Part shown: piece after piece, positions 1 through 64,000 of the stretch | Layout of the letters: the number at the start of each line of letters is the position of its first letter | How positions within the stretch are numbered: position 1 is the stretch's first letter | Assembly: GCA_964017235.1 (NCBI GenBank) | Contig: OZ024938.1 | Location: 45,978,332-46,042,331, forward strand | DNA: 64,000 nucleotides | Direction of reading: 5' to 3' | From: Sabellastarte sp. h YS-2021 | Lineage: Eukaryota > Annelida > Polychaeta > Sabellida > Sabellidae | The notes under the pieces: generated by a model | Databases searched by the model: none | Seen by the model: only the letters and a program-made list of their open reading frames with translations | Told to the model about the DNA's origin: nothing | Position numbers and translations under genes: made by a program

Positions 1-64
1 AAATAAGACAGAGTATCACAGACAAAACGTCTATCAAGCAGCACCTATGTATTGAATTGCTTAC

Positions 65-169
65 CTGTACACATCACAAGCAGTTGTTGGTTTGCTTATG
101 GTACAGGATAAAATATCTGGATCAACCCAAAATTTTTCTCTTGCCGACAGCGTGTGAACCGTCTCCATG
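65..169 (-). CDS. PstS-type receptor, exon 14 (last exon in window)
   Basis: Residues 634-668 plus two bases. KFWVDPDILSCTISKPTTAC followed by DVYS: FWVDPDIL replaces the usual LWTAPE.L, and DVYS is the conserved Asp-containing element of helix F. Acceptor tcgtttaag, donor CAG/gtaagc. The following exons (rest of the kinase-homology domain, coiled coil and expected cyclase) lie left of the window. Confidence 0.9.
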
Positions 170-3100
170 CTTAAACGAAAAGCCACTTAAAATGACTGAA
201 CCCATTAATTGTATGTACAGTTAAAATTACATTGATGGAAAACAGTGTGGTCATGATATTAAAGAGGGTATAATTCATTACAATAAATAATTTGAAAATG
301 TTTACATTGATAAATGTATACTTTATTTACGGTACAGGATAAACTTTATGAATCAGTCCAAAATTTTCATGTTATAGCCCTGTCGAAACTCAAAATAAAA
401 TCTTTTAAGAACTTTAACACATATGAAACCATTCCACTTGATAATGTTTCGCCATTGGCGATATTCATTACAGTTCAGTGTCTTATTCATTAAGGGTGCT
501 ACATTATGAAGGGGGCAGTATCAGAATTTGAACAACTTTATCAGTCTTCCATATATTTGTAATTACTTACTGATTTGCTGAACTTGATATCCTGAGCTTA
601 TGGTTATTCTGTGACTCTTGAAGTGAGAACAGTTCCCAGTCTGCTATCTTCACAGTCCATCTGCTGTCTATGTAACAGTTTGATGACGTCAGGGAGCCGT
701 GGACCAGACCTGAAATAAGAAAATAAAGGCTCAGCAACTAGCTACTGAATATTAAGTAAATAAAGTAAATTTATTATAAAGTTATAAACTTATATACAGT
801 AATTTCACAGCCATGAAATTTTGATACACTATTTTAAATAAATATTCAGAGGATTTCTGGTATTATTGGTAGTTATATTGATAAAGAATATTTATGTGAC
901 ATGTGGTTGCTTTACAGTTAAGTCTTCATCTGTGGCAAAATTATTGTTTTCAAACAACACTGTTAAACTGAAATTTGGGAAACATGTATTTGGACATATA
1001 TCTATCGTGCAAATTATGCATCAACAGGCCAATCAAAATTTGTAAAGAAGATATAAATACCTACAGTTGGAATACTTTAATATGGTTTTTACACTGTGAG
1101 CATTCTCACTTTAAAACAGAAAAAGATGAGTTCAATTTCTCATAAGCTTTTTTATCGAAGTAAAATATCGACTTGAATAATACAACAAAACTTCGCAACT
1201 GTTTTTATTTCCACTGTGTTGTTTATAAGGAAAAAAATACTACATTTACCTTGTTTGTGCAGAAACTCCATGCCTGAGGCCACATCCAAAGATATGGAAT
1301 ACTTGAAGTTGACATCCAGTTTGAATTTTTCATTTTGTAGTATATCACATAGTATTCCTGGAAATGAAGCAGTTGATAGTAGTAATATTAGTAGCAGTAG
1401 CAGCAGCTGTAGTAGTAGCAGTAGTAGTAGTAGTAGTGGTGCTAGTGGTGGTGGTAGTAATGGAAAGGAGCCATTATTATATAGATAAGTGGTGCTCCAT
1501 TATGTAAACTTAATGGCTTGAGGCCCAAAGGGCCGAAGGGTCATTAAGTTTACATAATGGAAGTGCCATGAGGCAATTATCTATTATAAAACCTTGTAAA
1601 TTAAAAGCAATTTATTAATTTAATAATTTAACACCTTGTACCAAATGATCAATCTAAACAATCTTTGCAATGTTTCCTTTGGTGCGCATACCATATGGGG
1701 CTTTCACTAAATTAGTTCTATGTTTTTTCTTATTTCAATACACAATCAACATTGTTTCACCATGTGCACCACTGGTTTTCCTTCATGGTAAAATATAATT
1801 TTGGATAAAGGTTGAAATGTTTTAATATAATCTGACTGCCACAAAGTTTAACCATGGATAATGATAATCGATAAAATATGGATCTGTGAATTACAGAAAG
1901 CACTTTCCAGAAAAAAATAGATTGGTCATTTAACAATGCTGTGGATAATTTGCTGTGGTGAGTGTTTCATCTTACTTTATTGATCTTTGCTTATTTTAAG
2001 ACAGTAAGCTATTGTTTTTGTGTTTCAGGCATTGAAAGTACTAGAAACTGGAGAATTACTTACTTGTTTCATTTTGTGTTGAAGTTTTTGGGTTTCTCAA
2101 GATTTTAATTTTGTGTTCTTCTTTGTCTCTTAATTTTGAATCAAGGAAAAATGCCTCCTGAAAAGATTGTTTCCTGGAAAAAAGCCTCATAGAATACCTA
2201 CTCCACATTTTGTATTTCAGAAATACCTCCTATGAAAATTAATCCATAACATTAAGAACAAAATTCATTTCAACCACAAACAGTGTATCATTTTAGATGT
2301 ATCTAACAAACTGTAATAAGGTAAATAAAAATCTTTGTTTTGAACTTAAAAACATTGAAACTTTAAATCAAATTAAAACCCAGCAGTAATGCATTTTAAT
2401 ACTGCATTTTTACACTATGTTTTTTTCTCATTTTACTTGAGTAAATTTTGAGCCACTAAAAACTCTTTTTAATACAGTATGCTGGGTTAGATTTTAACAG
2501 TGTGTTTGTTTGAAAGGTAGCTGCTCCTTTGATTAAGTTCACAGAAGATTATTGTAAAATCAGATTGTAAAGAAATGCAAAGAATTAAAAAATATCCAAC
2601 TTTATAAATTAAATTGTTTTTGTTTGTATTTGTCAGGAGGTATTTTTTCAAGGTAGCATTTTTCCATGAGGTATTTTTCTATGAACTCTGAATGTCATTC
2701 AGAATTGAAAAGACTTGTAAATGTACCCACTGAACTAATTAATGTGAAAGAAGTTGTGAAAACATTTCACTATTGAATGCATTGTGCTGGGGATGACTGG
2801 AAAATACCCTTTTGTGTTTGGCAGGCTGCCCATTGAACTAAAACACATTCCACTGTTAGAAAATAATGTAGTGTTAACTCTCCATTATGCAAAAAATAAT
2901 GGAGAGTTGAAACAATAGAAGGATCACCTGTCTGGGGTTTATAAAGTGAAGAGGTAGTGTCCAGTAAACCATGAGATGTGAAAAGGACTCAATTAACAGC
3001 AATAAATCAGGACACGTGTTCACTGTAAAATTTTAGTCATGCCTTGGGTTTAATATTTGCAGAAAATTATGTAAATTGGCCAAGACTTTTGGTGAATACA

Positions 3101-6100
3101 GCCCCAGGTATTTTATTAGACAATACACTGGTATATACTTACAATCCTTAAAAGTAATACAAATGTCTTTTTAATAATATACCATATGTTAAACAATTGT
3201 TCCTTAAATTGTAGCAAACTAGCTCACATTTTGAACCCAAAGCCACACAATCACTGGCTTTGGTCAGGTAGTTTTATTCATTTCAAAGCAGTACGTTGTA
3301 GCAGGTGTCAAAGTGGGTCTGTGTTTGAAAGGCTATTGTCACACAGTTGCCGAATAAAAGGCTCTCAACTGAACAAGTGTGACAAGGGTTTGTTTATTGC
3401 TTTGGGGGAATTGAATAACAAATCATGTAATATTTTCTTTGAAAGTTGCAAAACACTTGACGTCAATTTCGTCCTTAATGCAATGTAATTGTGCAAAAGT
3501 AGCCTCTGGCAATAGTCCATCAAAGTGGCTTATTGAATTTTACCCAAAAAGTTACATTTACTCAGTTTGCTCATAATAAGAGGGTCACTCTAACAATGTC
3601 AAAGTGTGAATCATGCACTTAACCAAGGTACAGAAACATAATGTCAAAGTGTGGATCTTCCAAATAACCTAAGGGGGTACATTATACAAATTTGTTAACA
3701 GCATGCTTTTAAGAATTTCTATAACATTATTAAACATATTTTTTATTTGTCTGGCAAAATCACCCAACAAAGGTTATGGGACATGTGTTATTGTTTTGAA
3801 GTGAGTAGATAAATCCTTGTGGTCAGCCACATTTCAGTGTTTTGAATTGATTTGGGAATTAACCCATTTGGTTATTTCAGTTTCAATTGGGTGTCAGTTT
3901 TTAATGTTATCTAATATATTTGTCCATAGTGTGTTTTTATTTTTGAGACTCTAATATAGTCAAAAATGTTCAATGGGTTCCAATTACTTACTAATAGTAA
4001 TTGTTTATTTTTAGATACAATAGATATTCATTTGTGTAAAGAACTGGTATTTCACTTACTAACTCAATATTAACAATATATTTTTTTCTTTGCCACAAAT
4101 CACATATACAATTCATATTCCGATTGGGTTACAATAATTGAGATGGTTTTGAAATGACCCAAAGAATTATGTGGCAGTTTTGAAATAGCCAAGCCAGTTC
4201 AAAAACCTGACATAGGCTTTGAAATTGTCATCGTACTTATTTTCACGAACTTACATGCAGGACAAAAAAACCAAAAAAAAACCCAAACAGCTCCATTTAA
4301 ATTTTGGGTTTATAGTTTTGTTTATTTCGATGCTATTATAGGGTCACAACATACATGTTAAAGAAGGACTTTTGAACGAAGAAGTGTGACAAGGCTTTGT
4401 TTATTGCCTTTAGGGACCTTAAATAACAAATAATGTAACATCGTCCATAGACATTTGAAACAAAAAAAAACCACACTGTTATGACATCAGGGCTGGTATT
4501 CACAAAAAATCTCAAACTCAGTTTCAGACTCAAACTCAACTATAATCCCTATAATTTAGGGTTTAAACCCTAAATTTGAGGTTATACTCAAACATAAACT
4601 TGAGTTTAAACTCAAGCTCAAATATAATACCTATTCTCAAGTAAGTATATACTTAAATGCAGAGCCTAAATCACTTATCCTTGCTATATTTATGGATTAT
4701 TAACACTTGCCTTTAAGCAGCCTTAAGTTCTTGAGATAATGGCTGTATTAATTTGGTTCACCATGTTTTAAATTTAATTTTCAGCATATATCACTAAGGC
4801 AGAATTTCACTTGAGTATGCAAACTTTGAGTATATGCCTATGAAGGACTGAGTTTAAGTTTGAGACTGTGAGTCAGTTTGAGTTTGAGACTGAGTTTGAG
4901 ATTGAGATTTTTCATTAATACCAGCCCAGAGTCGTACTAAATGCAGTTGCAGTTTTGTAAATATTTGAAAGCTGGAAATTGTAGCCTCATTTAATAGCCT
5001 GTGAAATTGACCGATACTTTCTGATGAAGTTGTATTTGCTCTTCTGTTTAATCTAATCATTTGAGGAAATGGACTGACACAGAAGTGAAAATGTCAATCT
5101 TCCAAATAACCAAGAGGGTACATTACACGGAATGCTTTTAAGAGTTTCTATAACTTCAATAACGTTGGCTTTATTGAAAAAAAATTACCAAACAAAGGTA
5201 ATGAGATATGCATTATTGTTGTCAAGTGCGCAAAAAACACTTACCGTCAGCTACATTTAAGGCTTTGAATTGATTTGGGGGATATCACCCATTTGAGTCA
5301 TTTAGTTTTGTTTGGGTGGCCTTTTATTCTCCTTGGATATATATTTGTGGATGACACTTTGTATTATCGAGGCTACATTTTAGTTTGAAAAGATACCAAA
5401 CATAGATTTATCGATATTTTAATGTTCTATGAGCCATAATATTCAAAATTATTCGTTACAATGAGTAAGAACTTATTTTAAGAGCTATTCTTATTTTTTT
5501 GTTTTGCAAAGAAAAACTCTTACCATGGGATTGTTTAAACAAGCTTAGAATGTTACTTTACAATTGCTGTTAGTACTTTACTTTTGAAAAGTCTCTAAAA
5601 TGCCTAAAATTGCAAGCTTTAAATTATTTTTGTAAATATACCCCAAAGGACTATCATTGGTTGGATTCTTTATTTTGAGGACAATTTAAAATTTACTTTT
5701 ACCTACTATAGCTCTGAGTGACAATGACACATCAGCCAAATGGTGTTACTACAGTTTCAAGAAACAGATTGGCTGTAGGCGACATGTTAAATGTTTCCAG
5801 TCATACTGGCTTATTTTGTGGCTGTTTTTTAATCTCCAAAGGAATCTTGATACCTATATTTGAAAATATCTTAAAAAGTAAATACAACGTACATCCTCTC
5901 AGTTCTATTCCTGTGGTGAAAGCCTTTATCAGTGGTCTTGTTATTCTCAATGAATTTACTTATCCACTGTCTAATTCTGTCTTTGTGGGGCTTGGTGGTG
6001 CTGTGGGAAACAAACTCATCTCCCACCTTTTAGGTTGGCGGTTCGAACCCTGGACCCGACACTACGTGGGGAAGTTGGTGACTGGATACTGATACCTGGT

Positions 6101-9100
6101 AGTTTATAGTACAGAATCTTGGCCATGTAGTATGTTGTGGTTTCCTCTGTCCTTAAAACTCTCCGTTATGATACAACCTGTACAATGCATTGAAAGCGAT
6201 GTTAGACCATAGTAAGTCAAATCAATTATAATTCTGTCTTCCTGTTTTGCCCCCCAAATTGGTTGTTAATCTTTCTACCATGTTAAACCATATGGAGTGT
6301 CAGTAAAGAAAACAACTTTGACATGTAATCACTTGGTACTCCACTTTACTTGTGTGGGGTCAAATCTAGCTAAGGACCATGACTTCAGCAGTTGAAAAGC
6401 ACATTAAAAAGTCTAACACTGACCTTGATCAAAAACAGCAAAAATAAACAGGAAACAAACTGATACAGACTGAGTATTCCAATATAGTCTATTATTATTA
6501 TGCATGTAATTCAGATATTATTGTTTGGCTTGGTGGAATAAATCACCAGTATATTGTTATGTGTATGAATTATCTCTTCCTCTTAATTCATACTTAAATA
6601 TAAGGAATTTATTTCATACAAAGCATGCTGTAAGTGTATCTTTTACAAAAGAAAATCTGGGCCCATATTCTATAGCATGCTTATTTTCAGAATCATGCTT
6701 AGAAGTTTCTAGGATAACAGCCAATTGAGAAAAAAATGCAGAGAATACCAAAATACAACTTCTAAGAATAGGAATTTTAAAATTCATGGGAATTTTTTTC
6801 CAATACTTGTAAAGGTAATAATGGCATATTGGATACAATAGTTGTATATAAACAAGTGACATGAATGTTTAGGTTATCACCATGCAGGTACAATATGTCG
6901 GAAAAAATGCATTGCAAATACATATTTTATTGAAATTTTGAAACATTCTTATTTTGTATTCTTTTCTTATTCTTTGACCTTTTCTTCAAAAAATGCATCT
7001 ATTCTAAAAAAAATTCTAATTCTAAGAATAGGAATTTTAGTAAATGTGGACTCTGGTCTCAGTAGCAGTGAATGTCTTGAAGGTTAAGGTCAATGTGAAC
7101 CTACCCTTATTACAGCATCCACTAACAAGGTAAACCTTGTCAGCCTTACAGGTCATGCCATAGAAGGCAAGCACATTCAAGTGGTGTATCTTGTCTCTGA
7201 ACATGAGGAGAGATTTTTTGGTTTGATGCTTCAGTTCATCAGGGGATTTAAGGTTGATCTGTCTTAAACAGACTTCGTGTTCATCATATAAAGCAAAGGT
7301 CATCATATTCTGCAGCCAGGCTTTGTTACTTCTATCAGAAGTATTAGAACTCCTAAATTAAAAGAACAACAAGAAAATAACAGTTATGCTGGTGAATGTC
7401 ACAGTTAGCAGCCGCTTGGACTAATGCAAAATTTACTACTGTAAAAGTGAGTACATTCCAGAGAGTTTATAAGGCCTCATGTATTGTCAACAGACTGAAT
7501 AGGTTCGGTCATGTGATACTTTTTTCAAATAAAGTACACTGGCTACCCATTGAGTACTGCATACTCTGTAAATACAACCTTTACACATATAGAATCTTAA
7601 CAAATCTCCAAATCGTTTGTGTTTTATCAAATCTAGTGAATTCACATGGGGTAACCATATTTCTATTTCTCGATCAGACTTAATGAAGGATGTGAGTGCA
7701 TAACTGCTCCTTCTGCACAGTAAACATTTTTGAGTTTTGCAAACATTTGAAAGGAAAATGTTTGGGGAAGGTTAAAAAATGATGGTTACGAAACCCATTT
7801 ATAATAGAATGATTTCAAAACATTTTATGTATACCATTTATTAAACGTTTAATGTCAAACGTTAGAAAAATGTTACAATATTATTTTGGCAACACTTAGC
7901 AATATTAACCTTAATTGGAGACAGAGGTCAAATTCAGGATCTTCTTCGGTTGCTCACTAATGAAAATATTATTTTTATATCTAAATTGTAAGATAGTGGC
8001 TTATAAATTGTGACCCCCATTCAATCCTTCTTTTAGGCATTGCATGTGGGGCAACTTTTGACAAAGTCCTCTAAAATCCCCTATTATTGTTCACCGCCAC
8101 CTATGTTTGGAAATGTTTGAAGGTAAGTGTTTTTAATAAGGATTCTGAAAGTATAGGTGTAAAAACGTTTGTGATAGAGTGTTTTCAAAATATTTGACAG
8201 AAAACATTTCAAAAAAGGATAAGTATGAAAACCAGTTACTATTAAATGTTTGTAAAACATTTTCAGAGCAAACATGTACAAAAGATTGTCCAGAAAATTT
8301 TTTTAAACGTTTCATGTCAAACATTTCCAGTATAACCTTCAGTTCTTCAGCTATTTTATAAATATTTTAAATGTTCCCAGTCAACCCTAGTTTATAGACT
8401 TATTTTTTGAACGTTCAATAAATGTTTTCCTCAAAAACGTTTGTATAGAGAATGTTTTACTTGGAAATGTTTAGTAACCCCCCAAAATAGGATTTAAATA
8501 GGATTTAAAAACGTTTTGCAAACGTTTAGAAACTTCGTCTAGCCATCAGAATCCAGGATGTCTACATCAATTCAGCACTTTCCAAATAATACATTTATTA
8601 TTATTATTATTGTGATCACTATTATTATTACCATTAAACTAGGACTATAAAGTGCAGGAATTATGTATATATAAGAAATATGACACACTGGAACGAGAAG
8701 GTAGAATCTTATATAATGTTTCAGCTATCGAAGTACCTGTTTATGCAAAACTTAAGGCAGTAGTAAAAATGGCTTACTTTCTCGATGGTGCATTGGTTCC
8801 CAAGGAGCTACATTGTCCTTTAGACCCAAGACTGACAACAGACTTCATGGACACCACAGACTTGACTCGGTTATGAATGGACAAAAGCTTCACTTTGATT
8901 TCAGGAATTAAGTATTCTTTCCTCCAGATTGACCTGTTGAATTTGATTTGTTGCCAAACTGTAAAAAAACAATCTTGTGAGCCTTTTAGAATATACATAT
9001 TTATGTATATTTATTCGGGATAGGTTGGTATAAAAAATGTGTACATTGGGAGGTCGCCAATGCAAAACCGTATCGATTTTGGGACTGCCCATTTTAGTGC

Positions 9101-12100
9101 ACCCAACCAAACATGGACGTTTCCTCTTACGACATCGCAATAAAAGTCCTCAAATGCACAAAATATGGGTTAAGGTGTGTAATTCTTCAAATTTGTGGTT
9201 GGTTGCCAGTATTTTTAGTTTTCCTTCCATTATATGTGCTGACAGGTCGGAATAAGGTTATAAAGTGTCATAACCAAAACATGGCATTTCTGCTCAATGG
9301 CATTTCCGCTACAATAGTCTGCAAATGCAGGAAAATGTGGGACAAAAGGTTATAATTTCTTCAGATTTTGTGTATGTTTTCAATATTTTAACTTTTTAAC
9401 TATGTCCTTCAATTATATGTGTTGAAGGTGAAGTGGCGGTTGTAAAATTTCATCATGTTAGTTCAGTAAAATGGTCTCGATACCAAGATACTGGGCCTAC
9501 CAACCCATCCTTAATTTATATATATATTTTTTATACACAGTTCATATATATGACTTGATAAGGTAGTGGTGAGGTTGGTAACACACTCGTTTCCAGCTCT
9601 CAAGCTTTAGGGTTTTTTTTACAATCCCGGTCCTATGCTGGAGTGAGTCGGATAGTTGTAAGTTGCCATTTTGGAGTAAGGTTTTCAATGCAAAACCTAG
9701 ACAAACTACAGTTATGACTTATGGTAAGGTCTCACCTTTCTTTAGGGTCATATCTTTCCATATTTGATTTCCAATTGAGGATGGCTCTAAAATCAGATCC
9801 TTTTAGAATATACATATTTATGTATATATATTCGGGATAGGTTGGTATAAAAAATGTGTACATTGGGAGGTCGCCAATGCAAAACCGTATCGATTTCGGG
9901 ACTGCCCATTTTAGTGCACCCAACCAAACATGGACGTTTCCTCTTACGACATCGCAATAAAAGTCCTCAAATGCACAAAATATGGGTTAAGGTGTGTAAT
10001 TCTTCAAATTTGTGGTTGGTTGCCAGTATTTTTAGTTTTCCTTCCATTATATGTGCTGACAGGTCGGAATAAGGTTATAAAGTGTCATAACCAAAACATG
10101 GCATTTCTGCTCAATGGCATTTCCGCTACAATAGTCTGCAAATGCAGGAAAATGTGGGACAAAAGGTTATAATTTCTTCAGATTTTGTGTATGTTTTCAA
10201 TATTTTAACTTTTTAACTATGTCCTTCAATTATATGTGTTGAAGGTGAAGTGGCGGTTGTAAAATTTCATCATGTTAGTTCAGTAAAATGGTCTCGATAC
10301 CAAGATACTGGGCCTACCAACCCATCCTTAATTTATATATATATTTTTTATACACAGTTCATATATATGACTTGATAAGGTAGTGGTGAGGTTGGTAACA
10401 CACTCGTTTCCAGCTCTCAAGCTTTAGGGTTTTTTTACAATCCCGGTCCTATGCTGGAGTGAGTCGGATAGTTGTAAGTTGCCATTTTGGAGTAAGGTTT
10501 TCAATGCAAAACCTAGACAAACTACAGTTATGACTTATGGTAAGGTCTCACCTTTCTTTAGGGTCATATCTTTCCATATTTGATTTCCAATTGAGGATGG
10601 CTCTAAAATCAGATCCTTATATATGGGTATTATATGTTAAATAATGAGCCACCCCAGATATTCATCCACCCACCCACCCCCTTCATCCTTGCAGTGTGTA
10701 TATTTTAGTACTGCCCATGAGGGGTCGTGGGAGATTTTTTAGCATTCAAAAAAAAAGGTTCAGAACACAAAATGCCAAAATGCCAGTGTGGATGTTCTAC
10801 CCAAATGTTAATCCTCAAGAAGGTCTCCCAGCAGAAGTCAAATCTGACTGAAAATACATGAGCTGATTCATTTGTACCTCCAGACTGGTAAAAAAGAACA
10901 CAATTTGGTTAACACACACACACAAAAAAAACTATTCTCACATGATTTTAGTAGCTTTGTAACATTTCAAAAATTTGCATTCAGTTATCACCCATCGCTC
11001 TGTACACTCAGATTTATGGAAGAATTGCATTCCATTTTAGAGGTCCTCAGTTGCCTTGTGGGTAAGCAGGTTTGACATCTAATCACAGGCTGTCACCTCT
11101 GTGTGGGGGTTTGACTCCCACAAAGAACAATTTTTACACTGAGCAATTTATTTGTTGTTTTACGTCACGTTCAACAGCCAGGGTTATATTGAGACGGGTA
11201 GTTTACAGGTGGAGGAAACCAGTGCATACTACACTGTAAACCACTGGGCATCGGGAAGTAACTACCAACTTTCCAACATGAAGTGCCCGGACCAAGATTC
11301 GAACCGGCGGCCTCAGAGGTTGGAGGGGAGAACTCTAACCGCTACACCACCGAGCCCCCTCTCCCAAAGAACAATGCTAAATACCTGTTTCAATTTGACC
11401 CTGACTGTTGAACGGGATGTGCAGGATGTGCAACCCCAACTTTGACCTTTAGCATTCCATTTTAGGAAGAATTAAAATATTGGTGTTCAAGTATCACTGA
11501 GGGGCCACGGTGGCAGAGTGGTAACACTCTCGCCTCCCTCCTCTGAGGCCGGGGTTCTATTCCCGGCACGGCCTCAAGTGGGAAAGCTGGTAGTTGCTTG
11601 CCGTTGGTCGGCAGTTTACAGTACAGAACCCTAACGAACTGTATGTACTGGTTTCCCCTGCCCTTCCAACTCCCCGCCGTGATATGACCTGTACAGTGTT
11701 GAAAGCGACGTAAAACCCCAAATAATTAAATCAAGTATCACTGTTTACAGATCATGAGTTGGCCTTTGGAAATATATCCTAAGTATTTGGGAGACAGTAG
11801 GATATATATTGCCATGCAGGTGTTGTCTGCCCCCCACCCCCCGAAAAAAATCTATTTCCATTCTGCAATCTGCAAATTATATATATCCATATCTTCTAAA
11901 TGCGGTCGTTCATGAAATCCATAAAACAATTCCCTAAAATGAGTAAATAAACAAGGAGTAAATATGGCCTAAACATAGACAGTATCATATTTGCAAATCA
12001 CAGTCCAAAATCGCGGTGGCAAAGGACAAAAGAAAGTGACCTCGCAAATGATCTACTGTGAAACACACACCGAGGCTTTGGTGAAGCAAGAGGTTCTCTG

Positions 12101-15100
12101 TCATACCATTCATATTCGCCTACACCATTAAAGGTAATGCCTTGGATATCAATTTTATGTGTAATTATTGAAATATGTGGGTCAGGTTACAGCACTACTA
12201 ATCATAGTAATTACAAACTACTCCTGCGAGTTTTTCTTTTATTAAAAGTGTCCAATATCTTTCATTATTGGTATTTTCATTATTGCACTCAGTGATTATG
12301 ACCATAAATGGAAACCATTTTTCACACATTTCTAAAGAAACCCTTATACATTTTGCAAAATAAAAATTATCATAAACCCCCCAAAATACATACCAGAAAT
12401 ATAGAAATGAAGAATAATAATGTTAAACAACATCTTAAGAATTACACATTAGGGAAGAGGTGCAATTTAAATAGGTTAATAGCCTCGTAAGTGTCCAGTA
12501 TTAGAAAATAATGGATTGTTGATGGGATCCCTTCGGTACCTCATAAACAAGCCACTGTTTTCTCATATTGGACACAGTTATACTTAACATGTATATATTG
12601 CCCAAACAATTAAAGTACAGGTGACAAAAATGATGAATGTTGGTAGTAGCCACCCTGTTCACCATACCTTTTGTGCAGGGCTATACCTTGTACCTTGTAT
12701 TCTTAATTGACTTTTTTTGTTTCTTTTGGAAGCTCCTCAGTAGAAGCATAGGCTTAAACTGATGACACCAATGGATAATTCTCTGCAGATTATGTCTATC
12801 GTTTATATGAAAACAGTAAGCATTACTACACTGTTGCTTCAGCTTGAAATCCACAAGTAAGAGTAGATAAGAAGTAAGTCCGGAGAAATATGAATTGGAA
12901 AGTGGTAAATATAATACAAGAGCATCCAAAGTATGTTAGCGGAGCAATAACTAGCTAATATTTAGTCCTAAGTCTTCCAAAAAGATTGGCCTTTTTACGC
13001 CAATACGCCAAACCACAAATATTAAGTAATATCGACCCTTGCTTTCTGCCAGATGAACAGTTCAGATGCAAATTGGCCTTAAAGGTCCATTTTACTGCAT
13101 TTACAAGTTATTTACCTGAGAATGATATCATTGCTATGAGCAGTAAGAAGACAATGGGTGAAGCTATATACACAGGTAATCTCCAGGTTTGAGTGGAGAT
13201 GAGTTCTCTCCTCTTTTGGTCTTTCACCAGTTGTTTGACGGACTTGTCACCCTCACATACCATAATGGACAAGACATCATTCAGGACTTTGTCAGCTACA
13301 GATGTACTACGAAATGACACAAAATAAAGATGAGTCAGCTGAATTTAAGTGTTTTTATTGTCATATTTATTGCACTGTGTCCCCCTGTTGTCATTCATGT
13401 CATCCCCATTTGTTTCATCAGCCAGAATATCAAATCTATTTGACAGGCAGGGAGTATGGACACAGTGACCTTTGGCCTGGGAAAGTGCAGTATTGACATT
13501 CATACCCACCTTGGAAGAGGTAACGAATTAGGCATTTGCAATTCTTTGTCTCATAGTGATGACATGGGACAGAATGACAAGCTTTTGCTGCGGGCCAAGA
13601 GAAGTTGTTCGAATCGTCTAAAAAGAAATGAGGTCAGTTTAACATTGCATCCTTCGAATTTTGATCTTTTTCTTCTCTGATAGCTCTGCAAAACCCTGCC
13701 AACCATTGTTCCATCGTAAGTTGGTTGTAAGTGACCCTTTCTTTGGAATTTCCTGCCAGCACTTACTTGTTCGGCCATTTAACATAATTTTTTTAAAAGT
13801 ACTTCAACCGAACCGCCTCTCTGAGATTTCAATTTTGAAGGCATACCTGTGTGATTGAGTTGCTGCAGTTCCATTATTCTATCTTCAACCAACTGTTGAA
13901 TGAATGCATTCTGTCACAAGTTCTCAAAATTCGGCAAGTATCCAGTATTAAATACTGTAGTGTATGTACTACAGTAGAACCTCCGAACTATCCAAACCCC
14001 ATGGGAGACATACAATCCGGTCGGATAATCAAGGGGTTCAGATAGATGAAGGAAACCGAAATTCACCGTCTATGGGTTACCGAGTGGGTGATAATTGAAG
14101 AATTGCCTTTTTTATGCAATAAACATAGACATTGGTGGTCGTTAATAAAATAATTCAATATATTTGTGTCATATAATATAAGTGTACCTTCAATTGTAAC
14201 TTATTTACTCCATATCCATGGATGTTATTATTTTCATTTAAAATATTACGCAGACTTGAGCTGGTTGTGTTTGGTTGGTACTTGCATTGTTGACATTTTA
14301 ATTTTAGATTAACATCGTCCCACATTTTGTCAATTGAAAAACTCCGGGAGATTATTTATTGTAAAACCCCAAGCGAACATGCCTTCAGTGATACGTGTGT
14401 TTGGTAATGCATTGTTGACGTCTTTTCTTTTCTACACGTTGTCAGAGTGTGAACCTACTCCGGGAGATTATAAATTGCGAAACCCAATCGAACACACTTT
14501 AATTGATTAGCGCATTATCAAAGAAGTTGTGTAGCGGGGTCGTGTAATTGAATTAATCTCTCCCCTATTGTAACAATGGTGATAAAGATGAAAGAAGTTA
14601 GGCGTTTCTGTGAATGGTACGTTTTATAAAGCCCTGGAATTCATTGTTTCCGAGACTGTAAAAAATCTTGTATTATCGCTCACGCTAGACTGCATTATAT
14701 GTAGGGAGACACGATTTCAGTTCGGTTAATCTGGAGATTCGGATAATAGAAGGCCGGATAATCGAGGTTCTACTGTACCTTTCTTAGGGCTTGCAGATGA
14801 GTGAATACAAGCTTGAGTACTTTGTTTATGTTTACCAGTACCTTCGGAGAGAGTACCCACACCAGTACTTTTGACCTTGGTTTTATCGCTTAACATTTGC
14901 CTTTTTAAAATTGTCTCGTCTGTTTTCAATAACCTGGAGTTGATCTAAATTTTTTTTCAGTAATAAGGCTTTCTGATGGCAAACCAGAGGCCACATGAGC
15001 AGAAGTGCTGGGACTATCTGGCTTCAAGCGGTGAAACGAACGTGTATGGGTACCCGCGTCGTCACTATCTGTGTGGCCTACTACCCCACTACACTACAGT

Positions 15101-18100
15101 TCACTTCCCGATGAAGCATTGTCTGACTCTTGCTGTGTTTCCAACACATTGTTTGAACCCAGCAAGTTCGACATTAAACTGTTATCTGAGAACTATAACT
15201 GAATTGGTATTTGCAAACCGTCATTTGCACTAAAGCAGACAAAGAAACACAAGTTGAAATTCTCCTGTAAAATGTTCCTGTGTTACCCCTTCCAAGTCTG
15301 AATTGCAAATGGAAGAATTGCTATAAAGAGCTTAGGCGCGAGGAAAACCATGGCCAATAAAATTAGAGCTTACAAATCACTCAATAGTGCATAACAAAGT
15401 CAAATTAAGGTCCCTCCAGGAATGAACTTACAGCCCCATAATGGGGCTGCACGTAAACATTTAGGCATCTATCTACTCAAAAGGACAGCATAATGGTAAC
15501 ACACTCATCTTCCAACTCTGAGACCGAGTTCGAATCCAAGCCCAACCTCAAGTGGGGAAGCTGTTAGTTCATTGCCATTGGTCGATGGCTTAGAGTACAG
15601 GACCTTGACATAGTCCAAAGGCCAGGATATAGTCCCCCTGTTTAAGACCACTGGAACTAACCTGTTTTTGGTTGAGAAACTTATGCAACATGTTCCATTC
15701 ACCGAGACCCTATCTTAAATATCTTGGCAATGATAATCAAAGAATTTTGTAGTATAACAGAATATTTTGTTTATTACATTGTTTGGAAAATCTTGATAAG
15801 TAAAAAGAGTACATTAAAAATATTCAAAGTCCCACAAGACTTGCGTGTTGCTTTTGTATTTAAAATAGACAATAGACAATAGTGAAGATGTTATATCGGT
15901 GGATAGTGGTGGAAAGAATGCATTACCTCAGTGGAACCATCTGAAGCCGTGAACACTGGGCATGAGCATCTTCATCGGAACTGAACCACTCTATGTATCT
16001 GTAATCAACATGGAGACGACCTTAAATCAATTGACATTTGCTTACTATTGATATCTATAAACATATGCCATTGTTTTTCCTGTCAGACAGATGATTTTAT
16101 AGTACACCGTATATTTAAAAAATGTATTTAAAATACAAATGTATATTTTAAAATTAAAAGCACAAAATATAAATAACATTTCACCATAAGTTTGCAGATA
16201 CTGGTAATATTAATAAAATGGAGAGTACAGTTGGGACGCTTATTTTGTTCACTTTTTGACTAACTTGCAGTCACCAGTAGATGGAGATAATAGGGCATAT
16301 TGAAGAGACTTTTGAAAATATTAAGAATAAAAATGTATAAATATTTAAGCCAAAATAATAACAATAATACTTCTACTACTACTAACAGTAATTAGATTAG
16401 CGAATTAATAATAATAATAATAATAATAACGTTGCTAATCCTTGCTGTTGTTGTTGCTTAGGTAGTACACAGATTAATATATATATTGAAGTATGTCTTC
16501 ATAAGACTGACCTGTAGAGCTCTATAGCAACATCACAGTCAGTGAAGCTGTCCATTCTGAGAACCATGTAAGTGTAACTGGAGATAGGATAGGAGTAGTC
16601 TCCACTGGCATCCACCAAATCTACTGTAAACCTGCAAAATTAATGTTTAACGTGTGCTAATTTGTTTTGTCGACTCATTACCTGCTTCCATTTCAGCATT
16701 CGAATTTGAAAATTCACCTTTAAAATGTGCCTGAGCTATTTTCTTATAATTCCCTACTCACAATTTGCAGTAAGATGCCCTGCTGAACCCAGGTCTGGAA
16801 AACGTTAATTTTAAAGTCTGGTGCTAATGGCAGAAACCCTGAATGCGGGGTGGTTCCAGTATTAATTTTGCTAGTTATGCATAGTGCTAGACTTTCCTCA
16901 TTGTTGGCATGCCAGTCATATATTCCAACATATTGAAACTACGATACGCTCAATTTACATGGCCACTAAATTATTAAAATATGATGTTACAGATTATTGT
17001 CCCTGATCTCATCTGCTTCTATAAATCGCAAAGATAGCTGGGAGATATATAAACCAGGCTTACACCCGGTGATAGTCATCCAACCAGGACAGTAAAACCA
17101 AGTGATAAAATTACTCTGTGACTTTTGCCACAATGCAGTGGTCTTAATTTGCCATCTAAAGTCACTGACCTCCAGTCATGGCACGCTGGAAGGGAGGGGA
17201 TTAGTTATTATAATGATCATTCATTATCTCATAATATTTAAAACTTATTAGCTCAGGATTAAAGTGAAATATTTTATTCTCCATTTAAACTGGTCATGTG
17301 ACTTCTGCAATTCCATTTTGAGACCCTTTGCTTACCAGTTCCTTTTAGTATACACTTGAGTGTAAATATGTCAAAATAGGTACTGGTATTAATGATGTTG
17401 GGATGATGTTGCAGCAGCCAGATGGATAATTTAGACTAAAAATTTTATTTATGTCATCTAAACCAAATGTAATATAGACCAAAATATGCCCCAAAAGACA
17501 AAAGTAAAAGTTTTACATGCATGCTATTCTTTCATATTTTCTATTATTTGGTTTTGCTTGATTGTAACTCTTAATTAAGTCAAGTATAACCCAGAGTACT
17601 CCTACTTTGTGAATATATTTTTGAAACTTGCTGCTGTTGTTATCGAGGTGCTTATAACTGTTATGTGTAACACAGTACAAGTCTTCTCCTATTTTTACTC
17701 ATGCTCATTAGAAGTGCAATAAATAAACAATATGTCAAGCCTGCCCTTTGTTTGGGTGTCAAATATAATTTGTGTACTGTGATATATCTGCCAAGGCAAG
17801 TGAAGTTTATATCTACCTCAGTGTCATAGTACACTGAGTGTTTGAAATATTTTATTCTCCATTTAAACTGGCCATGTGACTTCTGCAATTCCATTTTGAG
17901 ACCCTTTGCTTACCGGTTCCTTTTACTATACACATGAGTGTAAATATGTCAAAATAGGTACTGCTATTAATCAGTATTAAATATAAAAAAGTGCAAATTA
18001 AACTGGATCCATCCTAATTAATTCAATGGAATATTTATTTCCTTTTTGCTACACACTGTGTGAGTAACTGTTTTTAATAATCAAAAACATATTCAATAAG

Positions 18101-21100
18101 AGTTAGTTCATCAACATATACAAGAAGAAGCCGGAAATGTGGTTGCTAAGGTGGATATTGTTTAGCAACTATATAGAAATCAATTGTGTATATTTTGTAT
18201 GATCACTAGTTCCACCATGGAAATGATTGTACGGACACCAGTAATTTGTACAAAAAAGAGAACAGAAATGATAAACTATGTCACTCTTACTTTCAATTAT
18301 CCTTTTTTCGGTATTTGAATCACTGGGTTCTACATCATCAGAGATTTGGCATAATGACCATGAAAAATAACCCTCGTATGTAGTGATTATTGTCTTTTTG
18401 CATGGAGCATTGCTTTATCGTAATGAAGATTAATGACTTGGGGATAAATTAGAGAAGGTGCCACAGCGCAACACAGCACTTGGGCAGGTACCAGGCCTCA
18501 GAAAAAGTGACAGTGATACACAGATCTTCAAAAGGACAACAATAGCCCTTGATGTAGGCAATGAATGCATTAACAAGAAGGTAATCAGCAGTCTAGGGAT
18601 AATTAAGGCTAATGAGATACTAGTATTCTCACCTAAGTGAGAAATACACACGTAAAGAAAATTACAAGCATTTCAAGCTCATTTGCAATTGTTTTGATTT
18701 TAAAAATATGATAATTTTAATACATTATCACATTTGTTTGGGGTACAAATGTCCATTACGCTTGTACTTTGGGGTATATATATACCAGTCTAACTTCTTG
18801 AATTTCTTATTCCAATGACTTTACTTCAGAAAATGCGACAAAATAGCTGTAGACAATATTGGCACCTGTCATTAAATGCTGTTGATTTCTTTTCCATGGC
18901 AGCCTGTACATTATCTGCAGTAGGGCTCACTGCATGGCCTGCTTTGTTGACAACGCTTGCATATGTCAAGCCTGCTGCTACAGCATCAGCAACAGACAGA
19001 TAACCAATCTACAAGTTATAAGAGGAATGTGTTGTGTCTTAATCAGTCTAAGCCCAACTTAATCTATAAGTTATAAGATGTGTGGTACTGTGTGTAGTAT
19101 AATGTCCTAGAAATTCTTCTGATAAAAAGTGGGTGATATTGTGTAGTATCATGTCACACACTTTCATCTAGTCATAGAATGTGATGATAGTAGGTCTTTA
19201 TCTGTGTCCTGACTAATCTAGAAGTCATCATAGTTTCATGGTATTGTGTGGCATCATATTGCACAATTTCTTCTAATCATAAGATGTAGACAATATTAGA
19301 GTCTGAATCATTTATGCCTGTTCAACAGCCAGGGTCATATTGGGACAGGTCATCAGCTAAAATAATGGCATTTTGGAGCATATTTAGTGATACAGAAAGA
19401 GTATTTAAAGACAATTACAAGTTTCAAAAGATAGAAGAAAACTTACCGAGTACTTGAAGGTCAGGATTAGACCAGACATACCAACTGTTCCCTTGCCAAA
19501 TAAAGATATTGTTTGGCTATTCCAAATGGAATGTCTGAAATAGCCATAGCAACAACACTCCACATTAAATATATGTTTATCACCATTATCTGATTTAACA
19601 GTTTGCATTGTAAATGGTATATAATTATAAAACCTATCTCTGAAATCACTGCAATGTACAATCCATCATAACATAATCTTACATCTCCAGGCACAACTGA
19701 CTATGGATAATTAGCCAACAGATTCGTCATCACGTGCCATATTTCAATCAGTATGCACACATACAAATATACTATACTTCTGCTTGTTTTTCTTGCCTTC
19801 AAATGCATGCAGAAATGCATGTGAAATTTTAAGTTAGAAATTGAAATTCTAATGTACACTTGTGCCCACACATATGACAGCCTTTTTGTAATATTTCTTC
19901 AAATACAGACTTATTTTACGTATTATACAAGCCACATGAACACATCTTTATGGATTGGTTTCATATTGGAAGGGTCTGATCAAAGGAAGAAGTGAAGAAA
20001 CTTTGGGAAAGCTTCCAGATCATGTTTTGGATATAAAGGAATTCAGAATATACATTATGGGGATATTCAGCTGCCTTTGCAGAGGTCTGCGCTCTAACAG
20101 TGCTTTCTAGTTTGCACGTGCATCTCTAGTGAAGTTTTTAAATTAAATTTTCACTATGTTATCTTTGTACAGTATTATACTTGTACTAACAGTTTTGTAC
20201 AATCTCAACAAGTTATAGAAAGGATCTAAGGTTAAAATTTATTTTTATTTCATTTTCAAGGAACCAAGCATAAAAGTCGGTCTTGGAAGATAAAAATTAC
20301 TATAAAATGCAATAAATGTTCAGGGCCGGGATTCACAAAAGGTCTTAAGTCTTAGGCAATGTTTTTGCTTAGGCCAGTCTTAAAGTTATGACTTTTGTCT
20401 TAGCTAAGATTTCTCTTAAATTGGGATTCACAAAAAGTGCTTAGGAAACTCTTAGCTGAGACAAAATTTGTGCCAAAAGTTTTAACTACTTTGAATTCAA
20501 ATTAACAAATTTTAGTAAAACAAAAACATTTTTCATTGATAAATACACAAAACATTCTCTTCAAAATTATAAAAGAAATTTGTTACTTTTTTTATAAAAT
20601 TATGTAAAAATAGTAGTCTTTGTGTTTTATTATGAGTCAGCCATTTTTATGACAATATTTTTACCACAAGAAGGTAAAATGTGGAAATTTATAGGTAATT
20701 AAATGATGTAAATTTCTCTTACAATCCACAAAAATTATTTCTATAGGAAGTATAGATCCCCATAGTACATATGTTGTTTTCATAACAAAGGGTAAAATGT
20801 AAATAGATGCAATAGAATATTTTAAAAATGACTTAAGTCTACCCTGCAGTGGTCTTAAAGTTATGACAAATTCTAAGACAATTTTTTGTCTAAGACCTTT
20901 TGTGAATCCCATTTTGTCTAAGCAAAAACAAGTCTTAACTTTATGACAAAATTCTTGCGCAGTTAAGACTTTTCTCTTAAAGTTATGACAATTTTTTGAC
21001 CTTTTGTGAATCCCGGCCCTGGGTTTCCATTATCCCACATTAGCACAGTGCATAAGGTGGTGGAAAGAATGCACCTGTTCAATGCATTAAAGACATTACG

Positions 21101-24100
21101 GACAAGATAATTTAGTAATTACAATATGTACAAATGCCATACATTCAGTTAAATGACGTACTCACTTCCCATTATCATCTACTCCTTGACTGAAGTAGCC
21201 ATATGTGTCTTCCCACAATGGACTGAATGAACTAAGAGTCTTTGTAAAGATTTCTGTGGTTCCTGTCAATGTATAGGGTGAATAGGCTAGTCACTGTAAC
21301 TACAATCAATGGCTGAAATTATCTTTTTAAAGGCTCCACCACACTACTCCGGTCAACAAGAAGAGTGGGAATTTTCGGGTCAACATACATCATTTACAGG
21401 GTAATTTTTTCTTGTGTTCTCTTGGACTGATCTGCATCTGAGTATATGGCGATGCACAAATTATTTTCTTGAAAATGTTTTCTCAAAACCAACATTTTGG
21501 ACATGTTTTCAGATCTGTTATGATACTTTTCTAAAAACGATAGACTATATGAATAATGTGTATCCAATAGAGTAAAAAAATAATATTTAAAGCATCATAG
21601 TATAATGTATTCAAAGTTTATTCCAGGTTTAACACTCCCCATGTCCATTTGTACATGATCTAGATCTAACCATTTGCATCCAAATCTTGTTGAAATCTCA
21701 CTACACAGACTTGTGATCTCGAAGACTTTAACATTTTTAATGAATGTGGTGGCTTTTAGTGTTGGCACTGAAACCAGCCAGTTATATAGATCTGACGTCA
21801 CAAGGACTCGGAAGAATGTAATCCCATTTTAAAACTGGTGTATGTGAGGGAAGCCAAGCAGAGAAGTCTGACCACAACTTAAGCTAAAAGAAGAGGATGC
21901 ATAATGAGGAAAAAATAAGATGCACTTTGGAAAGATCCAGTCAAGTTTGTTACAAAACAAAATATTTGAGTTGCAAATATCACTAAAAAGCTTAATTTAA
22001 TAAAACATTCGAAACTTCGCCGTTTAGACTTTAGACTATTGATCTCAACAGCCAATGAATGGCCATTTCATGATGGCTTTATAACTACATACTAAAGTCA
22101 CCCTTATATTGTCTAACTACTGTGGCTTTAGTGCTTGGTGTGCTCATAAGACAAAACAAAATTTCCAATGTTTTATGTTTAAGTGTGAACTCTATTTAAG
22201 GCTTGTACTTCTAGAGATCACTTTATTTTGTCACCGAACTTTCTGGAAAAATGACCTTCCTTTACTAAAGGAGGCTTCATGATGTCGGTGCCCTATTGAT
22301 GGTTTTGTGACTCATGCCTGTAGATCAAAAGATTTTTTGACCAATTAAATTCTATATTACACAACAAAAGTACAGCAATCCAATTATAATATATGGTACA
22401 TCTATTAGTTTGATCAGCAAAACTCAGAAAAGTCTTCTTTCCAAGATAAAAGTAAAACAACAGGCATTGTATATATCAGATTATTTAAATCTTTCATAAA
22501 AAGGGTGTTGACATTAAACCCAAACTTAACTAAACCACGGAAATCTCCTAAGTAATCTAATTCAAATTACAATATTCTACTCACATCATATTGAGCCAGT
22601 TCTCACCTGACTTGTCTGACCTAGCAAATACATCTATGGCTTGGTCTGGTAAAGTTATATCTGGATTTAGTTCTTGTAAACGTGAATCATTCCACATGCT
22701 GTATGTTCCATTGTATATACCCACTATCAAGTCACGTGACAGTACCAAGTCCTCAATGCCAGGCAGGTTAAAGGCCAAAACCACTGCACTTTGAACATAA
22801 AACCAAATAATGTCTACATTAAAGTTTATGATCTAAGACATTGGTAATAATTCAGTTGGTCCAGTGATAAAATTCCGGAAAAAAATTCAAAATTACTCAA
22901 TTGCTACGTTTAAACTAGGTATAAATCATAGCCTTGTCAATATAACAAAGGTGTCATTTAGTTTTAAATCTTGACATTTTATAGATTATAAAAGTAGATT
23001 TATACTTTCTGCCTGAAAATGTTTATCAAAGTTTAAAATTTTCTCTTTTTAGTGGCTTCTAACAATTTATCTTATATCTCCCAACTAGAGATTTTGTTTT
23101 TCACAGGAGTTGATTTCGTAAGCAATTTTTGGTGACCACAAACTGTAAGAACATCTTTAATTCACCAAATACAAGTTTCTGAAGTTTATATCTACAGAAG
23201 TATATGCACCTACCCAGCCATGGTTGGAAACATTTGGAGGTCTGGATAAGCTTCATACTCTGAATCTTTGAGGGTTGAATCAGACCCAGCATAGTCTATT
23301 TCTAAATCTTCTATTGGCTGGAAAGACAGTTCATTTAATTGGATTCAGTATAAGACATATAATTTTGGAAAGCTTCAAAATACCTTGTTGAATACTACAA
23401 TTACGTTTGTGTGGTTAATATATAGATAAGAGAGAAAGAGAGGTTGACTACTGAGTGCAAGGTAGCCAGGATTATACCTAAGAAAATCATACAAACTGGT
23501 TGATGCCTATGGGGGCTAGGCAGTGTAATTTGAATATCCAAGATAGCTCAAGCCTTCTGCGTCTGGCTGTGTTGGATGGGTCAAATTTTGGTGTACACCA
23601 CTCCAGCACTGAGAACTTCATGTCCTTGTGGCTGTGCCCATTACTTTTAAAGTGACGGGATACTGGGGTGATTTGTCCATCTTTTTGTACTGAGACTTTA
23701 TGCTCATACATTCTTTTTCTAAATGCCCTACCGGTTTCACCCACGTAGTGTTTGTGGCATTTCTTACAAGATATCAAATATATGACATTGTTTAATTCAC
23801 AGGTTATGTGTTTAGGTAAGTCCTTGGTTTGGTGGGACTTGTGTGTGAAGTTACATTTGACTGTATTGATTTTGTTGATCAAGGGGCAGTAGGTACATTT
23901 GCCCAGTCTTGTGCAAATGGTAGGTTTCGGGTCATTTTTGTCCGAGTGTGATTGGGGGTATACTATAGCGGCATTGGTTAGCATGTCTCTTAGGTTTGGG
24001 AGCCTTCTGAACCCAATGATAGGTTTGTCTTTGAATAGTGTCCCACAGTCTGGGCTGTTATTAATGATATTCCAATTGTTGTGAATGATCTGTTTGATGT

Positions 24101-27100
24101 TTGGATTCGATGGGTTATAGTTGGTAACCATTACTGGGGTGTCAATACCATTTTTAGGTTTCACTTCTAGTAATTGGTCTTGAGTATACTGAGAGGCCCT
24201 TTTGTAGTGTTTTCTCACCTGGAACACCCTATTGACCATTCATTAGGTGTATTTGGTATAAACCTGTTGAACCTGTAATAACAGGTACACAACCTGCTCA
24301 GAACAGGTTCAGAACCGGTTCACAACAGGTACAGATGGTGGTTCAACACCAGAACCCTTAAAGTACTTCAGGGAGCCCAGATGCACTAAAATCATAGCCT
24401 CTGATGAGACTGAACCCTTAAATCAGCAGTCGAAATACAATCAACACAGAGTTGATTATATAAGGCAATCCTATTTTATTGACCTAGTCTGAACATAAAC
24501 AGGAAGTAGTTTATTTGGTAATATATAGATAATGGCCAAGTGGCGCTCCATTACGTAGACTTAATGGCCAAATAGCCATTAAGTTTACATAATGGAAGCA
24601 CCACTAGGCAATTATTTATTGTAAAACCCTGTGAATTGAAACCAATTGATTTAACACCTTTTACGAAATGATCTACCTAAACAATCTTTGCAATGTTTCT
24701 TTGGTGTGCATACCACATGTGGCTTCAACTAAATTAGTTCTATGGTCTTTTTTATTTCAATACACAATCAACATTGTTTCACCACGTGTATCACTAGTGT
24801 TCCTTTATAGGAAAATATAATTTGGGAAAAAGCTTGAAAAGTTTGAATATAATCTGACTGCCACAGAGTTTAACTATGTATAATGATAATTGATAATGTG
24901 GATCTCTGACAGAAAGCACTTTCCAAAAAAATTAGATTGGTCATATAACAATGTTCATGCTGTGGATAGCTTGTAGTGCTGAGTTTTTCATGTTACTATA
25001 TTGATCTGCGCTTATTTTAAAAGAGTAAGCTATTATTTTTATGTTTCAGGCATTTCAAAGTACTAGAAACTGGAAAATTACTTACTTGTTTTATTTTATG
25101 TTGAAGTTTTTGGGTTTCTCAAGATTTTTATTTTTTGTGCATCTTTGTCTCTAAATTTTGAATCAAGAAAAATGCCTCCTGGAAAAAATCCTCATAGAAA
25201 GAATGTCTACTCCACATTTTGTATTCCAGAAATACCTATGAAAATTAATCCACAACATTTAGAACAAAATTCATTTCAACCACAAGTAGTGTATCCTGTT
25301 AGAAGTATATAACAAATTGTAATAAGGTAAATTAAATCTATGTTTTGACCTTAAAAACATTGAAAATTTAAATCATATTTAAATCAAGCAGTAATGCATT
25401 GCAGTACTGAATTATAGCTCCACATTTTAATTGACTTAAAAACTTTGTTCAAGTGTCATAATTTGGATTGTGCATCAACAACAATGTACATGCTGAGCCA
25501 CTGAAAACACTCCTCTTAATAGAGTATGCTGGTTAAATTTTAACAATGAGTTTGTTTGAAAAGTAGCTGTTTGATTAAGTACACAGAAGATTATTGTAAA
25601 GTCAGATTGTAAAGAAAATACAAAGAATTAAAAAAATACTCAACTTTATAAATTAAATTGGGTGTTTTGTATTTGTCAGGAGTTATTTTTTCAAGGTAGT
25701 AGTTTTCCATGAGGTATTTTTCTATGCACTCTGAATGTCATGCAGAAATAAAAAGTCTTTGTAAATGTACCCACTGAACTAATTAATGTGAAAGAAGTTG
25801 TGAAAACATTTCACTATTGAATGCATTGTGCTGGGGATGACTGGAAAATACCCTTTTTTTTGGCAGGCTGCCCATTGAACTAAAACACATTCCACTTTTA
25901 GAAAATAATGTAGTGTTAATTCTCCTTTATGCAAAAAATAATGGAGAGTTGAAACAATAGAAGGGCCACCCGTCTGGGTTTTATTGGTAGATAACTTGAT
26001 AATTAGATATCTTGAACTAATTATGCACAAGTTGAAGTTGTTCAAGTTGGATATTTTTATGCTCCAGATGTTACTGTGTGCTTGATTCTGACAACCATTG
26101 AGGTGAGAGCCAAATAATTTAGCTATCCATTTGCCTTAACCTCTTAGCTTCTAAATTATATTTTAAAAACTACTTAGAGGCCTGTTCCACTTTTGGGGGT
26201 GTGGTTTACAATAGGTTTACTATTTGAAGTAATAAAAAATGTATGACTCAGGGTAGAGTTTACAATTAGATTTAAGATGCGTTTCCCATGTACAAGATAT
26301 TTTCCCAATAGCTTCCCAATAGATGTTGGCATTGCCTCAGAAAATCTTCCGATAGGTTTCCAATAGCTTCCTGATCCATCCAGTTGGTTTGCGAGTCCCT
26401 TAAGATAAACCAGATAGGTTCATGTTCACTATAAGATGGAAAAGATTCCTGTACGACTGTAAGATAGGTTATATAATGCTGTAAGATAAAAAGGATCACC
26501 TTAGTATGGGTTTATGATGCAATAAATCTGATAAGGATCGGGAGAGGTTTGCGATAATTTCTAAGCAGTTTGAAATTCTCCTAAACTCTTCCTGATAGAC
26601 TCTTGAGTGCTGTACTCATATACCAATCAGGAAGTACCTATTTTCTAGTTTCCTATTCTGGTTTATGTTAGCTTTAAGATCATTAAGATATACAAGATGC
26701 AGTTCCCGATTCCTGAAAATTGACAATCGGGAGCATGGTTTACAATATATCACAGAAATGGAACAGCCCCATTAAAATATTTGGTGAATGGTGAACAATT
26801 TACATCTTAATGGAGACCTGATGAGTTTTTATAGTCATTGACAATAGCAATAGTTTACAGTTAAAGATTAAAGTGGGTTTTTGCTTCTCTATTATTAACT
26901 AGGGTCCTGTCTGGGCAGTCAGCCAATGAATTATACCTATTGTCACCTGTCCTAGTCAAACCCAAGACCACAGAGATGAGAGGGAAGTTAGCAATAATTT
27001 GTAGTATTTCCCCTGGTATAAATGAAGTCTAGACCAGACAACAGGTGAGAGCTTAGACTTTCTAATATATCACATGCCATGCTTGTAAGGGAAATACTTC

Positions 27101-30100
27101 TTTAAGTCTACTTGTTCTTGAATATATAAGAGGTCTTCAGTGGCTTGGTGGTTGGAAAGTTTGACATCTAATCTCAGACTGTCACCATTTGTGTGGGTTT
27201 GACTCCCACAAGAAACAATGATAAGCGTTTAGCCCAATAAACCTGCCCTGATGACCCTGACTGTTGAACGGGAGGCAGAATCATAATTTTGAATATGGTA
27301 AACCCAATTATGTTCCATAATCAAATGACCTTAGTGAAAGATAAGGTGGTTTGCATGTCAAACATCATTATTAGATTCAAAAAGAAAAAAAAATCGCTTT
27401 TATGGTTAGTAATTGCTTATGGCTTTATGACGTTTCACCTTTTCCAAATTAAATACACCAAAAATAACCAGCCTATAAGCTTTAGCAAATTATTAGAAAA
27501 TACTACGAAGAAAGTAATAGTAATACATTGTTCTGCTTTTGTCTTCAGCAAATGCAGGGGATCCTATTCTGTCATTTATTCTCAATGAATGTGGCTAGGG
27601 AGAAACTAAAAGAGCATAATATGTGTTATTTAGTTATATTTATATACACCTTCAAGTTATGCCAAAAACCTGACCTTTCTGATTTCCTTGGCTAGTGAAT
27701 GGGGCATTCACCCCAACTTTGTGAGTTATCACCTTTTTGATGTATCACTTCTATCAGTAGGACTGAATTTTGACCAACAGGTTCATAAGGGTCTGTCCCC
27801 ACTATGACCCCAGCTGATGACGGGGGGAGTGGGGGCGTAAACCCCTAGTTTGACTTCTGCAACAATTTCATCAAGCCCTCAACCCACTTTTCCTTCTTTT
27901 ACCTTGTACCAGTGCTCAAAACACATGAAAGAGATATGAAAGACAAATCCGAAGCCCACTTTGAAAATCAGTTCTTGCTACCGATGTTTCCAATGAAAAC
28001 ATAATCTACTTGGAACCATCTACTTGAACTATTGTGCATTCTGAAGTAGTAAATGGTCACACTTCAATAGCAGTGTCCTTTGTGAAAAAAAAACAGATCA
28101 GCTGTAGTGTTTTAATTTGGTACAAGGCCTTAATGCAAACAAGTCGGCAGACCTGTGGTTCTGGGCATGTGGTTGGTACAGCCAATATTGCTGTAGTAAT
28201 AGAATAAATTTGTCAAGTCCTGACAACAGATAGTACCATATTCTCTGTCTTGGCGCAGTCAGCATTTATTGGTGCCTTAAGTTCCACTTACTATGAAATA
28301 TGTTTGTGACATTTGCAGATGATGGCTTTTTCTTGAATGTCTTCCCATCGGAGTTCATAGAAGGCTCTTAGACTGTTTTAGTTCTCCAATTTACGTTGCA
28401 TGACATTCCGTTATTGGTATCAAGCCACTTGAAATGTGATGTTCCTTTTGAGGTAAGTGGCATGTAACAAAGCCATGATAGGGGTCTGTAGTGACAATAC
28501 ACTTAGAGAATATTTTCACTATGTCCACACATAATAGTAAGTGAAGGCCAAACCAATGGACGATAATCAGATGATGTACAGGGTTTCAGGTTCCTGTTTT
28601 TGGAGTCAATGTCTTTTATTGTTTTATTGATTGACCAGCTCAGTTGCCAACATCACATTGAGATATCATCCAGGGTTCACATGTATCTTAAAGCCAGGTC
28701 ACAGTGTGGCGACTTTTAGTGGCGAATATGCACGATCCTGAAATTCTTCCCTGTTGGTAGCATATTCTTGGTCCATCTTCACTGTTCTCCACCATTCTCC
28801 ATGGATCGTCATCTAGCTACGACAGTTTCAAACTGTTCAAAACTATCGCCGGTATTCGCCGATTCGTGGCCATTTTTTAGTTCGCCATTAGAATTCGCCA
28901 CTATTGGTAGCAGATTCTTCTACATCGTAGCTCTGTGGTAGGACATTCTCCAGCAAATCGTACTACCTTCTTGTTCTCAGTAAATTCGCCAAATATTCTT
29001 CCTTGTTCTCAACTGGTTCTTCCTTTGTCGTACAAGATTCCTCAAGTATCGCATTCATTCTCCCCTACTTGTAGCTGATTCGTGGGTAAATTCGCCAGAT
29101 ATCTTCACCAGTTCGTAGGGTATTCTTTGTATATTCGAAAGGTATCGTAGAACATCGTAGAGGGGTCGTAGAAGTGTGAAGATCTTTTATCACATGACTA
29201 CACTTTGGGTTTTATTTTTTTCTGCTTTACTGTGTAACAGTTTGAGGCTTATCAGTCCAAATAGACATTCTATAATAGTTTATAGTCTTATGATTCAAAT
29301 GTATCACATATAAGTAATTTATTATAAAGCCACCTGCCTACAGGGACTGGCTGTGTAGCTAAACATGTAGTAATCTGCATTACTAATAACGCATATGGAG
29401 GTGAGCATAGTAATCCACTTTACCTGGCTAAACCATATGTTTTAGGCAACCAAAATGTGCATATATCACACGTGTAAAACATCTTGTTTATGCATGTGAC
29501 CATGTGCATGTGCCCAACATACAACCATGCAATGAGACACCTTTTTTGTGATCTAATCTTTGTGACTCATGTTTTTATTTAATTAGTTTTATCCACTTAA
29601 AACATCATTAGACAATTAGTCTTATTAACTTTGCCTTGGGCTAATTTATTGCTTCTATGTGCATATGCTATATGTAGAAATAGCCAAATACATTGTGAAT
29701 GTGAAAGTAATCAAAATAAGACTAATAAATATCAACCAACACAAAATGGAAAAAATAGGTATCACCACTGCGACAGAAAAACCTCCTAGACAGCCTTGCA
29801 GCTTTTTATTTAACATCCCTCTTAACACTTATGATTAATCCCTGCTGTGGATTAGAATCCTACTTATTTCAATGTGTGGGATATACTAAGATATGGGCCC
29901 AGTTATTGTAACAGACATATACCACTAAACTTGCAACAATGAATGATTTTCATATCTAAAAACTGTTGCAAAAAAAATTATTTTGTTACCTGCTGGATCC
30001 TACGTTTCCCGCTACCACTTCCCACTGCTTCATACGTCAATTCTACATCAACAAATGGCTGCCGTAGCACTGAGTAACTTCTCATCCAGGATTTATAGAC

Positions 30101-30217
30101 CTCACTTGGAAATGTGGCCCCAGCTCCCCGCACTGACACTATGGGTTCTCCATGACAACAAATTGCCAGAATTACATGCAAAAGGGCCAGTATAGTTTGA
30201 CTGCCAGGTGGAGACAT
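65..30217 (-). CDS. Receptor guanylate cyclase-like protein with PstS-type ectodomain (gene span, 14 exons, 3' end outside window)
   Basis: Fourteen exons join with matching phases and GT-AG introns to 2006 coding bases (668 residues plus two bases); the gene continues past base 1. Domain order: signal peptide (about 1-23), PstS-like type II periplasmic-binding domain (about 25-375), one membrane helix (about 388-407), basic Ser/Thr-rich juxtamembrane part (409-480), kinase-homology domain (about 481 to beyond 668). The ectodomain keeps GAGATF (31-36), YAGSD (85-89) and RSDKSGTT (167-174), the phosphate-cradle motifs of PstS. The kinase part matches receptor guanylate cyclases (KGG..CDIL, HGSLTSSNC, DVYS) and lacks catalytic residues. 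By family logic a dimerisation helix and a class III cyclase domain should follow. Inference: a surface receptor making cGMP in response to phosphate or a similar ligand. Alternative: a pseudokinase receptor without a cyclase domain, which this window cannot exclude. Confidence 0.88.
571..709 (-). CDS. PstS-type receptor, exon 13 (pseudo-catalytic loop)
   Basis: Residues 588-633 plus two bases. HGSLTSSNCYIDSRWTVKIA followed by DWE. The HRD motif is HGS with no catalytic Asp, and DFG is DWE (611-613), so this is a pseudokinase of the guanylate cyclase type (usual form HGNLKSSNC...DYG). Acceptor ttatttcag; donor CA/gtaagt. Confidence 0.94.
1250..1357 (-). CDS. PstS-type receptor, exon 12
   Basis: Residues 552-587 plus one base. 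ILCDILQNEKFKLDVNFKYS followed by ISLDVASGMEFLHKQ: this is the conserved helix D/E block (LQDIL.NE...LDW.F.YS...D...GM.FLH) of receptor guanylate cyclases. Acceptor catttccag, directly beside a trinucleotide microsatellite; donor AAG/gtaaat. Confidence 0.93.
1385..1466 (+). repeat. (AGT/AGC)n microsatellite beside exon 12
   Basis: Runs of AGT, AGC and GGT. On the receptor's strand this is an ACT/GCT tract ending about 28 nt before the exon 12 acceptor. Confidence 0.95.
1482..2938 (+). repeat. 1.46-kb dispersed repeat, copy A
   Basis: Shares its whole length with 24523-25975, with scattered substitutions and indels. Near its left end is an inverted repeat (CTCCATTATGTAAACTTAATGG and its complement at 1535-1561); near the right end AACTCTCCATTAT..ATAATGGAGAGTT. 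No coding frame is seen. Probably a non-autonomous element of unknown class. Confidence 0.8.
3340..3930 (+). repeat. Diverged segmental duplication, copy 1
   Basis: Shares blocks in the same order with 4360-5330, for example TTCCAAATAACC..GAGGGTACATTA, GCTTTTAAGA.TTTCTATAAC and TTTGAATTGATTTGGG. Confidence 0.7.
4360..5330 (+). repeat. Diverged segmental duplication, copy 2 (interrupted by a MITE)
   Basis: Aligns with 3340-3930 on both sides of the inverted-repeat element at 4488-4929; the element is absent from copy 1. Confidence 0.7.
4488..4929. mobile_element. MITE with CAGGGCTGGTATTCAC-type ends
   Basis: Left end CAGGGCTGGTATTCACAAAA; the right end is its imperfect complement (..ATTAATACCAGCCCAG). 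The interior is rich in inverted CTCAAACTCA/TGAGTTTGAG motifs. Inserted into segmental copy 2. Confidence 0.75.
5985..6230 (+). mobile_element. SINE, diverged
   Basis: B box GGTTCGAACCC, GGGGAAGTTGGTGACTG, tail TTGAAAGCGATGTTAGACC. Diverged relative of the element at 11500. In receptor intron 11. Confidence 0.75.
7105..7352 (-). CDS. PstS-type receptor, exon 11 (kinase-homology N-lobe)
   Basis: Residues 469-551 plus one base. TFALYDEHEVCLRQINLK (487-504) is the beta-3 strand; the invariant ATP-binding Lys is Arg here (R499). LLMFRDKIHHLNVLAFYGMT and VYLVSGCCNKG match the helix C/hinge region of guanylate cyclase kinase-homology domains. Acceptor taatttag; donor AGG/gtaggt. Confidence 0.92.
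7396..7730 (+). mobile_element. LINE reverse-transcriptase C-terminal fragment
   Basis: The frame contains FSNKVHWLPIEYCILCKYNL, close to the common LINE motif L..LHWLPI..RI.YK. It is preceded by a segment resembling the VQN.AARLV helix. Truncated on both sides, inside receptor intron 10. Confidence 0.5.
7720..8540. repeat. AAACGTTT/AAACATTTT-rich repeat region
   Basis: Many copies of (A)AACGTTT and AAATGTTT in both orientations, plus the string CCCTATTATTGTTCACCGCC shared with the MITEs at 55 and 56 kb. Probably another MITE family member; ends not defined. Confidence 0.5.
8778..8958 (-). CDS. PstS-type receptor, exon 10 (juxtamembrane segment)
   Basis: Residues 409-468 plus two bases. WQQIKFNRSIWRKEYLIPEI resembles the Trp-containing juxtamembrane motif before the kinase domain of receptor guanylate cyclases. 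Then come clustered Ser/Thr with Gly/Lys (VVSMKSVVSLGSKGQCSSLG), similar in position and composition to the phosphorylated cluster of natriuretic-peptide receptors. Acceptor tttttacag; donor AA/gtaagc. A recent tandem duplication starts 24 bp upstream of the exon. Confidence 0.88.
8982..9798 (+). repeat. Tandem duplication, copy 1 (817 bp)
   Basis: Repeated head to tail by 9799-10614. By eye only about three differences: a T/A near 9010, T/C at about 9080, and one T in a homopolymer near 9615. It includes a tRNA-like SINE head (about 9560-9660). It begins 24 bp upstream of exon 10 of the receptor (minus-strand sense). Confidence 0.95.
9799..10614 (+). repeat. Tandem duplication, copy 2 (816 bp)
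   Basis: Near-identical direct copy of 8982-9798. The bases CCTT occur at both copy starts and just past the end of copy 2, a microhomology that could have mediated unequal exchange or replication slippage. Confidence 0.95.
11041..11445 (+). mobile_element. SINE split by a nested SINE
   Basis: Head TTGCCTTGTGGGTAAGCAGG, B box GGTTTGACTCCCACA, then the nested copy, then the tail GACCCTGACTGTTGAACGGG. The uninterrupted relative at 27128-27275 confirms the arrangement. Confidence 0.82.
11132..11364 (-). mobile_element. tRNA-derived SINE, reverse orientation, nested
   Basis: Complement shows the tRNA-like head (B box GGTTCGAATC). Flanked by CAAAGAACAAT at 11121-11131 and 11365-11375. Inserted inside an older SINE (11041-11445). 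Confidence 0.88.
11500..11730 (+). mobile_element. tRNA-derived SINE, full length with 13-bp TSD
   Basis: Pol III A box (TGGCAGAGTGG) and B box (GGTTCTATTCC) near the head; tail GAAAGCGACGTAAAACCCC. Flanked by TCAAGTATCACTG at 11487-11499 and 11731-11743, an exact target-site duplication, so this is a recent insertion. Confidence 0.92.
13116..13306 (-). CDS. PstS-type receptor, exon 9 (end of ectodomain, membrane helix)
   Basis: Residues 345-408 plus one base. STSVADKVLNDVLSIMVCEG completes the PstS C-terminal helix. A charged stalk (KQLVKDQKRRELISTQ) leads to the only internal hydrophobic helix, LPVYIASPIVFLLLIAMISF (388-407). Acceptor tttcgtag; donor CAG/gtaaat. The single helix and the N-terminal signal peptide imply a type I receptor. 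Confidence 0.92.
13972..14775. mobile_element. Tigger/pogo-like non-autonomous element, 804 bp
   Basis: Ends CAGTAGAACCTC and its complement GAGGTTCTACTG, flanked by TA on both sides (13970-13971 and 14776-14777). Subterminal GGATAATC motifs recur. TIR sequence and TA target fit the pogo/Tigger group of Tc1-mariner. No transposase frame. In receptor intron 8. Confidence 0.75.
15480..15700 (+). mobile_element. SINE, diverged
   Basis: GCATAATGGTAACACACTC head, B box AGTTCGAATCC, CCTCAAGTGGGGAAGCTG, GTACAGGACC. In receptor intron 8. Confidence 0.75.
15927..15998 (-). CDS. PstS-type receptor, exon 8
   Basis: Residues 321-344 plus two bases. YIEWFSSDEDAHAQCSRLQM followed by VPL: the last long helix of PstS (FFDWA.....A) and its Y.PLP element. 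C340-region Cys and the Cys in exon 7 could pair. Acceptor gattacag; donor GAG/gtaatg. Confidence 0.87.
16408..16429 (+). repeat. (AAT)n microsatellite
   Basis: Seven to eight AAT units, in receptor intron 7. Confidence 0.95.
16512..16631 (-). CDS. PstS-type receptor, exon 7
   Basis: Residues 281-320 plus two bases. It contains FTVDLVDASGDYSYPISSYT and then YMVLRMDSFTDC, corresponding to the WPI.S.T.I.. strand of PstS. Acceptor ttttgcag; donor CAG/gtcagt. Confidence 0.9.
17263..17395 (+). repeat. Direct repeat, copy 1
   Basis: About 130 bp (GAAATATTTTATTCTCCATT through TGTCAAAATAGGTACTG) repeated at 17846-17970 with about six differences, in receptor intron 6. Confidence 0.9.
17846..17970 (+). 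repeat. Direct repeat, copy 2
   Basis: Copy of 17263-17395; spacing about 580 bp. Confidence 0.9.
18866..19008 (-). CDS. PstS-type receptor, exon 6
   Basis: Residues 234-280 plus two bases. It begins IGYLSVADAVAAGLTYASV, the counterpart of the IGYVE..YA helix of PstS, followed by KAGHAVSPTADNVQAAM, matching the usual GK.V.P..E....A segment. Acceptor cttgtag; donor CAG/gtgcca. Confidence 0.9.
19318..19365 (-). mobile_element. SINE tail fragment
   Basis: GTTCAACAGCCAGGGTCATA matches the tail of the SINE at 42755. In receptor intron 5. Confidence 0.55.
19447..19534 (-). CDS. PstS-type receptor, exon 5
   Basis: Residues 204-233. Acceptor gctatttcag, donor TCG/gtaagt, phase 0 at the end. LFGKGTVGMSGLILTFKYS matches the GKGN-G stretch of PstS that runs into the IGY strand coded by the next exon. 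This acceptor is the one that fits the incoming phase; an in-frame reading continues upstream, so the exact start is slightly less certain. Confidence 0.83.
20321..21021. mobile_element. MITE, 701 bp, with perfect 24-bp terminal inverted repeats
   Basis: Starts CAGGGCCGGGATTCACAAAA and ends with its complement. The interior holds many copies of TCTTAA, TTAAAGTTATGAC and related motifs in both orientations. In receptor intron 4. Confidence 0.85.
21166..21262 (-). CDS. PstS-type receptor, exon 4
   Basis: Residues 172-203 plus two bases. The split codon at its start completes SGTTEIFTKTL, so the Arg/Ser/Gly/Thr phosphate cradle is intact (R167, S171, G172, T173). Acceptor ttgacag; donor AA/gtgagt. 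Confidence 0.9.
22607..22788 (-). CDS. PstS-type receptor, exon 3 (core of ligand domain)
   Basis: Residues 111-171 plus one base. The acceptor is the AAG at 22791-22789, not the nearer CAG at 22786-22784, because only the AAG keeps frame with exon 2 (giving MAGAVVLAFNLPG). It contains FNLPGIEDLVLS, VGIYNGTYSMWND and LNPDITLPDQ, then ARSDKS, all in PstS order. Donor CAG/gtgaga, phase 1. Confidence 0.92.
23214..23317 (-). CDS. PstS-type receptor, exon 2
   Basis: Residues 77-110 plus two bases. Acceptor tttccag; donor GG/gtaggt, phase 2. It contains EIDYAGSDSTL (82-92), equivalent to the FGASD loop of PstS whose Asp binds phosphate (D89 here), and FPTMAG leading into the next strand. Confidence 0.9.
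23470..24290 (-). mobile_element. Penelope-like retroelement, 3' fragment with GIY-YIG endonuclease
   Basis: An intact 250-codon frame (24239-23487). Its C-terminal half reads VIYLISCKKCHKHYVGETGR followed by AFRKRMYEHK, the GIY-YIG nuclease signature of Penelope-like elements. Upstream it has the CTYCPLI cysteine motif typical of the linker between reverse transcriptase and endonuclease. The reverse transcriptase itself is absent, so the copy is 5'-truncated, as is common for these elements. It sits in intron 1 of the PstS-type receptor in the same orientation. The lack of stops suggests a fairly young insertion. Confidence 0.85.
24523..25975 (+). repeat. 1.46-kb dispersed repeat, copy B
   Basis: Same orientation and same internal hairpins as copy A, in intron 1 of the same receptor gene. 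It lies just upstream (minus-strand sense) of the Penelope fragment. Confidence 0.8.
26178..26770. mobile_element. MITE-like element with CTGTTCCA ends
   Basis: Left end GGCCTGTTCCACTTTTGGG, right end the complement of GGGGCTGTTCCATTTCTGTG. The interior is full of TAAGAT, TTCC(C/A)AATAG and GGTTTAC motifs. In receptor intron 1. Confidence 0.6.
27128..27275 (+). mobile_element. SINE (same subfamily as 11041)
   Basis: GTGGCTTGGTGGTTGGAAAG head, GGGTTTGACTCCCACA B box, tail CCCTGACTGTTGAACGGGA. In receptor intron 1. Confidence 0.8.
28690..29190. repeat. Motif-dense ATTCGCC / ATTCTTC / TCGTAG region
   Basis: Short words (TTCGCCA, ATTCTTC, TCGTA, GGTAGCA) recur dozens of times in varied order. 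It opens with GTCACAGTGTGGCGACTTTT and ends in repeated ATCGTAGAA. No open frame. Probably a degenerate MITE or foldback element. Confidence 0.55.
29990..30217 (-). CDS. PstS-type receptor, exon 1 (signal peptide, start of ligand domain)
   Basis: Residues 1-76, phase 0 at the end, donor CAG/gtaaca. The start is the first Met of an open frame directly before a hydrophobic stretch (SQTILALLHVILAICC), a clear signal peptide with likely cleavage near residue 23. It is followed by GAGATFPSEVYKSW (31-44), the hallmark N-terminus of mature PstS proteins, and EAVGSGSGK (63-71), the second phosphate-contact loop. Intron 1 is 6.7 kb, the longest in the gene. Confidence 0.92.
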
Positions 30218-30889
30218 TTCATTAACTGGTTACACTATTTATAGTATCCTGGTAGCAATCTGGTGAGAATGATAAAACAAAGCACTTCTGTTTGCTGATG
30301 ACATTGTGATATTTCTTTTATGATAAGCTTCTGTTGATTTTCTTATATTTTTTAACCCACGTGCTGATATATGTTAGTGGTCCTGTCAGTTAAAGAACGT
30401 AACTGTTGATCTTCCAGCTGTAACAGATGCAAAAAAAAACAAAAAAACAAATCAAATACCACTAATAAGAATTTTTATCTTGTTTAACTACCTAGCATAC
30501 AAATCTGGGACCTAAAATATTTGGTCGGTTTCATCTTCCCAACAGGACATAGTACATCCCAGCGTTGTCTGGATCAAGATGCTGACCTGACTTCGGATTG
30601 GGATGATTTTCTTCAGGACAAGATGGAAACTATCAGACAAGCCACATCAAGCCCCATATAGACAAACAGACAGGACTAGAGCATTTTACTGACAAACTCC
30701 AACTAGACTGATTAATTTCTGGAGTCGGGATCGAGAGTCGGGATCGAACCCACCCTCTGGCTCCTGTAAATCATCTTTTGTCACTGTAAATATGCCAGCT
30801 CTACATCAGACTTTCTACAGAGGCTTAGGGAACTTTTGTTCTTATTGAGTTTAATATTTTGATTTTCATTATGATTTATAAACAGAAAA
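30218..30889. other. Upstream region of the PstS-type receptor
   Basis: Should hold the promoter and 5' UTR. I see no TATA element, CpG-rich stretch or other convincing site. Confidence 0.4.
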
Positions 30890-31960
30890 GGACGCATCTG
30901 AACCCAGAACCAGCACCTGCCATACAACCAGTACCACAGCCCCGGCCAGCCCCCAGGAAAAGAAGAAAGCCACCAAACCCATGGGTCATACCATAGATAC
31001 TTCAAATACAAAAAAAGGATACCACAGCTACCTTCTGACTGACTTAATACCCACTGATATCTCAGGATACCAGAATTTTGTTATGATACCACCTGCCTTT
31101 TTTGATCTCATCAAAGAACACATACACTACCACATCAAGAAGTCAATCACAAATTTCAGGGAGCCCTTGGAAGTTGGATTGGAACTGGGAATAACACTGA
31201 GACACCTGGCAACAGGACAGACCTACACCCCCTTGCAGTATCACTGGCTGGTTGGCCGAACCACGATATGTAAATTTGTCCCCCCAGGTCTGCTTAGCCA
31301 TCCTTGCTGAATTTCATATATTCCACAAATATTTGTGCTACCTTATTGACCCTGAAGACTGTAAAAAGGTGGAGTGGAAGTTCAGAACCAGATGGTATGT
31401 CTCCAACACTCCTGGGGCACTAGACGGGAAGCATATTGCCATGAAGAAGCCAAAGAAATGAGGCAGTGACTATTACAACTAAAGGGCTTCTTTCCCTGGG
31501 TGCTACTAGCCCTGGTCGATGCAGAATACAGATTCCTGTTGATGGATTGTGGGTCCAGTGGATCTTCATCAGATGCACAGATCAAGGATGGCACTTTGGG
31601 TTTTCTGGCACCTGAACTACTGGGGGAGGGAGGGCCAGATTTACACTATTTCTTCCTGGGTGACGCGCATTTGCCTTGATGCCATAAATAGTGAAAGCCT
31701 ACAGCAGAGGCCAACTCACAAGGGAAGAAAGAATAGCCAACTACAGGATCTCCAGAGGCTGGAGGGTGGTGGGGAATATGTTTAGGATATTAGTGAGCAG
31801 AATCAGGGTATTATTTGGCACCATGGAGCAAAGACCAAGGGTTGTCAGAGACTTGTGTGTTGTTGCACCACATGCTTAGGACACACCAGGGCACAGCAGA
31901 CAGGGCACCAACTCAACCAAATGATGTAGCGGTTCTATGAAATGAACAGGTGGTGTATGT
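30890..31960 (+). pseudogene. Decayed PIF/Harbinger (HARBI1-like) transposase
   Basis: Conserved pieces of the DDE nuclease lie in shifting frames. A segment at 31252-31461 ends in GALDGKHIAMKKPKK, the first-Asp block. At about 31485-31670 FFPWVLLALVDAEYRFLLMD and then SSSDAQI hold the second-Asp block. At 31690-31880 REERIANYRISRGWRVVGNM and LFGTMEQRP match the C-terminal LTREER.. and RRVVENAFG block. A stop and several frameshifts separate them, so no active enzyme is coded. No terminal inverted repeats were identified with confidence. Confidence 0.8.
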
Positions 31961-32569
31961 GTCAGATGACAATTACAGGAATCCTTTGAAAGAGGCCAAA
32001 CATCATCGAGACCTACTGAAAGACTACTGAAGTCACGTGGGGGCATTGGCTGGGCAGGAGGACAGGATCTGAGATGTCTTAAGCAACAATATAGGGGCAG
32101 AATATCTGCAGCTGTGACCCCTAGCTCAAATTCTGGATGGGTGTCCGTGGGGACTTCTATCTTTCTCACTCTTCTGCCCTTCTTAGGACCCATTTTTCTT
32201 TGTAAAAGCAGCATTTTTTTAAAAACAAAATCCTAATCACAGGTCAGCCCAACTTATCTCTCAACACTAAATCCTAGTTAATTTGTAAAAAAAAGCAAAA
32301 TCCAATCTTGAAACCCTGCCAGATATTATCCGTCAGATGCCAGATTCCAAATGATGCATTGTGCAAACCAGCTTGTCTTATATAGTGACAGATTTCAAAA
32401 CTGACAAGCCATGGGTCAGTAAAATGAGACTGGTGTGTCCTACACACTTCTTGGCTTATCTATTGCTGTAACCACTTTGTCGGATTCTGTTTATTGCTTG
32501 TCCTGCTGAAATGTTAAGGACTCTATGGTTTAAGACTCGGAGACTTCACATCTTGACAAACAGCTTGTA

Positions 32570-32670
32570 ATCTCTACAGCTTGTAGGACTCACTTCCCGT
32601 CTTGAGGTCGGTAATGTTTATAACCAGTTTCCTTTCAAGACAGGAAGTGAGACCTACAAGCTGTAGAGAT
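32570..32670. repeat. Inverted repeat, 39-bp arms
   Basis: ATCTCTACAGCTTGTAGGAC..CTTCCCGTCTTGAGGT is mirrored at 32632-32670 with about four mismatches, with a 22-bp loop. Confidence 0.85.
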
Positions 32671-32871
32671 CAACAACAGGATGGTTTCCAGGTGGCCAGA
32701 GCCAAGGTCACAATACAGAGTCGTGGACAGTCGGTGAAATATCAAACATGTTTTGATATTTTACTGATCCACCGTGACAAGCCAGATCCAAAGGACTCTG
32801 TAAACATTGCTCTTGACCCTCAAAAAATACCTAGTTACCGACAAGTCGGCTCCAGTGGAACACCCCCATAA
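32602..32871 (+). CDS. Unassigned 90-codon open frame (possible exon or TE-encoded)
   Basis: From about 32677 (after an AG acceptor-like CAACAACAG) the frame reads GFQVARAKVTIQSRG, then KYQTCFDILLIHRDKPDPKD and ends in a stop. Composition is protein-like, but no family is recognised. It lies between a decayed Harbinger element and a dead LINE and begins inside an inverted repeat, so it may be a leftover of mobile DNA. Confidence 0.22.
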   Translation: MRSVMFITSFLSRQEVRPTSCRDQQQDGFQVARAKVTIQSRGQSVKYQTCFDILLIHRDKPDPKDSVNIALDPQKIPSYRQVGSSGTPP

Positions 32872-33399
32872 ACGTTAAATTACAGGCATTAGTTGAAAGG
32901 TACAACCTGAGAAAAACAGAAAACAAAACAAAACTTAGAATGTGTAAATCATATAAATGTTATTGTAAGTACTTGTACCATCCAGAATCGTAGTTTTACA
33001 CTTGCCTACAAATTTGGAAGGTATCATTTGAAAAAAAATGACACAAAATGGAGATTTAAATATTAAAGGATATGTCTTATATATAAATGCAATATAGTAA
33101 AGGATGAAGAATATGTTCTCTCTTTGAATAGTTCAGGTAAATCAACAAAAAACCTAGCACAGTATAATAATAGATAAAGGACACTACTTTTCCGAGACTA
33201 TAAATTTATCATCATTGTACAAAAATTTGAAAAAAATATTACTGGAATACTTTGAATATTTGTGGAACATAAGAAAAATATAACTGATAAATGGAAAATT
33301 CGTCCAATTGTAAAAATAGATATTGCAAAATTAATATATATTAGTATTTGAATTTTTGTGATCACAGTAAAGTTACATTTAATGACTTAATGATAGAAG

Positions 33400-35980
33400 A
33401 AAATTAGTTTATTTATCTCCATAAATCTTAACAATATTGACACAAATAAAAAATATGTGCAAGTGTGAGAGAATATTCTTAAAAGCAAATTACTCAAAAC
33501 CTGCAAAATGCCAAGCAAGGCATGAATATCAAACAGCGAGAGACAAATTTGATAAAGCTTTGCATAAAAAATAAACGCAACTATGACATACGTAATAAAT
33601 GACATTGAAACTGTAAATACTATAAATCCAAAAGAATTCTAGTAACATATTAAATATTTAGAGCCAAACAAGAAACAACAAATCCCTACAATGGTTAAAG
33701 TTAATAAAACTATACAACAGACAAAAAGTCTGCACTTGATAAGTGGAAATCTGATTTTGAAAAACTGTACAACAAACCAAGTCAAGCTGAAAATTTTGAC
33801 ATTCACTTTTATCGATAAATTTTACAGCAAAAAAAAGCTTTTTAGAACAACCATTATATTTAAACTTTGAAATTCCCAATGATTCATTAAACAAACCAAT
33901 TATGTATGATGAAGTTGAAAAAGTTTTAAATAAATTAAAAAGTAACAAGTCAGCCAGTTAGAATAACATACCAAATGAAGTTATAAAAAACATATCTGTT
34001 TATGTATTACTTGTGAAGTCCTTTCAAAAATGTTTTGACAGCAGTCTTGTCCCATCCATTTGGCTTAAATCAATTGTTACCCTGATTCCAAAGAGTGGAA
34101 CAAAAGACCCACTGCACCATTAAATTATTGTAGTATCAGTCTTCTGTCATGTTTATCTAAAGTTTGCTCCTCTTTATTAAATAATAGAATTTTACTGTAC
34201 TGTAATATGTCAGATTTCTCGGAGGAACATATTTTTTCTCTGACAACCCTAAAAAAATCAATTTACAAAATCAAAGACAGTATTTACATCTTTTATTGAC
34301 TTACTAAGAGTGTTTGATTGAGCTGATAGGGATCTATTTATGTATCGGCTGTTGAGCTATGGAATAAATGGTAAAATTTACAAAGATATAAAATCTCTTA
34401 AAAAATGTTTCATGTGTGCGTCTTAATCAAAATGTAACTGACTGGTTTCCAGTGACATCAGGAGTAAAACAGGGAGATAATCTTTCACCAACACCTTTTT
34501 GCATTTATATCAATTATCTTTAGAGACATTAAAAAGAAAAAAACATTGGTATTAAAGTGAATGGTCAAAATATATGTATGCTTTTAATATTGTTTTATTA
34601 GTCGAAAATGAAAAAGATCTCTGACTTTGTTAAGTACAACCCATGAACCCAAAAGTAAAATAATGCACTTTAGACAAAATAGGAAACAACAATAAAATTT
34701 CCAATTTAAGTATGGAAGTACCACACTTGAATACTGCCAATATTACAAATACTTGGGATTATATCTTGATGCTGACCTTAACTTTGATAATGGTATTAAA
34801 ACTCTTGCTGATTCAGGAGGCCGGGCATTCGGTGCTGTGATATCCAAGTTAAAACATCTTAAATATGTTAGATACAAAACATTTACCACTATATTTAACT
34901 CACAAATTGCAACTATCTTAGGTTACTCTTCATCTATTTGATAAAAAAGCTCCAGAATGCGGTGTCATTCATTACATGATTTTATGCTGATTCCAGCTCT
35001 AAATGGAAAAATGGGTTGGTTGCCAGTAAATTAAGAAGATACACATTTTGACTGTGGAATAGATGAATAAAAATGGAAAATAATCGTCTAACAAAATCAA
35101 TATTCCTGTGGGACTATGAAGATACTCAATCAAGTTGGTTCAAAAATGTAAAGAAAATTTTTAGTAAACTTAATTTTGATAATGAATATAATCTGGAGCA
35201 AATTGTTGACATTGAAAACGCAAAGACTAATTTGTTTAAACTTGCAGAACATGAATGGAAGCAAGGTGTTGAATCAAAACTAAAGTTAAGACTTTGTAAA
35301 ACTTACATGCCACGATATAAACATGCCCTTCTTTCACAGTTTAGAACTTGAGTATTACCCTTACATATAGAAACTGGAAGATACCACCTCATTAAAGATT
35401 CACAAACTAAAAATATAGAAAGCTTAACATTGAAGAAAGAACATGCCTTATTTGTAATACAGAATCTGTGGAAGATGAAATTTACTTCCTTTATAAATGT
35501 TGTATATTTAAGGAGCCAAGAGAAGTAATGTTAAATGCGATATGTCTTAAAGTAAAAAAAAATGAAAGTTTGAATGATCAAGAAAAATTTTATATTGTGT
35601 TAAGAATTTTTTTGGAATTTGTTAATTGATTACTTAAAGACATCCTGGAATATTAGACAAAGTAGAGCCAACAGATAAATTCATAGAATTTTTATATTTT
35701 CTTGAAAGTTGAATTTAATACTTAATCTGTCATTATTGTTATTGTTGTTGCTACCATCCGGTTACTACCACCTTTTCCACATTTAAATTAAATGTATTTG
35801 TGTTTCATAACCAATTATGTAGTTATAACATGTTCAACCAACAAATGAAATACTATATGTATTTGACGTGACTTATAAGCTTATTAGGGGTTGGGCAATT
35901 AGTTTTATTTTAAAACATGTTTTTTTGTGAATTGTATGTCATTATGATACATAAATAAAAATAAATAAAACATAATACAG
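33400..35980 (+). mobile_element. Dead LINE (non-LTR) retrotransposon
   Basis: Successive pieces of a LINE ORF2 are seen with many stops and shifts: a linker (ARDKFDKALHKK at about 33540), KSNKSAS..NNIPNEVIKN (about 33940), a palm block (FIDLLRVFD.ADRDLFMYRL at about 34290), SGVKQGDNLSP (about 34455), a YADD site now reading YAFN (34577-34588), YLGLYLDADLNFD (about 34745) and a C-terminal Cys motif ICNTESVEDEIYFLYKC (about 35445). It ends in an ATAAA-type short repeat (35946-35972), typical of LINE 3' ends. The clade is not assigned. Confidence 0.82.
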
Positions 35981-35999
35981 CATTCAGTATTTAAAAGTG

Positions 36000-37850
36000 A
36001 CGTACAACCTCACTGATGTTGGAAACAGCCAAATTTGTGTTTATAGTTGTAGTGCGCACCTTTAAATGCAACTGTGTTGAAGAAATACTATTCAATATTT
36101 TTAAAGGTTGATTCAAACTATTGTAAAGCTATTCTTTACTTCATTACTTCACTAGGTTGTTGAAATCATAAGCTTATACCCTTCCCGTCAATTAATGTGA
36201 TTTAGTAAGTCACAATTATGCTTATAAACCTTTACTAAATAATCTTGTTAAAACATAATAATTAAAGAATGATTACCTAACAAATATTGCTTGATATTTA
36301 TAATAATGTATTATCGTAATGTATAAGTTTTTCAGTCAAAACTTATTACAATCCATTACAATAAATTAAAATACAAATTACACACATTTCAATCAATACG
36401 AATTGCTGAATATACAAATCATATCAAGTGATCACATGTAACCGTTGCTTACCAAGAATTTTACACTGAAGAAATTCCATTTACTTGGCATTCATAACAC
36501 TAATAACAAGCTTTATTTACATTTAAGTTTCCAGTGGGCTATATCCTAAGACCAAGTCGCATGACTTTTCTTGTTGTCTACAATTTCTAATGGTAAAAAA
36601 ATAATAGTACAAAATGGATAACCAGGTATCTACAGATCCACAAGATTTGTCCAGCTGTCTCTCTTTTGCAAAGTCTCATTGAGAACTTAGCTGCAAATTG
36701 GCAATGTATTAAGGCATTCACTGTGGCCAAGCTTATGTTCTCAAAGCACCAATATCGACAACCCACCATAGTCACAATCAGTGCCTCAGTTTTCTGAAGA
36801 TGTTATCAGAAAAGTTCTCTGCGTTCACACTATGTTTTCCCTTTGTGTAAAGCCACCAACGTTAAATAATCACCAACCTTTTAACGAATTTCATACGAAC
36901 TTATTTGTGATATATTATCTTCCCTTTTGTTCCATTTTATACATCAGAGTCTGGATGTATCAAATAGCAATGGAGAAATGTAGTTGTCATTATTTATATA
37001 GGGGTGGACAGTCCGCCACCTATAAGACGATGATGTACTCTCTGGAACATTACTTAAATCCCCGTTCACGCTTCTGTGGAAAGATGCCCCAGTTTTATTA
37101 TCTGCTCGAAAATTTGTCTATAAAATAGAAAAAAAAATAACCGAAGTGTTGGGAAGCCAAAACAGTATATACTGAATCTTGTGTTTTGCCTTTAGGAGTG
37201 ATAACATTTTTTAAAAAAGCATCAGAATGGATTTTTACTTTTATTATCTTTTATTACTCCCACAATAAGTAGAACATGTTCATATTTTCGTAAAATAATG
37301 TAAAATAGTAGTATTGAGGTTTTACAGATTATGTTTTCTGTACTAAGTCGTGATAATGAGGTGATCTTGTGAGAATAAGATCAGTTTGTTATTATGAGAT
37401 TATGACATGCTCACAATGTAATCATCATGTATCAAGACCTCCCTGCGCATGACTTAGAGTATAACATAATCCTGCAATGTCCAAATTCAAGCTCTGTAAG
37501 ATAGTGTACTACTGGAATGATTAATATTTATCGTTTGGAAGATGAGTTTGTCTGACCATTAGGTGCAATCTTGATGAAATGGTTACAGGAATTGTATAAT
37601 TCTACCACATACAGTGTAACTACAAAGGGATTCAACAACCAAACATCTCATGAATGTCGTATTGTAAACATTTGTTACATTGATGCAGGAAGATGAGTCT
37701 AAAATAAGACAAAATAAGGTTAACCATGCAATAATTTTTAGGACATTTTGTTCCACAAGTTTATAGCTGGAATATCAGTCACCTTTGGAAGTTGGGGTAG
37801 AATTCTCAAGCCATGCATGAATCTTATTCTATGGCCTTTGTTTCGGGCAG
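36000..37850. other. No gene or clear repeat seen
   Basis: AT-rich with only short, isolated frames (up to 115 codons) that show no splice support or known motif. Confidence 0.5.
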
Positions 37851-37951
37851 GGGGGCCACGGTGGCAGAGTGGGAACACTCTCACCTCCCACCTCTGAGGC
37901 CGGGGTTTGATTCCCGGCACGGCCTCAAGTGGGAAAGCTGGTAGTTGCTTG
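37851..37951 (+). mobile_element. SINE head fragment
   Basis: GGGCCACGGTGGCAGAGTGG through GGGAAAGCTGGTAGTTGCTT, nearly identical to the head of the 11500 copy, then cut off. Confidence 0.85.
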
Positions 37952-37959
37952 ACTATATG

Positions 37960-38360
37960 ATATGATGAATGGCTGTATTAAAGTAATTATACTAATTGGT
38001 GCCACTGCCTTAGGCACCTTTTACACGTATCAGATACATTTGCATAAATACACAGCTTGGGTGGACAAACGTGAGGGAGAAAGTGGGGGGGGGGGGATTG
38101 GTAGTTGAAAAGGTAGTTGTTTCGGGCTCAGCTGTGATTGTAAGTTTCAAATCACAGAAGACAGAGAACTACTTAAAAGTGATGGACCTCCTGTTACACA
38201 GAAAAATGATATGAAACATTGACTCATACAGCACTGAATGCATAAGATTTGTGCAATGCCAATTATAGTGATTCTATTTAATCACAACTGTGGCGTTACA
38301 ATATGTCCAAATTTAGGAGGTTTTTTTTACTTTCGGGTGGAATAATGCTTTTATTAGGCA
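37960..38360 (+). repeat. Diverged direct repeat, copy 1
   Basis: TATTAAAGTAATT..TTGGTGCCACT, TATCAGATACATTTGC, GGGAGAA and AATATGTCCAAA recur in order at 38639-38880. Confidence 0.65.
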
Positions 38361-38638
38361 CTTTGTAGTGCTTTTGACCTAAACACTAGTACTCCCACTT
38401 GCCATTTGAGAGTTACATCCCATATTGGCCATGTTCATTGACCAAGTTCCAACAATTGTTGACTTGACTGTAAAAGTTCTTTTTTGACAAACTGAGTAAA
38501 TGGAAATTACAGACAATTTCAATATATCATAGGATGGTTAACTTTCGTCCTGTATAGCACCCACGACTCATTAGGGAAAATTATTTTAGTTTCAATAAGT
38601 GTTTTTCTTTGTAAAGTGAGCAGACGGGATGACTCTCT

Positions 38639-38880
38639 AATATGATAACTGACTCTATTAAAGTAATTGCGTTAATTAGTGCCACTTAGCTAGGCACTGT
38701 TCGCAGCTATCAGATACATTTGCTTAAACAAACAGCTGTGGTTGAAAAATATCAGGGAGAAGGGTCGAGCCAATTTTCATCATTCTAAAACCATCAGTGC
38801 AGCTTCCACAATATGTCCAAAATTGGAAGTTTATTTACTCTGGGATGGATAAATGTTTTTATTATGACGTTGTAATGTAT
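38639..38880 (+). repeat. Diverged direct repeat, copy 2
   Basis: Shorter, diverged copy of 37960-38360; it lacks part of the middle. Confidence 0.65.
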
Positions 38881-39990
38881 AAGTATATAATTCCGAATGT
38901 ATAAAATGCTATATAATGGCTATATTATGACATATTCATCTCAGTTAAACAAAACTACAACATTATTTCTCATAACGTTTTAATGTTTACATCAAACGTT
39001 ATGAGAGCAGGTGAAGTTATGAGACGTTATAGACTAGAAAGAAAAATAATTTGTAATTCCGAAACTACAATCGAGCAATGGTTTAATACATTCCTGCGAC
39101 TCTGTCACGTGACTCTATCATGTCACTCTAGCTTGAATCCTTCCTTATTTAAGGGTGTTATATCATTATCATATAATATATTGATATTTTCGTAAAGAGA
39201 TTAAACACACCCTATTATCCGGAGCCACTTGCTATGGATAATTAGTATTGGGAATAAGTTGTTGATTTTTTGTTAATATTGAAATAACTACATGCGTTGC
39301 ACCATATTTTATAAAATAGTGCCAAAACGGAGAAGTCCGAACAGGGTACTAAGTTTAACAGAAACTGAGATTTGATTATGATTATTTTCTTGGACATTAC
39401 TCTTGGCACAAAGGAAACCTTTCAGTCACAAAATGGAAAACACACAGGAAGGCTATCTTGTATGTGTTTCCAGGCATTGGAAGGTCCACTAGATGCACTT
39501 AGCTTGGTTTCCTATTACAGTCAGTTATGAGCAGAGTAACAAAGGTTCTTACACTTTTCCAATTGGTGTGATGTGTCGCTTTGCAATTAATTTGCCAGGT
39601 CTAGTAATTCCACTAATTCCATTGTCATAATTTTGCCCACCACTTATATGTGGAATTGTGGTAAAATGCATCAGTGGCTCAGTTTTTGATAATCACTGCA
39701 TTGTATCTGTCTAGTGTGGTCACAGGTTTGGGCTCCTCCTCCTCTCAATGCCAAAGTTTCATATGATGAATTTTAAGTTTCTAAGCAGCCTATTCATAAC
39801 CTTTCATATGTTCTTTAAATAAACACTCAATTAAAATAATCTCCCTCATTGCGGTAGTATTGTATGTTACTGAAAATCATGTCTGATTATTCTTCAAACA
39901 AAGGATCAAATGTTGATATTAAATATCTGGGATAAAACACACATCTTCTGTGTTTGCTTTTACTGTATTGTATTTCTAAATTAACTAAAC

Positions 39991-40373
39991 CCAGGGGTCC
40001 GTTTCACCTAGGGTCTTAGACTTAACCTAGACTTAAATCCTGGGCTGAACTTAAATCTAAGCCTTTTGTCTTATCTTTGATAAAATGCATTGCATCCACA
40101 TAAAACATAAACAAACTAATCAAGGGATGTGTCCAAAATGTTTATATTTTTATTTTAGGCATCTGAAATTATGAAGTGAAAAAAATTTACTATGGCCATA
40201 TTTAAGGCCTTGATTACAAAAATTAAGCTCACGCACAGGGAGACTTAGCCAAAACTTAGACTAAGCAGTTTTGGAAAACCCTCTAAGACCACAGAGTTAG
40301 CCTGAGTTTAAGACAAAAGTCTTAACTTTAAGTCTAAGTCTGAACTAATTCCTTTTGTGAAAAAGGCCCCTGG
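39991..40373. mobile_element. MITE with CCAGGGG(T/C)C ends
   Basis: Ends CCAGGGGTCCGTTTCAC and the complement of CCAGGGGCCTTTTTCAC. The interior carries inverted TAGACTTA/TAAGTCTA motifs, the same design as the elements at 4488 and 20321. Confidence 0.7.
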
Positions 40374-40499
40374 TCAAATGTAATAACCAACATGGAAAAG
40401 CAACCACATTTAGGGTATTAACAGCTTGTAGGTACTTTTGAACGCTTAGAATACTACAGAACTTCCTTCACTGACACAGGCAGAGGGTGGAAGATTTTG

Positions 40500-40805
40500 T
40501 TCCTATGCCTTTCTGTACTTTTATGGCGCTTAATCTTTGACAGGTAGACTAGAAGGTGCAACACCAGAATCCAATGCAAAAAAGTCGTCATTCCATAGTC
40601 GTTGCCAAGTCCATTACCACGGAGAAACCACATATAGTGTATGCTCAGTTGGAAATAAATTTTTGAAGAGATACGATTTTAACCTTTCTCTGAAAAAGGT
40701 GAGAGTTGGGGCAGAACAGACCCCATCGGTTTAATCATTCTCACCTGTGGGAGCATCAAAAGCAAAGCAAGCTGTGGCCAAAGAGTTTTTTGGATTTATA
40801 TACAG
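40500..40805 (+). repeat. Dispersed repeat (family of 49145)
   Basis: Shares TCTGTACTTTTATGGCGCTT, GCAACACCAG, GAGAGTTGGGGCAGAACA and GTGGGAGCATCAAAA in order with 49145-49455. Confidence 0.7.
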
Positions 40806-41539
40806 ATGGATAGAATTAAGGAACCTCTAAGAACCTTTCATATAATAGAAGGTTCCTGCTATAGAAAAGACGCATTGCCTCTCTCAGGGTCAAAGGTCAA
40901 AAGTGGAAAGCTAGCTTACCTTACAGATTGTAAAATTCAGTTAAGCAACAAGGTTAAATTTGGCCCATTGCTGAACTTCAGTGATGAGACAGGTACTCAA
41001 AATGCTAATTCATGAAAGTTTGGTGATTAAACATCGTGATCTCTAGAAGAGCGAGCCTTGCAGGTGCACTAAAATTTATGATGTTCTGGCGACAAAAAAT
41101 ATTCCGATTTCTGATACATCCCATACCTGGGGTAGAACTCAGATGGTCACCCATCAAGATACTAATGTAACCCATTGCTGCTTCACTTCAGTGATGAGAT
41201 GGGTACTTATTGTGCTAAACAACAATTCTTGAAAGTCTGGTGGCAAAACCAAAGTAACAAAAAAGTAGTCTTTAGAAGTGTGAGCCTCGCTGGAGCTTGA
41301 AGTTAAAACAGTATTTACACCTTACTGGATTGGCCAATACGACCAGCCCTTAAGAGATTATTTTGGAACAATCTTAAAATACCCTAGTCTGATTCACCAT
41401 TTTAAGATTGAAACCCATGAGGATATTTTAGCAATTTAAACAAGAATTTTTTCTAAAAATACCATATCACGAAGAACTGAGTGGAGGATTGTACTAAGTG
41501 AACTTGATTTGGAGTGAAGGCGGAAACCATTCTACATTG

Positions 41540-41850
41540 ATTGTTTCTTATTACCTCCGACAAAGAGGTTATGTTTTTGCCTGGGTTTGTTTGTGGATTT
41601 GTGAGTTTGTTTGTGAACAAGATAACTCAAAAACTTATGGACACATTTTGATGAAATTTTCAGGATATGTCTGAAAAGATAACAGGAAGAAATTATTCAA
41701 TTTTGGGAGTAATCCAAATTACTGGATCTTCTGGATGAATGAAATGTAATTTTTAAAGACAGATAACTTAAAAGTTATGGACGGACTTTGATGAAATTTT
41801 ACAGGATATGTGCTCCCTTGGCGGAGGTCTGCGCTCTCGGAGTGCTCTTG
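41540..41850 (+). repeat. CCTCCGACAAAGAGG...TTTGTTTG...CGGAGG repeat element
   Basis: Begins TTACCTCCGACAAAGAGGTT, then a GTTTGTTTG run. An internal 141-bp direct repeat carries GATAACT.AAAA.TTATGGAC and TTTGATGAAATTTT. It ends CCTTGGCGGAGGTCTGCGCT. The end motif recurs at 20082-20108. Confidence 0.65.
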
Positions 41851-41999
41851 TTAATGTTTGTTACCCAAGCATAAATTCTGTAACATATCACACAATTAAT
41901 ATGCTAGTGATTATAGTCAACATAGGTCTGTAATATATACCGTTGATTGCGATCAAAAGAGTTGTGAATTCTCTTAGATTAAGATTTACTATTGTATTG

Positions 42000-43900
42000 T
42001 AAAAAGAAGAAAGAGAACAGAGAGAGAGAGAGTAACACCGGGAGAGTTCACACAGATGGGTCTAACACAATAATTAACAAAAGATATTGACGGATTGTTG
42101 TGTCTCTGTTGACAGCACTTGACAAGGTCCTTGCAGGGACTGGAGGCCCCTTCATCCAGACACTTGACAGAACCAACTTAAACACATGTGACTGCCATCT
42201 CGGGGAAGGTAAGAAAGTATGAACCTAGCGACGTGAACTCCCAGAGAGACTTATGTTATGTTGTGTTTATCAATTCTTAGTGCCAGGGTTTGTAGTGTGA
42301 GTTCTAACTTAGTCATTGGATGGTCCAATATTTCGTAGCCTCATGTGTTTGTGTGTTAATTAAGTTAGTAAAGGTTTTTCGAAACACATCTTCAATGAAA
42401 TGGTGACCAATCAACTTTCTGGAAACGTTACTACCAGTGCAATCAGTCATCGTACAGGCAAGATACAGAGAACTAATATATGCTGACCAACTTAAACAAA
42501 TGGTTGGTCTAGGGGTTTATTTTTCCTGTGGACAATCTATTATATGTTGAACCTGTTAATCACTGAGGCCTCATAACACTAAGTGAAACATGCCCAGTAA
42601 CTCTCGTCTGACTGATATTTCGTCATACATGATAAAGTTAAGAGCTAGGTCTTATTATAGAGTGAAACAACTGTATAAAGCCAACAGTGGGAAGGCAATT
42701 GATTAAATTTTAGACTCGTTAATCACCGAGACCTCATAGCTAAAAGGTCACAAAGTTGGGGTTTTACGTCCTGTTCAACAGCCAGGGTCATATTGGGACA
42801 GGTCCTCAGCATTGCCACTTGTGGAGGTTGAACTCACACAAAAGTGGCAGCCGGAGAATAGATGCCAAACGTGCTAACCATGGCCACAAGGCCACTGAGG
42901 ACCTCCCGAGGCCTCACAGCACATAAGTGTCATAAGCCCAATTACTCTCTTCTGATCCCTACTTTTATTAGCCAGGTATTATGAAGCCGAGTGAGACTAT
43001 GATCAGTGAAGATCCATAAATCATGAAATGTATAGTTCAATACTAGATCTTAGTAAAAAGTGTTGAATATAACACCAGGGGTCTTCTGCGTTGAACTGGT
43101 ATTAACTCAATGTCCTGAAAAAGATATCAGAATTGATAAAAAACAACAATGCTGGAAAAAAATAACAACATAAAGATGAGTTAATAACATCATCACAGAC
43201 CCGTGGTAAAGGTTGCAGTGACCTGGTTTAGAATCTCTTACCATAGTGATCAAATCACGATTAATGGCTAACCGTGTCAACCAGCAAGGTTTCTTCTCTA
43301 CAGTGACAATGTGTGCACGGGCCGAGGTTATAGCCAGAATTATAATAAATCCTTATTTTCTTTTTTTTTTCAAATTGACTAATACATTGTTATCCTTCTC
43401 TAGGCCTGGGAGGCGTCTCTCATTACATTCAGTGTTTGTCTTTACAAATATTTTATGTAAATATGTAACTATATAGGTTACTTTAGGGTGATCTTACTGT
43501 GATCTTAGTTATGGGAACAATCAGACACAATACACCTCCAGAAAATGTTGAAGCTAAAACAAACGACAAAGGAAGCTTATAATTTCATTAAGAAGGATAA
43601 CAATATATTAGTCAATTTGAAGGGGAAAAAAAAGGATTTATTAGAATTCTGGCTATAAGCTCGCCCCTAGCACACATAATGACCTGGGCCAAATAAATCA
43701 AAATAGGTTCAAACTATACAATTAAGGTTTTTATAAAACAATAAAAAGGGTGACCTTAACGCAAAATGATAAAAAAAGATCATAAAAAATAACACGTTAC
43801 ATGCATTACATAGACAAAGAGTTGAGGAGATAAGAAAACGGTAACCTAAACATTAACATTCAGAAATAAAAAATAACAACCCCTTTACAAATATTTGTAA
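42000..43900. other. No gene seen apart from a SINE
   Basis: A GA-rich patch (GAGAGAGAGAG at about 42022) and the SINE at 42755; otherwise no structure I can name. Confidence 0.45.
42755..42905 (-). mobile_element. SINE, reverse orientation
   Basis: GTTTTACGTCCTGTTCAACA at the tail side and GCCACAAGGCCACTGAGGAC at the head side; relative of the 27128 copy. Confidence 0.75.
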
Positions 43901-43914
43901 TTTGTAACTTTATA

Positions 43915-44139
43915 GAGTAAGAAATCTAAAATTCGCCACATATCTAAAATTCGCCACATGTGAAAATACTAATAAAATAAATGAATTGTGGTGAGATTTG
44001 TTGACTGGATAGTAAATTAAGGCTTTTTGAACTGAAAAATACTAATTTTTGGACAAAAACATCATTTTCTTCATAAAATTAACTAAGGTTTTAGAGGTGG
44101 CGAATTTTAGATTCCTGGCGAATTTTAGATTTCTTACTC
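43915..44139. mobile_element. TA-flanked MITE, 225 bp
   Basis: Ends GAGTAAGAAATCTAAAATTC and its complement, flanked by TA dinucleotides. TCTAAAATTCGCCAC occurs twice in each arm. Confidence 0.85.
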
Positions 44140-44215
44140 TAATACTAAAAACCATTCAGTATGCTGCTTGTCATATTGTTTGTCAAAAAGATGACATTAA
44201 CACAACACTTTAGTC
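44140..44215 (+). mobile_element. Tiny LINE-like fragment
   Basis: LKTIQYAACHIVCQKDD resembles the LQ.VQNAAARLV...K.D helix of LINE reverse transcriptases. It abuts the TA-flanked MITE at 43915. Very short, so tentative. Confidence 0.3.
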
Positions 44216-44479
44216 GTGCCAAATTGATTAGTTGAGAGTTTGTTGTGTTATCTTTTTTTTTAACGAAACAGCATTTCCAGGGTATCTCCTCTTTTTTTCT
44301 GTTAGTATTCAATATTTTTAATATATGTATGGCCCATGGACCATTTTCAATAAGGCACAACACTTTATCCATATCTACCTTTGCCCCTTCACCCCACCGG
44401 AATAGGGTAATTATGTGCTTTTTGTCTGTTCTATTTGTCTGCGTGAAAACCTCAAAGACAAAACATTTAGATATTTTTA

Positions 44480-44620
44480 CACTCTGTGTGGTCTACTGGT
44501 GGCGCTGTCCTCAACACGTGATCGTATGCAGATATCGAATCCAGTTTTTTGGGACAATATCCACAAGCATGACTTTAAAAAAATAAAATTTATCAACTAA
44601 GGGTCATAAGATTGTAATCA
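44480..44620 (+). repeat. Dispersed repeat pair member
   Basis: TGTGTGGTCTAC.., TTTTTTGG.ACAA.ATC..CAAGCA and ATC..CTAAGGGTCAT resemble 47765-47900. Confidence 0.5.
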
Positions 44621-45155
44621 AGTGGGCTACACTTTGCCTTTGGGGGTCTTTCTTGTTGACCCTTACACTTACTCGACCTTGCCAAGGTTATTGAAGCTCT
44701 CGTTTCACCCTTTGACTTTGAGGTTAAAACATTTATTGCATGCTAACCTGGTTTGGAAAAAAGGTTAATAAATTTACAATTCCCGCAACTACTATGCACT
44801 GGTGTGAATTGACTATGAATGCCTAGGCACAGAATGATTGCAACAAAGTATCTGCACAATTTGAATGTAATAAACTCCAAGCATTGGACATTGTATGTAC
44901 TATCCCTTTTTAAGTACAAGCTCTAGCGAGGCTTATGCTTCTAGGGATCATTTTTTTTGTCTCTGGGCCTTCATTAATTGTGGCGTAGTGTGGTGAGTGC
45001 CTGTCTCTTCACTGAAGTTAAGCAGCAATGGGCTAGTACCGTGATGGGTGACTGCTTCAGTGCACTACTTGTGTCTCTGATGGCTTTTTTACTTGCGCTA
45101 GTGGACCAAAAAAACCTTTTCCGCCTTGTTATTATTTTACTGTTCAACCATGATA

Positions 45156-45275
45156 GGTCATTGTTAGTACATGTTAAAATGGCAATGTTCCACTAGGGTC
45201 ATTGTTAGTACACCTTAAAATGGCAATGTTCCACTAGGGTCATTGTTAGTACACGTTAAAATGGCAATGTTCCAC
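45156..45275 (+). repeat. 41-bp tandem repeat, 3 copies
   Basis: Unit GGTCATTGTTAGTACA..TTAAAATGGCAATGTTCCAC repeats at 45156, 45197 and 45238 with one or two differences. Confidence 0.93.
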
Positions 45276-46234
45276 AAATAAATAGGACATTATTACACTA
45301 ATTGTTACAAAGATTACACACAGGTTATATTCAAAACTGTAACCATATTTGAAACATTTAGCTTCAAATTAGCAATTTATTGGATCCTTGACCTATGGGG
45401 TGTGTTTTTTATTGGCAACTTTTGAGGATAAATAAAACATCTTTTAATTATGAAGAAACAAAGTATTAAGAAAATGGAAGTAATAAATGTTATTAATGTC
45501 AGTATATGGTAATTTTATTATATTAAGTTATAATAAACCAAAACTCATTGCTTGGAGTATTCTCGTGATTTTCTTCATATTTAAAGTGACAAGTGAATCG
45601 TCTAAAGAAGTTAAATTTACACCTCTATAAAACATGAACACATATGTCAAAATAAAATGAAACAAACAAACAACACGTTCTGCTTATACTTATTGCTGCT
45701 GTTAAATAATGTTTTACATCACACAATTTAGAATAATATTCTGAGGTTTTATTTTTTTAAATTTTGATTACTTATACCATTTTACAGACAAATATGAACA
45801 TTTATTGTAATAAATACAGAAAGCTTTAAATGAATTCTTTACCTTTAAAAGTATTTTACTCCAATCTGATTTCAGTCGTCTGCCTTTTCTCACTTGTAGG
45901 GCGTTGAAATTGATGTTTTACATGTTTGATTTGTAGTCAATTTATAAAACAACTCTCGCCTGGAGCTTCACAATCGTTAACCACCCCACCCCAGTAACTC
46001 AACCGGGTCTTCAGTATCCACCTTTTAAATAAAGTTTCTGAACTGTAAATGTTTTCATTGAATTTTTTTTATAAATGTATTATCTTAACAAACACCATCG
46101 ATTTGTCGATTAAATATATTCCATAAAATGTATCTGCATATTCCATAAAATGTATCTGCAACTCCTGCATACCGCACCCCTAAAATATAACCCATGTATC
46201 CACATAATCAAGTATTCAATGTCCAAGACGCTGA

Positions 46235-46460
46235 ATTTCATTTCATTTTAATGTAAGTGAGTTTAACTTCGCTTTCAACCAATTGTATAGGTTGTATCAT
46301 GATGGATAGTTTTAACAGCGGAGGAAACTAGTTGGTCAAGATGCTACACTGTAAACAGCTGGGCATCAGTAAGTAACTACCCACTTTCCCACATAGGGTC
46401 CGGGGTTTAAACTGCAGACCTCAGAGGTAGTAGGCTAGTGTGTTACCCACTACACAAAAG
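46235..46460 (-). mobile_element. SINE, reverse orientation
   Basis: Tail CGCTTTCAACCAATTG, middle AAGTAACTACCCACTTTCCC, head side CAGACCTCAGAGGTAG..GTGTTACCCACTAC. Confidence 0.72.
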
Positions 46461-47764
46461 GGATCCCTACAAGGTGCTGAGACTAAGTAAAATATAACAG
46501 ATATATGATGATCAAATGTTACTTATATGTTCTATAGTAGCTTGCCAATCATTCCTAATATTTCACTTTGTTTCTTTTCCACCTTTTCTATGTCAGAAAA
46601 CCAACAAGTTCAATTGATTAAATGCAGCTGATTTGCTTCTCTTTCATTCACAGCATACCTTTAAATCCTGTTTATCACTGACCTAAACTCTCTTTCTGAA
46701 TTGTGTTGTGAATTAGAATTATTTCCTTTTGAGACTTACTCCTTAACTTTTCCAGAAAAAGTTACCTTTTGGTATACCTTTTTGATAAAAATTTATCAGC
46801 AAAATTTCTATAAATTTTCTACATTCCTGTTGATATTTATGCTCTGTATGACTTAAGTGTGTCACCATTCTTGATCACTCATGCTGCCAATAGATGAAGA
46901 CAAACAGCAAAATAGTTTCAAATTTCCAATTAAACCTTGTCTCATCACACGACTTAATGAACTGGAAGCTTGTTTGATCTAAAGAGCCTGTGTGGAAGAT
47001 TTTTTATGGGTTCAATAATTCTAGTAAAACCACATTTTGATGAAATAAATAGATATTAAAGCCATAAATCATTTTCAGGATCTGTAGAATTGAATGAAAC
47101 TGTTTCAATAGGACAGGAGTCACAATTGAACGAATATATGACTATGGTCCTCTTATGGCTCAGATGTTTAATAAAACGATCTCAAAATTGGATTTTACAT
47201 CCATTTTTACAGCTAGGCTCATTTTTTGGGGGGACCTACTCCTAGTTTTCGCCACATATTGTCATAAGCTAGATATGAATCATTGGTCATAAATGTGAGA
47301 ACAAACTGATTATTTGTCAAAATTTTCAAGTAACCTCAGTCTCATCCGATTATTATTATTTGTTGTTTTATTTTTGTTTACTTGTTTTTATATATATCTG
47401 TTAGCTAGTATGGTAAATAATAATTTCAGAACTAATTTTTGATTCGCAAAAGACATACCTAGTTGAAAGCACAACTTTCTACAGGAATACTAAGTTTTAT
47501 ATTAAGTTTTTTAAATACATGTGTGCCCTGGTTTTTACCTAATTAAACGCATTTAAGTTGTTGCAGGGGTTTGTCAGATATCAAGATTTGTAGGTGAATG
47601 TGCCACCAATGAATTGAATGGATATGTAGATTTTACGTGATATTCCAATTGACAAGTTTCTATTTCCACTCTGTGTAGATCTTTGGAACAGTTCTCTGTG
47701 TCCCATACCCACACAATTATTACTTGCCTCTGTGAAGGGGATAAGTCACGGTATGTTTTACACA

Positions 47765-47900
47765 AGGTGTGGTCTACCTGTTACCCGGCCCTTCCTCAAA
47801 AGAGATCTTGAAGCCGACTCCAGGATTATTTTATGTGATTTTTTGGCAACATCTGCAAGCACGGCTCAAAAGCTATTCATCGGCTAGGGGTTATATCTGC
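47765..47900 (+). repeat. Dispersed repeat pair member
   Basis: Diverged relative of 44480-44620. Confidence 0.5.
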
Positions 47901-49144
47901 AAACAAAGTAGAGCCCAACTGTAGCTCAGACTTCTTACACCCCCACCCCCTCCCAAGATCTGGATTTCAAATTGAGAATTTTTCAGTACAAACCAGAAAG
48001 CGAGGGTTTGTGAGTTATATCAAAGCTTTGGTTGTAGCTTATGCATGGAATTGAATTACTGATGGAGTTTGGCTGTGCCTTCTTCTGTTTGATCTTTCCA
48101 ATGATTGAGTATGATAGCAAGGGCATCACACAAACTTCCAGTATGGTACTGGATTAGTTGTTCAAAATAAAGTTTGTTCTTTCAAATGTTCTTAATAATT
48201 CATAGAATGGAACCACTTGCATAGAATGGAAAAATTTGATCATTAGTCTTACTTTTGAAAGTTGTCAGGTGATTAAGCCGTAACAGAAATTAATAGAGAT
48301 ACTACCCCTCAAATAAACCAGATATGTTATGCTGACATAGACCATGTTCTACATAAGAAAACCTTACCACAAGCTATCAATGCTTCTGTTCAAAAATTAT
48401 ATGTTTAGTGAAGTTTTAAATCTGCATGAATATCAAAAAGAAACCGATGAATTTATTTCAATGAAATTGCTGTAAATTAGTGAAATTTTATTTCTACTTA
48501 AGTTTTCGCTGAAACTGTATATCAGCTACACAATAACATATTAATTATGATACATAATCCATTTAAATGAAGGTACTTTATTTGACATTTATATCAAGTG
48601 ATTTGACATAACACTTATCAAAACGGAGGTATCTGTGTCTCATTAATCATTCCAGTGGTTTTACCTTTACACATTGTGTACTATTGGTTATTTTTTCCAT
48701 TTAGTCTACAATAATGTGTCACTTGCCAGCATCAAGAATCAAGTGAAAAAAATGCAAAAAGTGGTGGTTTTTTTGTTTAAAAACAAACAAAAACAAACTA
48801 GCCTTCTCCAAGGGAGCATCATTTATAGGGGGGCATTCATTCGTAATGTAAGGGAACCACTTTTTCATCTTAGGAGGATTAAGCTGCACCTTAAACTTAA
48901 CACAAGAAAGACGTGTACAACAGCAGTGACAAATCCAAGTGGGTGATTAAGGGACATTTAATACACCAAAAAGGTGTCAACGGTGGTTGTTCAAGGATGC
49001 ATGACGTTCATGTAAGTTTTGTAGTAGTACTGGAGAATACCAGAATCGTAATGTAGAAACAAACACAAGCCCACATGTCAATTTGAAGGTTGATAATTGC
49101 TAGTTCAAACCTTTGCATGCTGGAATCACAAGCTGCAACCATTC

Positions 49145-49455
49145 TATTCTATTCTGTACTTTTATAGCGCTTAATCTCTGTTAAGGCAGACTCTAAGGAG
49201 CAACACCAGGTCCGAAACCAGTAACTGTAATTCCATAGCCAGTTCAATACCATGGAGACACTGGATTGTTTGTATGCCAAGGTGGAAAAGCCCTATCGAA
49301 AAGATAATGTATTAGCTTTCTTCTGATACAGTCGAGAGTTGGGGCAAGAAGAGTTGGGGCAGAACAAACACATCAGGTAAATCGTTCCAAACTGTGGGAG
49401 CATCAAAATAAAAACTGTGGTTGAAGTGTTTTTGGATTTGTGTACAGATGAGTAG
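49145..49455 (+). repeat. Dispersed repeat (family of 40500)
   Basis: Diverged copy of 40500-40805; within it AGAGTTGGGGCA is itself duplicated (49334 and 49352 area). Confidence 0.7.
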
Positions 49456-49501
49456 TAAATACCTCTCATAAGCCCTCGTGGGCCATTTTAAAATATACAG
49501 A

Positions 49502-49520
49502 GGGGGGGGGGGGGGGGGGG
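49502..49520 (+). repeat. Poly(G) run, about 18-19 bases
   Basis: Uninterrupted G tract after AGAGG; a shorter G tract lies near 38085. G-quadruplex-capable. Confidence 0.95.
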
Positions 49521-50063
49521 TATGGATATTCAGAGTGGATCATACTTCAACGTGGCTCATACTCCTACCATCCAGATATGAGCCTCTCGTTTACAACCAC
49601 ATGTACTAGGCCATAAACCGGAAAGAAAACACATACATATGCTACTACAGGCTAAAGTGTGACTTGGCCATTAGCCACAAGCTAAATAGGACAGCCTAGA
49701 GACAGGCATTGATAATGGGAGAAGTACGGAAAGTAAATCACAGACTGGATGTGGTGGAAAGCAAGGAGGGACATCCAGGATAAAGTTGGGGTAGAAATAC
49801 AAATAGTAACAAGAAACCATGGTTTTGTGAGCATTATCATGTCAGGTAATTGTCAGCATTTTGAAGACCATGATGCACAGGAAAATGGCAATGACATCTA
49901 GACCCACTTTGTTTTCAATATAAATAACTGTGAGATGTCAAGGATTATTAGTGTTTTTGTGCCGTCAGTAAAAGTCAGATCAAATGCCACACAACACCAC
50001 ACATTCCCAGGCCCCACCAAAGCACAAAAAGGGTAACTGGGATTAAACTATTTCTTATGAACA

Positions 50064-50069
50064 TTTATT
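50064..50069 (-). terminator. Candidate poly(A) signal for the unrecognised gene
   Basis: AATAAA on the minus strand, 318 nt past the stop codon at 50387. AT-rich DNA makes chance matches common. Confidence 0.3.
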
Positions 50070-50386
50070 TTTAACTTTAAATGAAACAGACTTCTAATGA
50101 TAATTGTAAGTTTAAAATAATTAATTAATTTTTAATAGCTACTAATTCCTAAGTCTGTGTAAAGAACCATGTTTAGTGATTTAAAAAAGCCCACACCTCA
50201 AAAGTTTCAAGCAAGTACTGAGTGTTTTTACAATTCTTTATGTTACTAAACAGTTGCCAAAGGCTGGTTAGCAAGGGACAACAAACAAAAACCCTTGCAT
50301 GCAGAAGAACAGCCAGGAAAACAACAGAAAAACACAAGTCCACCAATCACCAAGTGCAAATGATAATAATGATAAAAAAGAAATAA

Positions 50387-50701
50387 TCACTTGAAGATGA
50401 TGTTATTCACACTTGCAGGGGAGGTAGGGCGGGTAAGAATGCTAGGGTCAGGTGTGATATTTACAGCTCCACTAGAACAATGGCATCCGTTTGATGTGCC
50501 ACTTCTCCCCTCCTGTTGTTTACATGGGTGATATGAAGACAATGGATTCACCTCTGATACATCAGTAGTATTTAGAGTGTTCAACACTTTAAATACTACT
50601 GACATCATTTCCTTGGTTTTATTGTGAATAAGATTTTCAGCCTGTGGCCTAATGAGCCATTTATCCAATTGTTTTACAGTATAAATTGTAAATTGCAAAA
50701 C
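50387..50701 (-). CDS. Last coding exon of an unrecognised minus-strand gene
   Basis: A good acceptor (ttctcatcctcag) opens a 104-codon frame ending in TAA. It begins VLQFTIYTVKQLDKWLIRPQ and continues with amphipathic helical sequence (NKTKEMMSVVFKVLNTLN). The second half is polar and low-complexity, with Ser/Pro/Asn and a Cys-His patch, likely disordered. I do not recognise the family and see no motif that allows a function to be named. The coding reading is supported by the acceptor, frame length and protein-like helical composition. A possible poly(A) signal AATAAA sits at 50064-50069. Confidence 0.6.
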   Translation of the reverse strand, partial: VLQFTIYTVKQLDKWLIRPQAENLIHNKTKEMMSVVFKVLNTLNTTDVSEVNPLSSYHPCKQQEGRSGTSNGCHCSSGAVNITPDPSILTRPTSPASVNNIIFK

Positions 50702-51177
50702 CTGAGGATGAGAAAATAATAATAAAAAAATAGTACAATCATATTTAGGGCATGATTGGGTATTTCAATCCGGCCTCCCCCAATGGAACACATTTAGAGT
50801 GAACAATAGTACAATGCTCTTACTTCATTAGTAACATTCACACTTCTACATATCACCCCAGTGTATTCCATCGGCTTAACAGATCTCCAGAGCTTGACAT
50901 AGTTTTCTATCATGCGATTTCAAATCATTTTGATTGTTGCAATAGATGCTTTGTTCTAAGATCAAAACCTGAATCTGTCAGATTTTGGTTCAAGAGATTA
51001 TCACATTTCCTCAGCTTTTAGCATTAATTACTGTTATATGTCATCCATTCTTTGCCTCTACAGTGACACTCTTTATCCCACTAGACATTAAGGGACTACA
51101 CTGAATTTTGATGTTAAAACTAATATTTGTAAAGTATCCCATTTAATTCCTTTTAATTCAGTTCTACTTCTTATCTT

Positions 51178-51480
51178 GCCACTGTAGCCTAGTGAGGAAC
51201 ACACCTATAAACATAGACAATCTATGATCAATTCCGGGTACAGCTAGATACATATTGACTTGGATGACCACTTAAGATGACAGTCCTCTGTCACTGGGTT
51301 AAATTCTCAGTGGCAGATTAAAGCATATCAGGGATGTTGTCAAATGGTTTTCCCGCAGACTTAGTCCTTCTGTTCACACAATTTCAATCACTAGACCAAG
51401 GGGTGTACTTGTGCAGTCAGGGTAGGTCAAATAGTGCTTTGAGTCCTACAGCAAAGAAGATATTGTACAGAGTATAAATA
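51178..51480 (+). mobile_element. Second SINE family, forward copy
   Basis: tRNA-like head (TGTAGCCTAGTGAGG, B box GATCAATTCC), GACTTGGATGACCACTTAA, ending AGTCCTACAGC..GAGTATAAATA. Diverged from the copies at 51500 and 57288. Confidence 0.72.
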
Positions 51481-51494
51481 TACATGCATATTAT

Positions 51495-51780
51495 ATTGTA
51501 TATTTATACTCAGCGCAATATCTCCATATACTACAGGACTCAAAGCGCTATTTAACCAATCCAACTGTACAGGTACAGCCCCAACTCACAAGTAACTGAC
51601 ATTCCCCTAACTTGAAGATAGAGGCTCAAGGATGACCATTTATCAACGTCCTTGAGGTTCTTTAACCTGCCACTGGGGATAGGACCCAATGACAGAGGAC
51701 CGCCATTTTAAGTGGTCATCCAAGCCACTATGTATCTGCCTGTACCTGGGATTGAACCCACGTCCTCTGAGTTCCTAGAC
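51495..51780 (-). mobile_element. Second SINE family, reverse copy
   Basis: Begins at its tail (TATTTATACTCAGCGCAATA) and ends in its head (GGGATTGAACCCACGTCCTC). Close match to 57288-57598; forms an inverted pair with 51178-51480. Confidence 0.85.
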
Positions 51781-52198
51781 ACACATACAAATACATAAAT
51801 ATATATACAGAATATACTTTTTGTGTGTCCTGGTTGAACATGTTAGAAATAAAATAGACCAGGGGCACAATCATAGAAATTCTATTCTATTTTCTCAGCT
51901 TCAGATAAAGAACTAGGTTTTACTTGAAGAATATAAGAAGGATTGTGCTACGTTTTTTTAACTATCCATGTGGATATATGTTAATTTTGAGTAACACATT
52001 ATTAGTCCATATATGCCAGTGATGTTGCATAAATCACTACGTCCAAGCCTATGTGTAGGTTTGTTATTTATTATCCACACAAATCATCATAAGTTGCAGC
52101 ATTGCCAAGAGACTATTAAGAATCATTTGTTCTAATTTTGATGTCTATAAATGGAAGGAGGTTGCTGTGAACTGCAATAAACTGGAATGTTCTCTCAC

Positions 52199-52221
52199 CT
52201 TTGTTACTGCTGATTTTGCAG
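52199..52221 (-). CDS. Possible 23-nt microexon of the unrecognised gene
   Basis: Between a weak acceptor (gtgaatag) and a strong donor (AAG/gtgaga). It reads CT then AAKSAVTK-type codons and joins in phase 0 to the exon at 50701, giving AKSAVTKVLQFTIYTVKQ. An in-frame stop lies just upstream, so the exon cannot be much longer. Suggestive only. Confidence 0.4.
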
Positions 52222-52804
52222 CTATTCACATGTAAACAGGGTTATGGCGCAAATGTAAATGGATAGCAACACAGCAACCTGGATCTGGCTGCATTAAACT
52301 ACAGCAGGTTGCCATAAAATACTGAATCCAGGGAAATTATCATTGGGTCTTTAATTCTAGATGGTTAAGATAAAATAAATAATAAAATATTAATTCCATT
52401 TGATTATATAAGCAATGCTGTGAAAATTAATTCCAGTGAATCCCTTAAATTCCAAAATTAGTGAACTTTTCTTCCAGCTAAATATCTACTCGGGCAATAT
52501 TGCATGTAATTGCATTTGCTTCACTGGCATTTAGTTTTAGGTGATCTAAAAAGTGTAAGCCTTTTGCTTAGCATATTTTTCATTATCAGATTTCTATTTA
52601 CGCTTTATTTACTAGTTAATGGCTTTTTTTTCAGCTCAAGAGAGTTGCAATATATATGCAATGAAAATATTGCTGAGTTATTCATTTGTATCTGTCTTTC
52701 TTATCTGCAATAGATCGAAAAAATTTAGTAATGGCCAGACAACATTATTGTATATGTATTTGTAGCAATATTGTGGGGAAAATATATTTCACATGCAAAG
52801 CATA

Positions 52805-54000
52805 AGATTAGATTAGATGGTTAGTGCTTGAATGCACCCCTCAGGGGTGAGGAAATGCACAGGGTATTGTAATAATGTCTGTTTGTTTGTATGTCTATAG
52901 TATGGAAAATTTGTAACATACTTCCATCATGAAAAATTTGATTCAAAATTCTTGACCAAAAATTGTTAACCCGAATCCAATTTTCACCGGTTTTTACTAA
53001 TCATGTAAAATGGGATACACATGGATAATGCAGTATAGTATAATGACACTGTACATGATATCAGTATGTTAAGTATACTCTCTTTCCTGTTGGTTGATGG
53101 TGGAGGGTCTTTAGGGTTTGACATGATGTTTCTTTTTTTTAGCTTCCTGTCTCTGTGTTCTCATTACTGCATTTTACCAATCTAGTCTAATTACATTTAA
53201 AATAATATGGATAGAACCTTAGTGCTAGCAGATTCTAAAATGTAGAAACATATTCATAGTTTATAGAGTGTGCATTGATCACAAACCAGAGATACCAGGG
53301 AAACAAAGAAATATTAATTTAATGTAGAAAAGCTTTCTTGCTTAGGAAGATTTCAAGCAATGTATTGAAAATGAAAAAGAAGGAGAGAGGATTCCTTGCA
53401 GATATCAAGGTTTAGTACATTCCAGAGAAGAGGTGTATCTTAGGAAAAGTTGTTGATAAAATGATTTTGGACTCATAAACTGAAGGATTAACATCAAGCA
53501 TGGTTAATCTAATCTAATCTAATCTACAGCTTTGCAGGTGCAATATCTTCCCCACTAAGGAGAACTCAGTGCGCTGGTTAACAAAAATCATTTTTAATAA
53601 GGAGAGTCGAGGGGTGTTCAAGGTCAGTGTTCCAGAGTTGTGGGTGAGACCGAGAGGGGAGGAGACTAAGTTGGGAAACTAGAATTGAAAAGGTGGGTTT
53701 TGAGGTGTTTCCTGAAAGATGCGGCTGAGGGACTGTTTCTCATTGTTTCTTATTTGGAAGGGGAAAGATTTCCAAAGAACTGGGGCATAGTGACTAAAAG
53801 AATTAGAGAAGTGTTTAATTGATTTATGAACTCTGCGGTCAAAAGTGGGGGTGTGAAGGAACTTGAGCTTAGGGGTATTACGCCTAGTATTTCTGAAAGA
53901 AGTGTAGGGTGAATTAATTCTCGTAGGTAAACAGGTTAATGTCTTATTAGGTCTTAATCATTCTTTGTTAATTTAATTGTGTGGAAGTGGAGTAAGATAA
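52805..54000 (+). repeat. Repeat-derived region with (TAATC)n
   Basis: AGATTAGATTAGATGG at 52806, TAATCTAATCTAATCTAATC at 53509, then GA-rich segments (GGGTGAGACCGAGAGGGGAG) of dispersed-repeat character. No coding frame. Confidence 0.45.
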
Positions 54001-54623
54001 GGATCAAAATGAATTTACTTATGCCTGGCCCAGAACTGAGACAGTCATCTACCCAGGTACTATATTAATAGTCAAGGGAGATACTAAGGTATTTGAAACC
54101 ATGGCATGGTGATTTGAGAGAAGTAGCTTCCTATAGCTACCCACTGGACTATTGCAACTGTACAAAACAAACCTTGCCTGTTGTCTGGAAAGGCTACACA
54201 GAGGAAACCTAAGCATCAAACAACACATTAGAAAATACCTAACAAGATTGATAAAAAATATCTTATCAATGAACTTCTAAATTAGACTATTACACAAATT
54301 ACCCTATCAGTTTTCAAACATGCATCTTTAAATTTGAATTAAAGTAATTATTCAGTGTTTCTAAAAGAGTGGTGGCATCTTTGTAACAACAGTCCCATGG
54401 TAAATGGTGTCAAAGGCAGTAAGAGATAATTTTTGATTGGTAAAGGGTCTATGTTGGATGGTGACTAACCTTCAAGATAGCATGGTAATAATTTTATTAA
54501 ATATTTAATTTTTAATATGCCTTCAACATATTTAGAAATGAAGCCTAAGCTTGCTAAAGACATGCAAATTTGGCTAATGAGGCCTTTTTAATAAGAATGG
54601 TAGCTAGTAGATTTAGAACATAC

Positions 54624-54644
54624 CTTGAAATTTGCCTTGTGATT
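54624..54644 (-). CDS. Possible 21-nt microexon of the unrecognised gene
   Basis: Acceptor taatctttcag, donor AAG/gtatgt. In phase 1 it reads SQGKFQ and joins the 23-nt candidate to give SQGKFQAAKSAVTKVLQF, a smooth protein sequence. Two independent splice-site pairs agreeing in phase is the only support. Confidence 0.38.
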
Positions 54645-54925
54645 CTGAAAGATTAACGAGTTTCATAATAGGAGAGAGAAATACATTGATATATTTCTTG
54701 ACATAAAGTGTGAATGGGATCTAACTTGTAATATTTCAACTGTATTCCTCTTTCAGTACTTTGTTTTTCAATACTTAATTGAAACTATCAATAAATATTG
54801 CCTGTTACATGAAACAAGATCTCTTAAAATAGTTTACAAATAAAAGTCAAGCAATGAGAAACAATATGGATTATGTAGCATCCAATGCAAGTTTTGTTAT
54901 AGCTTATGCCTACTTTATTATAAAA

Positions 54926-55014
54926 ATAGACAACTCCGAGCTTGGGGGTTATAGTGATTCTAATGCGATAATCATTGTAAAATCGCCTATAACCCCAAGC
55001 TCGGAGTTGTCTAT
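54926..55014. repeat. Near-perfect hairpin, 28-bp arms
   Basis: ATAGACAACTCCGAGCTTGG..GTTATAG and its complement at 54987-55014 (one extra G), 32-bp loop. Confidence 0.92.
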
Positions 55015-55197
55015 TTCTATTCTAACATGACATTTTAGAAGATTTTATAAAAATTAGTTTTAAAGCTATTTTATAGAAATATATACTATGCAGATTTTTT
55101 TTATCGAGGGTGCCGTTGAATTATTGGAAGAGCCACAAATTAAGATAACCCTTTTCTTTGTTAAAGGTCCTTAAACTTCAGCATATTCATATGAGTA

Positions 55198-55701
55198 TCC
55201 CAGATAGCATTCCGCCGTCGGACCGACGTTGGCTGTTGGTCGCAGGTCGGCATATTTTTCCGACATTGGGCCGACGTTGGCTTGCCAACCACTACTCAGG
55301 TTAGATGTCTCTATATTTTGCCGACGTTGGGCGATTTTTATTCAAGATGGTGGCAAGCAATAATAGGGGATTTGGGGAAACTTAGAAAAAAATTATTTAT
55401 TATGGTATGTCTAAAAATCATATTTCAGTGAGCCCACAAATTTTAACTAACCATTTAACAATTTTACACATAAAAATAATATTCTCATTATAAATTTACA
55501 CTAAAAAAGTTGTTGGTGAACATTATCTGATTGGCTGATGCTATACATAGAATATAATTTTTACCGGTGGCTTGCAGACATTGGGCCAATGTTGGCCCAA
55601 TGGTCAAAAAGCCGTTGGCCTAACGTTGGCAGCCAACGTCGGACCGACGTATGTGGTGACGTTGGGCCAATGTAGGTCCGACGGCAGAATGCTATCTGGG
55701 A
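55198..55701. mobile_element. MITE with TCCCAGATAGCATTC ends, long copy (504 bp)
   Basis: Terminal inverted repeats TCCCAGATAGCATTCYGCCG, flanked by TA (55196-55197, 55702-55703). The interior repeats GGCCGACGTTGG/CCAACGTCGG many times in both senses. Confidence 0.88.
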
Positions 55702-56206
55702 TATTCTATGTTCAAATGTAAGAATCCCTGAATATCGTGTTTACCATTATTTGTCTATTTAATGAAAAAATCTAGGCTGTTACTTCAAGTTTTCTTTTTG
55801 CGGAGCAGCATTGTGAGCGATAAAATAGAACTCATGAGGTTAAAGCCTACCCACCATAACCTCCCCCGTCACATCTGTGTCTCCTTGGTACGACCTGGCT
55901 ATGTCCCTTGATTAATGCTAACTGCCTTGCTTTATGTTTAGATGCGCCTTAGAGTCCATCAGTGATGGAGATTAAGCGCTATAAAAATCCACATTAGATG
56001 AGATTAGATTATGCGGGGTTTTACAGAGCAATTTTTCGTGTCTTAGCCAATCAGAATCGCGGACACAGCCATGTCATGTTAGAATACCCATTCTCCTCCA
56101 TAACTGTTTTGTAGTATTCCTCTTTTGGCTCTAGCTTAAAGTACAGCTTGAACTATTGAGCACAGTCGTGCATATTGATGACAAAGTGATTTTGTTATGC
56201 TATATA

Positions 56207-56450
56207 TCCCAGATAGCATTCTGATGTTGGGCCATCAGTCCGACGTTGGCTGCCAACATTGCCAACATTCCCCTATTATTGCTCACCGCCATCTTGAATA
56301 AAAATCCACTGTTGGCCCAATGTCAGCAAACTATAGAAATATCTAACCTGAGTAGTGCTCGGCAGGCCACCATTGGGCCAACGTTGGCAAAATCTGGTGA
56401 CCATGCGACCAACAGCCACTGTCGGTCCGACGGGGAGAATGCTATCTGGG
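56207..56450. mobile_element. MITE with CCCAGATAGCATTC ends, short copy
   Basis: Same terminal repeats as 55198-55701, about half the length. The shared centre (CCCTATTATTGCTCACCGCC) lies in the opposite orientation to the long copy. Confidence 0.85.
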
Positions 56451-57134
56451 TTCTAATCTAAAATCTCTTTAAGAATAGGTTTGTTAAATATTTAGTTAAT
56501 TATTCCTGGTTTTTTATTATTTCAACAGAAAGTAACATCTATAGGATTTGGTCCTATTTTGAAAACTAAAACGTTATATTTAGCAATATATTAAGAAGCA
56601 ATATGTTTAATTGAGTTATTAGTTTGTCACGCCTCCAAAATATAAATTAGCAATGTAAAAATATATATAGCTTTTCTGTTTAGTTGATGTACAAATTATC
56701 CGATTTGAATAATTCTTTAGACTATTCCTACAACCCGGGGAATAACAATACAGAGATCTAGGTTCTTATTCAAATAAACGCATATTTGTCGAATTATTTG
56801 TCATTCTCCGGCTAAAAATTGCTTTCGGTTTTTGGTGGTTATATGACTTTCGGTTTTATGGCACTTCCGTTGATATTTTTTTGACGTTTTCCAAAGCAGA
56901 TTTTAATGTTTAAATGTATTAAGTTGTATGATCGTCATCATAAGCATTTCTGCATTGTATGATATATTATAGCACGAACGAAGAAAACAAAAAAAGCTTG
57001 CTGAAACAATTGAAAACTTTCGGTTCCACCCCTGTATGACATGGGGTAACATGCCAATAGGTGTTGTGTTTTGGTTACTGTGCACACATTGAAAGTTTCG
57101 TTTATTGCATAAAAGTTATAAATTAGAGAGTTGA

Positions 57135-60753
<3,619 letters not shown>

Positions 60754-61219
60754 GTACAGTAATCCTGATCTCATTTTGCCAGTGTAAATCATTCCAGTTG
60801 CAGGTAAGAAAGTAGTACAGTATCAGTATTAGAACTGCATGGTATATCAAAAATAAAAGGTTAAATATCTGAAAATAAGGAAAGTTTATTATTATGAACA
60901 AAAATAAGGTCAAGAAATCTCACTGAGGGTAAAGTTTTATCCATGTTATTTTTTGGAAGTAAGCAACATTTTAAAGTTTTATGAGTACCCAGTATGCTGG
61001 TTTATACCCCCTTTCTTTACATAGTCTGAGTATTTTTCAGTAAATGCTATCCAGTCACATTACCTCCCATGATATGGGATACGTAGACAGTTGTGTTCTA
61101 GTGTTGCTCCATTGGAATAGTGGAGATCTAGCCGGAACTGATGCTCATGGAAACATAACTTGCTTGTTATGGTCTCCCCGCTAGGGGGAGGACATATTAT
61201 TTTTGCTTTTTCCGCCGTC

Positions 61220-61870
61220 TGTCGTCACACTTGGTTTCCGGTCATTTCAAGGAAAAGTATTTATCCTATCTTTACCAAATTTGCTATGGGTGTTTATTGG
61301 ATTAATAACTTGGATGGGATTGCTTTTGGTGAAGATAGCTGTATACTGCATAGCTAACTGAGTAATAGCTACTTAGCTACTTTTGTATACTTCTTTTGTT
61401 TCCGAGCATTTTAAGGAAAAATATTTGACATATCTTTACTAAATTTGTTATGAGCAATAGTTAGGTCAATAGCTTGCTGGGGATTGCTTTTAGTGATAAT
61501 AGCTATATAACTGACTGAGTAATAGCTACTTAGCTACTTTGAGTAGCTTTTTTATTTTCAGTATTTTAAAGGAAAAGTATTTCACCTATGTTCACAAAAT
61601 TTGGGATGGAGGATTATTGGATCAGTAGCTTGCTTGGGATTGCTTTTGGTGATAATACCTTTATAGCTAACGGAGTAATAGCTACTGTGCTATATAGCTA
61701 TTATGCTATTTTGAGTTGACTTTTTTTCTGGACATTTTAATGAAACAATGTTTTCTATCTTCACAAAAATTTATATGAAGGATAAATGGGTCAATAGTTT
61801 GGCCAGGATAGCTTTTGATCGATGATAGCTTTGTAGCTATCTGAGTAATAGCTGGTTGGCTACTTTGAGC
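61220..61870 (+). repeat. Tandem repeat, about 150-175 bp unit, 4 copies
   Basis: CATTTTAAGGAAAA.TATTT, GGGATTGCTTTTGGTGATAA and GAGTAATAGCTACTTAGCTA recur in order near 61240, 61406, 61559 and 61732. Preceded by CCCCGCTAGGGGGAGGACAT (61167-61186). Confidence 0.85.
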
Positions 61871-61879
61871 CTACTCTGA

Positions 61880-63130
61880 ATTACATTTCCAGAGATGTTG
61901 CCAGACTGCACGATTGCTAGAATCTCGCAATTTTTTAAAAATCTCGCGCGATTTTGAAACTACAGTGCGGTATATTAGAGGTTTACTACACGCAAATGCA
62001 GGGACCCAATGCGTGGAGAGAATAGCTTACATGACCTTAACATACACTAAATATTTGCTGTATCATCGCTAGATGACAGGAAGAGTTGTCAATGCGCATG
62101 CGTGAACTCAACTGTAAGGAAATTTTTTATTGCTCAAGACGTGACCCCTTTCTAATTCTCGTCCAATCAGAATCGAACACACAGACGTCTTCGGTAGCAG
62201 ACAAAAATATTGTGGTTATATGGTAGGCATTTAAAGGATAAATATGGATGCAAATGAAATTAAAATAAATCGGAAGAGATGTTTAGGTAATACATCCATC
62301 AAAAACATATGCCTGCAAGTAGCAATATGCATTACATTATATTATATGAGTTTCAGTTTCTGTCAAATAACAATGTATGACAGTTATGTCGTTATATGTA
62401 CTAAAGTTTTATAATCTCTGGAAAAATCCCACTTCCCACTTTTTATTTTTGAAATCCCCCTCCCCCCCTCTAATATTGTACATTTTTTCACAATATTATA
62501 CACTGACATTCAAAAAGGTGGTTGTAAAGTGTTGTCACTCTTGGCATATTAAAAGGTGTTATCTAGAAGAATAAACAAACCAACTGATTGCTGAGATATT
62601 GAATATCATCTGCCTGACTGTTGAATCCTCTATCAACCTCTTTATACACAGCAGTGTTACAGCTTTGATATGTATATTTATTATCTTGCACTTGCCATGT
62701 ATATGGTATGATGTTTACCTTAGCATCATACCACAGCTCGACTTTGGGCTTTAAGTGAATTGGTCTCGATATTGAAGTTCCAGTGTTACCGACCCTGTCC
62801 TATCCATAAGCTTGTTTGTATGCAGGAGAAATATAGCAGAAAGGGCCGCAGACTCCACCAGCTCCTGCATGTTCTATTGTTGATAGTTCGCCAACCACTG
62901 GATGGATTCTCTTCCGATTTGGCACATGTATGCAGTAGCCTGGGAAAATTTTCTGAATATGGTTTCATGACATTTTGACCAATCAGAGAAGTCACATGGC
63001 CATAAAACATGTTTTCAAAAGGGGTGTTCTTGTCTGCATGATAACTTAAAAAGTGCTTAACCTATTCACATGAATTTTATTGTATATATGTCTGGAAATC
63101 ATTAACTTTTGGAAGTGATCCGATACTGGT
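61880..63130. other. Cullin-2 intron 3 sequence without recognised exon
   Basis: I looked for the next cullin-2 exon and found no matching frame with splice sites. Confidence 0.45.
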
Positions 63131-63138
63131 GTGAAATG

Positions 63139-63850
63139 GTGCGAGATAGAGTGATTCGATTAAATTTTTTTGTCCAAAGGGTGTATGCAGAGTCATACGG
63201 CACTTCTTGCCAAAAATCGTTTTCCCACCACTTTTTCGGCCATCTTGAATTTCTGCATACAACTCAAAAAACGCATTTACCTCAGAAGCAGTGCGATATA
63301 GAGCAATTTCGATGCAATTTTTGGCCGCCAGGGAATATGCAGTCATCTGGCACTTTTTGTCAAAATTGTTTTCCCGCCCTTTTTGGCTACCATCTTGAAT
63401 TTCTGCGTAAAACGCATTTATCTTGGAAACAGTGCGAGTTGGAGTGAAGTCAACAAAATTTTCTGGCCTGAGGCACTTTTTGCCAAAAATTGTTTTCCCG
63501 CATTTGTGACAACTGACCAGTTGTGACCAGCTTGAATTTCTGCATAAAATGCAAGAAAAAAAAGCTTTTGTTTCAGAAACCGTGCAAGATAGAGTGATTT
63601 CACCAAAGTTTTGACCCACAGGCTATATGCAGAGTGATCTGCCACATTTTGCCAAAAATCGTGTTCCTGCAGTTTTTAACATCCATCTTGAATTTCTTCA
63701 TAAAACACATGAAACATATTTATCTCAGAAACGGTGCGAGATATAGCAATTTTGACAACATTTTTTTCCCACAGGGTATGCATAGTCATCTGGTACTCCA
63801 TTTTTCTGCCATTTTTTGCAGGCTGGTTGAATTTTTGCATGAATGGAAAA
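63139..63850 (+). repeat. Tandem repeat, about 150-bp unit, 5 copies
   Basis: Each unit holds GTGCGAGATAGAGTGATTT, a CAGGGTATGCAG.GTCATCTGGCAC block, TTTTTGCCAAAAAT.GTTTTCCC and CATCTTGAATTTCTGCATAA. Units start near 63139, 63290, 63432, 63582 and 63733. Confidence 0.9.
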
Positions 63851-64000
63851 ATATATTAAACAGAGCAAAAAAGTCATTTCAGCAAAATCATTATTGCTTA
63901 TTGGGGCGCATTGTTTTTGCTGTACAAAAACAATTTCTTTTTCTCGTGCGAAGCAAAACTCTATTGTTGAAATGCTGCCATATACATATATTTAATATTT

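Follow-up and report, generated by a model that had tools for sequence, protein, structure and literature searches.

The gene described here lies on the minus strand at the left end of a 64 kb stretch of DNA (the window), where 14 exons run from position 30217 to position 65. All 13 introns start with GT and end with AG, and a GT donor is present directly after exon 14. The joined exons amount to 2006 nt with matched phases and no stop codon, giving an open partial protein of 668 residues; the gene runs on beyond window position 1, and the kinase-homology domain is cut by the window edge. Ten database relatives, cited below by their P numbers, were compared with the whole 64 kb window by tblastn, which gave collinear minus-strand matches to 12 of the 14 exons and, at E ≤ 1e-3, no match outside the exons, i.e. 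no second copy in the window.

The PstS domain occupies the first eight exons. Exon 1 (29990–30217), matched by P0001, P0002, P0121, and P0131 in tblastn, supplies the ATG, the signal peptide, and the start of the PstS domain (residues 1–76), and carries the motifs GAGATFP, corresponding to PstS T10/F11, and GSGSG, corresponding to S38. It is followed by exon 2 (23214–23317), with the AGSD motif that contains PstS D56, and by exon 3 (22607–22788), in which FARSDKSG holds the equivalents of R135, D137, and S139. The codon for G140 is split by the junction of exons 3 and 4, and TTEIFT in exon 4 (21166–21262) includes T141. Exons 5 (19447–19534), 6 (18866–19008), and 7 (16512–16631) continue the domain, and exon 7 encodes the first of two cysteines that are conserved in relatives; exons 2–7 were all matched by tblastn. 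The domain ends in exon 8 (15927–15998), which was matched by P0017, P0018, and P0022. Exon 9 (13116–13306), also matched, encodes the second conserved cysteine, a stalk, and the transmembrane helix, and exon 10 (8778–8958) the intracellular juxtamembrane segment. The kinase-homology domain begins with its N lobe in exon 11 (7105–7352; Pfam, PDB sequence match, and tblastn), continues with the hinge and following helix in exon 12 (1250–1357; Pfam and tblastn) and the pseudo-catalytic loop in exon 13 (571–709; PDB sequence match and tblastn), and reaches the window edge in exon 14 (65–169), the last exon in the window.

Exons 10 and 14 gave no match in the tblastn comparison with the ten relatives. 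Exon 10 is the weakest of the set and is placed by its splice sites, phase, and local alignment; it is required, since skipping it breaks the frame. The local alignment continues from exon 9 (window QQIKFNRSIWRKEYLI, Owenia QQYKLNQALWKEEWKI), with scores of 61 against P0001 and 77 against P0022. Exon 14 has matching splice sites and phase, and its alignment with P0022 and P0007 continues from exon 13 to the last residue in the window.

In the predicted protein, hydropathy places a signal peptide at about residues 1–23 and a single strong membrane helix at about residues 388–410, on either side of a PstS domain spanning about residues 27–351. Behind the helix come the juxtamembrane segment and the greater part of a kinase-homology domain. 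Pfam identifies the kinase part of the window protein as PK_Tyr_Ser-Thr (4.5e-20), and its best PDB sequence match is ANP receptor 1 (4.5e-16). The catalytic Asp of the HRD motif is absent, with HGSLTSSN at the position of HRDLKxxN, which we take to be a pattern typical of receptor cyclases. The protein therefore has the extracellular domain, single membrane helix, and kinase-homology domain that mark a receptor guanylate cyclase, in the standard order given in PMC5225109; the cyclase domain itself lies outside the window. Pfam scans of the window protein and eight relatives found neither an ANF_receptor domain (PF01094), with PBP_like_2 in its place, nor a NIT domain (PF08376), and at E ≤ 1e-3 Pfam did not report the HNOBA domain hoped for in the original prediction in any of the eight relatives.

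The exon structure and domain order are established by these data. The 14 phase-matched exons proposed originally are confirmed, with exact coordinates, AG/GT introns, phases, and open frame. The proposed signal peptide, complete PstS-type ectodomain, single membrane helix, and cyclase-type pseudokinase are borne out by agreement among hydropathy, Pfam, and PDB matches, both the PBP_like_2/PstS and the kinase domains having scored in profile searches. Furthermore, many relatives are predicted, mostly as gene models, to be single polypeptides across the joins by which the ectodomain is connected with the membrane helix and the kinase part; this contradicts the refuting case named in the original prediction, i.e. 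transcripts in which these joins are not made.

Several other elements lie in or near the gene. Intron 1 contains a 250-codon open frame with a GIY-YIG nuclease domain (23487–24239, minus strand; 1.4e-6), probably the remnant of a Penelope-type retroelement. Just upstream of exon 1, two overlapping open frames on the plus strand (30882–31458; GALDGKHIAMKKPKK) have no Pfam match at 0.01; we presume a resemblance to Harbinger-type transposases. In intron 9 a block of 827 bases is tandemly doubled (8979–9805 and 9796–10621, 99.4% identity), and two copies of an interspersed repeat of about 1.5 kb, 82.5% identical, lie in intron 11 (1487–2942) and intron 1 (24538–25984). An Rfam scan of the window gave no match at the gathering score.

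The PstS-type ectodomain and its phosphate site

The ectodomain was recognized by Pfam as PBP_like_2 (PF12849) over residues 28–330, with an E-value of 3.3e-23 and a score of 83.2 bits against a cut-off of 27. With TIGR00975, the NCBI PstS equivalog model, the window passes narrowly (207.3 against a cut-off of 205 bits) over model positions 1–311 of 315; Haliotis P0002 also passes (213.1), and Owenia P0001 narrowly fails (203.4). The score with the narrower model NF008171 is 160.2 bits, well under its cut-off of 339. The best PDB sequence match, over residues 28–349, is a phosphate-binding PstS (5.1e-39). We assign the window ectodomain to the PstS fold. It shares with bacterial PstS the full-length domain, the TIGR00975 score just above cut-off, and the ligand residues described below, but differs in being a membrane-anchored domain fused to a receptor part and encoded by an animal gene with introns, with about 33% identity to E. 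coli PstS.

We take T10, F11, S38, D56, R135, D137, S139, G140, and T141 to be the phosphate-contact residues of E. coli PstS, and all nine are identical in the window. To place these residues in the family, they were counted in 51 receptor-type rows including the window, after 12 of the 63 alignment rows (E. coli, P0039, both P0034 domains, and P0134–P0141) had been dropped. Arg135 and Gly140 are kept in all 51 rows, Ser139 in 49 (Ala in two), and Asp137 in 47 (Glu or Gly in four), and position 141 is Thr in 47 and Ser in the remaining four. In the rows that extend over the N-terminal part, 27 of 27 retain Ser38, 27 of 28 retain Asp56 (Glu in one), and 23 of 24 retain Phe11 (Ile in one); position 10 is Ser in 22 of 24 and Thr in two. 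Over the 24 full-length rows, the mean conservation of the nine ligand columns is 0.97 compared to 0.61 for the 297 domain columns, and none of 100000 random draws of nine columns reached the value of the ligand columns. Five of the nine columns are invariant, and the least conserved, position 141, ranks 72nd.

Retention of the contact residues is thus a plain observation, and the binding-site residues strongly suggest phosphate as the ligand. The same receptor might instead serve another ligand, with the cleft binding a phosphonate, pyrophosphate, a nucleotide, or sulfate, or acting as a peptide-binding or dimerizing scaffold, the role that the type I fold has in natriuretic peptide receptors. 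We regard this as unlikely, although worth weighing: ligand sites generally drift in captured domains, and the few relatives with altered sites (the substitutions at D137, S139, D56, and F11 given above) would fit such drift, but the window retains all nine positions, and these are on average more conserved than the rest of the domain. Asp56, moreover, disfavours sulfate, as is known from work on PstS. With phosphate as the preferred ligand, the conserved residues do not give an affinity. A PstS site of the micromolar type would be saturated at the phosphate concentrations typical of body fluids, which would require either that the receptor be exposed to sea water or that its affinity be altered.

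Relatives and the state of their cyclases

Database relatives were collected in three protein searches, each of which scored about 8000 candidates (word-limited); the second missed relatives found by the first. In the first search, 29 proteins with precomputed Pfam matches to PF12849, PF07714, and PF00211 were present among the best 120 of 855 matches. The second gave 27 matches, 14 with the three domains and nine of these new, and the third gave 78 matches with four further new proteins carrying the full domain set. In total, at least 42 distinct database proteins have the full PstS–kinase–cyclase set, with the cyclase intact or decayed; the long relatives P0127, P0132, and P0133 are without a Pfam cyclase call. 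The full set occurs in at least 19 named species, comprising the annelids Owenia and Paralvinella, one nemertean (Lineus), and at least 16 species that we take to be molluscs (Haliotis rubra, Haliotis asinina, Littorina, Batillaria, Patella, Gigantopelta, Babylonia, Liolophura, Solemya, Ruditapes, Sinanodonta, Pinctada, Ylistrum, Argopecten, Nucella, and Dreissena). Among the matches listed, no named animal outside Annelida, Mollusca, and Nemertea has it. The architecture is a real, conserved receptor family, and the survey of lophotrochozoans envisaged in the original prediction finds it in named species of three phyla.

Many of these proteins are hidden in the databases under the names of other receptors, including ‘atrial natriuretic peptide receptor’, ‘speract receptor’, ‘retinal guanylyl cyclase’, and ‘receptor-type guanylate cyclase gcy’, or appear as plain ‘guanylate cyclase’ or hypothetical protein. 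None of the papers listed from the open PubMed Central library contains a description of a PstS-type receptor cyclase. The family is apparently undescribed, and the earlier statement that no animal receptor of this kind was known to have been reported agrees with these papers.

The cyclase residues scored were the two metal-binding Asp together with Glu, Cys, Asn, and Arg, and 38 of 60 proteins gave a usable cyclase alignment. All scored residues are kept in nine of the 38, i.e. Owenia P0001, Lineus P0007, Paralvinella P0029 and P0131, P0016, P0020, P0022, P0030, and P0033. In P0015 the set is nearly complete; P0011 is truncated. At least one scored residue, and in most cases several, is lost in 27 of the 38, so that the output need not be cGMP; two of these 27, P0024 and P0128, are only partly covered. 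P0142 and P0144 have the metal motifs in truncated proteins, and P0143 and P0145 are degenerate. In the AlphaFold model of Haliotis rubra P0002 (mean pLDDT 79.7), the strands and helices of the cyclase region follow much the same order as in an intact member, up to about residue 938.

The catalytic set is kept in none of the 22 named mollusc rows, some of them near copies of one another (for example, two from Dreissena), compared to four of the five named annelid or nemertean rows, the fifth (Paralvinella P0125) having no usable cyclase alignment. This distribution raises the question of whether the window product could itself be a pseudocyclase as in molluscs, acting as a phosphate-binding decoy, a clearance receptor, or a heterodimer partner. 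An ectodomain-only tree with fewer animal rows is compatible with this, as the intact/degenerate split is absent there and the window falls outside a set (97/92) that mixes both kinds, and hence not with intact members in particular. A later tree, built from the ectodomain, membrane, and kinase parts with the cyclase columns left out, argues otherwise. In it, the window belongs to a set of 10 rows (95/86) whose members are only intact, partly intact, or unscored, and lies beside P0022 and P0030, both intact, although its pairing with P0022 is weak (99/31). The degenerate rows are explained by two changes in this tree, and a single change suffices in 36% of 200 bootstrap trees. An earlier tree of the first 720 residues, which include cyclase columns in short rows, agrees with the later one and has all nine intact relatives on the window's side. 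A pseudocyclase at the window therefore appears improbable, and an active cyclase is preferred for its branch.

DING/HPBP proteins are phosphate-binding proteins of type II fold reported from eukaryotic samples, and the human ones are a known warning of bacterial contamination; an artefact here, be it contamination, a pseudogene, or a set of unrelated exons that happen to splice together, is nevertheless refuted at the family level by the relatives and has a negligible chance of being correct. Contamination or a DING-type false positive was ruled out by the introns, their phase, and the many independent assemblies.

Proposed signalling and comparison with known receptor cyclases

With a probability of about 0.7, we consider the gene to encode a lophotrochozoan receptor guanylate cyclase with a PstS-type ectodomain that, in the window's branch, couples phosphate (or a close anion) to cGMP. 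PstS closes on phosphate, and receptor cyclases signal via a dimer; by analogy with both, we infer the binding, the sign of the response, and the output as follows. Inorganic phosphate, or else arsenate or a similar anion, would bind in the cleft and the two lobes would close, which would change the dimer geometry of the ectodomain and membrane helix. The signal would then pass through the pseudokinase and the signalling helix to a cyclase domain whose exons would lie immediately to the left of the window, and cGMP would rise or fall. In the mollusc-containing branches, the receptor would work as a pseudoenzyme, e.g. as a partner, scaffold, or decoy; the known mollusc members have lost catalytic residues, so the cGMP step cannot hold there for the receptor alone. 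The link from phosphate to cGMP made in the original prediction is hence plausible for the window's branch, with its intact cyclases, but does not extend to the 22 named mollusc rows.

Compared with receptor cyclases of the GC-A/NPR1 type, the window protein has the same single-pass topology and a kinase-homology domain without the catalytic Asp, and its relatives share the signalling helix and class III cyclase. The top structure matches of Owenia P0001 are GC-A intracellular chains with 36–39% identity, and its cyclase domain alone matches closely (TM by target 0.92, 58% identity). In contrast, the predicted arrangement of the two intracellular domains of P0001 superposes poorly on GC-A (TM by target 0.43–0.45), which may reflect model error (pTM 0.42). 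The two types differ in the ectodomain, which is of the type I ANF-receptor fold in GC-A/NPR1 and of the type II PstS fold in the window, and the mollusc branches further differ from GC-A/NPR1 in the loss of cyclase residues. The closest precedent is found in the NIT-domain guanylate cyclases of animals, which, according to PMC7400543, likewise carry an otherwise bacterial sensor domain on a cyclase of the ANP-receptor type, an origin by lateral transfer into an existing receptor being suggested there. The NIT domain, however, is a helical domain for nitrate/nitrite with a membrane helix on either side, and it is unrelated to PstS in fold and ligand.

Extracellular phosphate sensing by animal cells is described as incompletely understood in a review (PMC12256581), which names PiT transporters, FGFR1, and the calcium-sensing receptor as candidate phosphate sensors. 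A receptor in which the PstS phosphate site is complete would offer a direct and testable sensor. If our reading is true, a bacterial-style phosphate-catching exterior on a hormone-type receptor interior would give an animal a direct phosphate sensor, with a bearing on chemosensing in the sea, on how shells and skeletons form, and on nutrition. The family also provides a case of a receptor that keeps its ligand site as the enzyme residues are lost.

Origin of the PstS module in eukaryotes

In a tree of 61 PstS domains, 22 eukaryotic or probably eukaryotic rows, several of them eukaryotic by inference, form one clade (100/100), which is nested inside PstS rows of Chloroflexota (joint branch 98/90). 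The bacterial sampling is biased, since the alignment behind the genome-scan patterns included P0039, which is a Chloroflexota-like PstS, and the tree took in 35 of the 80 loci from the scan; a Chloroflexota donor is therefore a lead and not a result. The first protein search, which is free of this pattern bias, had 82 bacterial-type rows (P0039–P0120) among the matches listed, with a length limit of at least 367 residues for the window query that left out shorter PstS proteins. All four of the organism-named bacterial-type rows among these matches are Anaerolineales.

The clade also contains proteins with other effectors. In the fungus Calcarisporiella thermophila, P0136 joins a PstS ectodomain (PBP_like_2, 5.4e-27) to a seven-helix receptor of class C (7tm_3, 4.5e-41), and P0139 of the green alga Tetraselmis chui combines a PstS domain with a cyclic-nucleotide phosphodiesterase domain (PDEase_I, 3.8e-58). 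An Ephrin_rec_like domain is present in P0135 of Palpitomonas, and a cyclase domain in P0137. P0034 represents a second architecture of this type, in which two tandem PstS domains and a membrane helix precede a segment resembling the juxtamembrane region and N lobe of GC-A; its C-terminus matches animal relatives weakly (best 0.00033, set of seven), with ANP receptor 1 as the best PDB match (6.7e-5). The ectodomains of these five proteins cluster with the animal ones and largely keep the ligand residues, and the proteins differ from the animal receptors in their effectors. The ‘domain swap’ of the original prediction is thus right as to architecture, but is better described, from the ectodomain tree, as a bacterial-type PstS module that is also carried by other eukaryotic proteins.

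We tentatively suggest, at somewhat under even odds, that a hitherto unrecognized eukaryotic class of extracellular phosphate receptors was built once from a Chloroflexota-like PstS and then joined to various outputs, namely guanylate cyclases in lophotrochozoans, the class C seven-helix receptor of a fungus, a green-algal phosphodiesterase, and the cyclase of another organism. The animal receptors would have kept the phosphate site, and early copies would have lost cyclase activity, giving rise to conserved pseudocyclase branches in which every mollusc member of this survey is found. A further combination was noted in P0146, a protein of 1360 residues with a PstS domain and a precomputed match to PF00644, presumably the PARP catalytic domain.
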